This document shows, one piece after another, positions 1 through 52,332 of a DNA stretch of 52,332 nucleotides. The DNA is from a virus. How positions within the stretch are numbered: position 1 is the first letter of the stretch; each line of letters starts with the position of its first letter. Location of the stretch: the IMG/VR virus record IMGVR_UViG_3300023103_000007, positions 1 through 52,332 of that record, one strand, 5' to 3'. Under the pieces are notes generated by a model, which saw only the letters and a list, made by a program, of their open reading frames with translations, searched no databases and was not told the DNA's origin. The position numbers and the translations under genes are program-made.

Positions 1-265
1 CTGCCCCTGCTGCTGCCCCTGCTGCTTCCCATGCTGCTTCTGCTGCTGCCCCTGCTGCTGTCCCCGCTGCTTCTGCTGCCCCTGCTGCTGCCCCTGCTGC
101 TGCCCCTGCTGCTTCCCATGCTGCTTCTGCTGCTGCTTCTGCTGCCCTTGCTGCTTCCCATGCTGCTGCCCTTGCTGCTTCTGCTACTTCTGCTGCTGCC
201 AATGCTGCCCTTGCTGCTTCCCATGCTGCTTCTGCTGCTGACCGTGCTGCCCTTGCTGCTTCCCA
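1..265. repeat. Imperfect CTG-rich tandem repeat, left contig end
   Basis: Nine-base units of the type CTGCTGCCC, CTGCTTCCC and CTGCTTCTG are repeated to about position 265. On the minus strand they encode an alanine-rich tail (A-A-W-E-A-A and A-A-G units) of the gene that starts at 715. Bases 1-167 repeat bases 52166-52332 with three differences (positions 51, 156 and 162), so this is also the terminal redundancy of the contig. Such a low-complexity tract is a natural place for an assembler to break a circular genome. Confidence 0.95.
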
Positions 266-715
266 ATCGTCAGTGCTCACAGTTCCGCCATTTGCTGACA
301 ATTCGTGAAGATCAATCACTTTTTGCACGACTTCTTTCGACGTTCCTGCGTGTTGATATGCGATCCGTAAGATTGCAATCTGGGTGCGGTGATACGCTTT
401 CTGCCAGTCATAATCTTCGGGCAATAATGCCAATGCATCGGCTGCCTGCTTGTACCAGTATCTGTTTTGCCCGTCCGGCAAGCCTTCAGAAATGGTATCC
501 TGTAGCCTCCACCACCATTCAGGCGGCCCGAAATATTCTTCTAGGTGAGCGTGATAGTCTTCGCGTTCAGGGTCAATGTCGTGAGATAGACAGCCCACAG
601 AGCAACCTTTAAAGCTGCCATCTGTCTCGCCATAAGTGCCTTTAATCAGCATATCTGCGGCAAGATGTTTTGCGGCCAGTTCGACGTGTAATTTCTTGCG
701 TTCTTCGTAATTCAT
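1..715 (-). CDS. Alanine-rich Imm5-like phage protein, N-terminal part (continues across the contig join)
   Basis: The minus-strand ATG at 715 follows a GAGGAT ribosome site. The first 150 or so residues hold a folded domain with the motifs KGCSVGCL and FGPPEWWWRLQD, typical of the phage family often annotated as Imm5-like or putative immunity protein. An A-A-W-E-A-A repeat follows. The frame is open to base 1; when base 1 is placed on base 52166 it continues in frame to a stop at 52095, giving about 261 residues. Function is unknown; the immunity label comes from the family name only. Gene 2 of a leftward operon. The repeat number probably varies between isolates. Confidence 0.75.
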   Translation of the reverse strand, partial: MNYEERKKLHVELAAKHLAADMLIKGTYGETDGSFKGCSVGCLSHDIDPEREDYHAHLEEYFGPPEWWWRLQDTISEGLPDGQNRYWYKQAADALALLPEDYDWQKAYHRTQIAILRIAYQHAGTSKEVVQKVIDLHELSANGGTVSTDDWEAARAARSAAEAAWEAARAALAAAEVAEAARAAAWEAARAAEAAAEAAWEAAGAAAGAAAGAAEAAGTAAGAAAEAAWEAAGAAAGA

Positions 716-743
716 TTTCATTATCCTCTTTATCCTTATGACA

Positions 744-772
744 ACTCTAATCTAGCATATAAAAAGTAACAA
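744..772 (-). promoter_or_regulatory. Possible internal promoter of the accessory operon
   Basis: On the minus strand TTGTTA is separated by 17 bases from TAGAGT, just upstream of the alanine-rich gene. The match is modest and the gene could equally be read from the promoter at 1161. Confidence 0.3.
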
Positions 773-776
773 AACG

Positions 777-1040
777 TTATAATTCGGCTTTCCGTTCAAA
801 GGTCAGTTGATTTAAAGCGTTGTAACGCTTTAAGAAAATGTCAGAACGTGCATTAACATAGTTAGTAACACCAACACCTATAAGACCGCTGTTAGATGCG
901 TGTACCATGACCTTTTCTCTTATTTTAGTAGTGCGTCTGACAATGTTGCATAATGTACCACTTGTGTTGCAATCTGCTATGATTTGTTCACGAGTCTTTC
1001 CATTAATTGCTGCGAGAATTACCAAAGCAAATTTATCCAT
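777..1040 (-). CDS. Small hypothetical protein, possible DNA binding
   Basis: First gene of the leftward accessory operon, 87 residues. I chose the ATG at 1040 because AGGATAACGATT precedes it; the frame is open further, to 1106, but that part would run into the promoter region. The protein is basic, with a helical N-terminal half (ALVILAAINGKTREQIIADC) that could be helix-turn-helix-like, and no family I can name. Base and codon use (AAA, GAA, TTT) are AT-richer than in the helicase gene next door, which fits the whole block having come from another phage. Confidence 0.6.
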   Translation of the reverse strand: MDKFALVILAAINGKTREQIIADCNTSGTLCNIVRRTTKIREKVMVHASNSGLIGVGVTNYVNARSDIFLKRYNALNQLTFERKAEL

Positions 1041-1118
1041 AATCGTTATCCTACTCAAATCTGGGTTAATCGTGCTCGTATCCTTGGCCTCAGCTATCTT
1101 CCGCAATGCTTCCGATCC

Positions 1119-1177
1119 TGGCTGATATAACCACTATATCTCAATCTGTCAGGATTGTAAAGTGGTTATATCAGCCA
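1119..1177. repeat. Perfect 17 bp inverted repeat around a promoter
   Basis: Arms at 1119-1135 and 1161-1177 are exact reverse complements (TGGCTGATATAACCACT and its complement), separated by 25 bases. The right arm contains the last codons and stop of the helicase gene. The loop contains the spacer of a minus-strand promoter, whose -35 and -10 boxes touch the two arms. It may be an operator for the accessory operon or a scar of the insertion that copied the helicase end. Confidence 0.9.
1133..1161 (-). promoter_or_regulatory. Promoter of the leftward accessory operon
   Basis: Minus strand TTTACA, 17 bases, TATAGT. It is the same promoter form found at the main phage operons. Its boxes abut the arms of the 1119-1177 inverted repeat, so a bound dimer would cover both boxes. 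Confidence 0.75.
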
Positions 1178-2608
1178 CTCACGATATTTGTCTCCCGTGA
1201 TGGTTGAGGCGATGTCTATCTTGTCCCTCAATGCTCTTATCACTCTCTCATCTATGGTTCCTGGGACATACAGATCTGTGTATGTCACTGACTTCTTCTG
1301 CCCCACACGATGAGCCCTGTCCTCGGACTGTATTCTTGTCTCCAGGTTATATCCATTGCTGTAGTATATGACATGACTGGCGGCAGTCCAGGTGTTTCCT
1401 CTTGCTCCTGTCTCGTTGGACACTATGAACCTGCACTCTGGGTCCTCCTGGAATCTGGTGGTGGCTCTCTCCCTGTCATCCAAGGTCGTTCCACCATGGA
1501 ACTCAACCACAGACTGTGGTCCATACACCTCCCTGATCTTATGTACGATAGTGTCGATGTCTGGACGATATGCAGACCATATTATCACCTTCCCACAGCT
1601 CTCCTCTATGACCTCCATCATCGTCTCCAGTCTGTTGTTCTGGAGATAGTGTAGATTGCCCTCCTCGTCCCTGACGTGACCACACAGTATCTGGTGCATC
1701 CTGGTCATCTGCTGCATCACCTGAGTAGCTGAGACAAAACTCCCCTCCCCGATCTCAGACTGTGCAGATCTCCTCACCTCATCGTACATTCTTCTCTGCT
1801 GTGGACTCAGCTCCACCTCCCTCATCGTGTAGATCTTGGGGGGTAGATCAAGACACTCCTCCTTGGTCACTCTGTATGAGTGTGGCTTTATCCTCCTGGC
1901 AAGATCCTCAGTATCTCTGTATGCAACCGGCACCTTCACTACTCTACCACCAACATACTTCTCCTCTATCACTGCGTATCTTGCCCTGAAAGAGAAGTAG
2001 GACGAGAACCCCAGCATCCTTCTTCCCAGGAACTCAAACTGAGAGTATATGTCCAGAGGTGATCTCGTTGCTGGGGATCCAGTCATTATTCTCCTCACTG
2101 CGCAGTGTCTTGATATCTCCACAGCTCTCTTAGTCCTCGTAGATGTTGGATTCTTAATCGTGGTACTCTCATCCAGGTACACAGCTGCAGGTCCTGATGA
2201 GACATGCCTCAGGGCACACTTAAGTGCCTTGTCTCCTGATGACATAGCCTCGATATTCATTATCAACACATATGGTCTGTCGCTGTTGAGCAACTTATTT
2301 AGTTTCACCTGATGAGCAGAAGACCCCCCTCCTGGTCTCCACTCTACTATCTCACATGAACTCCTGACGCTGTCTGGCATGTGCGTGGGTATCTCCCTGA
2401 GCAGCCAGTTCATGTAAACAGCCTTTGGTGCGAGTATCAATACTCTGGTGACTGAACCTGCTAGAATCAGCTTTGACATCTCATCAATGGCAACCTTGGT
2501 CTTCCCAGCACCCATCTCCATCAGCCAGGCGAATCCCTCTCTGCCCTCTGCCTGACGCAGTGCCTCTCTCTGGTGGTTATATGGTCTAGTCTTGTACTCG
2601 TATATCAT
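1166..2608 (-). CDS. SNF2-family (SF2) DNA helicase/translocase
   Basis: An ATP-driven translocase of 480 residues, probably acting on phage DNA during replication or recombination. Walker A is MEMGAGKTKVAIDE near residue 35, the DEXX box appears as YLDEST near 146, and the C-terminal RecA domain ends with the family signature RIQSEDRAHRVGQKKSVTY followed by DLYVPGTIDERV. The ATG follows GGGAGATACATAG. It is transcribed alone, leftward, away from the replication arm. The length fits the short SNF2-like helicases common in phages, which lack accessory domains. Confidence 0.93.
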   Translation of the reverse strand: MIYEYKTRPYNHQREALRQAEGREGFAWLMEMGAGKTKVAIDEMSKLILAGSVTRVLILAPKAVYMNWLLREIPTHMPDSVRSSCEIVEWRPGGGSSAHQVKLNKLLNSDRPYVLIMNIEAMSSGDKALKCALRHVSSGPAAVYLDESTTIKNPTSTRTKRAVEISRHCAVRRIMTGSPATRSPLDIYSQFEFLGRRMLGFSSYFSFRARYAVIEEKYVGGRVVKVPVAYRDTEDLARRIKPHSYRVTKEECLDLPPKIYTMREVELSPQQRRMYDEVRRSAQSEIGEGSFVSATQVMQQMTRMHQILCGHVRDEEGNLHYLQNNRLETMMEVIEESCGKVIIWSAYRPDIDTIVHKIREVYGPQSVVEFHGGTTLDDRERATTRFQEDPECRFIVSNETGARGNTWTAASHVIYYSNGYNLETRIQSEDRAHRVGQKKSVTYTDLYVPGTIDERVIRALRDKIDIASTITGDKYREWLI

Positions 2609-2629
2609 CTATGTATCTCCCTTGTCGAC

Positions 2630-2658
2630 AGTATAGCTCGGGGGTTACTGTGGCACAA
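2630..2658 (-). promoter_or_regulatory. Promoter of the helicase gene
   Basis: Minus strand TTGTGC, 17 bases, TATACT, with GC just before the -10 as in the other phage promoters. The transcript would start about 15 bases ahead of the ATG at 2608. Confidence 0.6.
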
Positions 2659-2685
2659 TATGCGCGATAGTCGGGGGTTACCGTG
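2638..2685. repeat. Direct repeat pair at the helicase promoter
   Basis: TCGGGGGTTACTGTG (2638-2652) and TCGGGGGTTACCGTG (2671-2685) are 33 bases apart, start to start, about three helical turns. The first overlaps the spacer of the helicase promoter, so the pair looks like an operator. Confidence 0.6.
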
Positions 2686-2771
2686 AAGGTATTGTTTTAG
2701 AACTCACACTGATCAGGCAATAGGGAAGTAATATGTTGCAAACCCCTACAGTGCTTGTGTATGCATCCTTG

Positions 2772-2848
2772 TGCTATTAGTATATTACTTATAACGTGAG
2801 AATTTTATAAAAGTTAGCCTCGCGGGCGCGCACGTGAGTAAGTAATAG
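2772..2848 (+). promoter_or_regulatory. Divergent control region, copy 1 of the long inverted repeat
   Basis: This AT-rich stretch lies between the leftward helicase and the rightward replication arm. It reads TGCTATTAGTATATT, then CTTATAAC, then TTAGCCTCGCGGGCGCG, then AAGTAATAG. The same series of blocks, with small changes, occurs in reverse complement at 27591-27673. Each copy therefore points toward one of the two convergent early arms. It could be a shared activator or operator region, or a replication origin. Confidence 0.8.
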
Positions 2849-2871
2849 TTTACTAGGTTCAATTCTTACGC

Positions 2872-2900
2872 TTTACTTCTCTGCAAACCTGGACTATAGC
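2872..2900 (+). promoter_or_regulatory. Promoter of the rightward replication arm
   Basis: TTTACT, 17 bases, TATAGC. The predicted start near 2907 is 29 bases ahead of the ATG at 2936, which has a good ribosome site. Confidence 0.65.
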
Positions 2901-2935
2901 TTCTATGTGTCGATTATACCATGAGGGAGAATTCG

Positions 2936-3550
2936 ATGAGAACTATTGATGATGACGAGATAGTGGGGTTCACTCATGCCCCGAGCGAGCAGGAGTCCCT
3001 TTCACTCACTGAGCTTGGTGTAAGACTCTACGTGGTTGACTCTGCGATTGCTGATGCTGAGACTCTCATCGAGAGACTGAGGGAGGAGAAGAGGAAGATC
3101 TCTCACGAGGATCTTCCTCGAAAGATGCAGGAGTTGGGTCAGGACAATATTGGTCTTCCTAGTCAGGGTGTAGACCTGCGTCTAGAGCCGTACTATCATG
3201 CGAACATTGCCGCCTCATGGGAGGCTGAGAGGAAGGACGCAGCTTTCCGCTACCTGGAGGACAGTGGTAATGGAGACCTCATAAAGACTAATCTTGTCAT
3301 ATCCTTCCCCCGACGAGCCAAGCACAAGGCGGACTGGCTACTTGGGGTCATAGATAGAGTTAAGCAGCTCATCGAGAGTGAGGGCGGTGAGGTGCATGAT
3401 GTGCCGGTTCCCTCTGTTGAGATGACTGTTCCCTGGAATACCCTGACGGCTTTCGTCAGGGAGCAAGTCGAGAGTGGTGAGCCCATCGATCTCGATGTAC
3501 TTGGTGCAACGGTGGGCAGTGTCGTTAAGATAAAGAAGAGGAAGTCCTGA
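2936..3550 (+). CDS. Conserved phage protein at the head of the replication module
   Basis: 204 residues. An earlier in-frame ATG lies at 2921, but the one at 2936 has the ribosome site (GAGGGAGAATTCG). Residues 25-60 are helical and charged (IADAETLIERLREEKRKI) and probably form a coiled coil; the middle contains YYHANIAASWEAERKDAAF. The end is lysine-rich (VKIKKRKS), which suits nucleic acid contact. The next gene overlaps by one base, so the two are probably made together. I recognise it only as a common partner of the following protein in phage replication modules; the function is unknown. Confidence 0.7.
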   Translation: MRTIDDDEIVGFTHAPSEQESLSLTELGVRLYVVDSAIADAETLIERLREEKRKISHEDLPRKMQELGQDNIGLPSQGVDLRLEPYYHANIAASWEAERKDAAFRYLEDSGNGDLIKTNLVISFPRRAKHKADWLLGVIDRVKQLIESEGGEVHDVPVPSVEMTVPWNTLTAFVREQVESGEPIDLDVLGATVGSVVKIKKRKS

Positions 3551-4377
3551 TGTCTAAGAGTGAAGTAGTTGCTGCAGAGAAGAGCAGCCAGGTGGTTGCA
3601 GTTGCTGGTCTGGAGCAGATCAGTGATGATGTACTTGGTGAGATAAGTGGTCTGGAGGGTGTCGGTCTCTCTGACTCCGTTGAGGATCGTGGTACTCCTC
3701 TGCTGTATATTGCACAGAAGAACAGCCGACAGGTCAACAAGCGTGCACCTGAGTACATTGATGGTCTTGAGGCTGGTATGGCCTTCAACAACTTGACTGG
3801 CAAGTTCTACGATGCTGAGGGTGACGGTGTAGACGTGTATGTCTGCTTCTTCAAGCCAGTCTGGATTGAGTGGACACCTGTTGATGCTGGTGGTGGGTTC
3901 CATGGCATCTACGATCGTGACCACGAGATTGCTCGTACTGGTCGTCAGCGGGAGGGTCGCTCAGACATCATCGATCTTCCTAATGGTCACGAGCTCGTGC
4001 TGACTCATCAGTACTATGCAGTGCTGGCAGATAGTATGCAGCCAATCGTTATACCAATGTCCTCGTCCAACCTGAAGGCATCTCAGAAGCTGCAGAACCT
4101 CATTGGTGAGCGTAAGGCGCAGACCTCGTCAGGTCGAGTTGTTACTCTTCCTGCCTACTTCACCAAGTTTAAGATCAAGACTGTGTACTCGGAGAACGAG
4201 AAGGGAGACTGGTTCCGCATGGTCGTTCAGGCCGCTGGTCCTGTCGAGGATCCGTCTGTCCGTGAGTTCTGCAAGCAGTTTGCTCTTGCCTGTCAGCGAA
4301 ATGAGGTGGATGTCGCTCAGCCGATCGACAATACACCCCTGGACTCAGTTGTCCCTGATGATGACATCCCTGTGTGA
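3550..4377 (+). CDS. Conserved phage replication-module protein, possibly ssDNA-binding
   Basis: 275 residues, TGATG-coupled to the gene before. It carries the conserved core TPLLYIAQKNSRQVNKRAPE followed by YIDGLEAGMAFNNLTGKFYD, found in a widespread phage family encoded next to primases and helicases. It ends in an acidic tail (DSVVPDDDIPV), which in many single-strand DNA-binding proteins recruits partners. That, and its place before the primase, make ssDNA binding a reasonable guess, but no OB-fold signature is certain by eye. Confidence 0.7.
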   Translation: MSKSEVVAAEKSSQVVAVAGLEQISDDVLGEISGLEGVGLSDSVEDRGTPLLYIAQKNSRQVNKRAPEYIDGLEAGMAFNNLTGKFYDAEGDGVDVYVCFFKPVWIEWTPVDAGGGFHGIYDRDHEIARTGRQREGRSDIIDLPNGHELVLTHQYYAVLADSMQPIVIPMSSSNLKASQKLQNLIGERKAQTSSGRVVTLPAYFTKFKIKTVYSENEKGDWFRMVVQAAGPVEDPSVREFCKQFALACQRNEVDVAQPIDNTPLDSVVPDDDIPV

Positions 4378-4387
4378 CAGCGACACT

Positions 4388-4407
4388 GGGGAGGGACACC
4401 CCTCCCC
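4388..4407 (+). terminator. Perfect hairpin between operon genes, built on the C-rich motif
   Basis: GGGGAGGG and CCCTCCCC form an 8 bp stem with the 4-base loop ACAC in the 57-base gap before the primase gene, followed by GATCGCC. There is no run of T, so attenuation or mRNA processing is as likely as true termination. Confidence 0.5.
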
Positions 4408-4434
4408 GATCGCCCTATCTCACAGTGAGGAATC

Positions 4435-5958
4435 ATGGACAGTACAGACAGGATTATGAGGCTCTTTGAGGGCTATGACATGGCTTATGGTACTCATGGT
4501 GCTATGAGTCAGAACGATACCAAGGGTGGGAAGCAGGAGATCAAGAAGACAGCCAGGACTGTGGCAGGGAGAGTAACTCGTGAGATCTGGGAGAGTCATC
4601 TCTCTGGTGATAACCCTCTTGGTGTCATTCCCATAAGATCGGACAATACGTGTCTGTGGGGTTGTATAGATGTTGACAAGTATGACATGCATCTTGGTGA
4701 AGTTGTCAAGAAGATAGAGTCATCTAAGTTTCCTCTTGTGGTGTGCAGGACAAAGTCGGGTGGCGCGCATCTGTTCCTCTTCTTGACTGAGCCAGCTCCT
4801 GCGGAGCAGGTGAGGATAAGACTCAGGGAGATGGCCGCAAGCATGGGATGGGGAGACTGTGAGGTGTTCCCGAAGCAGTCTAGGGTTATGACTGACCGAG
4901 GAGATCTGGGTAACTGGCTCAACATGCCCTATCTTGGTGGCGATGAGACCACCAGGTATGGTGTCAAGGAGAGTGGCAGTGGCATGGTGCTCTCTGAGTT
5001 TCTCTCCTGGGCTGAGTCGAGAAGGGTGAGCCCATCTAGTCTTGGTAGAGTCAGGATACCTCAGCCTGAGGACGAGACCTTAGACGATGGTCCGCCGTGT
5101 CTTCAGCATCTTGCGTCTGTGGGGTTTCCTGAGGGAACGAGGAACAATGGTCTCTTTGGTCTGGGTGTGTTCTGCAAGAGGAAGTTTGGCTCTCGGTGGC
5201 GTGAGATGCTGGAGAAGTACAACAGAGAGTACATGAGACCCCCCCTCTCGTCTGAGGAGGTCATGTCAACTATAAAGAATCTCGACAGACAGGAGTATGG
5301 TTACAAGTGCAGTGATCAGCCCTGTGTCTCATACTGCAACTCTACTCTGTGCAGGACTAGGAAGTTTGGTATTGGCTCGTCATCTGACTATCCTAGCATA
5401 TCAGGTCTGTCGAAGCTGGACAGTGATCCCGCAATATGGTTCATGGACATAGATGATGAGAGAATAGAGCTGACTACTAGGCAGCTCCAGAGCTACAGGG
5501 AGTTTCACACTGTCTGCATGGAGCGCCTTACGATATGCTACAAGATGCTGAAGCAGGACACATGGATGGACATGGTTCGTCTTGCAATGGAGGGAGCCTC
5601 AATAATTGAGCTTCCTCCTGAGGCTAAGAACGAGGGTCACTTCAGGGAGTTGCTTGAGGACTTCTGTGTCAATAGACATGCAGCTCAGGCTAGGGATGAG
5701 ATATTTGATGGGAAGCCTTTTCATGATGAGGAGGATGGGAACATCTACTTCAAGCTCAGCTCCCTCATGGACTTTCTCGACAGGCACAACTTCAAGGTAT
5801 GGGGTCGTAACAAAGTGTCTCATGCTGTTCTAACCATTGGTGGAAAGAAGTTCCTGAACATTAGAGGAAAGGGCGTCAACGTTTTCTGGGTGAGGGCATT
5901 AGAGTTTGTTGCTGTTCCACAGAGATCGGTGCCAGCTACACAGGAGGAGCCAGTATGA
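4435..5958 (+). CDS. Archaeo-eukaryotic-type DNA primase
   Basis: 507 residues; it would make primers for the phage polymerase. The AEP fold is visible as CLWGCIDVDKYDMHL (metal-binding aspartates, about residues 70-85), then VVCRTKSGGAHLFLFL (the S-x-x-x-H nucleotide motif, about 103-118), then EVFPKQSRV and NWLNMPYLGG, as in phage and plasmid primases. A cysteine set (CSDQPCVSYCNSTLC, near 295-310) may bind zinc. The C-terminal 150 residues may be a PriCT-like helical domain. The ATG follows GAGGAATC. Helicase-like genes flank it. Confidence 0.85.
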   Translation: MDSTDRIMRLFEGYDMAYGTHGAMSQNDTKGGKQEIKKTARTVAGRVTREIWESHLSGDNPLGVIPIRSDNTCLWGCIDVDKYDMHLGEVVKKIESSKFPLVVCRTKSGGAHLFLFLTEPAPAEQVRIRLREMAASMGWGDCEVFPKQSRVMTDRGDLGNWLNMPYLGGDETTRYGVKESGSGMVLSEFLSWAESRRVSPSSLGRVRIPQPEDETLDDGPPCLQHLASVGFPEGTRNNGLFGLGVFCKRKFGSRWREMLEKYNREYMRPPLSSEEVMSTIKNLDRQEYGYKCSDQPCVSYCNSTLCRTRKFGIGSSSDYPSISGLSKLDSDPAIWFMDIDDERIELTTRQLQSYREFHTVCMERLTICYKMLKQDTWMDMVRLAMEGASIIELPPEAKNEGHFRELLEDFCVNRHAAQARDEIFDGKPFHDEEDGNIYFKLSSLMDFLDRHNFKVWGRNKVSHAVLTIGGKKFLNIRGKGVNVFWVRALEFVAVPQRSVPATQEEPV

Positions 5959-6263
5959 CACAGCCGACAGAGAGGAAGATCTGGGAGATAGAGATGAGGA
6001 TCAGGAGTATTGAGGATGCTCTTGAGTGCAACCATCTTCGTAGTATCTGTGTTGAGCGGAGGGGTGACTTGGATCATGGATACAGGGATCTTGGTACTCT
6101 GGTGGGATCCTGTGGACTCAACATGGAGTCACTCTCCAGGGAGGTTGTCTCGGTGGTCAGGGGTATACTCAGGTTGAGACTGGAGGAATCGAGAGTGGAG
6201 ATTGGTCACTATCGTGGCATTCTGAGACAGAGACAGAGAGAGGAGCAGGCTAGTGGATCCTGA
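5955..6263 (+). CDS. Small coiled-coil hypothetical protein
   Basis: 102 residues, overlapping the primase stop by an ATGA and itself overlapped by the helicase start. The sequence is strongly charged and helical, with an amphipathic first half (WEIEMRIRSIEDALE) and an arginine- and glutamate-rich end. Its position between primase and helicase suggests an adaptor, but that is inference only. No named family recognised. Confidence 0.65.
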   Translation: MTQPTERKIWEIEMRIRSIEDALECNHLRSICVERRGDLDHGYRDLGTLVGSCGLNMESLSREVVSVVRGILRLRLEESRVEIGHYRGILRQRQREEQASGS

Positions 6264-7755
6264 GATTATACTTGGTCCTCCGGGAACAGGAAAGACCACT
6301 CGTCTTCTCTCTGAGGTTGAGAGGGAGCTTGCATCTGGTGTTGCTCCTGACAGGATTGGATATGTCTCCTTCACGAAGAGGGCGGCGAGAGAGGCTGTGG
6401 AGAGAGCCTGTAAGAAGTTCTCTCTGTCAGACAGGGACCTGCCTCACTTTCGCACTCTCCACTCCATGTGTTTCAGGTGCTTGGGTCTGTCCAACAGCGA
6501 CATTCTCGAGGGGAAGAAGGTTGTGGAGTTTGGTCGCTGGCTCGGCATAGAGATGAGCGAGATGGTCTCCATGGAGGAGGGTAGCTCGTTTGGTTTCAAG
6601 GATGGTGATCGAGCACTGTTCATGGAGAATCTCTCCAGGGTCAGGAGGATTCCTCTCAGGCAGCAGTATGATGAGGCACACGACTCTCTGCCATGGCATA
6701 TGGTTGAGCGTGTTGGCAGGGGTCTCTCTCAGTATAAGAGGGATCATCATCTAGTGGACTACACTGACATGCTCAGGATGTTCTGCGAGTCAGACACGTA
6801 TGCTCCCAGTCTTGAGGTTCTATTCGTAGACGAGGCACAGGATCTGTCTCCCCTGCAGTGGGATGTAGTGTGGAAGCTAGCTCTGGACGCCAGGAGGGTT
6901 GTCATCGCTGGCGACGATGATCAGGCCATCTACAGGTGGGCGGGTGCAGATGTCGAGAAGTTCGTGGACATGGATGGGGATGTTACAGTTCTTGGTCAGT
7001 CCTGGAGGGTTCCCTCATCTGTACAGGCAGTTAGCGCTGGCATCCTCTCCAGGCTTCACAGGCGGCGAGATAAAGCCTGGTCGCCTAGGGTAGCAGAGGG
7101 GGTTGTTACACGAGTGCCTGACTTCTGGAGCGCTGACCTGTCGGGTCCTGACGTACTGGTACTGGTGCGTAACGCGTTTGTAGCCCGCAGTATAATGCCT
7201 CACCTGTCCAGAGAGGGTGTTGTCTATGAGTGGAGGGGTCACCCATCAATAAGACAGAGCACCGTTGACGCTGTGCGACTCTGGGAGACACTCCGCAGGG
7301 GAGAGGCAGTGACGGTCGATGAGGCCAGGCAGGTCTACAGCTTGATGTCCTCTGGAACTGGTGTCCGGAGAGGGTTCAAGGAGTTGAAGGGTCTCCCCCC
7401 GACTGACCTCATTGGTATAGGTGATCTCAGGGAGAGAGGTGGTCTGGTCAGGGATGACATATGGCATCAGGCTCTTGAGAGGATACCAGCGGACGAGAGG
7501 AGCTATATGATTCGAGCCAGGAGACGTGGTGAGTCTCTCCTGTCCAGACCAAGGGTGAGAGTCTCCACTATACATGGGTCCAAGGGTGGTGAGGCTGATC
7601 ATGTTGTCATACTCACTGACATGGCCGCGAGGACACATGCAGAGATGATGACTAGTCCTGATGATGAGGCTCGTGTGTGGTATGTTGGTGTGACTCGTGC
7701 CAGGGAGAGACTCACAATAGTGGAGCCCTCAAGTAAGACGAATTTCAGGATCTAA
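6253..7755 (+). CDS. UvrD/PcrA-like superfamily 1 DNA helicase
   Basis: 500 residues, GTG start at 6253 inside the end of the gene before. Motifs in order: Walker A GPPGTGKTTRLL (residues 8-19), motif Ia YVSFTKRAAREAVERA, motif II LFVDEAQDLSPLQWDV (about 192-207), motif III AGDDDQAIYRWAGA, motif IV QSWRVPSSVQ, and late motifs STIHGSKGGEADHVVI and RVWYVGVTRARERL. The protein is shorter than cellular UvrD, with reduced 1B/2B domains, as in many phage helicases. It probably unwinds DNA 3' to 5' at the replication fork or in recombination. Confidence 0.93.
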   Translation: MDPEIILGPPGTGKTTRLLSEVERELASGVAPDRIGYVSFTKRAAREAVERACKKFSLSDRDLPHFRTLHSMCFRCLGLSNSDILEGKKVVEFGRWLGIEMSEMVSMEEGSSFGFKDGDRALFMENLSRVRRIPLRQQYDEAHDSLPWHMVERVGRGLSQYKRDHHLVDYTDMLRMFCESDTYAPSLEVLFVDEAQDLSPLQWDVVWKLALDARRVVIAGDDDQAIYRWAGADVEKFVDMDGDVTVLGQSWRVPSSVQAVSAGILSRLHRRRDKAWSPRVAEGVVTRVPDFWSADLSGPDVLVLVRNAFVARSIMPHLSREGVVYEWRGHPSIRQSTVDAVRLWETLRRGEAVTVDEARQVYSLMSSGTGVRRGFKELKGLPPTDLIGIGDLRERGGLVRDDIWHQALERIPADERSYMIRARRRGESLLSRPRVRVSTIHGSKGGEADHVVILTDMAARTHAEMMTSPDDEARVWYVGVTRARERLTIVEPSSKTNFRI

Positions 7756-7763
7756 TCTGGGGC

Positions 7764-7792
7764 TTTACATTCTTGCCCAGATGGGCTATACT
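7764..7792 (+). promoter_or_regulatory. Promoter ahead of the NPKR-domain gene
   Basis: TTTACA, 17 bases, TATACT with GGGC just upstream of the -10. It is one of the best matches in the window to the phage's repeated promoter form. Predicted start near 7799. Confidence 0.8.
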
Positions 7793-7799
7793 CACTGTG

Positions 7800-8192
7800 A
7801 ACTGGGGATGTGTCTTGGTGTGCTTAGCAGTAACACGACAGGGTTTTGGTGACATATGGGCTCTTGAGAGCTTTGAGGAAGCCGACACCCATCCTCTTAT
7901 TCAGTATGGCGATGCCAAGATGTGTGGTCCTCAGGATATCTTGAGGCAGTACAACACTCTTGAGCTACCAAGGCTAGTTGGGATGACCGGAGACTCCGTG
8001 CTCATCCAGGACTATGACCAGTACGTTCCAAGAAGGAGTGATGCTCCAGTAGGAAGAGTAAGGTCAGCGGCTGAGGGCTATGCTGACAGGATATGGCGCG
8101 CTCTACTGAGGGCAGCAAGACCAGTTCCAACTGATCCAGCAGAGATCTGCAGGATAGTGGTCATGGATAGAAAGACAATCAAGGAGGTCAAG
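7800..8192 (+). other. Open stretch upstream of the NPKR gene: N-terminal extension or long leader
   Basis: The frame of the next gene stays open back to 7773, so an N-terminal extension of up to about 130 residues is possible, for example from GTG 7797 or ATG 7920. However, none of these starts has a good ribosome site and the promoter overlaps the beginning of the open frame. The alternative is a 390-base untranslated leader. The stretch reads like protein (LIQDYDQYVPRRSDAPVGR), so an upstream-extended isoform should be considered. Confidence 0.4.
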
Positions 8193-8504
8193 ATGACTGA
8201 TCAAGACACTGCTGGCCAGGTAGAGGGTCAGGTTAAAGAGAAGAAGGTTCGTGAACCAAAACCTGATACGTTTCCGCTGACTGGTACGATTCATCTGCTC
8301 CAGGATAAGGAGGGTAATCAGTACCACGGCACTGATCGGAACCCTAAACGTCCTGGTACAAAGGCACATGAGGCCTTTGCGAAGTATCAGGATGGCATGA
8401 GTGTTCAGCAGTTTGTTGACGCAGTTGGCAACAAGACTGAGGCCTTTGCTCACCTGAAGAACGATACCAACGAGAAGAAGGCTTTTGTTCGGGTTGATGC
8501 CTGA
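8193..8504 (+). CDS. NPKR-domain protein, paralogue 1
   Basis: 103 residues from the ATG at 8193, chosen because AAGGAGGTCAAG lies directly before it. After a charged linker, residues 55-90 carry NPKRPGTKAHEAFAKYQDGM followed by SVQQFVDAVG. The same motif occurs in the proteins at 22307-22804 and 26824-27438, so the phage has three paralogues. In other phages the motif runs N-P-K-R-x-G-S-K-S-H-x-R-F-x-x-Y-x-x-G-M-T-V and is of unknown function. The basic charge suggests nucleic acid binding. It lies downstream of a strong promoter and just ahead of the tRNA genes. Confidence 0.75.
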   Translation: MTDQDTAGQVEGQVKEKKVREPKPDTFPLTGTIHLLQDKEGNQYHGTDRNPKRPGTKAHEAFAKYQDGMSVQQFVDAVGNKTEAFAHLKNDTNEKKAFVRVDA

Positions 8505-8513
8505 CGGGGTCCA

Positions 8514-8590
8514 GTGCACCTAGCTCAACTGGTCAGAGCCGACCGCTCATAACGGTCTGGTTGGGGGTTCGAGTCCCTCGGTGCACACCA
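8514..8590 (+). tRNA. tRNA with CAT anticodon (Met, or Ile2 if modified)
   Basis: A complete cloverleaf of 77 bases. The 7 bp acceptor pairs GTGCACC with GGTGCAC, the anticodon stem GACCG/CGGTC holds the loop CTCATAA, and the T arm reads GGGGGTTCGAGTCCCTC. A discriminator A and an encoded CCA end follow. CAT tRNAs may be methionine or, after lysidine modification of C34, isoleucine AUA; the sequence alone does not decide. Confidence 0.93.
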
Positions 8591-8675
8591 GTGAATCCGT
8601 CCCTGCAAGCAGTATAATGGCCCAGGTGTGATAAGGTGAGGTGAGATGTCCTCACGGCGGAGTTCTAGAGATTCA

Positions 8676-8752
8676 GGACACCTAGCTCAGCAGGACAGAG
8701 CAGCTGGCTCCTATCCAGCAGGTCGCAGGTTCGAGTCCTGCGGTGTTCGCCA
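8676..8752 (+). tRNA. tRNA-Arg(CCT), reads AGG
   Basis: A complete cloverleaf of 77 bases. GGACACC pairs with GGTGTTC (one G-T), the anticodon stem GCTGG/CCAGC holds the loop CTCCTAT, and the T arm is GCAGGTTCGAGTCCTGC. An encoded CCA follows the discriminator G. The anticodon CCT reads AGG, which the phage genes use very heavily for arginine, so this tRNA probably compensates for a codon that is rare in the host. Confidence 0.95.
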
Positions 8753-9012
8753 GGTCCCACCAGGCAGGGGCGGATAAGTCTGCACAGAGACTAAATCCGA
8801 AGGTGTCTGGACCACATGCTCCGTGGTACATCAGGTGTCGACTGCTTCTGTGAGCTGTCTGTGACCTGACGGAGTGGTCCTTGGTATGACCATAAACTGC
8901 CCTGAGTTTCACCAGGTTGGCCGAGTGAGTTACGAGAAATGATCTGAAGCCCGCACAGATCACGTATCTCCTGGTTGTAGCCCTGACAGACGGCGAGATA
9001 GTCTGCCATTAC
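8753..9012 (+). other. Structured noncoding stretch after the tRNAs
   Basis: About 260 bases with no convincing gene on either strand, read from the tRNA side and closed by the terminator at 9013. Several local hairpins can be drawn; the clearest pairs TGATCTG with CAGATCA around the loop AAGCCCGCA, enclosed by ACCAGG/CCTGGT (8910-8977), which resembles a tRNA body lacking its T arm. It may be a decayed tRNA or an unknown RNA. Confidence 0.4.
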
Positions 9013-9056
9013 AAGCCCCAGCCCAACTCGGAAGAGAAGCTGGGGCTTTACTTCTT
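9013..9056 (+). terminator. Intrinsic terminator of the tRNA transcript
   Basis: AAGCCCCAGC (9013-9022) pairs perfectly with GCTGGGGCTT (9039-9048), followed by TACTTCTT. The descending arm also supplies the -35 box of the next promoter, so termination and re-initiation are packed together. Confidence 0.75.
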
Positions 9057-9074
9057 ATCCATTTGGGGTATACT
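9047..9074 (+). promoter_or_regulatory. Promoter of a short transcript
   Basis: TTTACT, 16 bases, TATACT. Predicted start near 9081. The only thing downstream before the next terminator is a stretch of about 120 bases with no open reading frame, which points to a small RNA. Confidence 0.6.
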
Positions 9075-9080
9075 GTGTGA

Positions 9081-9205
9081 GAGGTCTGGGGCTACTCTGT
9101 CTGTGCGGACCTCGCAAAAATGCAAGTGACAGGGCGCAGATGTAGTCCTGTGAGAAAAATACTACTGAGCCCCTCTCATCCTCGCCGATGTAGAGGGGCT
9201 TGTCA
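9081..9205 (+). ncRNA. Putative small RNA between its own promoter and terminator
   Basis: The stretch is bounded by the promoter at 9047-9074 and the hairpin at 9168-9200. Three stems are visible in order: GAGGTC/GACCTC, GCA/TGC around AAAA, and ACAGG/CCTGT, followed by the terminator stem. AAAAA runs (9116-9120, 9155-9159) lie unpaired, as in Hfq-binding RNAs. No open frame of useful length exists. Its target is unknown; it sits directly before the DNA-modification cluster. Confidence 0.5.
9168..9200 (+). terminator. Hairpin ending the small RNA
   Basis: AGCCCCTCT pairs with AGAGGGGCT, and CATC/GATG extends the stem inward around the loop CTCGCC with one bulged T. TGTCATTTCTG follows, a weak T tract that overlaps the next -35 box. 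Confidence 0.65.
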
Positions 9206-9228
9206 TTTCTGTAGATACGAGCTATAAT
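9200..9228 (+). promoter_or_regulatory. Promoter of the DNA-modification operon
   Basis: TTGTCA, 17 bases, TATAAT with GAGC before the -10. It lies 24 bases ahead of the first modification gene, which has the ribosome site AGGAGGACGAT. Confidence 0.8.
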
Positions 9229-9251
9229 CCTGATAGATTCAGGAGGACGAT

Positions 9252-10238
9252 ATGGAGATGCACGAGGATGTCTGGCAGAGAGGTGTGGAGAGGTTCTTTG
9301 CCTACGCAAGGGAGAGACATAGTATATACCTGAGAAGACAGCGTGGTGTTCCCAGGAGTGACTGGACCAGTGATCCCATACTCCAGAAGTACAGGTTCAC
9401 CAATGTATTCAGGGAGATAGACGCCACAACTGTGTGGTTCAGGGAGAACGTCAGGAAACACCTGAGCTCCTCCCCCGATGTACTTCTCGCCACTGTTCTT
9501 TTCAGGTGGTTCAATCGCATCAGGACGGGAGAGGCAATATTCTCCCAGACAAGATTAGACACTGAGACACCAGGAGCTACTGCCTGGGATGAGTTAGTAG
9601 GGTCATCCAGCACTGAGGTTGTGAGGTCATCTGTTCTGCAGTACTGCGGGGGAGGACCATACGTCACTGGTGCATACATCATAAAGACTCCTGACGGACT
9701 GGACAAGCTGAGTGGTGTACTCAGGTGTGTTGAGTGGTTCATGACACAGTCCCAGAAGGTCGGGGAGGGTAGGTTTGGTGATGCACTACTGGATCAGGGG
9801 GAGATGAGTCGCATGTTGTCTCGTGAGCCCGGCAGACACTCTCTTGAGTTTGTCTGGGACTGGCTGAGGAGATTCCCATATATGGGTGACTTCATGGCCT
9901 ATGAGGTTGTCACTGACCTGAGGCACACTGACCTGCTGTACGATGCTCCTGACATAATGACCTGGGCCAATCCGGGACCAGGAGCTACGCGAGGGGCAGG
10001 ACGTGTCGTGTCTGGTTATCATGAGGTGTTCAGGAAGTCCAGCAGAGACAGGCAGGAGGTCATGTCTGTAATGAGCAAGCTGCTGAGTCTCAGCAGGAAG
10101 CCTGAGTACTGGCCTCAGGAGGACAGGGAAAGCTGGTCTGTGTGGGAGATGAGGGACGTGGAGCACACACTCTGTGAGTTCGACAAGTATGAGCGTGTAC
10201 GTCTCGGGCAGGGAAGACCAAGAGGGGTGTACAGATGA
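9252..10238 (+). CDS. aGPT-Pplase / HMUDK-helical family DNA base hypermodification protein
   Basis: 328 residues. The N-terminal block matches the helical domain linked to 5-hydroxymethyluracil DNA kinases and to alpha-glutamyl/putrescinyl thymine pyrophosphorylases: ARERHSIYLRRQRG, DWTSDPILQKYRFTNVFREI, then TTVWFRENVR. Family members act on hydroxymethylated thymine in phage DNA. No P-loop kinase domain is fused, so this is the stand-alone form. The ATG follows AGGAGGACGAT. It is the first gene of the cluster, with an ATGA overlap to the dCTP deaminase. The family is recognised with fair confidence; the exact chemistry is not known. Confidence 0.75.
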   Translation: MEMHEDVWQRGVERFFAYARERHSIYLRRQRGVPRSDWTSDPILQKYRFTNVFREIDATTVWFRENVRKHLSSSPDVLLATVLFRWFNRIRTGEAIFSQTRLDTETPGATAWDELVGSSSTEVVRSSVLQYCGGGPYVTGAYIIKTPDGLDKLSGVLRCVEWFMTQSQKVGEGRFGDALLDQGEMSRMLSREPGRHSLEFVWDWLRRFPYMGDFMAYEVVTDLRHTDLLYDAPDIMTWANPGPGATRGAGRVVSGYHEVFRKSSRDRQEVMSVMSKLLSLSRKPEYWPQEDRESWSVWEMRDVEHTLCEFDKYERVRLGQGRPRGVYR

Positions 10239-10744
10239 GTGTACTGTCAGGAACTGAGATATTCAAGTCCAGAGCAGTAGACCCCATGCACGGCAGGTCA
10301 GTGGTGAGTGGGATGAGTTATGGCCTCTCCTACTGTGGGTACGACATCAGGGTCGATCAGGACATAGACCTTGGTCCTGGTGAGTTCAGACTGGCCAGCA
10401 GTGTGGAGAGGTTCACCATGCCAACTGACCTGGTTGGTGTTGTTCATGACAAGAGCACATGGGCGAGAAGGGGTCTCTCAGTTCAGAATACTGTGATTGA
10501 GCCTGGGTGGGTGGGATACCTCACGCTCGAGCTGTCAAACAATCACCCATCATGGATGAGGATGATGCCGGTCTGGATCTCCAGGAGACTGTTCCCCAGC
10601 AGGTGGGTGCACCTGAGGAGGGGAGATCCTATAGCTCAGGTCCTGTTCCACAGGATAGAGAGACCAGTGAAGTGTGGATACACAGGAAAGTACCAGTTCC
10701 AGGAGAGGGGACCAGTTGAGGCCAGACAGGAGATCGCACCTTGA
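10235..10744 (+). CDS. dcd: dCTP deaminase / dUTPase-fold enzyme
   Basis: 169 residues. The fold is shown by SYGLSYCGYDIRVDQD (near 30), HDKSTWARRGLSVQNTVIEP (about 72-91) with GWVGYLTLELSNN, and RRGDPIAQVLFHR near the end. The glutamate in VIEPGW matches the catalytic residue of dCTP deaminases; dUTPases have a different motif there. The likely reaction is dCTP to dUTP, which supplies dUMP to the hydroxymethylase at 12418. The start overlaps the gene before by ATGA. A bifunctional deaminase/dUTPase is an alternative. Confidence 0.85.
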   Translation: MSVLSGTEIFKSRAVDPMHGRSVVSGMSYGLSYCGYDIRVDQDIDLGPGEFRLASSVERFTMPTDLVGVVHDKSTWARRGLSVQNTVIEPGWVGYLTLELSNNHPSWMRMMPVWISRRLFPSRWVHLRRGDPIAQVLFHRIERPVKCGYTGKYQFQERGPVEARQEIAP

Positions 10745-11181
10745 GGACTGTACTTCTCGGTATGAACAACCCACAGGGCAGGGAGGCTCTCCTCCCCGAT
10801 CCCCCAGGATGTACTGGTCACCGCATCTGGAGGATGATTCATGAGAGAACTGGGTGCAGTCAGCAGGAGTACATGGACGCTTTTGACAGGAGGAATGTCC
10901 TTGAGGGCAGCACTGTCTGGGACATATCCAGAGCCTGTGCTGTTGCTCAGTATGTGTGGCTCTCGCTGAGCGGGAGGAGAGTGGTCATTCTGGGTCAGGA
11001 GGTGAGGCGCGTGATGCGTCTGCCTGCTGTTAGGAGTCTCCGCTGGAGTGTGAGTGATGGTGTTGAGTGGTGCGTGATACCTCACCCATCAGGACTGAAC
11101 AGGTGGTACAACAGCAGGGTATGTCGTGGTGCAGTTGCACTCAGGTTGGAGCAACTTTACTTATCTGCAGTATCGAGCTAG
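10741..11181 (+). CDS. Uracil-DNA glycosylase-fold protein
   Basis: 146 residues, TTG start at 10741 overlapping the dCTP deaminase stop. VLLGMNNPQGREALLPDPPG at the start resembles the UDG motif G-x-N-P, and CVIPHPSGLNRWYN near residue 120 resembles the H-P-S-x-x-N motif that inserts into DNA. The middle has RRVVILGQEVRRVM, a typical beta strand with the G-x-x-V turn. UDG-fold proteins occur in phage base-modification clusters. It may remove misincorporated uracil or act on a modified base; the usual catalytic Asp is not obvious. Confidence 0.65.
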   Translation: MRTVLLGMNNPQGREALLPDPPGCTGHRIWRMIHERTGCSQQEYMDAFDRRNVLEGSTVWDISRACAVAQYVWLSLSGRRVVILGQEVRRVMRLPAVRSLRWSVSDGVEWCVIPHPSGLNRWYNSRVCRGAVALRLEQLYLSAVSS

Positions 11182-11184
11182 TGT
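11156..11184 (+). promoter_or_regulatory. Promoter ahead of the glycosyltransferase
   Basis: TTTACT, 17 bases, TAGTGT, with GAGC before the -10. It overlaps the end of the UDG-like gene and is followed by the hairpin at 11193-11228. The -10 is imperfect. Confidence 0.5.
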
Positions 11185-11192
11185 ATGTCATG

Positions 11193-11228
11193 CAGGATCT
11201 CCTGCTGCGAGTTACTCAGGAGATCCTG
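11193..11228 (+). repeat. 12 bp perfect inverted repeat in a leader region
   Basis: CAGGATCTCCTG and CAGGAGATCCTG pair over 12 bp with a 12-base loop, just after the promoter at 11156 and 70 bases before the glycosyltransferase start. No T run follows. It probably folds in the leader RNA. A 27-codon open frame (ATG 11192 to TAA 11275) runs through it and could be a leader peptide. Confidence 0.65.
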
Positions 11229-11297
11229 AGCACTGTGACTCCCATGGCTGGGCTGAGTCAAGTGATCGTCTAAGTGTCCGGCCACTAGGAGAATACT

Positions 11298-12104
11298 GTG
11301 CACATATACATACCGTCAAGAGGTAGGGCTGACCTCATCAGTCGTAGGATCCTGTCCCAGATGAGCCCATCTGCTCTCACCAGGACTACTGTGGTCACTC
11401 ATCCAAGTGAGCTACAGGAGTACACCGACAAGTTGTCTGATAGAGTCACTGTGAGCTGCGTCACTTATGACAATATTGCACAGAAGAGACACCAGATTGG
11501 CATTCTTGCTCAGAGTAGTGGTCATGACAAGTTCGTCATGGTGGATGATGATGTCCAGATCCTCGTCAGGGAGTCAGAGGTAGACTGGCGCCTGGTTGCT
11601 GCTACTCCTGAGCAGGTTGACACTATGTTGGAGATAGTTGAGTCTCAGCTCGACACCTATGTGTCTGTGGCTCTCTCCGGTCGTGAGGGGAACAACAGAT
11701 GTGGTGAGGGTCGCTGGAGTGCACCTAATATGCAGAATGTCTGTGCTCGAGCCATGCGCTTCACTGCCTACAGGACTGGGGACTTCCTGTCTGTTGAGCA
11801 TAATCGTGTTCCAGTGATGGAGGACATGGACGTAACTCTTCAGCTGCTCCGCTCAGGCAGGAAGAATATTGTCCTCAGCTACTGGGCGACTGGGCAGAGA
11901 CAGACGAATGAGGCAGGTGGTTGCAGCTTGTGGAGGACTCGTGAGCTTCATAATGCAGCAGCTGAGAGGTTGGCAGAGCTTCACCCCCAGTTCGTCAAGA
12001 CTAGACAGAAGGTCAACAAGACAGACACTGCTGGTCTTGGAACCAGGACAGAGGTAACTGTGCGATGGAAGGATGCCTACTTGTCGTCAGGAGGAGATCT
12101 ATGA
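11298..12104 (+). CDS. TAGT-type (GT-A) DNA base glycosyltransferase
   Basis: 268 residues, GTG start with the ribosome site AGGAGAATACT. It begins HIYIPSRGRADLI, the signature of TET/JBP-associated glycosyltransferases. FVMVDDDVQILVR near residue 80 supplies the DxD metal site of GT-A enzymes, and RVPVMEDMDVTLQLLRSG near 170 the acceptor-side acidic motif (the same place as E-D in many GT-A folds). The likely role is moving a sugar from a nucleotide sugar onto hydroxymethyl-pyrimidine in phage DNA. No TET/JBP dioxygenase is present; the hydroxymethyl group would come from the synthase at 12418. Confidence 0.8.
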   Translation: MHIYIPSRGRADLISRRILSQMSPSALTRTTVVTHPSELQEYTDKLSDRVTVSCVTYDNIAQKRHQIGILAQSSGHDKFVMVDDDVQILVRESEVDWRLVAATPEQVDTMLEIVESQLDTYVSVALSGREGNNRCGEGRWSAPNMQNVCARAMRFTAYRTGDFLSVEHNRVPVMEDMDVTLQLLRSGRKNIVLSYWATGQRQTNEAGGCSLWRTRELHNAAAERLAELHPQFVKTRQKVNKTDTAGLGTRTEVTVRWKDAYLSSGGDL

Positions 12105-12418
12105 GGAATAGTGTGTACAGACACTCATGCTGCGACTGCTCCGTGGAGAGTGGATACGGTGTGCTGGACAAGTCCGTGGGAGACCACACCCTGATGATTG
12201 CTGGTGTAATCACCAAGTCTATATCAGAGTCTGAGAGTATTGAGAAGTTATCCTGTGGGGCAGTGAGAGTCACGGCTGTGATACTGTCTGCATATCAGCT
12301 AGCAATGACTATTGGTATGTCAGCAGAGGAGCTTGATGAGTGTGCTGAGATTGCACTCCGCATCCACAGAGACACATCGGAGGTCTTCAGGAGGAAGAGA
12401 GAGGGTGAGGTTAACTGA
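12101..12418 (+). CDS. Small hypothetical protein in the modification cluster
   Basis: 105 residues from ATG 12101, which overlaps the glycosyltransferase stop and follows AGGAGGAGATCT. The N-terminus has HSCCDCS, a cysteine group that may bind metal; the rest is helical (RVTAVILSAYQLAMTIGMSA). The next gene overlaps by TGATG. Because it is translated between two modification enzymes it may be an accessory subunit, but I recognise no family. Confidence 0.7.
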   Translation: MRNSVYRHSCCDCSVESGYGVLDKSVGDHTLMIAGVITKSISESESIEKLSCGAVRVTAVILSAYQLAMTIGMSAEELDECAEIALRIHRDTSEVFRRKREGEVN

Positions 12419-13398
12419 TGATTGTACTTCAGGCAAGAAATGTTCGTGATGCATACTACACCATGAGTGACCTCGTCAGGTATCATGGTATAAGAGAGAC
12501 AGTGAGGGGAGGCAAGACTGTCCTGTCTCTTCCTGAGCCCCTCATCACTGTGTATGAGAGACCACAGGAGAGGGTGCTCATTACTCCTAAGAGACGAGCA
12601 AACCCCTTCTTCCACCTGTTTGAGTCCCTGTGGATGCTGAGCGGATCCAGGGACGCGAGGTGGCTGGACCAGTTTGTTCATGACTTCTCCTCCAGGTTTG
12701 CCGAGGATGACGGTCTGCAGCATGGTGCCTATGGTTACAGGTGGCGCTGTCACTTCGACATGGATGGTGGCGACACCCAGCCTCTTGACCAGCTGGATGA
12801 GGTTGTTCATCTGCTCAGGCAGGACAGAGGTGATCGTAGGATTGTCATCAGTATGTGGGATCCTGTCGCTGACCTTGGTCGCAGCTTCAGGGATGTTCCC
12901 TGCAACACTCACTGCTACCTGAGGATAGTTGATGGTCATCTCTGCCTCACAGTGTGCTGTCGCTCGAACGATATGGTCTGGGGTGCATATGGGGCGAATG
13001 CCGTTCACTTCTCTGTCCTTCAGGAGTATCTTGCTGGGCGCATAGGTGTGTGTGTGGGTAAGATGTATCAGCTGAGTAACAACTTCCACGTCTACGAGGA
13101 TATCCTTGGTCGTCTGGAGACGCAGTATGCTCCCCATGACGGAGGTTACTACGGTGTCTCTCCAACTCCAATGGGTGAGGACTGGAGTAGCTGGGACAGT
13201 GATGTTGCTGCCTTTGTTGCTGGTGCAGGGAGAGAGTATGCTAACTCCTGGTTCCACCGTGTTGCTGACCCCATGATGCGTGTACACAGAGCACTCAAGT
13301 CCGGCGATAGGGTGGGAGCACTGGCTCTCTGTGAGCACATAGATGCTCCGGACTGGAGAATAGCCTGCACAGAGTTCCTGACGAGAGGAGAGAAGTGA
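12418..13398 (+). CDS. Deoxynucleotide hydroxymethylase (thymidylate synthase fold), probably dUMP-specific
   Basis: 326 residues. The thymidylate synthase fold is clear: the catalytic block is RDVPCNTHCYLRIVDG (nucleophile Cys near residue 162), followed by CRSNDMVWGAYGANAVHFS and LQEYLA, the form seen in phage dUMP/dCMP hydroxymethylases rather than cellular ThyA (D-x-x-L-P-P-C-H). KMYQLSNNFHVYED corresponds to the H-x-Y substrate motif. It transfers a hydroxymethyl group from methylene-tetrahydrofolate to the pyrimidine. With a dCTP deaminase nearby, dUMP is the likely substrate, giving hmdUMP for DNA. Confidence 0.85.
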   Translation: MIVLQARNVRDAYYTMSDLVRYHGIRETVRGGKTVLSLPEPLITVYERPQERVLITPKRRANPFFHLFESLWMLSGSRDARWLDQFVHDFSSRFAEDDGLQHGAYGYRWRCHFDMDGGDTQPLDQLDEVVHLLRQDRGDRRIVISMWDPVADLGRSFRDVPCNTHCYLRIVDGHLCLTVCCRSNDMVWGAYGANAVHFSVLQEYLAGRIGVCVGKMYQLSNNFHVYEDILGRLETQYAPHDGGYYGVSPTPMGEDWSSWDSDVAAFVAGAGREYANSWFHRVADPMMRVHRALKSGDRVGALALCEHIDAPDWRIACTEFLTRGEK

Positions 13399-13949
13399 TG
13401 GGAGTACTGGACAGTGACAGGGAGAGTGTCACCTACTCTCTTCGGGGAGCGGGGGAGGTGCAGAGGTACCACACCTGGCCAACTATCAGGCGGCAGAGTG
13501 TTGGTGAGCACACCTGGCAGGTGATGAGGATATGGCTCCAGGTGTTTGGTCCCATGTCTCCTGAGGTGAGTACTGCCATACTTCTTCATGATGCTGGGGA
13601 GAGGGTGACAGGTGACATGCCATTCCCATTCAAGAGAGAGGTTCCTGGTCTCAAGGAGATCATGGATGCTGCAGAGGTTGCTGCTCTGCAGAGGATGCTC
13701 GGTGACAGGTGGGAGGACATCTCTGTCCTCACCGACTATGAGAGGATGCAGCTCAAGATCTGCGACCTGATAGAGATGGCTGAGTTCGGAAGCACAGAGG
13801 TCATGATGGGTAACAGGTATGCAGAGACTATTGTTGACTGCACCCTACAGTCAGCTCTGGAAATATGCAGCTCCCTCCCCGATCACCTGTCCTCCTCTGT
13901 CATGTCGTATCTTGATAGTGTCTCTGGTATTATTGTGGAGAACATCTAG
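13398..13949 (+). CDS. HD-domain 5'-deoxynucleotidase (YfbR-like)
   Basis: 183 residues; I chose ATG 13398, TGATG-coupled to the hydroxymethylase (GTG 13395 is possible). The HD signature is HTWQV (first His), LLHDAGERVTGDMPFPFK (His-Asp pair then E-x-x-x-x-D) and KICDLIEMAEF (last Asp). The family removes phosphate from deoxynucleotides. Beside a modification cluster it could destroy the competing canonical nucleotide, for example dTMP or dTTP, so that the polymerase uses the modified one; that is inference. Confidence 0.85.
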   Translation: MGVLDSDRESVTYSLRGAGEVQRYHTWPTIRRQSVGEHTWQVMRIWLQVFGPMSPEVSTAILLHDAGERVTGDMPFPFKREVPGLKEIMDAAEVAALQRMLGDRWEDISVLTDYERMQLKICDLIEMAEFGSTEVMMGNRYAETIVDCTLQSALEICSSLPDHLSSSVMSYLDSVSGIIVENI

Positions 13950-14077
13950 TGTGGGCTATACTCATATCTAACGCGACGGAGTTACTGACTGGTCTCGCAT
14001 GGACGGGGCTTGTTGCATACTTCTCGTACAAGTTTGGCGTGTGGCGCGGTGTCCGCTCCACTCGTCGCATACCGTGA
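13949..14077 (+). CDS. Possible small membrane protein
   Basis: 42 residues from GTG 13949 (GGAG eight bases upstream), overlapping the stop of the HD gene by one base. The centre (ELLTGLAWTGLVAYFSY) could span a membrane and the end is basic, as in positive-inside single-pass proteins. A TATACT box with GGGC before it lies at 13957-13962 (weak -35 TTGTGG, 18 bases upstream), so the DNA may instead be a promoter for the next gene. Confidence 0.4.
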   Translation: MWAILISNATELLTGLAWTGLVAYFSYKFGVWRGVRSTRRIP

Positions 14078-14111
14078 CTGGAGGGACCAGTCCTACTAGA
14101 GGAGAGCAGAG

Positions 14112-14561
14112 ATGTTCGGAATGTTCAAGCGCGTCGCAAGTGGTGCAGCACGTGAGGTAAAGGCAGAGTATGGTAGTAGTCGTGAGTTTCTCGAGGGTGC
14201 TGTTGCTGCTGGTGTCCTGATGGGCTACGCAGATGGCTCACTGGATGAGAAAGAGAAGGACAAGATGATCAAGACGATCGTCAACAATCCAACCCTCTCC
14301 AAGGTCTATGACCGCAGTGCTATTGAGGCTCAGCTCGACACGATGCTGAAGAGGGGTCAGGATCGCTCCGGTCGCGCCTCTCTTGCTCGTGAGCTTCAGG
14401 ACCTGAAGAAGTTACCGAACGGTCAGCAGATGTGTGACGATGTCTACCTCATTGCTGAGGATGTCGCTCACGCAGATGGTGATGTCGGGGAGCAGGAGAA
14501 GGTTCTGCTGAAGCGCATCGCTGATGATCTTGGTGTCGATGCCACCAAGTTCGGCTACTGA
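14112..14561 (+). CDS. TerB-like protein
   Basis: 149 residues. Two halves with the TerB pattern are seen: AVAAGVLMGYADGSLDEKEK (residues 31-50) and EDVAHADGDVGEQEKVLLKR, each with the A-D-G-x-x-x-x-x-E metal-binding motif. TerB-like proteins are all-helical and common in phages; their role there is not settled. The ribosome site is GAGGAGAGCAGAG. It is followed closely by a small membrane protein gene, and a link to membrane stress or nucleotide sensing is only a guess. Confidence 0.8.
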   Translation: MFGMFKRVASGAAREVKAEYGSSREFLEGAVAAGVLMGYADGSLDEKEKDKMIKTIVNNPTLSKVYDRSAIEAQLDTMLKRGQDRSGRASLARELQDLKKLPNGQQMCDDVYLIAEDVAHADGDVGEQEKVLLKRIADDLGVDATKFGY

Positions 14562-14578
14562 GCCAGGGGAGGAGTGTC

Positions 14579-14752
14579 ATGAGTAGCTGGCTACCTCAGG
14601 TCATATACCTGATCATAGTAGTCGCTGGTGGGCTGAAGCACTACCAGAGTGACGGAGAGAGGATGAGTAGTGAGTATAACTTCAGGACATTCCTCCTGTT
14701 TCACTGTGTGATAGTCCTGCTCCTCAACTGGGGTGGGTTCTTTGGAGAGTAA
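14579..14752 (+). CDS. Small two-pass membrane protein
   Basis: 57 residues, ATG 14579 after GGGGAGGAGTGTC. Two hydrophobic segments, WLPQVIYLIIVVAGGL and FLLFHCVIVLLLNWGGFF, are separated by a charged loop (KHYQSDGERMSSEYNF). The next gene starts two bases after the stop. The pattern resembles small phage holins or inner-membrane proteins, but its early position argues against a lysis role. No family recognised. Confidence 0.65.
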   Translation: MSSWLPQVIYLIIVVAGGLKHYQSDGERMSSEYNFRTFLLFHCVIVLLLNWGGFFGE

Positions 14753-14753
14753 G

Positions 14754-15119
14754 ATGAGCAATAGAGACATAGTTGGGATAAGCAGGGATCGTCTTCGTCA
14801 CCTGCTTGAGGATGAGGCGACACTCGCTGCCCTTGAGGCTGGTGGTGTTGACAACTGGGAGTTCTATGGTGACTCTCTTGAAGATCACCTAAGCACTGAC
14901 GACAGCGGAGACACGATCACTGAGATAGATGACTTCGACAGTGCCGTGACCAGGGACGATGTTCATCTCTTCATGAGGGAGAGGGGTCTCTGCACCCCCT
15001 CCTGTGAGGAGTCAGTCCACCAGATGGACTGCTATCAGGAGGTATCCACTGAGTTCATGGAGTTCGTGATGAGTCGTCTTGGAGCATACGTGAGTAGTGA
15101 GGAGACAGAAGATGAGTGA
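14754..15119 (+). CDS. Acidic hypothetical protein
   Basis: 121 residues from ATG 14754 (site GGAGAGTAAG). It is very acidic (DDSGDTITEIDDFDSAVTRD and the tail SSEETEDE) and has a small cysteine set (GLCTPSCEESVHQMDC). It overlaps the next gene by 8 bases. It might mimic DNA or bind a basic partner; that is inference from charge only. Confidence 0.7.
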   Translation: MSNRDIVGISRDRLRHLLEDEATLAALEAGGVDNWEFYGDSLEDHLSTDDSGDTITEIDDFDSAVTRDDVHLFMRERGLCTPSCEESVHQMDCYQEVSTEFMEFVMSRLGAYVSSEETEDE

Positions 15120-15696
15120 TGTTGGGAGAATACTTGACGAGAGGCAGGCAACTCACGGAGACTATGGTGAGCATGCTGACTGCACACAGAGAACATCTAC
15201 TCTGTGGCAGAGCTACAGGAACTGGACTCAACTGTCTGTTGAGCAGCGTGAGACACTTCACATGATTGCTCACAAGGTCGGGAGGATCCTTACTGGTAAT
15301 CCTGACTATCCTGACCACTGGGATGACATATCAGGATACTCAACTCTGGTTAGTCGTCGTCTTCGTGAGACATTCATGGGAACTCACCAGGATGCTCTCA
15401 CCTATGCTCTCAGCCTCAGTGACATCACCCAGATGGCAGAGTTCCTCAGGATCTGGGAGAGTGGTAGTGTTGACATGCAGGAGTGGCCAGGATATGCATC
15501 CTACATCAGGACAGGAAGACTCGGGGAGCATCCAGATCAGCAGTCCTCAGCACAGACTGAGGTCGACCGACTCATCAGTGAGATGCACATCACCAGACCA
15601 GGAACACCAGAGGACGGAGGACACCACGATCCCGAGACCCCAGTCCCAGAGTTCCTACGAGGCTCTCCTGAGGACTCACAACAGAGTCAGGCGTGA
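15112..15696 (+). CDS. DUF6378-like phage protein
   Basis: 194 residues from ATG 15112, inside the end of the gene before. The N-terminal 90 residues match a common phage domain: ILDERQATHGDYGEHADC, then ETLHMIAHKVGRILTGNPDY and DHWDDISGYSTLV. The conserved H-G-D and D-H-W-D-D-I-x-G-Y motifs suggest a metal- or nucleotide-binding site, perhaps related to MazG-like folds. The C-terminal third is proline- and glutamine-rich and probably disordered. Function unknown; it lies upstream of the DNA polymerase. Confidence 0.75.
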   Translation: MSDVGRILDERQATHGDYGEHADCTQRTSTLWQSYRNWTQLSVEQRETLHMIAHKVGRILTGNPDYPDHWDDISGYSTLVSRRLRETFMGTHQDALTYALSLSDITQMAEFLRIWESGSVDMQEWPGYASYIRTGRLGEHPDQQSSAQTEVDRLISEMHITRPGTPEDGGHHDPETPVPEFLRGSPEDSQQSQA

Positions 15697-15722
15697 TCCT
15701 GACTGGTCAGACTGAGTAGTAC

Positions 15723-15745
15723 TGAGCCTCCCAGTGGGAGGCTCA
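15723..15745 (+). terminator. Perfect hairpin ahead of the DNA polymerase gene
   Basis: TGAGCCTCCC and GGGAGGCTCA pair over 10 bp with the loop AGT, 22 bases before the polymerase ATG. No T run follows, so it may limit or stabilise polymerase mRNA rather than stop transcription. It lies close to the ribosome site (TATGGAG). Confidence 0.55.
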
Positions 15746-15766
15746 TCACACATATGGAGATGACTC

Positions 15767-17755
15767 ATGGCAAGGAAGCCATCATACACAGGACAGATGC
15801 CACTCTTTAAACCAGAGAGTAGCTGGCAGGTTCCCACTGAGCTGCCGGACCTGAGGGGCGCAGAGCTACTGGCTCTCGACACAGAGACCAGGGACGATGG
15901 ACTGAGCTCCGGAAGAGGACCAGGCTGGGCTACCGGCGCGGGGAGGATCGTGGGAGTATCTGTGGCGGTGACAGGCAGGTCATGGTACATACCAGTGGCT
16001 CACCCAGAGACCCAGTGCTTCGACAGGGAGGCCGTGGGTCGGTGGCTCGGCGACCTGATCAGCAGCGCTGGAGCCTGTGTGTTCCAGAATGCACCCTATG
16101 ATCTCGGCTGGCTCAGGAGGGAGTGGGGCATCTCCCCTCCCCGACAGGTGCACGACACTGTGGCTCTTGCCTATATGCTGGATGAGAATCGCCTCACCTA
16201 TCGTCTGGATGATCTCTGCAGGTGGCAGGGAGTCCCAGGAAAGGATGAGACTGGTCTCCGTGAGGCGGCTGCGGCCTATGGTGTGGACCCAAAGGCTGAG
16301 CTCTGGAGGCTTCCTGCTCGGTACGTAGGTTCCTACGCAGAGAGGGATGCTGAGTCCTGTCTTGAGCTGTTCCACAAGTTTCATCCTCAGGTTGTGGAGC
16401 AGGGTCTGACTGATGCCTATCAGCTGGAGATGGACCTCATTCCCATGATTCTGGAGATGAGGTGGCGTGGTGTCTGCATAGACATGTCTGCGGCTGAGCA
16501 GGTGAGGGGTGAGATGCAGTCCCTGGTGGACCAGAAGCTTGCTGAGATTGCGAGGAACCTGGGATCCTCTCGCCCTGTCGACATGAAAGACGTGAGGTCC
16601 CCAGCATGGCTCGAGAGAACCTTTACTCAGGAGGGGGTTCCCTTCAGCAGAACACCCAAGACAGGGAGAGGATCCTTTGAGTCTAAGTGGATGTCGAAGT
16701 TTGATCACTGGCTCCCCCGGCTGGTCTCACAGGCGACTATGCTTCACGATGCTGGTGAGAAGTTCATACGACAGTACATCATGGATTTTACCCACATGGG
16801 TCGTCTACACGCAGAGATACACCAGTTCCGTGGGGAGGAGCGGGGAGGGACGCGCAGCTATCGGTTGGCATACTCCAATCCTCCCCTGCAGCAGATGCCG
16901 GCTCGTGTGCCGGAGATCTCCAGGGCTATTCGTGGTCTGTTCCTGCCGGAGTCTGGAGACCTGTGGGCTGCTCTCGACTATAGTCAGCAGGAGTATAGAC
17001 TCATTGCTCACTTTGCTGCTGTCTGCAGGATGACTGGAGCTGATGAGGCTGTCGCCAGGTACGAGGAGAATCCCAACACTGACTTCCACCAGATGGTTGC
17101 TGACATGGCTCAGATACCGAGGAAGCAGGCAAAGAACATAAACTTCGGCATCGCGTATGGTGAGGGTAAGCACAAGCTCGCAGCTGACCTGGGTGTTCCG
17201 CTGGACGAGGCAGTGAGACTTCTGGAGTCTGTCGACAGCAACGCACCATTCGTGCGCAGACTGTCAGAGTTCTGCTCCAAGCGTGCTGAGCAGCGAGGAT
17301 ACATAAAGCTGCTCGATGGTGCTCGATCCAGGTTCGATGACTGGGAGCCAAGGTGGAGGGATAGGACAGCAGAGAGTGAGAGTAGACTACCATGCAATCC
17401 CTGCTCTCTGGATGAGGCTCGCAGGAGGATCGCAGACCCACAGCACCCCTGGTCAGGCAAACTGAAGAGAGCCTTTACACACAAGTCCATGAACAGACTT
17501 ATACAGGGCTCAGCTGCTCGTCAGACAAAGAGGGCTATGTTGGCCTGCTGGCGCGAGGGTATCATACCTCTCCTGCAGATGCACGACGAGCTTGACTTCT
17601 CAGTTGGTGATGAGACCATGGCTCGTCGTGCACAGCAGATAATGGTGGAGACAGTCCCCCTCATGGTGCCTGTTGTCGTTGACGCAGAGTTCGGTAGGAG
17701 CTGGGGTGAGGCCACTCACTCAGAGTGGTTGTCAGCTCTTGCCAGTGTCTCCTGA
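15767..17755 (+). CDS. Family A DNA polymerase with 3'-5' exonuclease domain
   Basis: 662 residues, the phage replicative polymerase. Exonuclease motifs: I LLALDTETRDDG (D38, E40), II VFQNAPYDLGWL, III SYAERDAESCLEL. Polymerase motifs: A LWAALDYSQQEYRLIAHFA, B RKQAKNINFGIAYG, C LLQMHDELDFSV. Motif B has phenylalanine (NFG) where T7 and T. aquaticus differ, so it should discriminate against dideoxynucleotides. There is no 5'-3' exonuclease domain. It is the last gene of the rightward arm; its end overlaps a convergent gene by 24 bases. Confidence 0.97.
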   Translation: MARKPSYTGQMPLFKPESSWQVPTELPDLRGAELLALDTETRDDGLSSGRGPGWATGAGRIVGVSVAVTGRSWYIPVAHPETQCFDREAVGRWLGDLISSAGACVFQNAPYDLGWLRREWGISPPRQVHDTVALAYMLDENRLTYRLDDLCRWQGVPGKDETGLREAAAAYGVDPKAELWRLPARYVGSYAERDAESCLELFHKFHPQVVEQGLTDAYQLEMDLIPMILEMRWRGVCIDMSAAEQVRGEMQSLVDQKLAEIARNLGSSRPVDMKDVRSPAWLERTFTQEGVPFSRTPKTGRGSFESKWMSKFDHWLPRLVSQATMLHDAGEKFIRQYIMDFTHMGRLHAEIHQFRGEERGGTRSYRLAYSNPPLQQMPARVPEISRAIRGLFLPESGDLWAALDYSQQEYRLIAHFAAVCRMTGADEAVARYEENPNTDFHQMVADMAQIPRKQAKNINFGIAYGEGKHKLAADLGVPLDEAVRLLESVDSNAPFVRRLSEFCSKRAEQRGYIKLLDGARSRFDDWEPRWRDRTAESESRLPCNPCSLDEARRRIADPQHPWSGKLKRAFTHKSMNRLIQGSAARQTKRAMLACWREGIIPLLQMHDELDFSVGDETMARRAQQIMVETVPLMVPVVVDAEFGRSWGEATHSEWLSALASVS

Positions 17756-17992
17756 GTCCTCAGACGTGAGTACATCCTCTGGGAGTTTACCGAGAAGCTC
17801 CCAGTTCTCACAGATTGTTCTTATGATGTATTTACTCTTGAACTCTATGTCTGGTCTCACCTGACACACTCTCCCTGATGATGGGTGACTGAGGAACACT
17901 ACTGTTACCAGCTCCTCATCTTGAGTGCCTTGATCTACTATATTTCGAGCTAGACCATGCACTATGTGTGGTGTATGTCTCTCCCTCATCAT
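17732..17992 (-). CDS. Small conserved hypothetical protein
   Basis: 86 residues, ATG 17992 overlapping the stop of the gene before by ATGA. It is the last gene of the leftward arm and its 3' end overlaps the polymerase gene tail to tail. It has a beta-rich core (EELVTVVFLSHPSSGRVCQV) then a tryptophan helix (YIIRTICENWELLGKLPEDV). No named family. The 17779 hairpin lies inside the coding sequence. Confidence 0.65.
   Translation of the reverse strand: MMRERHTPHIVHGLARNIVDQGTQDEELVTVVFLSHPSSGRVCQVRPDIEFKSKYIIRTICENWELLGKLPEDVLTSEDSGDTGKS
17779..17804 (+). terminator. Terminator hairpin where the two early arms meet
   Basis: CTGGGAGTTT and AAGCTCCCAG form a 10 bp stem (one G-T pair) with the loop ACCGAG, 24 bases after the polymerase stop, followed by TTCTCACAGATTGTTCTT. 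It is placed to stop rightward transcription at the convergence point. Confidence 0.65.
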
Positions 17993-18642
17993 GATATCTC
18001 TCCGCTAGATAGAGTGACGGAGTATCCTGCCTGGTATCCGTCCATGAAGGAGGGAGTTGCACGAGTTGGGAGTGATCTTCTGGGTTTGATGTCGGGATAC
18101 AGATCTCTCATGAAGTCTCCTGCCTGCTCGAGCTCAGACTTGTAGAGGACAGGAAGTCGGCTGTCCCCAGAGGCTGCTCCTCGTCCCTCCTCAGCCTCCA
18201 CTGAAAGCCTGTAGAGGCGAGCAGCTATGCTGGTGCCGCACCCCCTCTCGAAGTTGAGTCGCTCTCTCCTGACCAGGCTGTATTCTCTTGCCATCCTGAC
18301 CACTGTCCTGTCAAGGTGCATCATCATCTCTACAGCAACTCTTGCTCTGTCAGGACGACCTACTATACCCAACTTCCTTTCTCTGCTATATATGATTGCC
18401 TCGCACATGTACAACTTGGCACAGGCACTGTACAGTGTTATCCTCCACTTGTCCGTATACGTGAAGCTCTGTATGGTCTCCGTGATACTATTACCTGTGT
18501 CGGGACCAACGTCCGACAGGGTCAGACCCTCCCTGAGGAGGATCTCCTGCGCCTTCTGAGCAAGAGCCTCTGCCTCGTGCTCACTACTGGTGCTCTCGGC
18601 CTTGGCCAGCAGTTTCCTGACCTTCTCTAGTGTCTTACTCAC
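17989..18642 (-). CDS. DUF2786-family protein
   Basis: 217 residues, GTG start at 18642 with the ribosome site AGGAGGATACCT. The N-terminus KTLEKVRKLLAKAESTSSEH then EAEALAQKAQEILL is the DUF2786 signature, found in phages and some cellular proteins. The middle (WRITLYSACAKLYMCEAIIY) corresponds to the metallopeptidase-like C-terminal domain usually fused to it; no H-E-x-x-H is visible. Start and stop overlap the neighbours by 4 bases each. Function unknown. Confidence 0.85.
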   Translation of the reverse strand: MSKTLEKVRKLLAKAESTSSEHEAEALAQKAQEILLREGLTLSDVGPDTGNSITETIQSFTYTDKWRITLYSACAKLYMCEAIIYSRERKLGIVGRPDRARVAVEMMMHLDRTVVRMAREYSLVRRERLNFERGCGTSIAARLYRLSVEAEEGRGAASGDSRLPVLYKSELEQAGDFMRDLYPDIKPRRSLPTRATPSFMDGYQAGYSVTLSSGEIS

Positions 18643-18893
18643 AGGTATCCTCCTGTCGCCTCGATGTCCTCAAGAGCACATACCAGACCATCGAAGTCCT
18701 CCTCCGGACCGAGGAGACCAGCCAGCTCAAGGACTGTGTCAATGTCTACACCATAGTCCTCTGCCATACACTCGAGGTATTCCCGTCGGTTCTTGTACCC
18801 ACTCTCTGTGTAAATGCTCACTGCTCTCTCCATATGTGTGATCCGCGCTACAGACACACTATAGCGCGGATCATCAGTCCTGTAAAGCCCCAT
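18639..18893 (-). CDS. Small acidic hypothetical protein
   Basis: 84 residues if started at ATG 18893, nine bases after the stop of the gene before. That start has no ribosome site, and a promoter (18858-18886) lies inside the first codons. The transcript from it would first use ATG 18833, giving 64 residues (MERAVSIYTESGYKNRREYL onward) with almost no leader. The C-terminal helix is acidic (LLGPEEDFDGLVCALEDIEA). Two start forms may exist. No family recognised. Confidence 0.6.
   Translation of the reverse strand: MGLYRTDDPRYSVSVARITHMERAVSIYTESGYKNRREYLECMAEDYGVDIDTVLELAGLLGPEEDFDGLVCALEDIEATGGYL
18839..18886 (-). promoter_or_regulatory. Promoter with palindromic operator around its -10
   Basis: Minus strand TTTACA (18881-18886), 17 bases, TATAGT (18858-18863). 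TGATCCGCGCT (18839-18849) and AGCGCGGATCA (18863-18873) are perfect inverted arms of 11 bp on both sides of the -10, so a dimeric repressor bound there would block it. Confidence 0.75.
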
Positions 18894-18901
18894 GTAGAGG
18901 T

Positions 18902-19948
18902 CTAGTCGAGAGCCTCTCCAATCTTGTCACTGAGGGACTCAAGAGAGTTCCTGAGGGTGTCCAGCTCATCCTCGCTGAGGACAGACTGCTTCCTAATACT
19001 CTCACGAATCTCGTCTATCTCATCACGGACATCAGAGAGAGTAACTGTACTTCTACTCACCTGGTTGTAATAGTGTGCTGGAGGTTGCAGCTTAGGTATG
19101 ACGTCATCACCCTCATAGTGCATATCCCTAGCCACCCGCTTGACTCTCTCACTGGCATAGTCCCAGTCAATAGTGCTCTCCCAGCTGTCTCGTGCAGCAA
19201 CAGCAGTCCTGATCACCCCCTCCGGACAGTCGTATCGAGACAGCTGGGAGACTACACAGTACGCTGCAGTCCACTGGGATGCCAGTGTTCTGTCCTCAGT
19301 CAGGGTCATATCAGTCAGGAAGTTGTACGTATGTCGTGATGGCTTCTCAAGATCACACACACGAATTCCACGATAGTACAAGTGTTGGCTCTCTCCCTCC
19401 AGTATCTGCAAGTCCCTCTCTCCCTCATATAGCACAGCCCTACTCTCTTGAAGAAAGACTGACTCCTCACCCTCAGCAATCTCGGCGAACCCCTCCCCGA
19501 TCACCCTGATGACTGTCTGTCCTGACACAAGCGGTGAGGGGGTCTGTGTGCTGCTGTGTACAGATGTGCTACCATTCTCGTCTAGAGTATTACTCTGTAG
19601 CTCACGAAATGCCTGCCACAGCTTCCAGTGCTTTCCCAGCTCAGTCGTGAAGGGGAGGGACTCATACTGCCACTTGGAGAGTAGTCCTGAGCGTCTCTTC
19701 ATGCGAACATGACTGAACTCTGCTCCGCGGAAGCTGTCGCTCTTGGTGTACAGCACATACTCCACGCCATCTATGTTCATCTCCACCTGTCCTCCGTGAC
19801 GTAGGATGACGGCGATGGCGTACTTGAGGCCAGTGCCGAACTGACCTATTGGGCTCCTGGTGCATGGCTTGGCACTCATCCCGAAGGTGGTTATGGCGCG
19901 TATGTCCAGCGACCCTGGTGTGGTGAACTCAGTGTATCTCTCAGTCAT
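18902..19948 (-). CDS. GHKL ATPase-fold protein
   Basis: 348 residues. ITTFGMSAKP followed by RSPIGQFGTGLKYAIAVILR (about residues 19-50) matches the G1 ATP-lid region of GHKL (HSP90/MutL/histidine kinase) ATPases, with the N-box expected just upstream. The C-terminal 60 residues are a charged helix (DVRDEIDEIRESIRKQ) likely to form a coiled coil. Such stand-alone ATPases are frequent in phages; the substrate is unknown. ATG 19948 follows GAGGACACTACA. Confidence 0.75.
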   Translation of the reverse strand: MTERYTEFTTPGSLDIRAITTFGMSAKPCTRSPIGQFGTGLKYAIAVILRHGGQVEMNIDGVEYVLYTKSDSFRGAEFSHVRMKRRSGLLSKWQYESLPFTTELGKHWKLWQAFRELQSNTLDENGSTSVHSSTQTPSPLVSGQTVIRVIGEGFAEIAEGEESVFLQESRAVLYEGERDLQILEGESQHLYYRGIRVCDLEKPSRHTYNFLTDMTLTEDRTLASQWTAAYCVVSQLSRYDCPEGVIRTAVAARDSWESTIDWDYASERVKRVARDMHYEGDDVIPKLQPPAHYYNQVSRSTVTLSDVRDEIDEIRESIRKQSVLSEDELDTLRNSLESLSDKIGEALD

Positions 19949-19959
19949 TGTAGTGTCCT

Positions 19960-20133
19960 CTATGATATGTTGTCTATGTTGATGGCTATCATCAGGTTTA
20001 TCAGTGATGGTAGAGAGAGGATAATCCTCTCTCTTAGTGTAAGTCTGGGGTCTACTACTGCCTGACCCAGCATCTTTCCTCCAATCAAGCCAGCAAGACC
20101 CAGTAGTGACAGAGTGAGGAGGTTATGCTCCAC
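19960..20133 (-). CDS. Small membrane protein
   Basis: 57 residues from GTG 20133, chosen for the strong site GGGAGGCAATGC; it overlaps the end of the phosphoesterase gene. Hydrophobic segments LLTLSLLGLAGLIGG and IILSLPSLINLMIAI suggest two membrane passes around a charged turn (DPRLTLRERI). No family recognised. Confidence 0.65.
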   Translation of the reverse strand: MEHNLLTLSLLGLAGLIGGKMLGQAVVDPRLTLRERIILSLPSLINLMIAINIDNIS

Positions 20134-20659
20134 GCATTGCCTCCCAGACTGCATCCTGCAGCAGCCAGGGACGAAAGTCGTTGCCGTCAACACCAACGTC
20201 CAGACGACCATGTCTCTCTCGTCGGGAGACGACGGGACAGTGACTGTGTCCATGTAGGTGAACAGCACCATGATGCTGTCCGTTCCACCTCTCAATGGGA
20301 AAGTGAAACATCACCACCTTCAGGTCTCGTGACTCCTCCACTGGACTGGGGTGCTTCACCTCACAGTAGGCAGAGACATAGTCCCACTCCGAGGGAGCTG
20401 TGCTACCCTGAACCCTGTCGTGATTCCCCCTGACCAAGAACTTCCTACCCCTCAATTGGCGCAGGTAGGACTTGCATACTGCTGGACTCCCCAGAGAGAA
20501 GTCCCCCAGGACATACACCTGGTCCCTCTCAGTGATGATCTCGTTCCACCTCTCTATGATGACACTGTCCATCTCCTCAATAGTCTTGAATGGTCGTCGG
20601 CAGTGTCGCAGTATGTTCTCATGCCCAAGATGTAGATCAGATGTTACGAATGTCCTCAT
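20123..20659 (-). CDS. Calcineurin-like metallophosphoesterase
   Basis: 178 residues. All metal motifs are present: FVTSDLHLGHENI (D-x-H), VYVLGDFSLGS (G-D), FLVRGNHDR (G-N-H-D), VVMFHFP (H) and HLHGHSHCP (G-H-x-H). The length matches the small phage/YfcE-like group, which cleaves phosphodiesters of nucleotides or nucleic acid ends. It overlaps both neighbours. Possible roles are 2',3'-cyclic nucleotide cleavage, DNA repair or countering a nucleotide-signalling defence; the sequence does not decide. Confidence 0.92.
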   Translation of the reverse strand: MRTFVTSDLHLGHENILRHCRRPFKTIEEMDSVIIERWNEIITERDQVYVLGDFSLGSPAVCKSYLRQLRGRKFLVRGNHDRVQGSTAPSEWDYVSAYCEVKHPSPVEESRDLKVVMFHFPIERWNGQHHGAVHLHGHSHCPVVSRRERHGRLDVGVDGNDFRPWLLQDAVWEAMRGA

Positions 20660-20949
20660 GATGACTCCCTGTCGTATGCAGCCAGAACCATAGTGGTGGC
20701 CTGCGCCAGTGTACTCACGCTGTGATGCACCCAGACCCTGATATCCTCACTGAGCCTCACCTCCCTGTACTCCACGTCCGGACAGGGGTGCCGGAGACGA
20801 TCATACTCTCCACCTATGCAGAGAGACCAAGAGTCCCCACTCCTCACCTCCTGCTCTACTCTAGTACTCACTACTCCCCTGCATACATGATCATCCTCAT
20901 CACGGATGTCAGTCCTGCAGTGAGGGCAGACTATCTCATAGTGTCCCAT
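20656..20949 (-). CDS. Zinc-ribbon-like hypothetical protein
   Basis: 97 residues from ATG 20949, which has GAGGAGGACAGAG before it (the frame is open to 20973). The start EIVCPHCRTDIRDEDDHVC has a CxxC and a further Cys that could form half a zinc ribbon. It overlaps the phosphoesterase start by ATGA. The C-terminal helix (VSTLAQATTMVLAAYDRE) is unremarkable. Function unknown. Confidence 0.65.
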   Translation of the reverse strand: MGHYEIVCPHCRTDIRDEDDHVCRGVVSTRVEQEVRSGDSWSLCIGGEYDRLRHPCPDVEYREVRLSEDIRVWVHHSVSTLAQATTMVLAAYDRESS

Positions 20950-20976
20950 CTCTGTCCTCCTCTGTAGACTCACTCA

Positions 20977-21471
20977 CTATACACCATTGTCGTCAGGAAG
21001 TAAACCCCTCATCCTGATGTACTCCCTCTGCCGCCTCATCTCCTGCCTGGACAGAGAGTGACACTGCTGCAGAGCCCAGCCACCACGACGATGACCAACA
21101 CTCAGGATCATCCCCCCCGCGCTCCTCAGGATGGCGAGAGCCTCCTTCTCTGTCGGGGAGGGGTCTCTTGTCCCTGGCTCCTGCCACCTCGAGCCGCTGC
21201 TGTGGTTCGTGATGGGTGTGCGAAGCTCACTCCTGATCATCTGCAGAGCCCACATGGACTCACTGTGCAGGACCACCTCCTCCAGAGCTACTGGGATCCC
21301 CAGGGAGACCACCCACTGCAGCCCAAGGACTACCGCCCAGAGCTCCGCCTGGTTGCTACTGGTGAGGACGGCAGGTATCCTGCCACTCGTCCTCTGCCCG
21401 TAGCACAGAGCTGCCCACCCTGCGGCTCCTGTCCGGGGACAGTACGAGGCTCCAGTGACCACACTCAGCAC
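20977..21471 (-). CDS. RNase H-fold protein with lost catalytic residues
   Basis: 164 residues from GTG 21471, overlapping the stop of the gene before (the frame is open to 21531). The RNase HI fold is recognisable: ASYCPRTGAAGWAALCYG, then SSNQAELWAVVLGLQ, then VVLHSESMWALQMI and a C-terminal SVGHRRGG. The first catalytic Asp (usually T-D-A/G-S) is Gly, the third (usually S-D-S) is Glu, and the last is not found, while the second (Glu in AELWAV) is kept. It is probably inactive as a nuclease and may bind RNA-DNA hybrids or a partner. Confidence 0.75.
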   Translation of the reverse strand: MLSVVTGASYCPRTGAAGWAALCYGQRTSGRIPAVLTSSNQAELWAVVLGLQWVVSLGIPVALEEVVLHSESMWALQMIRSELRTPITNHSSGSRWQEPGTRDPSPTEKEALAILRSAGGMILSVGHRRGGWALQQCHSLSRQEMRRQREYIRMRGLLPDDNGV

Positions 21472-21749
21472 GGCTGCAGTCCCGTGTGAGCTGATATCTC
21501 CTGCAGTGTCCTGGCTGAGCAGAAGTGCCACACAGTCTCATCCACTACCACCCTTCCAGTGACACTCTGCAGCAGCTCTCTTGCTCTGCGATAGTTGCTG
21601 ACCACCAGAACAGTGTCTCCGTGACCTGGCCTGATATCAGCTAGTGTCCGACGGAGAGCTGTGGCTCTACTCCGGCTGTGTACTATCACGGTGTGCGGCT
21701 CCTGTCCCATCTCCCTCACCATTTTATCTGTCTCCACAAACACACTCAT
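21465..21749 (-). CDS. Small Rossmann-like hypothetical protein
   Basis: 94 residues from ATG 21749 (GGAGGGTGAT before it), overlapping the tiny membrane gene upstream by ATGA. Two strands followed by small turns, HTVIVHSRSRATALRRTL and DTVLVVSNYRRARELLQS, suggest a short alpha/beta fold like the first half of a helicase or nucleotide-binding domain, but no P-loop is present. No family recognised. Confidence 0.6.
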   Translation of the reverse strand: MSVFVETDKMVREMGQEPHTVIVHSRSRATALRRTLADIRPGHGDTVLVVSNYRRARELLQSVTGRVVVDETVWHFCSARTLQEISAHTGLQPC

Positions 21750-21853
21750 ATCACCCTCCACAGGTATACTGGCTCATGAAGCCACCTCAGCGCAGTCACT
21801 AGAGTCACACCAAGAGCGAGAAGCAGGAGCGCAGTCAGTATCCACCTGATCAC
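21746..21853 (-). CDS. 35-residue single-pass membrane peptide
   Basis: GTG 21853 overlaps the previous stop (GTGA) and its own stop overlaps the next ATG (ATGA), so it is coupled on both sides; such coupling argues that it is real. The sequence is a single hydrophobic span, WILTALLLLALGVTLVTAL, with a basic residue before and a short aromatic tail (HEPVYLWRV). Too short for a family assignment. Confidence 0.6.
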   Translation of the reverse strand: MIRWILTALLLLALGVTLVTALRWLHEPVYLWRVI

Positions 21854-22296
21854 AGCTGTCTCTCCACCACACTCACACTGGTCATCATGGTGACCCTGGC
21901 CACCACCTGATCACCAGCCCCATCACGAGTCAGTCTCAAGGCTTCACCTCTCGCTCTCTCCTCCGCCATCATCTCCAGACCAGAGACAGAGAGAACAACC
22001 CAGACACAGTCCCCTCCACTGTCGGTTGGCTCAGCATCGCTCCCTCTCCTTGGTATCTTTCTTCCTGGCTTCCCGCCAGGAGTAGTTCTCCCAGTTGGTA
22101 TGTACGCAGTGACGTCAGTCCTCTCGTACATACCTGACCCAACACGGATAATGTCACCCGACCTCATCAACCTCACCATACATCCACTGGCAGAGCCAGG
22201 GGTCACTCCAGTATCCCTGACCACCTCACTCACGTGAAACCTCTGCCCGCAGCGGAGGGAGTGAACCCACTCAACTATCCTCTGTGTCTGGCTCAT
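21850..22296 (-). CDS. Winged-helix-like DNA-binding protein
   Basis: 148 residues from ATG 22296 (GAGGAGACAGAG before it). The first 65 residues read as a winged helix: QRIVEWVHSLRCGQRFHVSE, VVRDTGVTPGSASGCMVRLM and a wing SGDIIRVGSGMYER. A proline- and glycine-rich linker follows, then a hydrophobic helical end. It may regulate one of the palindromic promoters in this arm. It is in an operon with the NPKR paralogue before it. Confidence 0.7.
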   Translation of the reverse strand: MSQTQRIVEWVHSLRCGQRFHVSEVVRDTGVTPGSASGCMVRLMRSGDIIRVGSGMYERTDVTAYIPTGRTTPGGKPGRKIPRRGSDAEPTDSGGDCVWVVLSVSGLEMMAEERARGEALRLTRDGAGDQVVARVTMMTSVSVVERQL

Positions 22297-22306
22297 CTCT
22301 GTCTCC

Positions 22307-22804
22307 TCACTGCTCTGGGGTGGTCGGGGAGGGATCCTGGGTCGGCTCATCGGTCGGCTGGGCTGGGTTGACCACACGAATGTGACCATGGTCCACGTTC
22401 CAGCAGAGGTCAGCACGCTGACGGAATCGGGGCTTGTCAGGCTGGAGAGCCTGAGCCCTGTCCAGGAACTCACCGACCGTCATCCCTGTTCGGTACAGGG
22501 CGAATATCTGGTGAGCCTTACTGCGAGCACGCTTCGGATTGCATGGTGCCAGCACCTCAATTACCTGATCCTCGGAGAAGTATCCCCTCCCCGCTCCCCG
22601 ACGACGCTCGTCACTCACTGTGTCGTCCAGGTCATGCAGGAACTTGTCCTCCCCAACATAGCACCCCTCTGTGTCCATCAGCTTCTGCAGTCGGCGCTCA
22701 GCTGTGTCACGGTCGCTGAACTTCTTGACTGGCCTGTCGCTCAGGGCGTTGTAGAGCTCGACTATCTTCGCCAGGCTCAGGCTGCTCAGCGGTATCTTCC
22801 TCAT
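22307..22804 (-). CDS. NPKR-domain protein, paralogue 2
   Basis: 165 residues. The N-terminal half (LSLAKIVELYNALSDRPVKK, then DRDTAERRLQKLMDTEG) resembles the AsnC/ParB-like helical region of several phage proteins. Residues 93-140 carry NPKRARSKAHQIFALYRTGM, TVGEFLDRAQ and ADLCWNVDHGHIRV, the full form of the domain shared with paralogues at 8193 and 26824. The tail is proline-rich. It is the first gene after the promoter at 22837-22865. A regulatory or DNA-binding role is inferred from position and charge. Confidence 0.75.
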   Translation of the reverse strand: MRKIPLSSLSLAKIVELYNALSDRPVKKFSDRDTAERRLQKLMDTEGCYVGEDKFLHDLDDTVSDERRRGAGRGYFSEDQVIEVLAPCNPKRARSKAHQIFALYRTGMTVGEFLDRAQALQPDKPRFRQRADLCWNVDHGHIRVVNPAQPTDEPTQDPSPTTPEQ

Positions 22805-22836
22805 TGTCTTCTCTCCTTGTGTCTTACCTGAGACAG

Positions 22837-22865
22837 ATCATAGCTCATGATCTCAGGGCTGTAAA
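22837..22865 (-). promoter_or_regulatory. Promoter of the NPKR paralogue 2 operon
   Basis: Minus strand TTTACA, 17 bases, TATGAT with GAGC before the -10. A palindrome, TTATAC-CTTA-GTATAA (22888-22903), lies upstream; the same palindrome sits at exactly the same distance from the -35 at 24080-24085. Confidence 0.78.
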
Positions 22866-22887
22866 GCGAAATGTTGATGAATCTGTG

Positions 22888-22903
22888 TTATACCTTAGTA
22901 TAA
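22888..22903. promoter_or_regulatory. Palindromic operator-like site TTATAC-N4-GTATAA, copy 1
   Basis: Sixteen-base perfect palindrome with a 4-base centre. Twenty bases around it (from TGTG) are identical at 24104-24123. Related sites with TATAC-N4-GTATA or one change lie at 24710-24723 and 25282-25295. Its position upstream of the -35 would suit an activator. Confidence 0.7.
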
Positions 22904-22921
22904 TGCCTGAGTGCACTCCTC

Positions 22922-23245
22922 TCAGGCACCATCAGGGCTGAGACCAAGCCTCCGCCTCACGAACTCCAGGCGTGCTGGTGTCAGGTCACACCTTCTGTTA
23001 GACATGTACTCACCATCACTCTCGAATGGTGAGTACCCATCGTATGGTCCAAGGTCGCGCTCAAGCACTCCAGTCACGTCCCATCTGTCATCACTGCTAA
23101 GTTCTCTGTCGCAGCACCAGAACCTGAGGTTGTCACACAGGCCAGCATCACTGACCATGGTACCACCTTCAGGCGCACCACTCTCGGCCCACTCAAGCCA
23201 CTCTCTGTAGAACATGTCCAGCAACTCTCTTGCAGTATATGTCAC
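22922..23245 (-). CDS. Hypothetical protein
   Basis: 107 residues, GTG start overlapping the previous stop (GTGA). The sequence is acidic with several tryptophans and cysteines (MVSDAGLCDNLRFWCCDREL) and a typical phage ending (LTPARLEFVRRRLGLS). It resembles small uncharacterised phage proteins with a nucleotide-enzyme-like N-terminus, but I cannot name a family. Confidence 0.65.
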   Translation of the reverse strand: MTYTARELLDMFYREWLEWAESGAPEGGTMVSDAGLCDNLRFWCCDRELSSDDRWDVTGVLERDLGPYDGYSPFESDGEYMSNRRCDLTPARLEFVRRRLGLSPDGA

Positions 23246-23580
23246 AGCCTCATCTCCATCTGTCTCACATCAACTGATGCACCACCTACACCAACCCTCG
23301 CCCACACACCAGTCCTGTGGTGCGCTGCACTCAGCAGGTCGCATGTCTCACTCAGCATCCTGCTCTCCTCATCACTCAGCCCCCTGGCCACCTCCCTCGC
23401 CCTCAGCAGATGGTGTCGGTAGCACACCCTCATCACCAACCTACTCTCATCGGACATTGGAACCCCTCCACCAAAACTACCCACCACCAGCCAGCCTCGC
23501 ACCTTGGCTGCCTCACTCAGGTGAGATCGTATCCTCACCTGTCTCATCCAGTCATCGGGGAGGGGGTGGTTCATCTCCAT
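23242..23580 (-). CDS. Hypothetical protein
   Basis: 112 residues from ATG 23580 (GAGGAGAG before it; the open frame runs to 23640). It has a helical middle (SRLVMRVCYRHHLLRAREVA) and a glycine/valine end. It is coupled by TGATG to the gene before and GTGA to the gene after. No family recognised. Confidence 0.6.
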   Translation of the reverse strand: MEMNHPLPDDWMRQVRIRSHLSEAAKVRGWLVVGSFGGGVPMSDESRLVMRVCYRHHLLRAREVARGLSDEESRMLSETCDLLSAAHHRTGVWARVGVGGASVDVRQMEMRL

Positions 23581-23792
23581 CAGTCCACTCTCCTCAGGAT
23601 GCAGCTGTTGCTGCTCTGTGGTACGACAACCATTCGGCATATGCGTCTCTCCCCAGACAAGGAGGGACTCATGTTGACCATGGCGTCTCCCTCATGAGTG
23701 AGGGTCATCATGATACTGGTACCGTCAGGTAGGATCACCCTCACTGACTGATCCCTGTACCTCAGGCTAACTACTGTACTCATGTCTGTCAT
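23580..23792 (-). CDS. Small beta-rich hypothetical protein
   Basis: 70 residues from ATG 23792 (GGGGTGATACCT before it). Alternating strands (VVSLRYRDQSVRVILPDGTS, then MTLTHEGDAMVNMS) suggest a small beta sheet. Coupled to the next gene by TGATG. Function unknown. Confidence 0.55.
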   Translation of the reverse strand: MTDMSTVVSLRYRDQSVRVILPDGTSIMMTLTHEGDAMVNMSPSLSGERRICRMVVVPQSSNSCILRRVD

Positions 23793-23797
23793 AGGTA

Positions 23798-23884
23798 TCA
23801 CCCCAGCAGTGTATTTGCAGCAAGGGACCAAAGTGGCATCGTAGCCAGCAGACCCCAGACGATCTTCTCTCTCACGCTCAGCAT
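23798..23884 (-). CDS. 28-residue hydrophobic peptide
   Basis: ATG 23884 overlaps the previous stop (TGATG); the next gene starts six bases after its stop. The peptide KIVWGLLATMPLWSLAANTL is hydrophobic and could sit in the membrane. Support rests on coupling and on being open in a tightly packed operon. Confidence 0.45.
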   Translation of the reverse strand: MLSVREKIVWGLLATMPLWSLAANTLLG

Positions 23885-24027
23885 CACATCACCTCCCATC
23901 TTGTGTAGAACACCACCCGACCACTGACCATGCAGCGCCCATGTACCTTGTACACCTCAACTACTCGCCCCTGTGCCCTCAGCTCCGCTGCAAGGGCTGT
24001 GGCCTGCCGTCTTGTCATCCTGGTCAT
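23884..24027 (-). CDS. 47-residue basic protein
   Basis: ATG 24027 is 30 bases after the likely -10 (24057-24062) and follows GGAGACCACAG. The protein is arginine-rich (MTRMTRRQATALAAELRAQG) followed by a beta hairpin (VVEVYKVHGRCMV, VVFYTRWEV), the pattern of small phage DNA-binding proteins. It is the first gene of the lower half of the leftward arm. Confidence 0.6.
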   Translation of the reverse strand: MTRMTRRQATALAAELRAQGRVVEVYKVHGRCMVSGRVVFYTRWEVM

Positions 24028-24056
24028 CTGTGGTCTCCTCTGTCTGTCCTGACACT

Positions 24057-24085
24057 ACACTAGCGCAGCTCGAGGAGGAAGTAAA
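24057..24085 (-). promoter_or_regulatory. Promoter of the lower leftward operon
   Basis: Minus strand TTTACT, 17 bases, TAGTGT. The palindrome TTATAC-CTTA-GTATAA at 24108-24123 lies 28 bases from the -35 start, the same offset as at 22860/22888. The two cassettes are therefore duplicates. Confidence 0.6.
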
Positions 24086-24107
24086 GTGACTTGATGATGG
24101 TTGTGTG

Positions 24108-24123
24108 TTATACCTTAGTATAA
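24108..24123. promoter_or_regulatory. Palindromic operator-like site TTATAC-N4-GTATAA, copy 2
   Basis: Identical to the site at 22888-22903 including four flanking bases, and at the same distance from its promoter. Confidence 0.7.
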
Positions 24124-24165
24124 CATGGCTCGCAGACTGTGGAGTATGGTGAACGAGCGCGTGCG

Positions 24166-24194
24166 CACATACTACATTCTCTGCAGGATGTAAA
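24166..24194 (-). promoter_or_regulatory. Weak upstream promoter
   Basis: Minus strand TTTACA, 17 bases, TATGTG. The -35 is perfect for this phage's form but the -10 is poor. It may be a tandem promoter for the 24027 gene. Confidence 0.35.
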
Positions 24195-24283
24195 CCCCTA
24201 CCATAGTATAATACAAATTCACTCTACATCCCTCATGATCCGGACTAGTGTGGTCCAGGGTCACTGGTCTTAACTTCAGTGCC

Positions 24284-24388
24284 ATGACCCCAGTCGTGGT
24301 CTACAGCGACGACAAGCTGCACCAGATCGAGGTCGCCCACCCAGTGAGCAATATGAGCACTATCACCCTGTACTGGCATCACGGATGA
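24284..24388 (+). CDS. Possible 34-residue peptide, plus strand
   Basis: ATG to TGA, TPVVVYSDDKLHQIEV then a short tail ending in YWHHG. The composition looks protein-like and it runs against the surrounding leftward genes. There is no ribosome site. A leaderless message or chance are both possible. Confidence 0.25.
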   Translation: MTPVVVYSDDKLHQIEVAHPVSNMSTITLYWHHG

Positions 24389-24673
24389 CGCCTCATCTCC
24401 ACCAGACCTCGCCACCACGCTCTCTCCTCGAGGCTATCGAGGAGGGTCTGGGGAGGGAGGGGTGAGACTCATGAATCCTCAGAGCATGGTGGATGACTCA
24501 GGAGGTATCCTGATACCTCTGTCTGCCAGTGGGTGTGGATGAGGTGATCGGGATGATGGTCTGTGGTGTGTGGTGTGTGGTGTGCTGTGAGGAGAGGGTG
24601 GACTGCAGGGGGTGGTGTTTGGACCGAGTCCACCGACCAACGGCCACCATCCCCTATCTTCGCCTGTCTCACC

Positions 24674-24723
24674 ATATCATATGATATCATCACCTATCAT
24701 ATGATATCGTATACTTTAGTATA
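24674..24723. promoter_or_regulatory. Operator cluster: two ATATGAT palindromes and one TATAC palindrome
   Basis: ATATCATATGATAT (24674-24687) and TATCATATGATA (24695-24706) are perfect palindromes whose centres are 20 bases apart, two helical turns. TATACTTTAGTATA (24710-24723) follows, a variant of the sites at 22888 and 24108. The regular spacing supports cooperative protein binding. Confidence 0.65.
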
Positions 24724-24951
24724 AGACCACAGACCACAACCTCCTGCAGTCAGCACAGGCTCCATGGTCCATCATCAGGACACCCACACTATCGTCATCA
24801 GGCACCATGCCCAGCAACAGCCCCTCCCCCGATCACCGACTCCACACCTGTCATCCCTGACTCAGGACTATGGTCCATCGTCCCCCACAGTACACCTATA
24901 GCACAGAGACAGTAGAGACACAGTACACCTACAGTACAGTACAGTATACAG

Positions 24952-24969
24952 GACGACGAGAATAGACGA
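24952..24969 (+). repeat. 18 bp direct repeat, copy 1
   Basis: GACGACGAGAATAGACGA is found again at 27542-27559 in the same orientation. The second copy lies about 50 bases upstream of the promoter at 27467-27495. Confidence 0.7.
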
Positions 24970-25119
24970 TGTAGAGTAGATCTACAGTACAGCGACAGCA
25001 CCGAGAACCACCGAAGTACACTCTCACGACAGTCACCTCACTGGTCCAGAGTCCGTCGTCCCTGTCTGCTGCAGTCAGCACCAGCTGGCTCCTACACCAC
25101 TCAGGACACTGGGGGTATC

Positions 25120-25296
25120 GTGACGACAGACTACGTGCGCCTGCCCACGTACGACAAGCTGTCATCATACTTGCCAGGAGACCTGGCGTCCTCGTCCACT
25201 GGTGACTCTGGGGTAGCCTCTAGGGGTAGGTCGCTCGTCCGTCGTCACGATCAGGCGAGGACAGCAGCTAATGACCCCTATTATACTAAAATATAA
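25120..25296 (+). CDS. Possible 58-residue protein, plus strand
   Basis: GTG start after GGGGGTATC; the sequence (TTDYVRLPTYDKLSSYLPGD, later RRHDQARTAANDPYYTKI) has ordinary amino acid composition. It would run opposite to the neighbouring operons and end inside a palindrome at 25282. No family recognised; real only if the gene-poor stretch has its own rightward transcript. Confidence 0.3.
   Translation: MTTDYVRLPTYDKLSSYLPGDLASSSTGDSGVASRGRSLVRRHDQARTAANDPYYTKI
25282..25295. promoter_or_regulatory. Palindrome TATACTAAAATATA
   Basis: One-base variant of the reverse of TATACTTTAGTATA (24710), the fourth member of this site family in the leftward arm. Confidence 0.45.
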
Positions 25297-25529
25297 TAAG
25301 ATAATTCATCAGGTGACTCTAACAAGGAGATGAAGATGACACAGCTGAACTGAGTGTCACTCAGGGTAAGTTGGCTGTGCTAAGTGACTAGAGACATGGT
25401 GACAGCCCATGGTCTGTGATCAACACATCATGGAGTGATCACAGGCAAGTCAGGTGAGATAAGATCAGATGGGTAATAGGGGTAGGGGGTAGGGGCGCAT
25501 TATAGGCTTGCACATAGCCGGACTCATTT

Positions 25530-25970
25530 TCACTGAGGCTCTTGACGCAGAAGAATCCTCCTCACAGAGTCCCAGTTCCACTTCGATGGTCCACCAGACC
25601 AACACCCCAGAACATAGTCAGCACCGTCCTGGAGACCACCGGACAGACACCTGGATGCATCCCCTCCATCGAGTATCCACAGCTCATCCACAGCCCCTCC
25701 CCGACGTGGCCCACCATCATGTCTCCTCCTCACCCCAATGAGGACATGACCACCAGCACGAGCACGTCTCTCAAGCCATGCAACCTGATGAGGACGAAGA
25801 GTAACCGATCGGGAGGGGGTCTGCTTCAGCTCTATCCACCCCTCCACCCCACAGCCGCAGAAGTTGGCATCAGGAACTCCCATCCCTGTCGCTCCCACCT
25901 CAATCGACTGCCAGTGAAACTCCCTCAGTCTCTGACGCAGTATGCTCCTCAGGTCACCGTCAGTACTCAA
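25530..25970 (-). CDS. PD-(D/E)XK nuclease, VRR-NUC/Holliday-resolvase-like
   Basis: 146 residues, TTG start with the strong site AGGAGGTC, overlapping the exonuclease stop. The nuclease core is GVPDANFCGCGVEGWIELKQ (PD then E-x-K) followed by VTLRPHQVAWLERRARAG (the Q-x-x-W helix). This pattern is usual for small phage VRR-NUC or RecB-like nucleases that cut branched or single-stranded DNA in replication and recombination. It lies beside the DnaQ-like exonuclease. Confidence 0.85.
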   Translation of the reverse strand: MSTDGDLRSILRQRLREFHWQSIEVGATGMGVPDANFCGCGVEGWIELKQTPSRSVTLRPHQVAWLERRARAGGHVLIGVRRRHDGGPRRGGAVDELWILDGGDASRCLSGGLQDGADYVLGCWSGGPSKWNWDSVRRILLRQEPQ

Positions 25971-26683
25971 GACCTCCTTCTCCTGTCAAGCTCAGCACGA
26001 GCAGTGTACACATGGTCAGGACACATGCTGTCTCCCTGCCTCACCAACCACTCCAGGTATCCCCAGGGAATCTCACTGAACAGTTCTCCCCTGTGCTTGC
26101 CGAACCTCATCTTAGCCAGCATGGCTGGCTCAGTCGTCATTCTCAGCAGCTCGTCAGCAGTCCTCTCCTGCAGCATCCTCATCAGCAGCTTGGACGTGAC
26201 CCATGCATCATACAGAGCGCGATGAGGTGTCATGCCAGCATCACCAGGCATGTCACTGACGTCCAGCTTCAGCCAGTACCTCAGTGCCTGATTCCCGTGC
26301 GATGGTGCATCTGGCCACAGGTGACATGCACACCTGTATGTGCAGATCCAGCCATTCTCGGCAAACCCATCTGGCATCATGGCTGAGTCGAACTTGGCGT
26401 TGTGAGCCACAGCAACAGCAACATCCTGAAGCTCCTTGTACTCCTCCACCACCTCGCTCATGGTCATCTCCCCCGACACCATCTCCTCAGTGATGTGGTG
26501 CACAGCCATTGCCTCCACCTCAATCGGTGTAGATGGTCTCACCAGCGAGCTCATCCATCCAGCTGTGTCCCAGATGCCAGCATCATCATCCCCCTCATCA
26601 CCACTCTCCAGCACAACTGCTGCAACCTCAATAACCTCACCCTCGAGACCTGTGGTCTCTGTGTCTATCACTGTCAGCCTCAA
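25967..26683 (-). CDS. DnaQ-like 3'-5' exonuclease with C-terminal DUF3820-type domain
   Basis: 238 residues, TTG start after GGAGAAGTTAC. The DEDDh exonuclease is clear: TVIDTETTGLEG (D7, E9), AVAVAHNAKFDSAM (H-N-x-x-F-D), and TPHRALYDAWVTSKLL (H-R-A-x-x-D). The last 55 residues, LAKMRFGKHRGELFSEIPWG with YLEWL, match the small domain common after DnaQ in phages. It probably trims or proofreads 3' ends. The polymerase already has its own exonuclease, so a recombination or repair role is likely. Confidence 0.92.
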   Translation of the reverse strand: MRLTVIDTETTGLEGEVIEVAAVVLESGDEGDDDAGIWDTAGWMSSLVRPSTPIEVEAMAVHHITEEMVSGEMTMSEVVEEYKELQDVAVAVAHNAKFDSAMMPDGFAENGWICTYRCACHLWPDAPSHGNQALRYWLKLDVSDMPGDAGMTPHRALYDAWVTSKLLMRMLQERTADELLRMTTEPAMLAKMRFGKHRGELFSEIPWGYLEWLVRQGDSMCPDHVYTARAELDRRRRS

Positions 26684-26834
26684 GTAACTTCTCCATTATC
26701 TCACTGCACTCCCTCACCTCAGTAGTCAAATTCCTCAGGCGAGAGCCACCTACTCTTCTCCTGACGAGAGCAGTCGATATCTGACCACAGACAGCAGCCA
26801 GCCTCCTGTGTATCTCCTCAAGATCATGAAGCAA
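26637..26834 (-). CDS. Small coiled-coil protein overlapping the exonuclease gene
   Basis: 65 residues from TTG 26834 to a stop inside the first 47 bases of the exonuclease gene. It is helical and charged (EEIHRRLAAVCGQISTAL, then LRNLTTEVRECSEIMEKLL). The ribosome site is weak, but the frame is open and helical throughout and it fills the gap between two genes. Function unknown. Confidence 0.5.
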   Translation of the reverse strand: MLHDLEEIHRRLAAVCGQISTALVRRRVGGSRLRNLTTEVRECSEIMEKLLEADSDRHRDHRSRG

Positions 26835-27438
26835 CTTCTATGTACCCACGAGACAGATCATGCTTCACGTCATCCCGAGTCACCCCATCAGGACCACTCA
26901 TTGCCTCACCAACAGTCCTCCCCACCACGTACCTCTTGAACCTCTCATGTGCTGCTGTTCCTGCTCTCTTTGGGTTGTCAGCTACTCGAGTCACCACACT
27001 GTCCTCACACCAGCTGTGCTTGTGCACAGGTACTATCTTCAGTCTCTTCCTACTCCCTCCACTCCTCTCACTCTCACTCTCACTCTCACTGCCACCAGTC
27101 CCCTCACTCCCTCTCCCGTCATCACTATCGGCCACACCATCACTCGCAGCTATGAATCCCCCAGTAGCATCCAGACAGAGTTCAGCTATCCTCACCCCAT
27201 CAGTGGTTCCGTCAGACTCCAGAGCAACAAGTAGATCACTTATGTCCAGACCATGAGACACCAGCTGACTCCCGAGATCCTCAGCAGACAAAGGTTGATC
27301 GGGGGAGGGGTCTGGTCTTGCCTGATGTAGTCTCGTCTGTATGTGCATGAGGTCAGCAGTACTGAGTGACAGGAGACACCTCACGAGTCTTCCGTCATCC
27401 CTCACTGTGTACCCATCACTGACTATTCCTGATGACAT
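26824..27438 (-). CDS. NPKR-domain protein, paralogue 3
   Basis: 204 residues from ATG 27438 (site GGAGAGAG; the frame extends to 27459). The N-terminal 80 residues form an unnamed helical domain (LLSLSTADLMHIQTRLHQ). Then comes a serine/glutamate repeat tract (GGSESESESERSGG) and the C-terminal domain NPKRAGTAAHERFKRYVVGR with TVGEAM and VKHDLSRGYIEV, shared with paralogues at 8193 and 22307. It is the first gene of the leftward arm behind a strong promoter. A control protein is a fair guess. Confidence 0.75.
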   Translation of the reverse strand: MSSGIVSDGYTVRDDGRLVRCLLSLSTADLMHIQTRLHQARPDPSPDQPLSAEDLGSQLVSHGLDISDLLVALESDGTTDGVRIAELCLDATGGFIAASDGVADSDDGRGSEGTGGSESESESERSGGSRKRLKIVPVHKHSWCEDSVVTRVADNPKRAGTAAHERFKRYVVGRTVGEAMSGPDGVTRDDVKHDLSRGYIEVAS

Positions 27439-27466
27439 CTCTCTCTCCGCATATGACACTGCCTGA

Positions 27467-27495
27467 AGTATATCTCATGTACTCCTCACAGTAAA
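27467..27495 (-). promoter_or_regulatory. Main promoter of the leftward arm
   Basis: Minus strand TTTACT, 17 bases, TATACT; predicted start about 20 bases ahead of ATG 27438. It lies beyond the AT-rich inverted repeat copy 2. Confidence 0.8.
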
Positions 27496-27541
27496 GTGCT
27501 CGGAAGCCCATACTCACATCATGGAGTCACCTGCAGCCTAC

Positions 27542-27559
27542 GACGACGAGAATAGACGA
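27542..27559 (+). repeat. 18 bp direct repeat, copy 2
   Basis: GACGACGAGAATAGACGA, identical to 24952-24969; here between the leftward promoter and the long inverted repeat. Confidence 0.7.
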
Positions 27560-27590
27560 GTTAAACCTACTTCGGGGAAAACGCTATTGC

Positions 27591-27673
27591 CTATTACTTA
27601 GCCCTTTACGCGTACGCGCCCGCGAGGCTAATTTTTTAAAAATTTCACCGTTATAAGCAATATACTAATAGCA
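27591..27673 (-). promoter_or_regulatory. Divergent control region, copy 2 of the long inverted repeat
   Basis: Reverse complement of copy 1 (2772-2848) with small changes; identical blocks include TGCTATTAGTATATT, CTTATAAC, TTAGCCTCGCGGGCGCG and AAGTAATAG. It lies between the leftward early arm and the rightward late operon. The stretch from here to 27818 is AT-rich, with further TATTAC/GTAATA words and no gene. Confidence 0.8.
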
Positions 27674-27817
27674 TGTTTAATAATAACTATACGAAACAGG
27701 TACTTAACACTATTACACTCGTATTACTTTCAGGTCATATCGCAAGATGTAATAGCTCATCAGTGTGTGCAACATCGGGCAATTAACTTCACACATCGCA
27801 CGTCACACATTAGGCTA

Positions 27818-27846
27818 TTTACCCCCCGACAGCCCTGCGCTATAAT
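27818..27846 (+). promoter_or_regulatory. Promoter of the late operon
   Basis: TTTACC, 17 bases, TATAAT with CGC before the -10. The predicted transcription start coincides with the ATG at 27853, so the first late message may be leaderless. Confidence 0.75.
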
Positions 27847-27852
27847 CTCTCT

Positions 27853-28380
27853 ATGTCCGATGCACCGTCCCCCCAGCCCCCTCCTGAACCGTCCCAGCCC
27901 CCCCGAGTTCCTGAGGGACAGAGACCACTCGCGGTGAGGACACCCAGGCGTCAGTCCGACCGTCATGACATGCGTGCTCAGGTGCAGGATGCTGTGCACG
28001 AGTACACCCTGTCCCGCTATCACGAGGACCTGGCTGACGGTGTACCTGAGGAGGAGTGTCAGCGAGTCATAGAGGAGTACAACCCTGTTGTTGAGCTCGC
28101 TCTTGTGGCAGTTGACCGGAGAACAGACACCAAGACTAAGCTGTGGGCTAATGCCGAGATTGCACAGTACATAATGCCCAAGCTCAAGGCTGTGGAGGTC
28201 ACTGAGGATCCTGAGGCCATGCGTCTCCAGGAGGAGAGGAATAGGATAGCCCAGGACTTCATGTCCATGCTTGATGGCATGGCTCGTGAGAAGAGTGCCT
28301 CTGCACGTGTAATTGAGGCAGAGATCTCTAGTGATGATGACGAGGTACATGTCCTACCACCACCGGAGTCAGCAGAGTGA
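27853..28380 (+). CDS. Terminase small subunit-like protein
   Basis: 175 residues. It precedes the large terminase gene and overlaps it by GTGA, the usual place of the small subunit. The N-terminus is proline-rich and likely disordered; residues 45-100 are helical with basic and acidic patches (HDMRAQVQDAVHEYTLSRYH), and the tail is acidic. There is no ribosome site before the ATG and TSS and ATG nearly coincide, so a leaderless start is likely. The small-subunit call rests mostly on position. Confidence 0.65.
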   Translation: MSDAPSPQPPPEPSQPPRVPEGQRPLAVRTPRRQSDRHDMRAQVQDAVHEYTLSRYHEDLADGVPEEECQRVIEEYNPVVELALVAVDRRTDTKTKLWANAEIAQYIMPKLKAVEVTEDPEAMRLQEERNRIAQDFMSMLDGMAREKSASARVIEAEISSDDDEVHVLPPPESAE

Positions 28381-29654
28381 GCTCACCAGCCCTTGACGTC
28401 AGCCAGCTCACCACCGACCAGCTTCAGGCCATGACTGCGAGGCGTAGGTGGCTGGAGACTGCTCGTCCGGATCAGCTTCCACCTGCTGACAGGGACTTCC
28501 TGAACTGGATGCTGCTGGCTGGTCGCGGCTCTGGTAAGACTCGTGCAGGTGCAGAGGACGTGTGGTGGGACTGCTTCCGCTCCCCTCTGCGTGTTGCCGT
28601 CATCGGACCGACGAACAGTGACGTGAGGAAGACCTGCTTCGAGGGTGAGTCTGGCCTCCTCTCTGTGATGCCTGGCTCACTCATAAAGTCATACAACAGG
28701 ACATCCCTCGAGATGTGGCTGACGAATGGGAGCTATCTTGTGGGGTACTCCAGTGAGGAGCCTGAGCGTCTGCGTGGTCCTCAGCACCATCTTGCATGGT
28801 GTGAGGAGCTGGGAGCATGGTCCAAGCCCCAGGATACCTGGGACATGATGAAGTTCGGTCTCCGTCTTGGCTCTCGACCTCGTACGATCATAACCACCAC
28901 CCCCCGCCCCACCCCGCTCATGCGGACTCTGGTTGATGATCCTGAGACGATAGTCGCTCGCGCCTCAACGTACGACAACTCGTCCAATCTTCCTGAGTCG
29001 TTCATTGCTGACCTGAGGAAGAAGTACGAGGGGACTCGTCTGGGTGAGCAGGAGCTTCATGCCAAACTTCTGCTGGATACTCCTGGTGCCCTGTGGACTA
29101 CTGAGATGATCCAGGCAGCTAGACAGGGAACTCCTGTTCCGCCGATGACCAGGATAGTTGTTGCTGTTGACCCCTCTGGTACCAGGGGTGACTCGGGAGA
29201 TGAGGTGGGGATAGTGGCAGCAGGTGTGGATGATCTTGGGGGCTATCATGTTCTGTGTGATGCCTCCGTGCGCGGCTCGCCTGATGTATGGGCGAGGGCT
29301 GCTGTTCGTACCTACAACTCACTCAGGGCAGACAGGATTGTGGCAGAGAGGAACTTTGGTGGTGCCATGGTGGAGTCTGTGCTGAGGAGTGTGGATAATT
29401 CTATCCCATACACTGAGGTCTCCGCGAGTCGTGGCAAGGCTGTCCGCGCTGAGCCAGTTGCTGCTCTGTATGAGCAGGGTCGCGTGAGGCACCATGGTGA
29501 CCTGGCAAAGCTGGAGGAGCAGATGTGCGCGATGGCTCCATCAGGATACAGTGGTGACGGGAGTCCGGACAGGATGGACGCTCTTGTGTGGGCACTGAGC
29601 TTCCTGATGGGGAGACCTGGATACTCGATGAGTGACTTGAGGAGAGCACTGTGA
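28377..29654 (+). CDS. terL: Terminase large subunit
   Basis: 425 residues, GTG start. The DNA-packaging ATPase and nuclease: Walker A LLAGRGSGKTRAGAEDVW (about residues 47-64), Walker B region HHLAWCEELGAWSKP (E of the DEXX-like motif), coupling motif TIITTTPRPTP, and the RNase H-like nuclease domain with VVAVDPSGTRGDSGDEVG, VAERNFGGAMVESVL and DRMDALVWALSFL. It is the short terminase form of about 420-460 residues found in many siphoviruses. It cuts and packages phage DNA into proheads. Confidence 0.97.
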   Translation: MSSPALDVSQLTTDQLQAMTARRRWLETARPDQLPPADRDFLNWMLLAGRGSGKTRAGAEDVWWDCFRSPLRVAVIGPTNSDVRKTCFEGESGLLSVMPGSLIKSYNRTSLEMWLTNGSYLVGYSSEEPERLRGPQHHLAWCEELGAWSKPQDTWDMMKFGLRLGSRPRTIITTTPRPTPLMRTLVDDPETIVARASTYDNSSNLPESFIADLRKKYEGTRLGEQELHAKLLLDTPGALWTTEMIQAARQGTPVPPMTRIVVAVDPSGTRGDSGDEVGIVAAGVDDLGGYHVLCDASVRGSPDVWARAAVRTYNSLRADRIVAERNFGGAMVESVLRSVDNSIPYTEVSASRGKAVRAEPVAALYEQGRVRHHGDLAKLEEQMCAMAPSGYSGDGSPDRMDALVWALSFLMGRPGYSMSDLRRAL

Positions 29655-31501
29655 CGAATACAACAGCGACTGAGCAGCTCACTCGTGAGATGGAGAGTCA
29701 GCAGAGACTTGACTCACTGCTGATTGGGGACAGTCTGACCAACGTGATATCAGCCATAGGTCAGGCAAGCAGTAAGGTGTCGGCAACAACCTACACCATG
29801 CCCACGGATGACTACACAGAGGCGATGGCTGCATACCTCAGCTCTCCGTGGTTTGGTAAGATAGTGGAGATCCCTGCTGATGATGCAGTCAGGGAGTGGA
29901 GGTCTTGGAAGGCGACTCGGCAGCAGATCGAGAGGCTTGAGGCTGAGGAGTCTCGTATTCAGCTCAGGTCTAGGGTCCGGCAGCTGATGATCGAGTCTCG
30001 TGTCAAGGGTGGTGCCATTGCCATTATGGTGGGTCTACCTGGCTCCCCGCAGTCACCTGTCGACCTCAGCAGGATGACCAGGGGCTCCCTGAGGCACATA
30101 GCTGTCGTTGGACGTGACTGCCTCTCCTGTGGTCCTGTGGTACGTGATCCCATGGCGTCAGGGTATGGTATGCCTGAGTACTACACTGTCAGCACTGACT
30201 CTGGTCAGCAGCAGGTGCACCACAGCCGCACTGTCCGGCTGGATGGTCGCAGGCTTCTCTCTGCTCACGGACACCAGGAGTGGGGCACAACAGTCTGGAC
30301 TCACCTTAGGGATGCTGTCAGGTCTGCGGACCTCTCCTCCCCGATCGTCCATCAGCTCATGCTGGAGTCGAAGATTGACATTGTTAAGATCCAGGATCTG
30401 ATTCAGTACCTGGGGACTGAAGAGGGAAGTGAGCTCATCCAGAAGAGGTTCATGCTCGCCAATATGATGAAGTCTGTCGGCAATGCTCTCGTTCTGGACA
30501 AGGATGATGAGTGGCAGCAGCGACAGGTTAGCTGGGCTGGTATTCCTGACGTTGTGTATATGCTTCTCTCCTTCCTGTCAGGTGCTGCTGACATTCCAGT
30601 GACTCGTCTTGTTGGGCTCAGTGCACGTGGTCTCAATGCCACTGGTGAGGGTGACCTGAGGAACTATTATGACAGTGTCAGGTGCTATCAGCAGATAACA
30701 CTTGATCCGGCAATGTCGTCTCTCTCGGAGTGCCTCATACGCTCTGCTCTGGGGTCTCGTCCTGATGATATCTGGTATGAGTGGAGACCACTCTATCAGA
30801 TGACTCGGAAGGAGCAGGCTGAGGTTGACAAGATTGAGTCTGAGACAGTGACTAACTACGTGAATACTGGTCTGGTTCCTGCCGATGCTCTCGCGGAGGC
30901 TGCCCACGTTAGGATGGTGGAGAGCGGAAGCTGGCCAGGGCTGGAGAGGGCACTGGAGTCCTCATCATCCCTCGCCGACCCACCCCTAGAGCCACCTGTG
31001 TCTACTGTAACTGGTGATCCTCCTGGGCGCTCTGGAGTAGCTGATGCAGCCCCTGCACCCCTATACGTGCGCAGACAGGTTCTCAACGCTGCCGAGGTGC
31101 TGAGGTGGGCGAGGTCTCAGGGCTACACAGACACACTCTCAGATGATGATCTTCATGTCACTGTTCTCTACAGTCGCACACCTGTGGACTGGATGAGTAT
31201 ACCTGAGTCTCACTCCTCTCGTGTTGAGGTTACTCCTGGTGGTCCTCGGGTGGTGGAGAGGTTCTCTGGTGGTGCCTCTGTCCTGAGGTTCAGGTCGTAC
31301 GATCTTGAGTGGAGGCACTCTCACATGGTGGAGCTGGGTGCAAGTCACGACTTCGACAGCTATCAGCCACATATAACAATCAGCTACTCCCCCGATGCAC
31401 CTGATCCTGAGAGTGTAGAGCCATATCGTGGCAGGATACTCCTGGGTCCGGAGGTGTTTGAGTCCATAGACGAGAACTGGAGGGAGAGAGTTGGAGGTTG
31501 A
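29651..31501 (+). CDS. Portal protein (DUF1073) with C-terminal Acb1-like anti-CBASS domain
   Basis: 616 residues, GTG start. Residues 1-430 are a DUF1073 portal: YLSSPWFGKIVEIPADDAVR, VKGGAIAIMVGLPG, PVTRLVGLSARGLNATGEGD and LRNYYDSVR. A proline-rich linker (about 430-475) leads to a two-histidine phosphoesterase domain: DDDLHVTVLYS (H502, T504) and YQPHITISYS (H574, T576), 72 residues apart. That layout matches Acb1, which cleaves cyclic nucleotides made by CBASS defence. Whether it is active in the virion or released is unknown. Confidence 0.88.
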   Translation: MTNTTATEQLTREMESQQRLDSLLIGDSLTNVISAIGQASSKVSATTYTMPTDDYTEAMAAYLSSPWFGKIVEIPADDAVREWRSWKATRQQIERLEAEESRIQLRSRVRQLMIESRVKGGAIAIMVGLPGSPQSPVDLSRMTRGSLRHIAVVGRDCLSCGPVVRDPMASGYGMPEYYTVSTDSGQQQVHHSRTVRLDGRRLLSAHGHQEWGTTVWTHLRDAVRSADLSSPIVHQLMLESKIDIVKIQDLIQYLGTEEGSELIQKRFMLANMMKSVGNALVLDKDDEWQQRQVSWAGIPDVVYMLLSFLSGAADIPVTRLVGLSARGLNATGEGDLRNYYDSVRCYQQITLDPAMSSLSECLIRSALGSRPDDIWYEWRPLYQMTRKEQAEVDKIESETVTNYVNTGLVPADALAEAAHVRMVESGSWPGLERALESSSSLADPPLEPPVSTVTGDPPGRSGVADAAPAPLYVRRQVLNAAEVLRWARSQGYTDTLSDDDLHVTVLYSRTPVDWMSIPESHSSRVEVTPGGPRVVERFSGGASVLRFRSYDLEWRHSHMVELGASHDFDSYQPHITISYSPDAPDPESVEPYRGRILLGPEVFESIDENWRERVGG

Positions 31502-32288
31502 TCTTCTGTCTCTTGCTCGTGATGCTGGTTCTAGGAGGGGTGAGTATCTCATTCAGCCGACAGAGCCCACTCGGTCTCAGTCTCAGGATCTACAGCGGAT
31601 ACTGATACTTGCTGCTCTACTGTGGAGGGATGGGTACAGATCATCTGTGATTCCGGCATACAGGGCTGCTCTTATCTCTGGGTCACTGAGGAGTGTTGTG
31701 TCTGCTGTGGATCTTGTGTACTCAGGATCATCCTCTGTTCTGGGTAGTATATCCTCTGGTGTGAGGGAGTGGGCGTCCTCTCTTCAGTCCAGACACATGA
31801 GGATGTTCATCTCTAGGGTCAGGTCACTGACTCGAGTGGACCTCACCAGTAGGATTAGCTCTGCTGATGTTGAGTCTGTCATTGATGACTTCACTCTGTA
31901 CGTGACCTCTCTGGCTGATGATGTGTCTGGTGACACTAGGTCTGCGATTATTGGTGTAGTCTCCAGAGGGCTGCAGTCTGGTGCCTCTACTGATGATGTT
32001 GCTGCGGAGATAGCCGCGATCATTGGTGTCTCACTCTCTAGAGCAAGGAGAATAGCTGTCGACCAGACAGCAAAGCTCACTGCTGCCCTGGACAGGGCGA
32101 GACAGACCCAGGTCGGGGCTGACAGCTTCATATGGGTTCACTCTAGGAAGGAGAGGTTTCGTCCCCACCACAAGGCTAGAGATGGTCAGGAGTTCAGGTG
32201 GGACAGCCAGGTGGCTAGGACTGATCCTCCTGGTCACGCACCATTCTGTGGGTGCAGCGCTAGGGGGGTACTCAGGGATGGCGAGTAG
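31491..32288 (+). CDS. Minor head protein (Mu gpF / SPP1 gp7 family)
   Basis: 265 residues, TTG start after GGAGGGAGAGAG and inside the end of the portal gene. The C-terminal half is the conserved head-morphogenesis domain: SLSRARRIAVDQTAKLTAAL, DSFIWVHSRKERFRPHHKAR and PPGHAPFCGCSARGVLRDGE, with the His and Cys pattern of the family. The N-terminus is specific to this phage. The protein joins the portal and procapsid. Confidence 0.9.
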   Translation: MEVDLLSLARDAGSRRGEYLIQPTEPTRSQSQDLQRILILAALLWRDGYRSSVIPAYRAALISGSLRSVVSAVDLVYSGSSSVLGSISSGVREWASSLQSRHMRMFISRVRSLTRVDLTSRISSADVESVIDDFTLYVTSLADDVSGDTRSAIIGVVSRGLQSGASTDDVAAEIAAIIGVSLSRARRIAVDQTAKLTAALDRARQTQVGADSFIWVHSRKERFRPHHKARDGQEFRWDSQVARTDPPGHAPFCGCSARGVLRDGE

Positions 32289-32688
32289 GATGACTGGGCA
32301 GGACGCAGTGGCCAGGAGGTTCCGCAGGATGTCCTCTGGTGTCACTGATGCTGTTGAGGATGCTCTGGTTGAGCTTGGTGGTCAGGTGAGGGACGAGGCT
32401 CGTCTCTCCATTATCGAGGGGTCAGTGTCTGGTCCTGGGCATGTTCCCTCTGCACCAGGAGAGCCGCCGAATGCTGACACTGGTCACCTGGACGAGAGTA
32501 TACATGTCACATCATACGTGCGAGGAGGTACGGTGACTGTTGAGGTGTCTGCGGACGCAGAGTATGCAGCTGACCTGGAGTATGGTAACTCCAGGATAGC
32601 AGAGAGACCATTCATGCGTCCTGCAACAGCTAAGGTGCGTCCTCGTGTTCCTGCTGGGGTCAGGGTTGCCGTCAGGAGGCTTCGCTGA
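32278..32688 (+). CDS. Head-tail connector/neck protein (HK97 gp10-like)
   Basis: 136 residues from ATG 32278 (the open frame runs back to 32182 but this start has a GGGG site and matches the family). Residues 70-136 show the gp10 pattern: TGHLDESIHVTSYVRGG, VEVSADAEYAADLEYGNSR and ERPFMRPATAKV, the usual E-F/E-Y-G and R-P-F motifs. It probably joins tail to head. Overlaps the previous gene. Confidence 0.85.
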   Translation: MASRMTGQDAVARRFRRMSSGVTDAVEDALVELGGQVRDEARLSIIEGSVSGPGHVPSAPGEPPNADTGHLDESIHVTSYVRGGTVTVEVSADAEYAADLEYGNSRIAERPFMRPATAKVRPRVPAGVRVAVRRLR

Positions 32689-33332
32689 TGGTGTCCATGG
32701 TCGGTGATACTCTGGTTCGTGATGGCTTCTGGTCAGCTCCTCGTGAGTTTGATGGACAGAGAGTCTATATTCTTGGTGGTGGCTACACACTTCATGGGTT
32801 TGATCCCTCACCACTCAGGCAAAGCGGGGGTGTCATAGCCTGCAACAGTGCCGGTCTGACGATTGCTCCATGGGCAGATGTCCTGATCTATGGTGACGAG
32901 AGGTGGCTTGAGTGGAACGTGGACAAAATTCATCTGTTCAGTGGTCGTCACGTAGTCTCTAGGAGTCGTGTGCCTCGTTCTTCTCCACACCCAAGAGTCA
33001 GGGTGATGCATCACACCAGCCCCTCCCCCGCCCTCTCCGTGTCTCCCTCATCCCTCTCAGGTCACTGCACGGGAGGGAGTGCTATAAACCTGGCATTCTT
33101 GATGGGTGCTGTGGAGATTGTTCTTCTGGGATATGATATGAGACCTGGTAACTTTCATGACATGCACAGGGTTCCTCCTGAGGAGGAGCAGCATGCTCTC
33201 AGGTTTATCCCTGCTATTGAGGCTATGGCGCCTGTACTGGTGTCTCATGGGGTCAGGGTTATCAACTCCACTCCTCACAGTGAGCTCAGGTGCTTTGAGT
33301 ACATGCCGCTGAGTGAGCTGGCAGTACACTAG
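32688..33332 (+). CDS. DUF115/MAF-like Rossmann protein
   Basis: 214 residues, TGATG-coupled. VYILGGGYTLHGFDPSPLRQ and VIACNSAGLTIAPWADVLIY, then GDERWLEW, and later GGSAINLAFLMGAVEIVLLG and YDMRPGNFHDM are the motifs of the phage form of the 6-hydroxymethylpterin diphosphokinase MptE-like/DUF115 fold. Homologues commonly lie among head genes. The substrate is unknown; a role in decorating or supplying a pterin- or sialic-acid-like nucleotide is only a possibility. Confidence 0.75.
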   Translation: MVSMVGDTLVRDGFWSAPREFDGQRVYILGGGYTLHGFDPSPLRQSGGVIACNSAGLTIAPWADVLIYGDERWLEWNVDKIHLFSGRHVVSRSRVPRSSPHPRVRVMHHTSPSPALSVSPSSLSGHCTGGSAINLAFLMGAVEIVLLGYDMRPGNFHDMHRVPPEEEQHALRFIPAIEAMAPVLVSHGVRVINSTPHSELRCFEYMPLSELAVH

Positions 33333-33432
33333 AGACGAAGTAAGCGAAGAGTTTAGACGAAGTACAGGGGCTTTCGCATTTCTTCGTTTTCGAGTAGAGT
33401 AGTTCGTAGTTCCTGAGCCGTTGTGGTTTACT
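33333..33432 (+). other. 100-base gap with GACGAAG/CTTCGT repeats before the protease gene
   Basis: ACGAAG (33349, twice nearby) and CTTCGT (33382) can pair around a 25-base loop and are followed by TTTTCG, a weak terminator. The gap has an unusually AT-rich, repeat-bearing sequence for this operon and could mark a processing or promoter site between early and late head genes. Confidence 0.45.
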
Positions 33433-34533
33433 ATGAGCAAAGTCTCCCTCACTGATACTGTCCCGCTGTCCTCCGTGAGGCAGACGAGTGATGGCTATCT
33501 CGTGGCTGAGGCTAGGGTTGCTCGCTCAGGTGTGCAGGAGTACTCCGGTGCTGAGGTTGATCCTGACAACATTCATGGTCTTCGGGATCGGGATGTTGTC
33601 AGGGTCTATCGCCCAGAGGATGAGGTGTTCTCCAGGGACACTCTCTCCTCGTATGCACACAGACCAGTGACTATAGGTCACCCCAGGGAGATGGTGAGTG
33701 CTGACAACTGGCGAGATCTGGCTGTTGGTAACACTGGTGGTGACGTTGCTCGTGATGGGCAGTTCGTCAGGGTTCCCCTGGTTCTCATGGACTCCAGTGC
33801 CGTGAGGGTTGTCAGTGGTGGGACTCGTGAGCTCAGTATGGGGTATACAGCTGAGCTGGTGTTTGACTCTGGGACTACTCCTGATGGTCAGGAGTACGAT
33901 GTTGTTCAGAGGTCAATGAGGATGAATCACCTTGCTGTTGTCGCTGCAGCACGTGGTGGCTCTAGTCTTAGAATAGGCGATCAAGAGGAAATTAAAGTGT
34001 CACTTCGGAAGATGCAGGTTGATGGCATCACGATTGAGGCTACTGAGCAGGCAGCAGAGGCTATTCAGCGACTGCAGTCTCAGCTCAGTGATGCTCGGTC
34101 TGATGCCGATCGTCGTCTGACAGAGTCTCAGGCAAAATTGGACAAGTTGCAGGCAGAGCTCGATGATGCTCGTAGCAAGGTGATGACTGACGCTCAGCTC
34201 GAGAAGCGAGTTGCTGAGAGGTCTAAGCTAATTGCAGATGCTCGCAGCATTCGTGCAGATATCCGGACTGATGGTCTCACTGACTCTCAGGTTCGCAGGG
34301 CTGCTGTGGCTGCTGTCCGTGGTGAGTCTGCTGTCGCTGACAAGTCTGACGCTTACGTGGAGGCATCCTTTGACCTCATTCTTGCAGATACAGCATCAGC
34401 AAGGACTCTTGGTCATGCCCTGACTGGTCTGTCTTCTCAGGTCAGTGATCAGGGTTTTGCCGATGCCGCTGCTCAGGAGCAGAAGGCATGGGAGAGTCAG
34501 CTGAAGAGACTTGATCGCGTGAGGGAGAGCTGA
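33433..34533 (+). CDS. Head maturation protease fused to scaffold (DUF2213)
   Basis: 366 residues. The N-terminal 200 residues are a DUF2213 protease: SYAHRPVTIGHPREMVSADN (the catalytic His region), then GTRELSMGYTAELV and the S-M-R-M-N-H-L-A-V motif. Residues 210-280 form a coiled coil (AIQRLQSQLSDARSDADRR) that acts as scaffold, then a helical C-terminus. Start ATG 33433 has no strong ribosome site. It processes the capsid protein during maturation. Confidence 0.85.
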   Translation: MSKVSLTDTVPLSSVRQTSDGYLVAEARVARSGVQEYSGAEVDPDNIHGLRDRDVVRVYRPEDEVFSRDTLSSYAHRPVTIGHPREMVSADNWRDLAVGNTGGDVARDGQFVRVPLVLMDSSAVRVVSGGTRELSMGYTAELVFDSGTTPDGQEYDVVQRSMRMNHLAVVAAARGGSSLRIGDQEEIKVSLRKMQVDGITIEATEQAAEAIQRLQSQLSDARSDADRRLTESQAKLDKLQAELDDARSKVMTDAQLEKRVAERSKLIADARSIRADIRTDGLTDSQVRRAAVAAVRGESAVADKSDAYVEASFDLILADTASARTLGHALTGLSSQVSDQGFADAAAQEQKAWESQLKRLDRVRES

Positions 34534-34534
34534 C

Positions 34535-34990
34535 ATGCCAGCAATTCAGTCCACTATCTCGCAGTTTATTGGTATTGGTGCAGTTGGTCGCAGGGCTAAC
34601 ATGGAGGAGTGGAACACTGTTACACTTACCGCACAGACCACTGCTCCTGCAACCATTGGCTTTGCACAGCCAGTGAAGCTTGGTTCTCTTGACAAGACAG
34701 CTGTCATCTACAATGGCTCTGGTGTCTTCAAGGGACTGACAGAGGCTTCCATTGATCGCTCTGCCTACTCTGACACGGATGATATGCCTGTCTGTGAGTC
34801 TGGTGTGATGTTCGGTCTCGCTGGTGGTGCGTGCACTGCTGGTGGTGCTGTTGGCTGGAGCTCCTCCACTGGCAAGTATGCCAATGCAGCCTCTGGCAAT
34901 ATTACAATCCCCAACGCTGAGTTTGACTCCTCTGCAACGGCCGATGGTCAGGTTGTGAGGATTCGTCTCCGCCGCATACCAGGAGGCTGA
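34535..34990 (+). CDS. Structural cement/head decoration protein (DUF2190-like)
   Basis: 151 residues of glycine-rich beta structure (TVTLTAQTTAPATIGFAQPV, AAVGWSSS-type region, GQVVRIRLRR end). Between protease and major capsid genes, this is the place of trimeric decoration proteins, and the sequence fits the DUF2190/structural cement group. The ATG follows GAGGGAGAGCTGAC. Confidence 0.85.
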   Translation: MPAIQSTISQFIGIGAVGRRANMEEWNTVTLTAQTTAPATIGFAQPVKLGSLDKTAVIYNGSGVFKGLTEASIDRSAYSDTDDMPVCESGVMFGLAGGACTAGGAVGWSSSTGKYANAASGNITIPNAEFDSSATADGQVVRIRLRRIPGG

Positions 34991-34994
34991 CACA

Positions 34995-36047
34995 ATGGCT
35001 GGTGGTACTCTCATTGCAGCCCCTTCAGGGATGCCTGCTCTTACTCTGCCTGATGGTAGGTTTGTTGATGCTCAGTCGATCAACATAAACTTTGCTCGCA
35101 GCCGCTCCAACGTCATCAATGCTCGCGCCTACATGATCGAGTATGATGATCTCGACTTCGAGTCACTTGTTCCTGTGGACAGGTCTGTTCCTGAGTGGGC
35201 AAATGGCATCGACACCTATGTCGGCGACATTGTTGGCAAGGCTGACTGGTACACTGGTGCGGCAAAGGACATTCCTATTGCTGACACCACTGAGGACATG
35301 ATCACCTCCAAGTTCTCGATGTTCGCTGTTGGTTACCAGTGGAATCTTGAGGAGCTTGGCAAGGCTCAGTTCATGAACTTCCCACTCTCCCCCCGCCGTG
35401 CCATGGCTGCTCGTCGTGCTGCGAGGGAGTTTGAGTTCGTGAACGCGATCTCTGGGTCGGTCAAGAAGAAGTATCCTGGTCTCATCAACCAGACTGGAGT
35501 CACTCCTACCACACTCCCTGCTGATGGTACTGGCAGTGCCACCTTCTGGGTGAACAATTCAGGTGTCGCTGTCAAGACACCAGCCCAGATTGTTCGTGAC
35601 ATGGACAACATGGTTCTGGGTCCAGTGAACCCTGACAGCACTGCTGTCAATGTTCTTGCTGACACTCTCCTTCTTCCTCCTCTTGCTTACCGTCATATTG
35701 CGACAACACCCTATGGTGAGACGTCTCCCAATAAGACGATTCTGCAGTATTACTTGGACAACAACCTGTACCGTGCTCGCACGGGACGTCAGGTGACTAT
35801 TCGTGAGCTTCCTCAGCTCTCTCGTGCAGCCACTCAGGGTACTGTTGGTGGTGGTCGTGCTCTTGCCTACAGGAACACGAGCGATGTGCTGACAATGTAC
35901 TATCCGATGCCGTTCCGCTTCTTGCCTGTGTATCAGGATGGTCCAATACACTGGACTGTACCAGGAATTGGTCGTATTGGTCAGGTCGATGTCATGCTTC
36001 CGTATGCTTTCAGGTACTTCGACGGCGTGACTCCTGTTCCAGCCTGA
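34995..36047 (+). CDS. Major capsid protein (DUF2184 family)
   Basis: 350 residues, ribosome site AGGAGGCTGACACA. HK97-fold family DUF2184: NVINARAYMIEYDDLDFESL, TEDMITSKFSMFAVGYQWN, LSPRRAMAARRAAREFEFV, LLPPLAYRHIATTPYGE and VPGIGRIGQVDVMLPYAFRY. Codon use is the most CGT/GGT-rich in the window, as expected for the most strongly expressed gene. The shell protein of the icosahedral head. Confidence 0.95.
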   Translation: MAGGTLIAAPSGMPALTLPDGRFVDAQSININFARSRSNVINARAYMIEYDDLDFESLVPVDRSVPEWANGIDTYVGDIVGKADWYTGAAKDIPIADTTEDMITSKFSMFAVGYQWNLEELGKAQFMNFPLSPRRAMAARRAAREFEFVNAISGSVKKKYPGLINQTGVTPTTLPADGTGSATFWVNNSGVAVKTPAQIVRDMDNMVLGPVNPDSTAVNVLADTLLLPPLAYRHIATTPYGETSPNKTILQYYLDNNLYRARTGRQVTIRELPQLSRAATQGTVGGGRALAYRNTSDVLTMYYPMPFRFLPVYQDGPIHWTVPGIGRIGQVDVMLPYAFRYFDGVTPVPA

Positions 36048-36059
36048 TTGAGGTGACTC

Positions 36060-36521
36060 TTGGCACTTACTCCTGCCGAGTTCAAGACACTGAAGCCACA
36101 GTTCTCATCTGTTGATGATTCTGTGGTTCAGTCTTATCTGGACATGAGCTCCCTGCTTGTGGATGACTCCTGGGGTGCTCAGCAGGACATTGCCCAGGCG
36201 GCAGCCACCTGTCACCTTATGACCCTTGATGGTCTCGGAGACAGCAGGGAGTCAGGGGGATTCAGGAGTGGTATGAGTGAGTTCCAGAGGATTGAGTCTG
36301 GTAAGCTCAGTCTCACCAGGTTCTCTGGTGATGCGTCCTCTGGCTTGAGCTACTCCTCGTGGCTGTCTAGAACTTTCTGTGGGAAGTTCTACCTCATGCT
36401 CTTGAGGAGGAGGGGTGGTCCTCTAGTTCTGTACGGGGGTGGCTGCTTCTCCTCCTCAAGATATGCAAAGGACACCTGCACTCCCATCAGTTATGGTTGG
36501 CCAGGAGTATTCTTCCCATGA
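36060..36521 (+). CDS. Head-tail adaptor (gp6-like, DUF4054)
   Basis: 153 residues, TTG start with GAGGTGACTC. The N-terminus LTPAEFKTLKPQFSSVDDSV then QSYLDMSSLLVDDSWG is a typical gp6/DUF4054 connector. The C-terminus (TFCGKFYLMLLRRRGGPLVL) is basic and probably inserts near the portal. It forms a ring below the portal. Confidence 0.85.
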   Translation: MALTPAEFKTLKPQFSSVDDSVVQSYLDMSSLLVDDSWGAQQDIAQAAATCHLMTLDGLGDSRESGGFRSGMSEFQRIESGKLSLTRFSGDASSGLSYSSWLSRTFCGKFYLMLLRRRGGPLVLYGGGCFSSSRYAKDTCTPISYGWPGVFFP

Positions 36522-36865
36522 GTATTCTGGATGGAGATATCAGGGATCTCTTTGGCTCTGTCTTCAGTGATATCTGGGACACAGCTCATCTCGTCAGGGT
36601 CTCTCAGGTGAGTGACGGGCGAGGAGGAGGAACAGAGACTCCCTCCCCGCCAGTGTCCGTGAGGGTGCAGTTTGATGATGACACTGACAGAGAGTCATCT
36701 GGATCAGTGAAGAGGTTCACTCGTGTTCTGGTTCTTCAGTCTGGTGTAGTGAGTGCTCCAGACACTAGCAGTTATATTATGTCTGGGTCCAGGAGACTGG
36801 CTGTTCGCAGGGTTGATGAGGATCCCGCGAGGAGTTACTGGGAGCTGGATTGTGAGGAGATGTAG
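36518..36865 (+). CDS. Head-closure/neck protein
   Basis: 115 residues from ATG 36518, overlapping the adaptor by ATGA. Its beta-rich sequence (DTAHLVRVSQVSDGRGGGTE, VSVRVQFDDDT, then FTRVLVLQSGVV, YIMSGSRRLAVRRVDEDPA) is the pattern of the SPP1 gp16/Gifsy-type head-closure family with one loop rich in Gly. Placed correctly between gp6-like adaptor and tail completion. Confidence 0.75.
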   Translation: MSILDGDIRDLFGSVFSDIWDTAHLVRVSQVSDGRGGGTETPSPPVSVRVQFDDDTDRESSGSVKRFTRVLVLQSGVVSAPDTSSYIMSGSRRLAVRRVDEDPARSYWELDCEEM

Positions 36866-37030
36866 ATGCCCTGGGTGAGGTTCACTCGTGACTTTGAGTA
36901 TCGTCCTCGCCCAAGGGCGATACAGATATTCCGGAGGGGGCAGGTGCTTCTAGTGACAAGAGCCTGCGCACAGGCTGCAGTTGACTCTGGTGCTGCTGAG
37001 TTATCTTCCAGGGAGGGTAAGATTGGCTGA
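36866..37030 (+). CDS. Small head-tail joining protein
   Basis: 54 residues from ATG 36866, directly after the stop of the head-closure gene. MPWVRFTRDFEYRPRP then FRRGQVLLVTRACAQAA is a common phage mini-family (V-R-F-x-x-D-F-x-x-x-P, then V-T-R-x-C-A-x-A). Its stop overlaps the start of the next gene. Role unknown; always in the neck region. Confidence 0.8.
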   Translation: MPWVRFTRDFEYRPRPRAIQIFRRGQVLLVTRACAQAAVDSGAAELSSREGKIG

Positions 37031-37430
37031 TCACTCTCTTGCTATGCGTCGAGCTGTCGTTCAACACCTGCTTCAGGGTTCCGTCTCTGGTATGGTTGGG
37101 GGAAGAATATATGGTGAGGAGGCTCCAGAGAACAGTGAGCTTCCCTTCATCAGGTACGGTCTCCCAGTAACGACGCCATATGAGAGCAGCTGTGGTCGTG
37201 GGTCTCAGCACTCTATTGTAGTTCATGTTTTCGCCCAGGGACCATACACTGATCTCGTGGCGTCTATCGCGTCTGCAGTTGTTTCCTCTCTGGATGACTC
37301 CTCTCTTCCGGTGGATCCACTCAGGCTGCTGGGGATCTCGTGGACAGGAACAAGAATTATTCGTGACACGGCTGAGATGTCGTCATATCACGCGATTGTG
37401 TCACTTACTGCACAGACAATAGGAGACTAG
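37023..37430 (+). CDS. Tail completion protein (DUF3168-like)
   Basis: 135 residues from TTG 37023 (GGGAGGGTAAGA before it). MRRAVVQHLLQGSVSGMVGG and RIYGEEAPENSELPFIRYGL, then SSCGRGSQHSIVVHVFAQGP and DTAEMSSYHAIVSL match the DUF3168/tail terminator pattern. It caps the tail tube before joining to the head. Confidence 0.82.
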   Translation: MADHSLAMRRAVVQHLLQGSVSGMVGGRIYGEEAPENSELPFIRYGLPVTTPYESSCGRGSQHSIVVHVFAQGPYTDLVASIASAVVSSLDDSSLPVDPLRLLGISWTGTRIIRDTAEMSSYHAIVSLTAQTIGD

Positions 37431-37434
37431 AGAC

Positions 37435-37890
37435 ATGGCACAGGCACAGAGTATCAGGTTCGGCAAGGTATTCATGCTCCTCTCGGACATGGCAAGTACA
37501 CCAACCTTCAGGGCACCTTGTGGATTTGAGGAGTTGACTATGACTATTAATATAGAGTCAAACTCCGTGAATATTCCAGACTGTGAGGATCCTGATCTTG
37601 CTGCCTGGCTCGCAACAGATATTGTCTCGAAGCAGATGACTATATCTGGCTCAGGTCTTCTTGACGTGAATGCTATGAAGATCTGGCAGGACTGGTGGCT
37701 TGGTGACATTCCTGCTCCTGAGGTTCCAGTGAGGTGGTATCGTGACTTGACGGTAGGTCAGAATGGCGGGTACTTTCAGGCTCCTGGTGTCCTCACTGCG
37801 TATGAGGAGACAGGTCAGAGAGGGCAGCGCTGGCAGAACAGTGTCACCATTGCCCTCAACGGCAAACCAACATTCACGCCAGTGGTGTGA
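37435..37890 (+). CDS. Major tail tube protein
   Basis: 151 residues, ribosome site AGGAGACTAGAGAC. Features of a siphovirus tail tube: CGFEELTMTINIESNSVNIP, DLAAWLATDIVSKQMTISGS, DVNAMKIWQDWWLG, and VTIALNGKPTFTP at the end. It forms hexameric rings stacked along the tape measure. Confidence 0.88.
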   Translation: MAQAQSIRFGKVFMLLSDMASTPTFRAPCGFEELTMTINIESNSVNIPDCEDPDLAAWLATDIVSKQMTISGSGLLDVNAMKIWQDWWLGDIPAPEVPVRWYRDLTVGQNGGYFQAPGVLTAYEETGQRGQRWQNSVTIALNGKPTFTPVV

Positions 37891-37893
37891 CGA

Positions 37894-38313
37894 ATGAGTA
37901 CATCAAGAGTCACTCTCACGTTTGGTGATGGAACATACACCTTCTGCCTCAGGATCAGGGAGATCCTTGAGCTCGAGCGTCTCACTGAGAGCAGCATCGG
38001 TGAGATAGCCACTCGCCTTATGACTGGGGTTCCTCGCATGAGGGACATATATGACTCTGTCAGGCTTGGGCTCATTGGTGGTGGTCTCCCCCCGACATCT
38101 GCTCTCCTCCTGGTGGAGAATTATATTGCTGGTGTGCCTCTGGCGGATCCAAGGGACTCCTCCTCTCCTATGGCTACTGCACAAGCTGTGGTGATGGCTG
38201 TCTGGGTCGGCATGGAGGAGGTTCCAGATACACTATCAAAGGAGGAGGTTCCTCCAGCCCAGGAAGACTCAGGGCTGGAGACATTTATGGAGCAGGGCTT
38301 GCCGCAGGGGTGA
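37894..38313 (+). CDS. Tail assembly chaperone (GTA gp10-like)
   Basis: 139 residues. RVTLTFGDGTYTFCLRIREI and RDIYDSVRLGLIGGGLPPTS, LLVENYIAGVPLAD match the GTA gp10/Phage_TAC_11 chaperone. The next gene, on an overlapping GTGA start, encodes the gp10.1-like partner. They keep the tape measure soluble during tail building. A frameshift fusion is conceivable but the overlapping start is simpler. Confidence 0.85.
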   Translation: MSTSRVTLTFGDGTYTFCLRIREILELERLTESSIGEIATRLMTGVPRMRDIYDSVRLGLIGGGLPPTSALLLVENYIAGVPLADPRDSSSPMATAQAVVMAVWVGMEEVPDTLSKEEVPPAQEDSGLETFMEQGLPQG

Positions 38314-38474
38314 GTCCAGGTGATGTTGGTGACATGAGTCTATCTGAGTTCTTTGTCGCTATGCACGGTCTCTCTTCCCTCAGGAGTGGAAGACCTCAGC
38401 CCATGAGTGACTCGGACTTTGATGATGGAATTGCTGCCCTGAGGTCTGTGGCTGGTGATGACGTGAGGATATGA
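38310..38474 (+). CDS. Second tail chaperone (GTA gp10.1 / DUF2376-like)
   Basis: 54 residues from GTG 38310 overlapping the previous stop (GTGA), too short for most gene callers. SPGDVGDMSLSEFFVAMHGL corresponds to the S-P-x-x-F-W-x-L-T-x-x-E-L motif of gp10.1. The frame is open further upstream inside the first chaperone gene, with an AAAGGAGGAGG sequence at 38238, so a -1 frameshift product is also possible. Confidence 0.75.
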   Translation: MSPGDVGDMSLSEFFVAMHGLSSLRSGRPQPMSDSDFDDGIAALRSVAGDDVRI

Positions 38475-38475
38475 A

Positions 38476-40665
38476 GTGGCTGGTGGTGCCGTTGGACCAA
38501 GCGCTGATCGTGTTTTGACTATACTGGAGGCAAAGACCGAACAGTATCAGAGGAACATCAACCAGGCTAGACAGACATTCAACAGTTTCACTCAGAATGT
38601 TCAGGTTAACATCAACGTACTGAACACCCAGTTTAATAACCTCAACGCAGCTGCTGCCCGGACACAGCAGTCTTTCTCTCGTCTCAGGTCTTCTGGATCG
38701 TCTCTGTCATCTACTCTTAAGGGTATTGCTGCTGCATATATCACCCTCAACACAGTTAAGAGTGCACAGGGTCTAGTTGATACCAACATAAGAATTGTCA
38801 ACTCACTAAAGACTGCTGGTCTTGAGGGATCAGAGCTCACTCGTGTGTATGATGAGCTGTATGCCTCTGCTCAGAGAAACAGGACAGAGTTCGAGGGTAT
38901 AGCCAAACTCTACAGTAGGGTCTCTCTGGCGCAGGGGGAGCTGAAGGTAAGTACTGCTGACCTCATAACCTTCACTGATAATGTCGCTAAGGCACTGAGA
39001 GTTGCAGGAACAGATACGATCAATGCGCAGGGTGCACTCCTACAGCTAGGACAAGCACTCGGCAGCGGTACTGTGAGGGCGGAGGAGTTCAACTCTATAC
39101 TCGAGGGTTTGCTACCAATTGCTCAGACAGCTGCTAGGGGTATCAAGGAGGCTGGTGGTTCTGTGGCCCAGCTCAGGAAGTTGATGCTTGATGGTGAGGT
39201 ATCTTCTAAAGCTTTCTTCGAGGGAATACAGGCTGGGGCGTCTGGTCTTGATGAGAGACTGCAGGGTGTGGAGACGACCGTATCTGGTGCATTCACTGTA
39301 CTCAACAATGCTCTGCTCAGAGCTGCAGGTGAAATGAACAGTGGGTCTCAGGCAACTGAGGAGTTCTCCATGCAGATACAGAGACTTGCCAGGTACATTG
39401 ATAACACTAACTTCTCTGTCATTATACAGGACATAAATAACTTCATAGTTACTGTCAGTCAGGCAGCCGATAGGGTGCAGTCCCTGGTTAACTGGCTGAG
39501 TAAGCTCCCTGGTGCGGCAGCCGATGCTCTCGACATTCGAGACATTGCTCCCCAGGACAGGATAAACACTGCTTTCGAGAAGTCCGAGGGAAGTATAACA
39601 AAGAGTGTTCAGTCTGCTGCAACAGAGGGTCTCAGAGCCGCCTTCGACAAGGCAGGAGGAGAGAAGTTTGGACCAAATAGTCCGACACCAAACGACAGGA
39701 TTGGTGCGACGTTCGGTGATCTTCAGGGACCTAAGAGAACAATCAGCATAAAGGACTACCCATCAACAGATAGTAAGGGATCAAAGAAGAAAAAAGGTCC
39801 CAGAGACAGAGTTGATTCGTACGAGGACACAACTCTAGACACTGAGTCTCTCGAGCAGGAGTATCAGGCGAGACTTAAGTTGAATCCTCTTCTAGGAAGC
39901 TACCGAGAGAGTCTCATAAAGATACAGCGAGAGCAGCAGCTACTCAATGATCTGCAGAGGGACAATGTCGAGATAACTCCGGAGATCAGGGAGAAGGTGT
40001 CTGGTCTGGCGACAGAGTATGCTCGGGCAGAGGTCGCTCTCAGTGACCTAAGTGACACACAGGATGCCGTCAACAAGCGACTTCTTGAGGTCAGGGAGTT
40101 CAGTAAGGACACCACTCGCGGCATAGTTGATGGTCTTCTAGCTGGCAAGGACGCAGCTGAAGTCTTTGGTGAAGCTTTAAATAAATTGGGTCAAAAATTC
40201 TTAGATCTTGCTTTCGACAGTGCTTTCGATAAAGGTGGTTTATTAGAGAAATTGTTCAAGGGTGGTAGCGGAGGAACAGGTGGTGGACCTCTTGCTTTCA
40301 TTGGTAAATTATTTGGATTTAAGTCTGGGGGATATACTGGGGCAGGTTCACCCAATGCTCCTGCAGGAGTAGTACACAAGGACGAGTACGTATTCGACAA
40401 GAGAGCAGTAGACAGGATTGGTGTTGCCAACCTTGATGCCATGCGTAGGGGCATGAGGGGATATCAGTCTGGCGGCATGGTCACCACACCCTCCCTCCCC
40501 CGATCACCCTCCCCGTCTCAGGGATCAGTCACCTTTGGCGGTATCGTGACCAATATAAACATTGAGGGTAGTGCTGATCGCAGGACACTTGCTCTTACTG
40601 CTGCACAGATAGCAGAGAATAACAGACAGATTCTCTATCAGCAGAAGAATCAGTGGAGGTCCTGA
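38476..40665 (+). CDS. Tape measure protein
   Basis: 729 residues, GTG start, long helical repeats (EQYQRNINQARQTFNSFTQN, VALSDLSDTQDAVNKRLLEV), the pattern expected of tape measures, and the usual conserved block near residue 150-270 (RVAGTDTINAQGALLQLGQA, LGSGTVRAEEFNSILEGLLP). The C-terminus has GFKSGGYTGAGSPNAPAGVV and HKDEYVFDKRAVDRIG, the common tape-measure end motif. About 730 residues predict a tail near 110 nm by the usual 1.5 angstrom per residue. Bases 40160-40330 are AT-rich, a recombination patch. Confidence 0.93.
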   Translation: MAGGAVGPSADRVLTILEAKTEQYQRNINQARQTFNSFTQNVQVNINVLNTQFNNLNAAAARTQQSFSRLRSSGSSLSSTLKGIAAAYITLNTVKSAQGLVDTNIRIVNSLKTAGLEGSELTRVYDELYASAQRNRTEFEGIAKLYSRVSLAQGELKVSTADLITFTDNVAKALRVAGTDTINAQGALLQLGQALGSGTVRAEEFNSILEGLLPIAQTAARGIKEAGGSVAQLRKLMLDGEVSSKAFFEGIQAGASGLDERLQGVETTVSGAFTVLNNALLRAAGEMNSGSQATEEFSMQIQRLARYIDNTNFSVIIQDINNFIVTVSQAADRVQSLVNWLSKLPGAAADALDIRDIAPQDRINTAFEKSEGSITKSVQSAATEGLRAAFDKAGGEKFGPNSPTPNDRIGATFGDLQGPKRTISIKDYPSTDSKGSKKKKGPRDRVDSYEDTTLDTESLEQEYQARLKLNPLLGSYRESLIKIQREQQLLNDLQRDNVEITPEIREKVSGLATEYARAEVALSDLSDTQDAVNKRLLEVREFSKDTTRGIVDGLLAGKDAAEVFGEALNKLGQKFLDLAFDSAFDKGGLLEKLFKGGSGGTGGGPLAFIGKLFGFKSGGYTGAGSPNAPAGVVHKDEYVFDKRAVDRIGVANLDAMRRGMRGYQSGGMVTTPSLPRSPSPSQGSVTFGGIVTNINIEGSADRRTLALTAAQIAENNRQILYQQKNQWRS

Positions 40666-41345
40666 TGGTGGAGGTGTGGCCTTCAATCTTGGTACCAAGC
40701 GTTGTGGAGTTTCAGCTTGTCCCCTCTCAGGGATTCGGACCCAGGAGCACATTTGGAGTGCAGCAGGTTATATCTACAGATCGAGGCTACTGGAGAGCAT
40801 CTCTCTCCTCCTTCAACATCAGGACACCAGACCAGATCAGGGAGTGGAGGGCAGTGATTGCCTCTCTGTCCGGGTCTCTTGGCGAAGTTCTGATTGGACC
40901 ATTTGACTGTAAGAACTCTCCCAGGGATATATCTGGACCATCTATTCTATCTGGTATACCATTCAGTGATGACACATATTTCAGTGATGGGGCAGGTTGG
41001 TCTCAGTCTACAGCAGCTGGTATCGTGACCTTTTCCAGGACTCTCAGGTCAACTGAGGCTGTTGTGACTATAACCTCCCCTGGCTCCATACGTCGTGGAA
41101 TGTACTTCTCTATAAGGAAGAGACTCTACATAGTCACTCTTGTTCTGGATACTAGCTCAACACGAGTGTCTATCAGGTTCAGTCCTCCACTCAGGAGTGA
41201 TATTGCAGCAGGGGAGTCAGTGGACTTCTCACGCCCTCAGTGTCTCATGCGCCTTGCCTCCACTGAGACAGGATCCCTCTCACTGAGGATGGGGAGGTTT
41301 TCTGATCCAACAGTAGAGTTAGAGGAGTCTCCCCTTGGACTTTGA
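40665..41345 (+). CDS. Distal tail protein 1 (GTA-like)
   Basis: 226 residues from ATG 40665, TGATG-coupled to the tape measure. Early in the protein comes QGFGPRSTFGVQQVISTDRG then WRASLSSFNIRTPDQIREWR, matching the N-terminus of GTA gp12/DUF2460-type distal tail proteins. The C-terminal half is beta-rich (SIRKRLYIVTLVLDTSS). It probably forms the ring at the tail end. Confidence 0.75.
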   Translation: MVEVWPSILVPSVVEFQLVPSQGFGPRSTFGVQQVISTDRGYWRASLSSFNIRTPDQIREWRAVIASLSGSLGEVLIGPFDCKNSPRDISGPSILSGIPFSDDTYFSDGAGWSQSTAAGIVTFSRTLRSTEAVVTITSPGSIRRGMYFSIRKRLYIVTLVLDTSSTRVSIRFSPPLRSDIAAGESVDFSRPQCLMRLASTETGSLSLRMGRFSDPTVELEESPLGL

Positions 41346-41919
41346 TCCCCTCATAGAGGCACAGCTCAGTGGTGCCACAGTCTCTGGTGACGTTCTTGTT
41401 GAGCTTGACTTCCTCAGTGGTCCAGTACGTGTGTGGAATGGGTTCGGGAGGTTGAGGACTCTTGACGACAGGGAGTGGATGGGTATTGGTGGGCTTGGCT
41501 CTGTGTCTGATACTGTCCAGATGTTCAATGGGGGAGCACCAGAGCTCACTATGACTGTGTCTGGTGTTGACGAGTCGTTTGCCTCTAAGGTGAGGGATGA
41601 GGCAGAGGAGTACAGAGACAGAGTTGTGAGGGTGTACATTCAGTTCTTCTCTCTGTCTGACTCTGGTCCCCTGCCAATTGTCATGCCATACGCTCGCTCC
41701 TGGGCTAGAATGAAGAGTATAAAGTCCAGCAGACAGGAGACAGATACTGGATATCTGTACTCCCTGACCATCTCTGCAGAGACACCGTTTGAGAGTAGGA
41801 GAAGACCAAAGTTTAGCTACTGGACGGACAGGGATCAGCAGCAGAGATATCCCGGAGACAGGGGATGTGAGAGAGTGGCTGGAATACAGCAGAAACTTGT
41901 TGTGTTTCCGGACTTCTGA
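41335..41919 (+). CDS. Tail tip protein (GTA gp13-like)
   Basis: 194 residues, TTG start after GAGGAGTCTCCCC. The N-terminus (DVLVELDFLSGPVRVWNGFG, then DDREWMGIGGLGSVSD) and the aromatic-rich end (FSYWTDRDQQQRYPGDRGCE) match the DUF2163-containing group of baseplate/tip proteins only weakly. The order tape measure, distal protein, tip protein, NlpC/P60-like, J-like is that of GTA-type tails. Confidence 0.7.
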   Translation: MDFDPLIEAQLSGATVSGDVLVELDFLSGPVRVWNGFGRLRTLDDREWMGIGGLGSVSDTVQMFNGGAPELTMTVSGVDESFASKVRDEAEEYRDRVVRVYIQFFSLSDSGPLPIVMPYARSWARMKSIKSSRQETDTGYLYSLTISAETPFESRRRPKFSYWTDRDQQQRYPGDRGCERVAGIQQKLVVFPDF

Positions 41920-41926
41920 GGTTTGA

Positions 41927-42331
41927 ATGAGCAGGATAGATGAGTTCACGAGAATACTAGCTAGGCTTCCCTTTGTTTATGGGAGGCACGACTGTGCTCT
42001 CGTTCTTGCTGACTGGTGGATGTATCTTCACTCATCCCAGCATGACCCTGCATACCACCTTCGTGGTACATACTCCACGGAGGAGGAGTGCTGCAGGGTT
42101 TTGGAGGATCATGGAGGTCTCGCGAGGGTCGTCAGGGGTATAGCCCTCTCCGTGGGCGCTACGCGATCCAGTGATCCTGCTCCAGGTGACGTATCTGTTG
42201 TCAGGATACTAGACAGACACTGGTGTGCTATCATGTCATCCTCCGGCAGGTGGGTCATGAAGACAGGAGCGGGCATCTCCTCCCCTGATTCCTCCTCCCT
42301 GAGGGTTGTCTGCTGCTGGAGGATCTGCTGA
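41927..42331 (+). CDS. Tail tip NlpC/P60-like peptidase (DUF6950)
   Basis: 134 residues. RLPFVYGRHDCALVLADWWM is the catalytic Cys motif (H-D-C-x-x-x-x-A-D) and GDVSVVRILDRHWCAIMSSS the histidine region. The family cuts peptidoglycan crosslinks during DNA entry. Position after the tip gene matches GTA gp14. Start ATG 41927. Confidence 0.85.
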   Translation: MSRIDEFTRILARLPFVYGRHDCALVLADWWMYLHSSQHDPAYHLRGTYSTEEECCRVLEDHGGLARVVRGIALSVGATRSSDPAPGDVSVVRILDRHWCAIMSSSGRWVMKTGAGISSPDSSSLRVVCCWRIC

Positions 42332-45141
42332 TGCCTCAGGCTCTTGTTGGTCTCATTGTAGCAGCTGGTGTTCCTGGTCTCGTGACTGCTGCTGGTACAC
42401 TCACTCTTGCTGGTACACTCACATCATTCGCCATAGGTGTTGGTCTGTCTCTTGCTGGGAGTGCTCTTCTTGCTGCTGCTCAGAAGACACCCAAGCCACA
42501 GGATGTGCAGAATACTCTCAGGCAGCCAGTACCCCCTAGAATGAGGTACTATGGAAGACATAGGGTGGGTGGATCACTCATGGCCATAGAGACCTGGCAG
42601 GGGAACCTGTATCAGGTCATCGCCCACTCTCAGGGTCTTCTGGATGGTGTTGAGGGATATATAATCGACAACAGGTCAGTCACCACTGACTCCAGTGGTA
42701 ACGTCACGTCAAGACCATACCCGCGAACAGTCAGCGTTGGGAACCCAGTGCGGGTGAGGTGTGTCACGTATCCGGGAACTGCCTCACAGCTGGCGGATCC
42801 CGACATGATGACTCGGTTTCCTGATCTCTGGACAGAGTATCACAGGCTGCGTGGAGTGTGCTACACTGTGTTTACTGCTGCACGTGTGAAGTCTGAGTAC
42901 TTCATAAATGTCTATCCAACAGGTATACCTAAACTTAATGTTGATGCCAGGTTCAGCAGGGTGTTTGACCCCAGGGATCCCACACAGTCTAGGTCTGACC
43001 AATCAACGTGGAAGTATACCACCAATCTCGCTCTCCAGTTTGCAGACTACCTCACTCACCCTGATGGCATGCAGATAGACTGGTCCATGATAGACGAGGA
43101 CAGGCTCTCCACGGCTGCTGACGTGTGTGACGAAGTTCTCACCACTAAGTCAGGATCGTCTGTCCTCAGGTATCACGGTGGGCTCTCATACTCTCTCACC
43201 TCTGAGCCAAGAGAGGTGGTGGATAGGTTCCTCTTCTCCATGGATGGCAGGTTGTCTCTTCTTCCGTCTGGTAAGATAGCTGTGGATGCTGGCAAGTGGG
43301 TGGAGCCAGTGGTTCATGTTGAGGACAGGCACATCTGCTCCTTCGAACTCACTGACAGCTCTGGTCCACTGTCTGAGGCAAATGAGATAATCATTAAATA
43401 TACGTTTGAGGAGGCTAACTTCTCCGAGACGACCTGTGATCCCTGGAGAGATGATGACCTGATCAGTCAGTACGGTGAGGTGAAGACCAAGGACTTTGAG
43501 GCATTTGAGATAAGAAGCCACAACCATGCAAGACGGATAGCCAAGATCTTGTCAGAGAGACTGAGTCCTCGATGGTCTGGGACTATCGTCACCAACCTGT
43601 TTGGTATGAAGTGCTACGACCAGAGGTGGATCCTACTCAGTATTGACAGTCTGGGCATAGAGGCAGAGACATTCGAGATACTGAGTTTCACTGAGAGCTT
43701 CCTGGACGGAAGAGTTGTCATGGAGGTTGCCTCCTTCCGCGAGGAGATCTACAACTTTGATCCTGCCACTGAGGAGGGAACAGCCCCCACAGCCCCCGAG
43801 CTACTGGAGGAGAGCGATGTCACTCCTCCTGAGGGGATTGAGGCAGAGACTGTGCTGGTTACTGGAGGTTACTCTGTCATAAGAGTCTCATGGGATGCGC
43901 AGAGGAATGACTACAGTGTACAGGTGCAGTATGCCATAGCGAACTCCGGACAGTGGCAGGCTGTCGCAGTATCCGACAACTCTACATCAGTTGACATATA
44001 TAGTCTTATTGATGGTGAGGAGTATGATGTACAGGTCAGGAACATTGCTGCATCAGGTACACCGTCCACCTGGGTCACTCTGGAGGACATACAGTACATC
44101 GGCAACCCCTCCCCGCCTGGGTCTCCGACATCACTTAGTGTCTCATCCTCAGGTGCCGATGTCGTTGTCACCTGGATAACTCCCAACAGCCAGTCCTTCA
44201 GTAGGAGTCGGCTCTACAGGGCACCAGCAGGATCCCCCCTTGGGTCGGCAGCTGATATATCTGGGTCTCTGTTCGGGTCACCTAACCAGTCAGTGACTTA
44301 TATTGACAGTCCGCCATATGGTAGTTATGACTACTGGGTTGTTGCTGAGAATGCGTCTGGAGTGCAGTCTTCTCCTACTGGACCAGTTAGCCTCTCGGGA
44401 GGGGTGCAGCCTGAGACTTCTGCTCTTCTGGCGAGGATGACAGTGCAGCCTTCATCTGCGAGAAGGAACCTGATAGATGAGCTGATCTCCTCACTCAAGA
44501 GCGCAGGTGTGTGGTCCAAGCTCAACACTCTCTATGTCTATGCAGCACACTCTCAGCAGGCCTCTCTCCTTAACTGGAGATCATCCTCCTACGACAGCTC
44601 AGCACTGGGCTCTCCTGTCTTCACTGCCGACAGGGGCTTTGCTCTGTCGAGTGGATCCAGCATAGACACTACTATGAACCCGTCAACTGCTGGAGCACCA
44701 TACACACAGAACTCTGCGCACTTTGGTTTGTGGAGCAGAACATCTGGACAGTTCACTGGCTATGAGCTTGGATCCACAGCCTCTGCAGCATCTAACTACT
44801 CGTACGTGAGGCTGCGCTCCACCTCGGACACACTGGGTGCCAGGATCAATGACCTGACTGCACTTACAGTGACTGGAGTCACTGATGCCTCAGGCCACAC
44901 TGTGGTGAACAGGAGTGGAGCCACCGCGAGGCAGGTCTTTAAGAATGGCGTTCAGGTGTTCAGTGATAGTGTGGCCTCATCTGGTCTCACGAACTCCAGC
45001 ACTCACGTTGGCAGGATGTCGACAACATACACAGACAGACAGATAGCCGCTGCACATACTGGTGGGTCACTCACTGCAGGAGAGGCAGATGCTCTGTATG
45101 ATGCTCTGTACACCTACATGTCTGCAGTTGGTGCTGCCTGA
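42331..45141 (+). CDS. Central tail / host-specificity protein (J-like)
   Basis: 936 residues. The N-terminal 50 residues are hydrophobic (GVPGLVTAAGTLTLAGTLTS). Then the J-like core: VPPRMRYYGRHRVGGSLMAI, LLDGVEGYIIDNRSV, DVCDEVLTTKSGSSVLRYHG and the ANEIIIKYTFEEANF region. Two fibronectin-like domains follow (about residues 500-600 and 605-700), and the last 220 residues resemble a concanavalin/LamG-like beta sandwich (DTTMNPSTAGAPYTQNSAHF). The protein forms the fibre hub and contacts the host. Confidence 0.85.
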   Translation: MPQALVGLIVAAGVPGLVTAAGTLTLAGTLTSFAIGVGLSLAGSALLAAAQKTPKPQDVQNTLRQPVPPRMRYYGRHRVGGSLMAIETWQGNLYQVIAHSQGLLDGVEGYIIDNRSVTTDSSGNVTSRPYPRTVSVGNPVRVRCVTYPGTASQLADPDMMTRFPDLWTEYHRLRGVCYTVFTAARVKSEYFINVYPTGIPKLNVDARFSRVFDPRDPTQSRSDQSTWKYTTNLALQFADYLTHPDGMQIDWSMIDEDRLSTAADVCDEVLTTKSGSSVLRYHGGLSYSLTSEPREVVDRFLFSMDGRLSLLPSGKIAVDAGKWVEPVVHVEDRHICSFELTDSSGPLSEANEIIIKYTFEEANFSETTCDPWRDDDLISQYGEVKTKDFEAFEIRSHNHARRIAKILSERLSPRWSGTIVTNLFGMKCYDQRWILLSIDSLGIEAETFEILSFTESFLDGRVVMEVASFREEIYNFDPATEEGTAPTAPELLEESDVTPPEGIEAETVLVTGGYSVIRVSWDAQRNDYSVQVQYAIANSGQWQAVAVSDNSTSVDIYSLIDGEEYDVQVRNIAASGTPSTWVTLEDIQYIGNPSPPGSPTSLSVSSSGADVVVTWITPNSQSFSRSRLYRAPAGSPLGSAADISGSLFGSPNQSVTYIDSPPYGSYDYWVVAENASGVQSSPTGPVSLSGGVQPETSALLARMTVQPSSARRNLIDELISSLKSAGVWSKLNTLYVYAAHSQQASLLNWRSSSYDSSALGSPVFTADRGFALSSGSSIDTTMNPSTAGAPYTQNSAHFGLWSRTSGQFTGYELGSTASAASNYSYVRLRSTSDTLGARINDLTALTVTGVTDASGHTVVNRSGATARQVFKNGVQVFSDSVASSGLTNSSTHVGRMSTTYTDRQIAAAHTGGSLTAGEADALYDALYTYMSAVGAA

Positions 45142-45152
45142 GGGAGGAAGAT

Positions 45153-45674
45153 ATGGTTGTTGGTGACTTCAGGGACTACACTGGGATGGAGAGCAGCAGG
45201 AACTCCAGGATTATGTCTCAGCTTATGAAGTTGTCTGAGAAGATCAGTATTCTCAGTTCATCTCAGCTGAGTGACGAACAGAAGATAGGGGCTATACAGA
45301 CAGCGCTAATTCAGCTAAACTTAAGCGTAGTGTCTCTCGGAGACAGCATCACCTCTCTTCAGGAGCTGGTCAACACTAAGATGACTGCCCTCAGCGGATC
45401 AGCAAGGAGTCTCAAGATTCTTCCTGATGTTGTCAAGAGTTATAGTTCTATTCTCTCGATCGTGTTGGCAGGAGACAGGTCATACGAGCTGGTCTGCACT
45501 GGTGCACTCACTACTGACACTATTCTTCCATACGTAAAGAGTGCACCCTCTGGTTTTCGTCTTGTTCGTGCAGTACCCACAGCCACAGACAGAGTTACAG
45601 TAACGATAGCAGAGCCAGCTCTCGCAGTAGGATTCACAGGTACCATGACCGTTGGTCTGGTTGCACTAAGGTAG
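45153..45674 (+). CDS. Tail fibre accessory with coiled coil and beta end
   Basis: 173 residues, ribosome site GAGGGAGGAAGAT. The first 85 residues form a coiled coil (RIMSQLMKLSEKISILSSS, IGAIQTALIQLNLSVVSLGD); the rest is a small beta domain (YELVCTGALTTDTILPYVKS, RVTVTIAEPALAVGF). It probably trimerises and joins fibre to tip. Confidence 0.65.
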   Translation: MVVGDFRDYTGMESSRNSRIMSQLMKLSEKISILSSSQLSDEQKIGAIQTALIQLNLSVVSLGDSITSLQELVNTKMTALSGSARSLKILPDVVKSYSSILSIVLAGDRSYELVCTGALTTDTILPYVKSAPSGFRLVRAVPTATDRVTVTIAEPALAVGFTGTMTVGLVALR

Positions 45675-45678
45675 TACA

Positions 45679-48378
45679 ATGGGACAGATATCAGACATTG
45701 CATCCAGCGTCTTCAGGGACTGGGAGACACAGGGAGTACCATCGAGTGGAGCACATGAGCCTGACAAGGCAGAGACCAGAGATTTATTTTCTCTAATTGA
45801 CGATCAAATATCGCAAATATTATCTGGGTTATCTATAGGTGATATGGTAATATACCCATCAGTTTTGGATATGGAAGACGATTTCGATAACCAAGATCCA
45901 GGACAATATGCTCTTATCGTATCCTCTGATGTTGATAAACTTAAAATATATGTAAGAGGTTCAACAGAATGGGAGTTCGTTACCACATTATCTGCTGCTG
46001 ATGTGGCTAATACTGAACAGGTAATAACTTGGGGTTTCTTTGGTGTAGTTGAATTTGATCAAAATGGTATACTGGGTCAAGTACGTACAATTTATTTACC
46101 AAGAAATTATTATTATAAGAGGGATGGTGTAGAGTATTCTATAACAAACGCTGGTACAGAAAGCACACGTTATCCTGGTAAAACAGAGATACAATATCCA
46201 GCAGGAGCGACACTCTATGCTTTATATATTGACACAGAAGACAACGTTTCTCCATTTAAGTTACAAGCATATGGATCCACCTCCCTCTCCCGATCAGAGA
46301 GATACATACCTGTTTTAACATTTTCTTCTGGTGTAGTACAGTTTTCAAACGTCAGGTATCAGGATCTAGAGGGTGTAGAAAAGACAGTATATTTGAATTA
46401 TCCTATTGTTGTTGATAACGCTACTGTATTCGTTCCTGATGGTTTTGTGGGATCTGATTCTGTTGCTAATTTTACAGATAGAATATTTTATAAAGAAATG
46501 GCATTTACATCAGATGGATCAGGAAAACAATTATGTTGGAATCATGCTAATTTCTTAAATAATTTAGATCCATGGGTAGTTACAGGTTATCCAAGAAACC
46601 CACAATCAGCAGCTGTTACACCAATCTTAAGATCTTTTAATGGTAGCTATATACCATTATCTGGTGTAGATGTTGTCGGGGAGGTTACTGGTGGTACTAT
46701 TAGAAACCAAGCTGTGACTGGTAAATCTAATCCTGAATTGTGTGATATAAAAATACCGACAAATGTTTTGTCTGATATAACAGAATCAAATTTACTTGCA
46801 TTGGGTTTTACTAAGGGTTATGCTAGTCCAACTGGTTCATTTAACCATTATGGTGTGTTATTATCTGATAATGCTCCTGGTAGATGGGCATTTGTACGTA
46901 TTTATGTTCAGACAGATACAGATAATAGTTTTGGTTCTGTGACTGGATTTTTTACAACACCAACACTCTCTGGTAACTCTTCTTTCTCTTTAGTGAGAGA
47001 AAAAACTCTTTCTGCTAGAGCTGCCATTTTTTGTGGTTGGGCTAAAATGCCATCCACAACACTTTATACAGGTATTTGGGTTGGTAGTGTTTCTGGTGGT
47101 TCTGTTAATGTAATAGTCTGTGGGTTACAGATTGGTTATGGTTCATCATCTAGATCTTGGGTAAGAAGAGGTGATTATCCTACAGCAGATCAATCTGTTG
47201 ATAAGAAATTAATGAATGTTATTGGATCAACAGAAGTTTCTCCAGAACCGAGCCTATTGTATCCTGATGACATGTGGATGATTGAGAATAGAAATAGATC
47301 TTTTTATCCAACATGTATTGTAGAACAAAGACAAGAAGGTGATACACTAAGGTTTGCGTTATCTACCAGAAAAGGATCTGATAGGTATCCTTTTGCAGAT
47401 GTAAGAGGAGACAGTTCTGTAGAACTGTCTCCTTCTCGTTTGGGTTCTTCTATCCGTGTGTTGGCTCGTAGAACATTGTCTTCCGCTAAAGCAGACAGAT
47501 ACTATAAAGATATTGGTGTACATATTGCTCCTGCAGCAAGTTTAAGTGGTCAAACTGTAAGACCTCTTTATATCGGAGACAGTATAACAGAAATAAGCGG
47601 TCGTACTGCGGCAATGGTGAGAAAGTTAACATCTTTAAGTATGACTGTTGTTCCTGTTGGTACAGTTGATGTTGTAGAAACTGGGGAATCTGGTACAACT
47701 AAGGCAGAAGGTAGGTCATCTAGAAGATATGATGAGTATACTGGGGAAGATCAAAGTAGAACAGCACCAATAACTCCTGGTAATGAATCAACATATCTTG
47801 CTTTAAGTACAGCATCTAAGAGAGAATATAACCCCTTCCTTAGAGCATCAACTGGAGGAGATCCATCTGAATATATTTTTGGCGGATATATTTTTGATCT
47901 TTCTTTCTATCTAACTAGATTCAGTTTAAATACACCAACACACATCATCATCAATCTTGGTACTAATGATTTTAATCAACTCGGTCCAGTTGATGGTGCT
48001 GCTTCTGTTGATGCAGGTATTCGTTGTCTAGTAGCTAGAATAAGAGCCACACACCCAATACTACCTATTGCGTTCTCTATTAACCAACAACCAAGAACAC
48101 CATCAGGTGATGCTTTTTGGATACAGAGACAAACTATTAACATCAAGACACATTTTGAAACATTAGAAGATATCGCAGACTCTAATTGTTATGTTTTACC
48201 TGGATATGCTCACATATCTCCTGACGATGGTTGGCCATTTCCAACACCAACTACAGACCCAATAACAGGGCAAAAGAAAACGACAATAACAGATGGATTA
48301 CATTATGAGGGTATAGCTACAGAACAAATGGCTGAATTAGAGTCAGCTTGGATAGCCTGTATAACAGCTGGTGTTTAA
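45679..48378 (+). CDS. Tail fibre/spike with C-terminal SGNH esterase
   Basis: 899 residues. The first 35 codons share the phage's GC-rich style; from about 45781 the DNA turns AT-rich through the whole gene, so a foreign receptor-binding part was joined to a native N-terminal anchor (QISDIASSVFRDWETQ). Residues 635-895 are an SGNH/GDSL hydrolase: LYIGDSITEISG (Ser), THIIINLGTNDFNQLG (Asn), and TITDGLHYEG (Asp-His). It probably removes acetyl groups from surface glycans. The motif CCTCTCCCGATC is embedded at 46284. Confidence 0.9.
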   Translation: MGQISDIASSVFRDWETQGVPSSGAHEPDKAETRDLFSLIDDQISQILSGLSIGDMVIYPSVLDMEDDFDNQDPGQYALIVSSDVDKLKIYVRGSTEWEFVTTLSAADVANTEQVITWGFFGVVEFDQNGILGQVRTIYLPRNYYYKRDGVEYSITNAGTESTRYPGKTEIQYPAGATLYALYIDTEDNVSPFKLQAYGSTSLSRSERYIPVLTFSSGVVQFSNVRYQDLEGVEKTVYLNYPIVVDNATVFVPDGFVGSDSVANFTDRIFYKEMAFTSDGSGKQLCWNHANFLNNLDPWVVTGYPRNPQSAAVTPILRSFNGSYIPLSGVDVVGEVTGGTIRNQAVTGKSNPELCDIKIPTNVLSDITESNLLALGFTKGYASPTGSFNHYGVLLSDNAPGRWAFVRIYVQTDTDNSFGSVTGFFTTPTLSGNSSFSLVREKTLSARAAIFCGWAKMPSTTLYTGIWVGSVSGGSVNVIVCGLQIGYGSSSRSWVRRGDYPTADQSVDKKLMNVIGSTEVSPEPSLLYPDDMWMIENRNRSFYPTCIVEQRQEGDTLRFALSTRKGSDRYPFADVRGDSSVELSPSRLGSSIRVLARRTLSSAKADRYYKDIGVHIAPAASLSGQTVRPLYIGDSITEISGRTAAMVRKLTSLSMTVVPVGTVDVVETGESGTTKAEGRSSRRYDEYTGEDQSRTAPITPGNESTYLALSTASKREYNPFLRASTGGDPSEYIFGGYIFDLSFYLTRFSLNTPTHIIINLGTNDFNQLGPVDGAASVDAGIRCLVARIRATHPILPIAFSINQQPRTPSGDAFWIQRQTINIKTHFETLEDIADSNCYVLPGYAHISPDDGWPFPTPTTDPITGQKKTTITDGLHYEGIATEQMAELESAWIACITAGV

Positions 48379-48388
48379 GGAAAAACCC

Positions 48389-48601
48389 ATGATACTATCT
48401 AAAGACGAAACACAGGTAGGATTTATAGAATTGTCTAAACTGGAGGGTTTAGACAAACAGATAGAGGTCTACTTAGATGACAAATTGATCGAAGATTGGA
48501 TATCTGTTGACACTAATAAAGAAACAGTTACAACAGATGAAGGAGAGTTTTCAGGTAAAGTTGAAATTAATATAATTGACAACTCATTCCCTATGGATTA
48601 A
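48389..48601 (+). CDS. Small protein, fibre chaperone-like
   Basis: 70 residues from ATG 48389 (TAAGGAAAAACCC before it). It lies directly after the fibre gene in the same AT-rich block and is acidic (GFIELSKLEGLDKQIEVYLD, VEINIIDNSFPMD). Small genes after fibre genes often help fibre folding; that is inferred from position. Confidence 0.65.
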   Translation: MILSKDETQVGFIELSKLEGLDKQIEVYLDDKLIEDWISVDTNKETVTTDEGEFSGKVEINIIDNSFPMD

Positions 48602-48612
48602 GGAGAAAAACC

Positions 48613-49470
48613 ATGAAAGAAAATTTCAACAGATTATTAAAATTAGTTTTAGTCCACGAAGGTGGTAAGGTGGACGATCCTAGAGACCCAGGAGGGCGTA
48701 CAAATCAAGGCGTAACCCAGAGAACATTTGATGCTTACTTAAGTGTAAGACACCAACAACATAGGGACGTATTTACTTTAACCGACGCAGAAAGAGACGA
48801 GATATATCAAATACAATACTGGAACAAAACCCAATCCACCTCCCTCCCCGATGGCGTCGATTATGTGGTCTTTGATGCAGCTGTACACTCTGGCCCAGCA
48901 CAAGCAGCTAAGTGGTTACAAAGAGCAGTAGGATCAAATCCTGATGGCGTAATCGGGGAGAGGACTGTTGCTGCCGTGTATGCTAGTCGTAATATAGCTG
49001 ATATTATTAATTCTGTGTGCGATCAAAGACTAACCATGATGAAACGTCTTCCTACTTGGAAAACTTATGGTAAGGGTTGGACACGTAGAGTAGAAGAAGT
49101 TAGGAGATTAGCTCTGGAGCTCGCTGGAGGAAGGGAGATTACGCCATCTAGTAGGGTAGAGGAGGCACACTCGAAGGCAGCCTCGAAGGATGCAGTACCC
49201 TCTCCAGCCCGTGCTCCGGGGGACATAGCGATAGGGGTGGGGACAACTCTCCTCACGGCCTCTCCTCTGGGTCTTGCGATAGCCGAGGCAACTGACACCC
49301 TGAGGCCTCTTGTGAGTGCTCTTCCTTCTGTTGGCTACATAGTTACTGGCCTCACTCTTGTCGGTGTGGCTGCTGCTGCTGCTGGCTCGCTCTACAGAGT
49401 GTGGGCTGCTCGGAGGACTAGAGAGATTGCCAGCGATCTTGGAGTAGAGAACCCAGAGGTGATAGTATGA
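48613..49470 (+). CDS. Endolysin (GH108 muramidase) with C-terminal membrane segment
   Basis: 285 residues. Residues 12-170 are a GH108/peptidoglycan-binding endolysin: VLVHEGGKVDDPRDPGGRTN (catalytic Glu16) and QGVTQRTFDAYLS, DEIYQIQYWNKTQ, then NPDGVIGERTVAA of the PG-binding half. The C-terminal 100 residues hold hydrophobic spans (TLLTASPLGLAIAEATD, VGYIVTGLTLVGVAAAAAG). Codon use changes from AT-rich to native near 49115, between enzyme and tail, so the gene is a hybrid. Carries the dispersed motif at 48845 and 48953. Confidence 0.9.
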   Translation: MKENFNRLLKLVLVHEGGKVDDPRDPGGRTNQGVTQRTFDAYLSVRHQQHRDVFTLTDAERDEIYQIQYWNKTQSTSLPDGVDYVVFDAAVHSGPAQAAKWLQRAVGSNPDGVIGERTVAAVYASRNIADIINSVCDQRLTMMKRLPTWKTYGKGWTRRVEEVRRLALELAGGREITPSSRVEEAHSKAASKDAVPSPARAPGDIAIGVGTTLLTASPLGLAIAEATDTLRPLVSALPSVGYIVTGLTLVGVAAAAAGSLYRVWAARRTREIASDLGVENPEVIV

Positions 49471-49775
49471 CATGGAGGCAGTCGAGACCATACGTGATCG
49501 TTGTCCTGGTGACGGCTGCTGTCCTCACACTCTCTGTCGTTTCTCGTCATCTATACAGGTCGTCCTACATCAGCGGATACAACTCAGCCGTCACCAGGAC
49601 AGCGATCACCCTGGAGAGGCTCAGTGTTCCCTGTGGTGACGGAGTGTCCGTCAGGGTGAGGATAGCCCAGGTGGTCTCCGACATATGCACCAGCTCACCT
49701 GATCCCATGTCCTGTCTGAACTCCTCAGGAGCAGCCTCTCACCACAACCCCCTCCCCGCTGCCCGCGAGGACTGA
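49467..49775 (+). CDS. Single-pass membrane protein, possible spanin-like
   Basis: 102 residues, ATGA overlap with the endolysin. A single N-terminal span (YVIVVLVTAAVLTLSVVS) with a basic start, then a periplasmic-looking domain with a Cys pair (VPCGDGVSVRVRIAQVV and DICTSSPDPMSCLN). It lies in the lysis cassette. It could be an i-spanin-like protein or a small Rz-like factor, but the coiled coil expected for a spanin is short. Confidence 0.6.
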   Translation: MTWRQSRPYVIVVLVTAAVLTLSVVSRHLYRSSYISGYNSAVTRTAITLERLSVPCGDGVSVRVRIAQVVSDICTSSPDPMSCLNSSGAASHHNPLPAARED

Positions 49776-49776
49776 C

Positions 49777-50208
49777 ATGAGTACCATTCAGCAGACTTTC
49801 TTTGAGTGGATGAAGTCCAATCTTGGTCCAGTCATAACTATAGTGACAATACTCATTGGTGTGGTTGCCTCTGAGATAAACCAGATAAACAGGATAGACG
49901 CCCTGGAGAAGTTTCAGGCATCACACATACTGTTCCACGGAGAGCGTGGCAAGGAGGTGGAGGGTAAGATAGCCACCATAGAGCAGAAGATCACACCGAT
50001 TGACAACATGTCATACAGACTCAGTCGGGTGGAGATCAGTGTGGATCAGTCCTCCCAGAATGTATCCAAGCAGATGGACGCTATTGGCTCCAAGGTCGAC
50101 AAGATGTCCAGTGTGTTCCTCGAGGCTAGTGTGAAGATGGGTGACAGACTCACGAGGATTGAGACTCTCCTCGAGGGTAGTCCTCACCCTGCACCATCCA
50201 GAAGGTAG
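49777..50208 (+). CDS. Holin-like protein with coiled coil
   Basis: 143 residues. A single membrane segment (LGPVITIVTILIGVVASE) followed by about 110 residues of coiled coil (NQINRIDALEKFQASHILFH, VDQSSQNVSKQMDAIGSKVD). Together with the endolysin and membrane gene before it this completes the lysis cassette, the last genes of the late operon. The stop lies inside the end of the convergent accessory gene at 50184. Holin versus spanin partner is not decided. Confidence 0.65.
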   Translation: MSTIQQTFFEWMKSNLGPVITIVTILIGVVASEINQINRIDALEKFQASHILFHGERGKEVEGKIATIEQKITPIDNMSYRLSRVEISVDQSSQNVSKQMDAIGSKVDKMSSVFLEASVKMGDRLTRIETLLEGSPHPAPSRR

Positions 50209-50699
50209 CCTTGGGCGTAGGCAACGTGGAGTTCATCAGGTGTGGCTGGCAGTTCGCTGGAAGCGGCAATAATGCGGTCAATTCTTGCGTTGTGTGTAAA
50301 ACGTTGTTGGGACTCAAGCATACCTTCATCGCAATGCCCCTCTTTCTTTTGGTATTTTAACCATTCTAAATCCTTTGCTAGTATTTCAGGAGATTTTACC
50401 TCTGACGTTGCTGGAGGGGCAGCGTAAATAGGGACGATTTTAGGAATGTCAGGAGCGCATCCGTTAGCATATTCTTGCGCGTCTTTCTTTTCTTTGAAAG
50501 ATGTGCAATGATTAATACCTATATTTTTGTTAAATATTAAAGACCACCCTACAGGCTCCTGCTTCGACGCTTCCAGATGAGCGCGGGCGGCTTTTATAAC
50601 TAAGTCAATTGATTTTCTCATCTTCTGCTTTTTTGAATAGTAAGCCTGCATTAATCTTATGTCATTTATCGCTTCTTCCAACTGTTCAAGTTCTGTCAT
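50184..50699 (-). CDS. Accessory-operon hypothetical protein
   Basis: 171 residues, last gene of the accessory operon, ATGA overlap with the regulator. It begins with a coiled coil (ELEQLEEAINDIRLMQAYYS), then KQEPVGWSLIFNKNIGINHC and IPKIVPIYAAPPATSE, a phrase common in phage orphan genes of enterobacterial and rhizobial phages. The final 12 codons overlap the lysis gene on the other strand by 25 bases. Function unknown. Confidence 0.65.
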   Translation of the reverse strand: MTELEQLEEAINDIRLMQAYYSKKQKMRKSIDLVIKAARAHLEASKQEPVGWSLIFNKNIGINHCTSFKEKKDAQEYANGCAPDIPKIVPIYAAPPATSEVKSPEILAKDLEWLKYQKKEGHCDEGMLESQQRFTHNARIDRIIAASSELPATPDELHVAYAQGYLLDGAG

Positions 50700-51106
50700 T
50701 GGTTAAGTCCTCCCATTATTGTTTCGCATCTTTTCAATGTTCTTTTCATTCTATTACAAGCATTATCAAACTCAAACTTCCAAGCCTGTAAATGTATCAT
50801 CCCGCTATCTTCTAATATCGCCCTGACTTGCTCAAGCTGATGGCGGCGGGCGGTTTCCTTGGCTGCGTCAGGATCATCTATATCTGTTGTAAATTCCTGC
50901 CCAAGCAAATCATTTAGGCTGCATTGGAGTGCTCCGCAAAGTGAAAGAGCTGTAGCTATTGTCGGGTTAGTTGACATTCCTTTTTCAATTTCCCACACAT
51001 GGGACTTTGAGCACTTCATCCTCTTAGCTACCTGATCCAGAGATAGGCCTAATTCGCGCCTTCGCTTGCTAATATATTTCGATATATTCTCTGATATTTT
51101 ACTCAT
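50696..51106 (-). CDS. XRE-family helix-turn-helix regulator
   Basis: 136 residues, overlapping both neighbours by ATGA. Residues 13-65 are a standard HTH: RRRELGLSLDQVAKRMKCSK then SHVWEIEKGMSTNPTIATAL. The C-terminal half (DAAKETARRHQLEQVRAILE) is helical and probably dimerises. It may repress the accessory promoter at 1133-1161, whose flanking palindrome is a likely operator; that link is inference. Confidence 0.85.
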   Translation of the reverse strand: MSKISENISKYISKRRRELGLSLDQVAKRMKCSKSHVWEIEKGMSTNPTIATALSLCGALQCSLNDLLGQEFTTDIDDPDAAKETARRHQLEQVRAILEDSGMIHLQAWKFEFDNACNRMKRTLKRCETIMGGLNQ

Positions 51107-51555
51107 CCTCCGAACCTCTCTCTGCGCTTGGCAAGGGCTGCGTCTGCGAAGGCCATTGCCCTTTCAGCTGACCATTCCTTTGGCTCACAGCTATGGTTGA
51201 AGTTGGATGAGCTTAGAACTCCCTGCAACGCCGCACAAAACACCTGATCCCAGAAGCGTTGCGCGTCCGGTGTCACGGATGGGGTGGTAGACTTTTCAGT
51301 TGCTTTGCCGCCACCCATTTTGAGCAATTCTTGACCTTCTCGCGCATCTTTTTGAGCGGGAGTTTCGGCTTCGGGTTCTTCCCATGGGCCGATGATCTCA
51401 AAATCGAATTCTCCTGAACGATAGCAGACTTCTGCAATTCCGTCCAAATTGTAAAAAATACCAACGTAATCACGGTCTAAATCTACTCCTACCCATAACA
51501 ACTTATCGCCGCCCGCCGTCTTATAAAACTCTCCGACCTTTAAATTACTTTGCAT
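51103..51555 (-). CDS. Accessory-operon hypothetical protein
   Basis: 150 residues, overlapping the gene before by 11 bases. Residues 1-50 are beta-rich with several Asp (KLLWVGVDLDRDYVGIFYNL), then a linker, then a phage-typical ending, DQVFCAALQGVLSS, EWSAERAMAFADAAL and AKRRERFGG. Similar endings occur in many orphan phage genes. Function unknown. Confidence 0.65.
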   Translation of the reverse strand: MQSNLKVGEFYKTAGGDKLLWVGVDLDRDYVGIFYNLDGIAEVCYRSGEFDFEIIGPWEEPEAETPAQKDAREGQELLKMGGGKATEKSTTPSVTPDAQRFWDQVFCAALQGVLSSSNFNHSCEPKEWSAERAMAFADAALAKRRERFGG

Positions 51556-52087
51556 CTTTCAGCGCCTTTTCTGCTTGGGTGATGGCGGATTTAACTGCCG
51601 ATCTCGCAGTAATATGTCTCGCCATCGGCTCGTTGTAATGAGCCATCTTTGGCTCTGAACATTCTAAGGCGACACCAGCTACTTCAAGCGCTTCAACAAG
51701 AGCAGCAATTTTAGCTTCACTCTCAGCAAGAGCGTCTTCAGCCAATTCCCTGGCATGAATCTCGGCATTCATTCTTTTGGTAGCAATCTTGACGGCATTA
51801 ATTTGATTGCCCTCGCGGATTAGGGCGCACTCAAGAGCAACCTTTGTGTTGCGCAGGCCATTCAGTGCTTCTTCCAGCGCCTCCACGAGCGCGGCGTGGG
51901 AGTTGACCGCTTTGACGATTAGTTCAGCGTCTGCTTTACTCTTCAGTGCAACATGACCACCTTCACATTCTGGCAAACGGATTATTTTGTTGCCAAATAA
52001 AACTGGGTTGATTATCCATCCTCTTGTCATGGCTGGATGCTGCCCGACGACCCACGGCAATGGGCTGTGCTTAAGTTCTTCTGTCAT
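51545..52087 (-). CDS. Accessory-operon protein of the Ea22/orphan type
   Basis: 180 residues, ATG after GAGGTAATT. The start HSPLPWVVGQH and ADAELIVKAVNSHAALVEAL are common in a group of small phage proteins with N-terminal W-x-V motif. The rest is a long alanine-rich helix (AEDALAESEAKIAALVEALE). It begins 7 bases after the end of the alanine-rich gene. Function unknown. Confidence 0.7.
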   Translation of the reverse strand: MTEELKHSPLPWVVGQHPAMTRGWIINPVLFGNKIIRLPECEGGHVALKSKADAELIVKAVNSHAALVEALEEALNGLRNTKVALECALIREGNQINAVKIATKRMNAEIHARELAEDALAESEAKIAALVEALEVAGVALECSEPKMAHYNEPMARHITARSAVKSAITQAEKALKDAK

Positions 52088-52094
52088 AATTACC

Positions 52095-52332
52095 TCACTT
52101 AAAATCTGGGGATATGGCGGCTAGTACACCGTCGCGGATTTCTTCCCATGCTGCTGCCCATGCTGCTGCCCCTGCTGCTGCCCCTGCTGCTTCCCATGCT
52201 GCTTCTGCTGCTGCCCATGCTGCTGTCCCCGCTGCTTCTGCTGCCCCTGCTGCTGCCCCTGCTGCTGCCCCTGCTGCTTCCCATGCTGCTTCTGCTGCTG
52301 CTTCTGCTGCCCTTGCTGCTCCCCATCCTGCT
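52095..52332 (-). CDS. Alanine-rich Imm5-like protein, C-terminal part (from across the contig join)
   Basis: Continuation of the gene that begins at 715: bases 52332-52166 duplicate bases 167-1, and the unique part ends AAWEEIRDGVLAAISPDFK at the TGA of 52095-52097. The last codons differ from the alanine repeats, so this is the true C-terminus. Confidence 0.75.
   Translation of the reverse strand, partial: AGWGAARAAEAAAEAAWEAAGAAAGAAAGAAEAAGTAAWAAAEAAWEAAGAAAGAAAWAAAWEEIRDGVLAAISPDFK
52141..52332. repeat. Imperfect CTG-rich tandem repeat, right contig end
   Basis: Same nine-base unit array as at 1-265; bases 52166-52332 duplicate 1-167 with three differences. The three mismatches could be sequencing errors at contig ends or real repeat variation. 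Confidence 0.95.

Follow-up and report, generated by a model that had tools for sequence, protein, structure and literature searches.

A C-rich word dispersed over both strands of an uncultured phage genome accompanies the replication module and may mark primase start sites

The DNA analysed here is the whole of the 52,332-nt virus record IMGVR_UViG_3300023103_000007 (positions 1 to 52,332, hereafter the window), and it was found that a C-rich word with the core consensus (C)CCTCCCC(C)GA[T/C] is scattered over it as a real dispersed DNA-level signal, which exceeds expectation, is independent of codons and reading frame, occurs on both strands, and is associated with the replication module of the phage. 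We suggest tentatively, at somewhat less than an even chance, that the word is read by a protein of that module and is most likely a putative start site for the phage's own primase. A literature search limited to open PMC papers returned, in the portions of text retrieved, no earlier description of the word.

The exact word CTCCCCGAT occurs nine times in the window (seven copies on the plus strand and two on the minus strand), whereas dinucleotide shuffles predicted 0.32 copies and 0/100 shuffles reached at least nine. All nine copies are within 1 nt of where a preliminary description of this DNA had placed them. That description also listed 14 close variants, 13 of which carry the C-run motif; the one given at 46284 reads TCTCCCGATC, and the nearest real site is at 46675. 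The word CTCCCCGAC is present at 14484 and 22594, two places absent from that list. The best enriched 9-mer under an order-3 Markov model was CCCTCCCCG (17 copies vs. 0.3), and the top 7-mer and 8-mer of the window under both nulls were CTCCCCG and CCTCCCCG. The sequence context is strict, in that the base before CCCCG is T or C 55 times, A twice and G four times, with ACCCCG depleted to 2 copies vs. 20 expected and GCCCCG to 4 vs. 12.

Codon-preserving shuffles (n = 300) were made within genes, with intergenic DNA kept unchanged. These gave 2.58 copies of CTCCCCGAT (maximum 5) vs. the 9 observed, 1.86 copies of CCCTCCCCG (maximum 5) vs. 17, and 7.91 copies of CTCCCCG (maximum 16) vs. 27, and 0/300 shuffles equalled the observed count for each of the seven patterns tried. 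Because no shuffle reached the observed counts, amino-acid or codon bias, which the preliminary description had put forward as the possible refutation together with this very check, is rejected for the window.

There are 37 CTCCCC(C)G sites in the window, 23 on the plus strand and 14 on the minus strand, at a density of about 0.7 per kb and a mean spacing of 1333 nt. The core CTCCCCG lies on the plus strand at 1745–1751, 4402–4408, 10792–10798, 13875–13881, 19493–19499, 30337–30343 and 48844–48850, all within exact CTCCCCGAT copies, and at 16137–16143, 22587–22593, 22594–22600, 25697–25703, 30043–30049, 36643–36649, 40509–40515, 44109–44115 and 49752–49758; on the minus strand it lies at 23556–23562 and 48954–48960, again exact CTCCCCGAT copies, and at 9761–9767, 13443–13449, 14486–14492, 15522–15528, 15939–15945, 16841–16847, 21154–21160, 22325–22331 and 46677–46683. 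The core CTCCCCCG was found on the plus strand at 9470–9477, 16712–16719, 24824–24831 (intergenic), 26468–26475, 31387–31394, 33023–33030 and 40495–40502, and on the minus strand at 9647–9654, 13450–13457 and 27300–27307. Two of the exact copies are intergenic and in hairpins: that at 4402 (GGGGAGG..CCTCCCC), 33 nt upstream of the primase gene, and that at 10792 (GGGAGG..CCTCCC). Hairpins are rare overall, with an arm at only 3/37 sites, which rejects intrinsic terminators or hairpins at gene ends as the explanation of the word.

Compared with codon-preserving shuffles, the excess was 15 vs. 4.2 in positions 1–17760, 10 vs. 2.0 in 17761–27840, and 8 vs. 2.2 in 27841–45150, the last count being reached by 2/300 shuffles. 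The AT-rich fibre block (45151–48380), where the motif had also been reported, has no excess (1 vs. 0.4, reached by 94/300 shuffles). The minus strand has no CTCCCC(C)G from 27307 to 46677. Spacing in the window was not clearly more regular than random (P 0.27), and among the 11 genomes tested P was <0.05 only in G003 and G027. The sites occupy all three frames, 16 being sense, 16 antisense and 5 intergenic (5.0 expected).

The placement and orientation of the sites bear on two kinds of known dispersed signal. Stoperators are mycobacteriophage repressor sites that lie for the most part in intergenic DNA and point in the direction of transcription; regulation of this type was rejected, since just 5/37 sites are intergenic, as expected, and sense and antisense sites are equal in number. 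KOPS have the sequence GGGNAGGG, with any base at N, and are strongly oriented. The complement of CCCTCCCC is GGGGAGGG, which is a likeness, but in the window only N=G is enriched (24 copies, vs. 2, 2 and 0 with another base at N), the next G is needed (17/24), and both strands carry the word; KOPS were therefore rejected.

The window encodes its own archaeo-eukaryotic-type primase, the proposed reader of the motif, at 4435–5958 on the plus strand (Pfam AEP-TOTE, 2.5e-13; PHROG primase, 9.6e-90). In a predicted structure of moderate confidence (pLDDT 72), residues 1–208 match CAPP Prim-Pol, an AEP fold, at a Z of about 18, with the primer-initiation complex of that enzyme among the matches, and residues 393–494 match winged-helix DNA-binding domains (Z 5–7), although matches at this level may reflect just a common fold. 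Also on the plus strand are a UvrD/Rep-like helicase, presumed to be replicative (6253–7755; Pfam UvrD-helicase, 1.7e-30), and DNA polymerase A (PolA; 15767–17755; PHROG 17, 1.9e-103). Together with a 5-hmdU-kinase cluster, these make up the module that the window shares with its relatives.

Gene sharing was counted in seven relatives found through PolA. The primase, helicase, PolA, SNF2, 5-hmdU kinase, TS and glycosyltransferase are common to 7/7, whereas homologues of the structural genes are found in 3/7 (terL), 2/7 (portal), 1/7 (capsid) and 0/7 (tape measure), and a scan with the capsid found no relatives. Packaging sites, one of the readings offered in the preliminary description along with Chi-like, uptake and primase sites, are disfavoured because the window's terminase, portal or capsid often has no recognisable counterpart in the relatives that share the word. 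The primase is the best supported of these four options through the shared replication module, as a putative and not a proven reader.

Relatives with the same module carry variants of the word (CTCCCCCGC, CTCCCCGGC and CCTCCCCGGT). The form CT-C(4-6)-G had a z of at least 3.5 in 5/8 module carriers (the window, G003, G006, G010 and G011) and in 0/12 other records, among which the highest value was 1.7. Counts of CTCCCCSG and of its reversed-word control were 15/0 in G023, 9/0 in G024, 16/3 in G025, 14/3 in G030 and 15/0 in G031; G007 has a three-C form. Two records with a portal homologue and no primase match (G001 and G002) had no excess. Caulobacter phage CcrSwift served as one further control. 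In 4/18 module carriers (G004, G024, G025 and G028), no C-run-plus-G word was top-ranked under both nulls; the primase of G028 is 78% identical to that of G027, yet the excess of GCCCCGGC is weaker in G028 (22 vs. 11) than in G027 (46 vs. 21). Words containing C4G also rank among the top words in phages used for comparison (PMBT28, Barton, PaMx11 and MeZS1), and only the CT-C-run-G form is therefore regarded as specific.

When labels for the word variants, assigned by us from word statistics, were placed on a primase tree, the CCCCCGC word fell in a supported clade (100/99) of G003, G010, G004 and G023, with the window (CGA) as its sister and CGG-type words outside. The 3′ end of the variant therefore tracks the primase tree, and the helicase and PolA fit equally well. 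In partial Mantel comparisons, made without G025 and G029, in which PolA had no match, and without the more distant G033 and named phages, similarity of the C-run words correlated with relatedness of the primase (r 0.36), helicase (0.41) and PolA (0.35); a correlation with relatedness (r 0.22–0.30) was also seen for words lacking runs of C or G.

Relatives of the primase numbered 411, of which 80 were listed. The more distant MW202510, with a primase of 39% identity, has a dispersed word of its own, GTCCCTG (20 copies vs. 2.0–2.5 expected). The word was absent from DSL-LC04 (primase 40%), PMBT28, Barton, Kokobel2 and R5C, and the idea that it accompanies a related primase in every phage was therefore rejected. 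In AT-rich marine relatives (primase 40–46%; 47 loci kept of 60 after 13 overlapping ones were dropped, 7 of 67 having been set aside earlier as GC-rich), TGGACCA occurred 299 times vs. 79–108 and TCCTGGA 244 times vs. 80–83. These two words were not counted as the same phenomenon because they keep to a single reading frame, in which they represent Gly-Pro/Pro-Gly codon pairs.

Known phage primase sites, such as the T7 GTC family and the TTTGGTTA and GTG sites of the NrS-1 PrimPol, have in common with the word a phage-encoded primase and presence on both strands. The NrS-1 site TTTGGTTA is reported to be an 8-nt recognition site (PMC8718748). Compared with the T7 site the word is longer, and its priming role is putative. 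In T7, taken as a check, the primase site TGGTC had the third-highest excess over both strands among the 1024 5-mers; the remaining two sites were unremarkable (GGGTC at rank 82 and GTGTC at rank 219). We infer the following steps, including the choice of the primase over other module proteins. The UvrD-like helicase would expose single strands, on which the primase would recognise CTCCCCG, or its complement, through either the winged-helix-like part at its C-terminus or its cysteine cluster. The word would thus be the template site at which a primer is laid for discontinuous DNA synthesis, to be extended by PolA, and selection would keep it on both strands genome-wide at about 0.7 per kb, including in structural genes swapped in from elsewhere.

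Because relatedness of the helicase and PolA predicts the word as well as that of the primase, the primase is not singled out as the reader. The word could instead be bound by another DNA-binding protein of the module, such as the helicase, a PolA partner, or a nucleoid-like or segregation protein, and the module includes several conserved proteins without known function (7773–8504, 25530–25970 and a short stretch of 26824–27438). No candidate with a known sequence-specific DNA-binding domain appeared among the module proteins tested, and we consider this alternative unlikely.

It is improbable that the word is Chi-like, that is, that it halts a RecBCD/AddAB-type host nuclease or a phage nuclease, loads recombinase and protects phage ends. 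Its complement CGGGGAGG shares with known Chi words an asymmetry and a richness in G, and the module has a gp34-like protein (Pam3_Gp34), present in 7/7 relatives. Phages of the lambda group without RecBCD inhibitors are reported to be enriched in host Chi, which is likewise a short asymmetric word exceeding what composition predicts, yet the density given for phage Chi, 0.2 per kb, is lower than that found here (PMC3784561). Five Proteobacteria Chi words (GCTGGTGG and near variants), as listed in PMC8022716, are unlike the word. Furthermore, a word read by the host would be expected to track the host, whereas this one is associated with the phage replication module and not with a known host; a scan of genome contigs with the primase yielded 5 distant loci only and no host.

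The word might also be recognised for the site-specific nicking of single strands in virion DNA that is described for T5, phiKMV, tf and Rembedalsseter; such sites come closest in anatomy, and we nevertheless give this reading little probability. Phage tf is reported to have 14 copies of a 9-nt word, TACTRTGMC (PMC3517423), and Rembedalsseter 13 copies of WACTRTGAC, a word shared among 61 phages whose DNA is little alike (PMC11780129); as here, these words of about 9 nt are mostly in genes and are conserved across a family of phages with only slightly similar DNA. The phiKMV-group consensus, reported as CCTA/CTCCGG, somewhat resembles CCTCCCCGG. The nick motifs of those phages are on one strand only, whereas the word here is on both (plus to minus, 23:14 in the window, 20:18 in G010, 78:66 in G026 and 8:12 in MW202510), although some carriers are skewed (11:29 in G007, 3:13 for CTCCCCG in G006 and 13:3 in G025).

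That the word is a by-product of bias in codons or amino acids, of mutation bias in C-runs, or of terminators or hairpins is very unlikely and for the window largely refuted by the codon-preserving shuffles, the mixture of frames and strands, the scarcity of hairpin arms and the depletion of the remaining C4G contexts, even though part of the C-run excess in GC-rich relatives vanishes under codon shuffles (z 0.5 in G004 and 0.7 in G007) and GCCCCGGC is over-represented between genes in G027 (11 vs. 3.5).

Should the word be a priming site, the points at which an uncultured phage starts its Okazaki fragments would be predictable from sequence, and it would become possible to infer the specificity of many archaeo-eukaryotic-type phage primases, a property established for very few of these enzymes. 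A further-reaching picture, which we regard as rather doubtful, is of an uncultured phage family whose primase starts only at an 8–10-nt word, so that whole genomes, including exchanged structural modules, are continuously re-seeded with it; primase specificity would therefore be readable from genome statistics and its changes traceable along the primase tree. Should it prove to be a Chi or nick signal, it would be a new and unusually dense one, common to a replication module that passes from one virion type to another. In either case, the word is a concrete, testable DNA signal acting genome-wide.

The excess of a dispersed C-rich motif over chance, claimed in the preliminary description, was borne out: nine copies of CTCCCCGAT were found where 0.32 are expected. 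The top 9-mer of the window was CCCTCCCCG (17 copies compared to 0.3), and alignment of the 37 CTCCCC(C)G sites gave the consensus cCCCTCCCCGAt, in which both flanks were informative beyond the seed. In the codon-shuffling check proposed in the same description, the observed counts were unmatched in 300 trials of each of two codon-preserving designs (shuffling within genes, or codons pooled genome-wide). Other CCCCG contexts were depleted, with observed and expected counts of 2 and 20 for ACCCCG, 4 and 12 for GCCCCG, 3 and 17 for CCCCGG and 4 and 16 for CCCCGT.

The mean spacing of sites was 1333 nt. Sites within genes were split evenly between sense and antisense orientation (16 each) and used every frame, and another 5 lay between genes (5.0 expected). 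The suggested spread over the phage body held for the left, middle and structural regions but not for the AT-rich fibre block, which had no excess. The suggested location in hairpins applied to folds at intergenic sites 4402 and 10792, but a 6-bp arm was present at only 3 of the 37 sites.

The window is an IMG/VR virus record of 52,332 bases with a tailed-phage gene set: its right side encodes terminase, portal, capsid, tape measure and fibre, and its left side carries replication and nucleotide genes, including primase, UvrD-like helicase and PolA. Also on the left, at 9252-13398, are genes for a 5-hmdU DNA kinase, a dCTP deaminase, a TET-associated glycosyltransferase and a thymidylate-synthase-like enzyme, and this gene set suggests that the phage DNA may contain hypermodified thymine. 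Both record ends (1-296 and 52079-52332) are made up of one CTG-rich 9/12-nt repeat, and no exact terminal repeat was found in the record; therefore, it may be circular or broken there. A 63-nt inverted repeat (2772-2834 and 27611-27673, 86% alike) lies in the genome's two divergent intergenic regions and is a candidate shared promoter or operator. A gene-poor stretch holds a 43-nt direct repeat (22861-22903 and 24081-24123, 84%) ending in GTGTTATACCTTAGTATAA, and a short array of CACAGTACACCTAYAG at 24886-25003; these are a possible operator or origin.

No near DNA match to the window was found in the phage collection searched. A PolA scan gave 14 loci, and seven of the records behind these were examined more or less whole: the replication and modification genes are common to all of them, whereas terL was shared by 3/7, portal by 2/7, capsid by 1/7 and tape measure by none. 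A primase-alignment scan gave 411 relatives, 80 of which were listed; 14 of those listed were searched whole, and ten (G022 to G031) were joined to the family.

Enriched words of the seven PolA-found relatives include CCTCCCCCGC, CTCCCCGGCC, CCCCCGCC and CCCTCCCCGG. Against codon and intergenic shuffling, the z score of CT-C(4-6)-G was 13.6 for the window, 6.1 for G003, 3.5 for G006, 6.4 for G010 and 3.9 for G011, with weaker values for G005 (1.9) and the GC-rich G004 (0.5) and G007 (0.7). It was at most 1.7 in 12 other records (L001, L002, L010, DSL-LC04, MW202510, PMBT28, Barton, Kokobel2, R5C, PaMx11, MeZS1 and CcrSwift); L010, a 19.5-kb fragment that came from the PolA scan, contains no primase match. 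In the 14 primase-scan records, CTCCCCSG and its reversed word as control numbered 15/0 (G023), 9/0 (G024), 16/3 (G025), 14/3 (G030), 15/0 (G031), 8/6 (G022), 8/7 (G026), 8/6 (G027), 11/7 (G028), 8/5 (G029), 4/1 (G032), 1/1 (G033), 0/1 (G034) and 3/0 (G035); hairpins or intergenic elements may account for part of the signal in G026 and G027. A C-run-plus-G word ranked within the top seven 7- or 8-mers under both nulls in 13 of the 18 module carriers; G007 had a three-C form (both nulls), and such words were absent from these lists in G004, G024, G025 and G028. Because C4G-containing words also appeared in the lists of 4/9 comparison phages (PMBT28, Barton, PaMx11 and MeZS1), specificity lies in the CT-C-run-G form and not in the C-run at large. 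In G006 (L027-L029), the minus strand carried most of the TCCCCGG sites and the plus strand most of the TCCCCCCGG sites.

Dispersed words of other composition were also observed in other phages. PaMx11 (L045) has CCTGGGC (120 compared to 40-48) and R5C (L044) has CGATTGC (48 compared to 12). In AT-rich marine relatives (L073-L139), codon shuffles are exceeded about threefold by TGGACCA and TCCTGGA, but these two words are locked to Gly-Pro/Pro-Gly codon pairs and thus reflect a codon-pair preference.

In the primase tree, G003, G010, G004 and G023 formed a supported clade of CCCCCGC type, with the window as its sister and CGG types outside; these labels were assigned from enriched words and are weak for G004 and G025. 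In partial Mantel tests on 16 carriers with G+C controlled, r was 0.36 for primase (p 0.0034), 0.41 for helicase (p 0.0002) and 0.35 for PolA (p 0.0012), and for words without C- or G-runs 0.30, 0.22 and 0.30, respectively. The word thus tracks the module; these values do not single out one of its proteins as the reader. The word was absent from two portal-sharing records without a primase match, where the primase search had no positive control. MW202510 (L040), with a primase of 39% identity, carries a dispersed word of its own: GTCCCTG, at 20 copies compared to 2.0-2.5, which occurs in several frames and on both strands.

The window primase has AEP-like signatures and three conserved cysteines in alignment A1, where we also marked the residues that we take to be catalytic. 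A PDB sequence search matched only 7nqd and 7nqf, the Prim-Pol domain of a CRISPR-associated Prim-Pol from Marinitoga. In a structure model (pLDDT 72, pTM 0.42), residues 1-208 resembled that domain (Z about 18), and residues 393-494 resembled winged-helix DNA-binding domains (Z 5-7), a modelled likeness that is suggestive only. T7 was used to check whether phages enrich sites of their own primase: [GT]GGTC numbered 118 on one strand and 117 on the other, compared to 88 and 81 in codon shuffles, and by 5-mer excess on both strands TGGTC ranked 3 of 1024, GGGTC 82 and GTGTC 219, which is partial support. The PrimPol of phage NrS-1 recognises TTTGGTTA and GTG, according to PMC8718748.

The best reading of the word, held tentatively and with a little less than even confidence, is that it is a primase start site. 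Most of the remaining likelihood is shared by recognition by another protein of the module, a Chi-like role, Chi enrichment in phages being described in PMC3784561, and nicking. Nick-associated words lie on one strand (PMC3517423, PMC11780129), and the balance of the present word over both strands argues against nicking, although G006, G007 and G025 show a strand skew that is not uniform in direction. The word itself is a real, dispersed, DNA-level signal belonging to the phage replication module.

Follow-up and report, generated by a model that had tools for sequence, protein, structure and literature searches.

The gene block at positions 9252-13949 of IMG/VR virus record IMGVR_UViG_3300023103_000007 raises the question of which DNA base a phage would modify with a thymidylate-synthase-fold enzyme, a TAGT-family glycosyltransferase and a HMUDK_hel protein, and whether the last of these represents a second modification route. 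Terminase, portal, tape measure and endolysin genes mark the source record (the window, 52,332 nucleotides) as a phage contig; it is linear and possibly incomplete, and all gene absences given below apply to the record only. The six named genes are placed where the initial annotation had put them, on one strand and in a single tight block, with several adjacent genes overlapping by 1-4 bases (Table 1). Its list of families is also correct: profiles confirm HMUDK_hel, dCTP deaminase, TAGT, the thymidylate-synthase fold and HD, and a fold model confirms the UDG-like member. The most likely function of the gene set is to place a modified thymine in the phage DNA and decorate it with a sugar, the glycosyltransferase replacing the kinase and the amino-acid transferase of better-known relatives. 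No phage record matched the region in a megablast search, and the comparison was therefore carried out at the protein level.

Table 1. Genes of the predicted thymine-modification block and the downstream polymerase (window coordinates).
Feature	Position	Strand	Evidence
HMUDK_hel protein (PF18723), standalone, 328 aa, without kinase domain	9252..10238	+	PF18723 E 1.3e-43; AlphaFold pLDDT 91
dCTP deaminase family protein	10235..10744	+	PF22769 7.5e-16; phrog_1663 5.6e-43
UDG-superfamily (TDG/MUG fold) protein, by predicted structure	10741..11181	+	phrog_12275 1.9e-26; Foldseek to human TDG, E. coli MUG, probability 1.00
TAGT-family glycosyltransferase (PF20691)	11298..12104	+	PF20691 4.5e-24; DDD and EDxD motifs intact (alignment)
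Small ORF, 117 aa, overlapping the TAGT end, gene status uncertain	12065..12418	+	MazG-like at best, PF12643 E 0.13 only
Predicted deoxyuridylate (dUMP) hydroxymethylase, thymidylate-synthase fold	12418..13398	+	42% identity to M6 gp58; active-site residues
HD-domain (YfbR-like) nucleotidase	13395..13949	+	PF12917 31.9 bits; phrog_6047 4.6e-30
Family A DNA polymerase	15767..17755	+	PF00476 6.3e-41

HMUDK_hel and TAGT are both recovered above their cut-offs. The 9252 protein reaches 149.8 bits against the curated PF18723 cut-off of 25 (phrog_2396, 1.3e-61) and contains the invariant core residues, of which R54, D57, D222, C308, E309 and K312 are polar; the 11298 protein reaches 86 bits against the PF20691 cut-off of 27.5 (phrog_842, 1.5e-38). 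Searches of PDB sequences with the HMUDK_hel and TAGT profiles returned no matches. The HMUDK_hel model has helix-hairpin-helix character, and its closest PDB structures are DNA glycosylases (OGG1, endonuclease III), although these matches are weak (best E 0.78, TM 0.34). Such a modelled glycosylase-like fold hints, suggestively only, at binding or flipping of the target base, and the argument below does not depend on it. Regarding the accessory proteins, the dCTP deaminase family member passes PF22769 and falls below the NCBIfam equivalog cut-off (TIGR02274, 85.1 versus 92.8 bits); it likely supplies dUTP/dUMP. The HD protein exceeds its cut-off of 25.9 bits and likely lowers the level of dTMP or of some other competing nucleotide. 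As a profile match, the 10741 protein is unconvincing (UDG by Pfam, E 0.06); its AlphaFold model (pLDDT 91.5) matches TDG/MUG structures with a TM of 0.66, and on this predicted structure it is clearly a TDG/MUG-fold member of the UDG superfamily. The same family is present in phage M6 (gp048).

The identity of the modified base can be approached through the 12418 protein (phrog_5131, 1.1e-91), whose thymidylate-synthase fold also passes its curated cut-off. In an alignment with E. coli ThyA, T4 gp42 and SPO1 gp29, its catalytic Cys is conserved, Cys-Asn occupies E. coli positions 146-147 (Asn replacing His147), Trp80 is lost and Asn177 (uracil) is retained, a residue pattern identical to that of the dUMP hydroxymethylase SPO1 gp29. 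In T4, Asp at position 179 decides dCMP over dUMP (PMC6400193); the window synthase has Asn at this position and not the Asp of dCMP hydroxymethylases. Asn is likewise found in the synthase of Brevibacterium phage LuckyBarnes and in nearly all collected relatives, the exception being one locus (L021) with Asp, where HMUDK_hel is paired with a dCMP-type synthase. Taking into account both the dUMP-hydroxymethylase residues and the 42% identity to M6 gp58, the product should be 5-hmdUMP rather than dTMP or 5-hmdCMP. Identification of the protein as a dCMP hydroxymethylase was rejected by the active-site residues, which are of the dUMP-hydroxymethylase type and not those of a thymidylate synthase either.

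The proposal of a second route arose from the reading of the 9252 protein as aGPT-Pplase-like, a name applied in older annotations to different families. Pfam assigns the protein to HMUDK_hel (PF18723), the helical domain of 5-hmdU kinase, and the amino-acid transferase forms a separate family, ADDT (PF18724), whose members include M6 gp51 and PaMx11 gp46, the latter deposited in the PDB as 'Glycinyltransferase'. The 5-hmdU kinases themselves we take to be M6 gp54 and PaMx11 gp49, given a P-loop in the alignment and the gene context. Profile-profile comparison (hhalign) assigns HMUDK_hel and ADDT a probability of 5%, on which identification of the window protein as ADDT is rejected; the HMUDK_hel fold model gives a weak match to ADDT proteins in BFVD (E 8.7e-4), and the two families are very distant at most. 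ADDT was found neither in the window nor in any of the 13 other HMUDK_hel+TAGT records tested, M6 and PaMx11 being positive in the same search. The second route suggested by the initial annotation is thus not supported, with no evidence for it remaining. Its statement that 5-hmdU kinase and TET dioxygenase (Tet_JBP) are missing is upheld for the record, where neither gave a match at E <= 10, ruling out a hidden copy of either. The window TAGT therefore stands without an accompanying TET enzyme. The TET association of TAGT is the family name, and the TAGT of T2/T6 likewise occurs without TET.

Scanning viral contigs with the window TAGT alone yielded no relatives, and a broad TAGT alignment was too diverse for scanning; TAGT loci were consequently taken from HMUDK_hel and synthase scans. 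The combination of HMUDK_hel and TAGT occurs in at least 12 other phage sequences. The survey of partners covers 50 whole records, the window not counted: 49 with HMUDK_hel and one, MW202897, in which TAGT, a uracil-type synthase and HD are present and HMUDK_hel was not detected, so that HMUDK_hel is not obligatory. Kinase alone accompanies HMUDK_hel in 21/49 records, TAGT alone in 11/49, both in 2/49 and neither in 15/49. Among these 15, class I methyltransferase genes lie immediately upstream of HMUDK_hel in five, nothing is recognised in two, and another, at least apparent, glycosyltransferase is located near it in eight. Seven of these eight are GT-B enzymes related to PF00534 (two of the five scanned, L074 and L027, score under the Pfam cut-off), and the eighth (L036) is an ORF that resembles GT-B by eye with no Pfam match. 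Kinase and TAGT tend toward mutual exclusion (Fisher p 0.01, with the window counted and uncorrected for relatedness). TAGT shares a gene block with the synthase in many loci, and in L028, L047, L055, L082 and LuckyBarnes the TAGT, HMUDK_hel and synthase genes are contiguous, with gaps of -26 to +92 bases. The initial annotation had regarded the presence of both proteins in one phage as unusual; this is only half right, agreeing with deposited isolates, where LuckyBarnes is the only case among the matches listed, and less well with the surveyed records, in view of the 11 with TAGT and no kinase. Rare in deposited isolates, the combination recurs among environmental contigs.

Partner labels from the fetched loci, in which distant genes may be missed, were mapped onto a maximum-likelihood tree of 61 HMUDK_hel proteins, from which LuckyBarnes was excluded as a long branch. 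On this tree the TAGT label requires 10 changes, compared with an average of 10.3 for shuffled labels, and well-supported branches force at least 9 of them; TAGT is distributed as if at random, and partners have been exchanged. Columns conserved in HMUDK_hel proteins with kinase partners are also kept when the partner is TAGT, a GT-B enzyme or a methyltransferase, and the alignment contains no TAGT-specific column. Together, partner exchange and the unchanged core make HMUDK_hel look like a shared part that serves interchangeable transferases, with a job independent of the partner. Contigs of cellular genomes that carry HMUDK_hel, many of them probably prophage or phage, have the same kinds of neighbours. 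Furthermore, chromosomal relatives without a synthase retain the same core residues, which suggests that HMUDK_hel has an activity of its own and counts against a purely passive role.

The block is probably a 5-hmdU-type thymine-hypermodification cassette in which glycosylation comes last and HMUDK_hel is the shared DNA-side component rather than a separate amino-acid route. From the families, synthase residues, gene linkage, absences and partner exchange described above, we infer a path in which the dCTP deaminase would feed the deoxyuridine pool, the 12418 enzyme would convert dUMP to 5-hmdUMP, and the HD protein would lower competing dTMP. Conversion of 5-hmdUMP to 5-hmdUTP would fall to nucleotide kinases, presumably those of the host, none having been identified in the record. 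The family A polymerase would incorporate 5-hmdUTP into DNA, and TAGT would then glycosylate its 5-hydroxymethyl group within the DNA to give a base-J-like nucleotide. HMUDK_hel would work alongside whichever transferase is present (5-hmdU kinase, TAGT, GT-B or methyltransferase), perhaps binding or flipping 5-hmdU, and might direct the transferase; a preference for TG/TC sites is on record for hypermodified phages (PMC6449724). Synthesis of hmdUMP from dUMP followed by glycosylation, the order expected by the initial annotation, remains the best reading, given the synthase signature and the position of TAGT in the synthase gene block in many loci. Several points count against the cassette reading. 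The T2/T6 TAGT adds a second glucose onto already glucosylated hmC (PMC13216743), and no second glycosyltransferase was found in the window, whose TAGT may by analogy need a prior first sugar. The dCMP-type synthase of L021, MW202897 with no HMUDK_hel detected, the core residues kept by chromosomal relatives and the distance of 1.1 kb between TAGT and HMUDK_hel in the window, with two genes intervening, were also counted on that side.

It is improbable that the cassette merely swaps T for 5-hmdU while TAGT acts on another substrate, such as a cell-surface or virion glycan. SPO1-type phages do stop at 5-hmdU, and TAGT activity on 5-hmdU is a prediction, but many unrelated contigs show direct linkage of TAGT with HMUDK_hel and the synthase, DNA is the substrate of the characterised T2/T6 relatives (PMC13216743), and HMUDK_hel is absent from SPO1 (annotated dUMP hydroxymethylase), as it is from T4 (hmC). 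A cytosine modification of the T-even kind, with a dCMP hydroxymethylase followed by TAGT, would agree with the known occurrence of TAGT in hmC systems and with the annotation of LuckyBarnes; the Asn at the base-selecting position in the window and in LuckyBarnes, together with the closeness of the 12418 protein to M6 gp58, makes it very unlikely.

A kinase-independent second route run by HMUDK_hel, leaving DNA with two kinds of modified thymine, could draw on the invariant polar residues, which have the look of an active site and are also kept by chromosomal relatives, and on the weak BFVD match to ADDT. It is nevertheless an unlikely explanation, since those residues are retained with any partner, the hhalign probability is low, and the kinase for an activated intermediate is absent along with ADDT. 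Extending the preferred glycosylation reading, HMUDK_hel may tentatively be seen as an interchangeable 5-hmdU-DNA module for phosphorylation, GT-A or GT-B glycosylation and methyl transfer, whose TAGT branch would give base-J-like glycosylated 5-hmdU DNA in widespread phages; at present this broader proposal is doubtful.

Comparison with known systems places the window close to M6 and PaMx11 (5-NedU; glycinyl-T / 5-NmdU), with which it shares a dUMP hydroxymethylase, HMUDK_hel, HD and a family A polymerase downstream of the cassette, in similar order. It differs in carrying TAGT in place of the 5-hmdU kinase, ADDT and later tailoring enzymes; of the features of the M6/PaMx11/ViI 5-hmdU type, the window has the predicted dUMP hydroxymethylase and lacks the 5-hmdU DNA kinase and ADDT. 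With T-even glucosylation of hmC (T4 gp42; T2/T6 TAGT) it has in common a synthase-fold hydroxymethylase and a DNA-acting glycosyltransferase, whereas its synthase is of the uracil type by the active-site residue and not the cytosine type, and T4 has no HMUDK_hel. The predicted product belongs to the same class as kinetoplastid base J, a glycosylated 5-hydroxymethyluracil. In base J synthesis, however, JBP dioxygenases generate 5-hmU within DNA (PMC6449724), whereas the window path would produce it at the nucleotide level; the enzymes of the two paths are unrelated. A 2019 paper describes glucosylated 5hmdU as unreported in phage genomes, and a full-text literature search of partial coverage found no report of it. 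Should the reading hold, phages would possess an enzymatic route to glycosylated thymine that bears no relation to the one for kinetoplastid base J, HMUDK_hel, so far known as part of the 5-hmdU kinase, would gain a partner-independent role, and new DNA-modifying enzymes would become available, of a kind that serves as sequencing and labelling reagents.

Among isolates, a parallel is found in LuckyBarnes gp38-gp41, where, as in the window, a uracil-type synthase, TAGT and HMUDK_hel occur with no kinase and no ADDT, the genes forming one overlapping block. Unlike that of the window, the block has two TAGT copies and a longer synthase, and neither a deaminase nor a UDG-like gene was found in it. 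In the LuckyBarnes paper the synthase was called a predicted dCMP hydroxymethylase, and a thymine system was never described; the phage is a cultured one at hand that carries the combination.

The requirement for the HMUDK_hel domain (PF18723) could be judged from a natural test, the complete circular record MW202897 (L093), which carries the TAGT glycosyltransferase, a synthase with uracil-type residues and the HD protein together, and in which HMUDK_hel is not detectable. Other partners occur beside HMUDK_hel at further loci. Five of them (L039, L049, L065, L071 and L072) carry a class I SAM methyltransferase immediately upstream of HMUDK_hel; neither a kinase nor a glycosyltransferase was found, and the product is possibly a methylated 5-hmdU. 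In seven others (L023, L027, L038, L060, L074, L075 and L077), with L036 as a possible further case, HMUDK_hel and the synthase have GT-B glycosyltransferases nearby; these represent a second and unrelated enzyme type for putative 5-hmdU glycosylation.

Despite the presence of a 5-hmdU kinase, an ADDT-type amino acid:DNA transferase was not found in whole-record searches of L008 and L031, nor in searches of the locus only for L006, L009, L014 and L016. HMUDK_hel relatives are also observed in apparent cellular chromosomes of haloarchaea (L120, L121, L124), Alphaproteobacteria (L141-L161) and Patescibacteria-type MAGs (L157-L175), where the invariant core (R54, D57, D222, GPG, C308, E309, K312) is retained and a thymidylate-synthase gene is mostly absent nearby.

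Many 5-hmdU cassettes, including that of Pseudomonas phage M6, are accompanied by a TDG/MUG-fold protein, in which motif I is variable (GMNNP or GQAPG), unlike the conserved HPSG/HTSG motif. Because TDG/SMUG-type enzymes are able to excise hmU, it is not obvious what this protein does in an hmU phage. Regarding the flanking genes, the short match to RecBCD-inhibitor families (phrog_6234, 1.7e-15) suggests a possible second counter-defence gene.

Coordinates of the accompanying and flanking features
Feature	Record	Position	Remark
TDG/MUG-fold protein	window	10741-11181	
TDG/MUG-fold protein, M6 gp048	L091	3558-4064	
Two tRNA genes, Met-CAT and Arg-CCT	window	8514-8752	just upstream of cassette
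Match to RecBCD-inhibitor families	window	14733-15119
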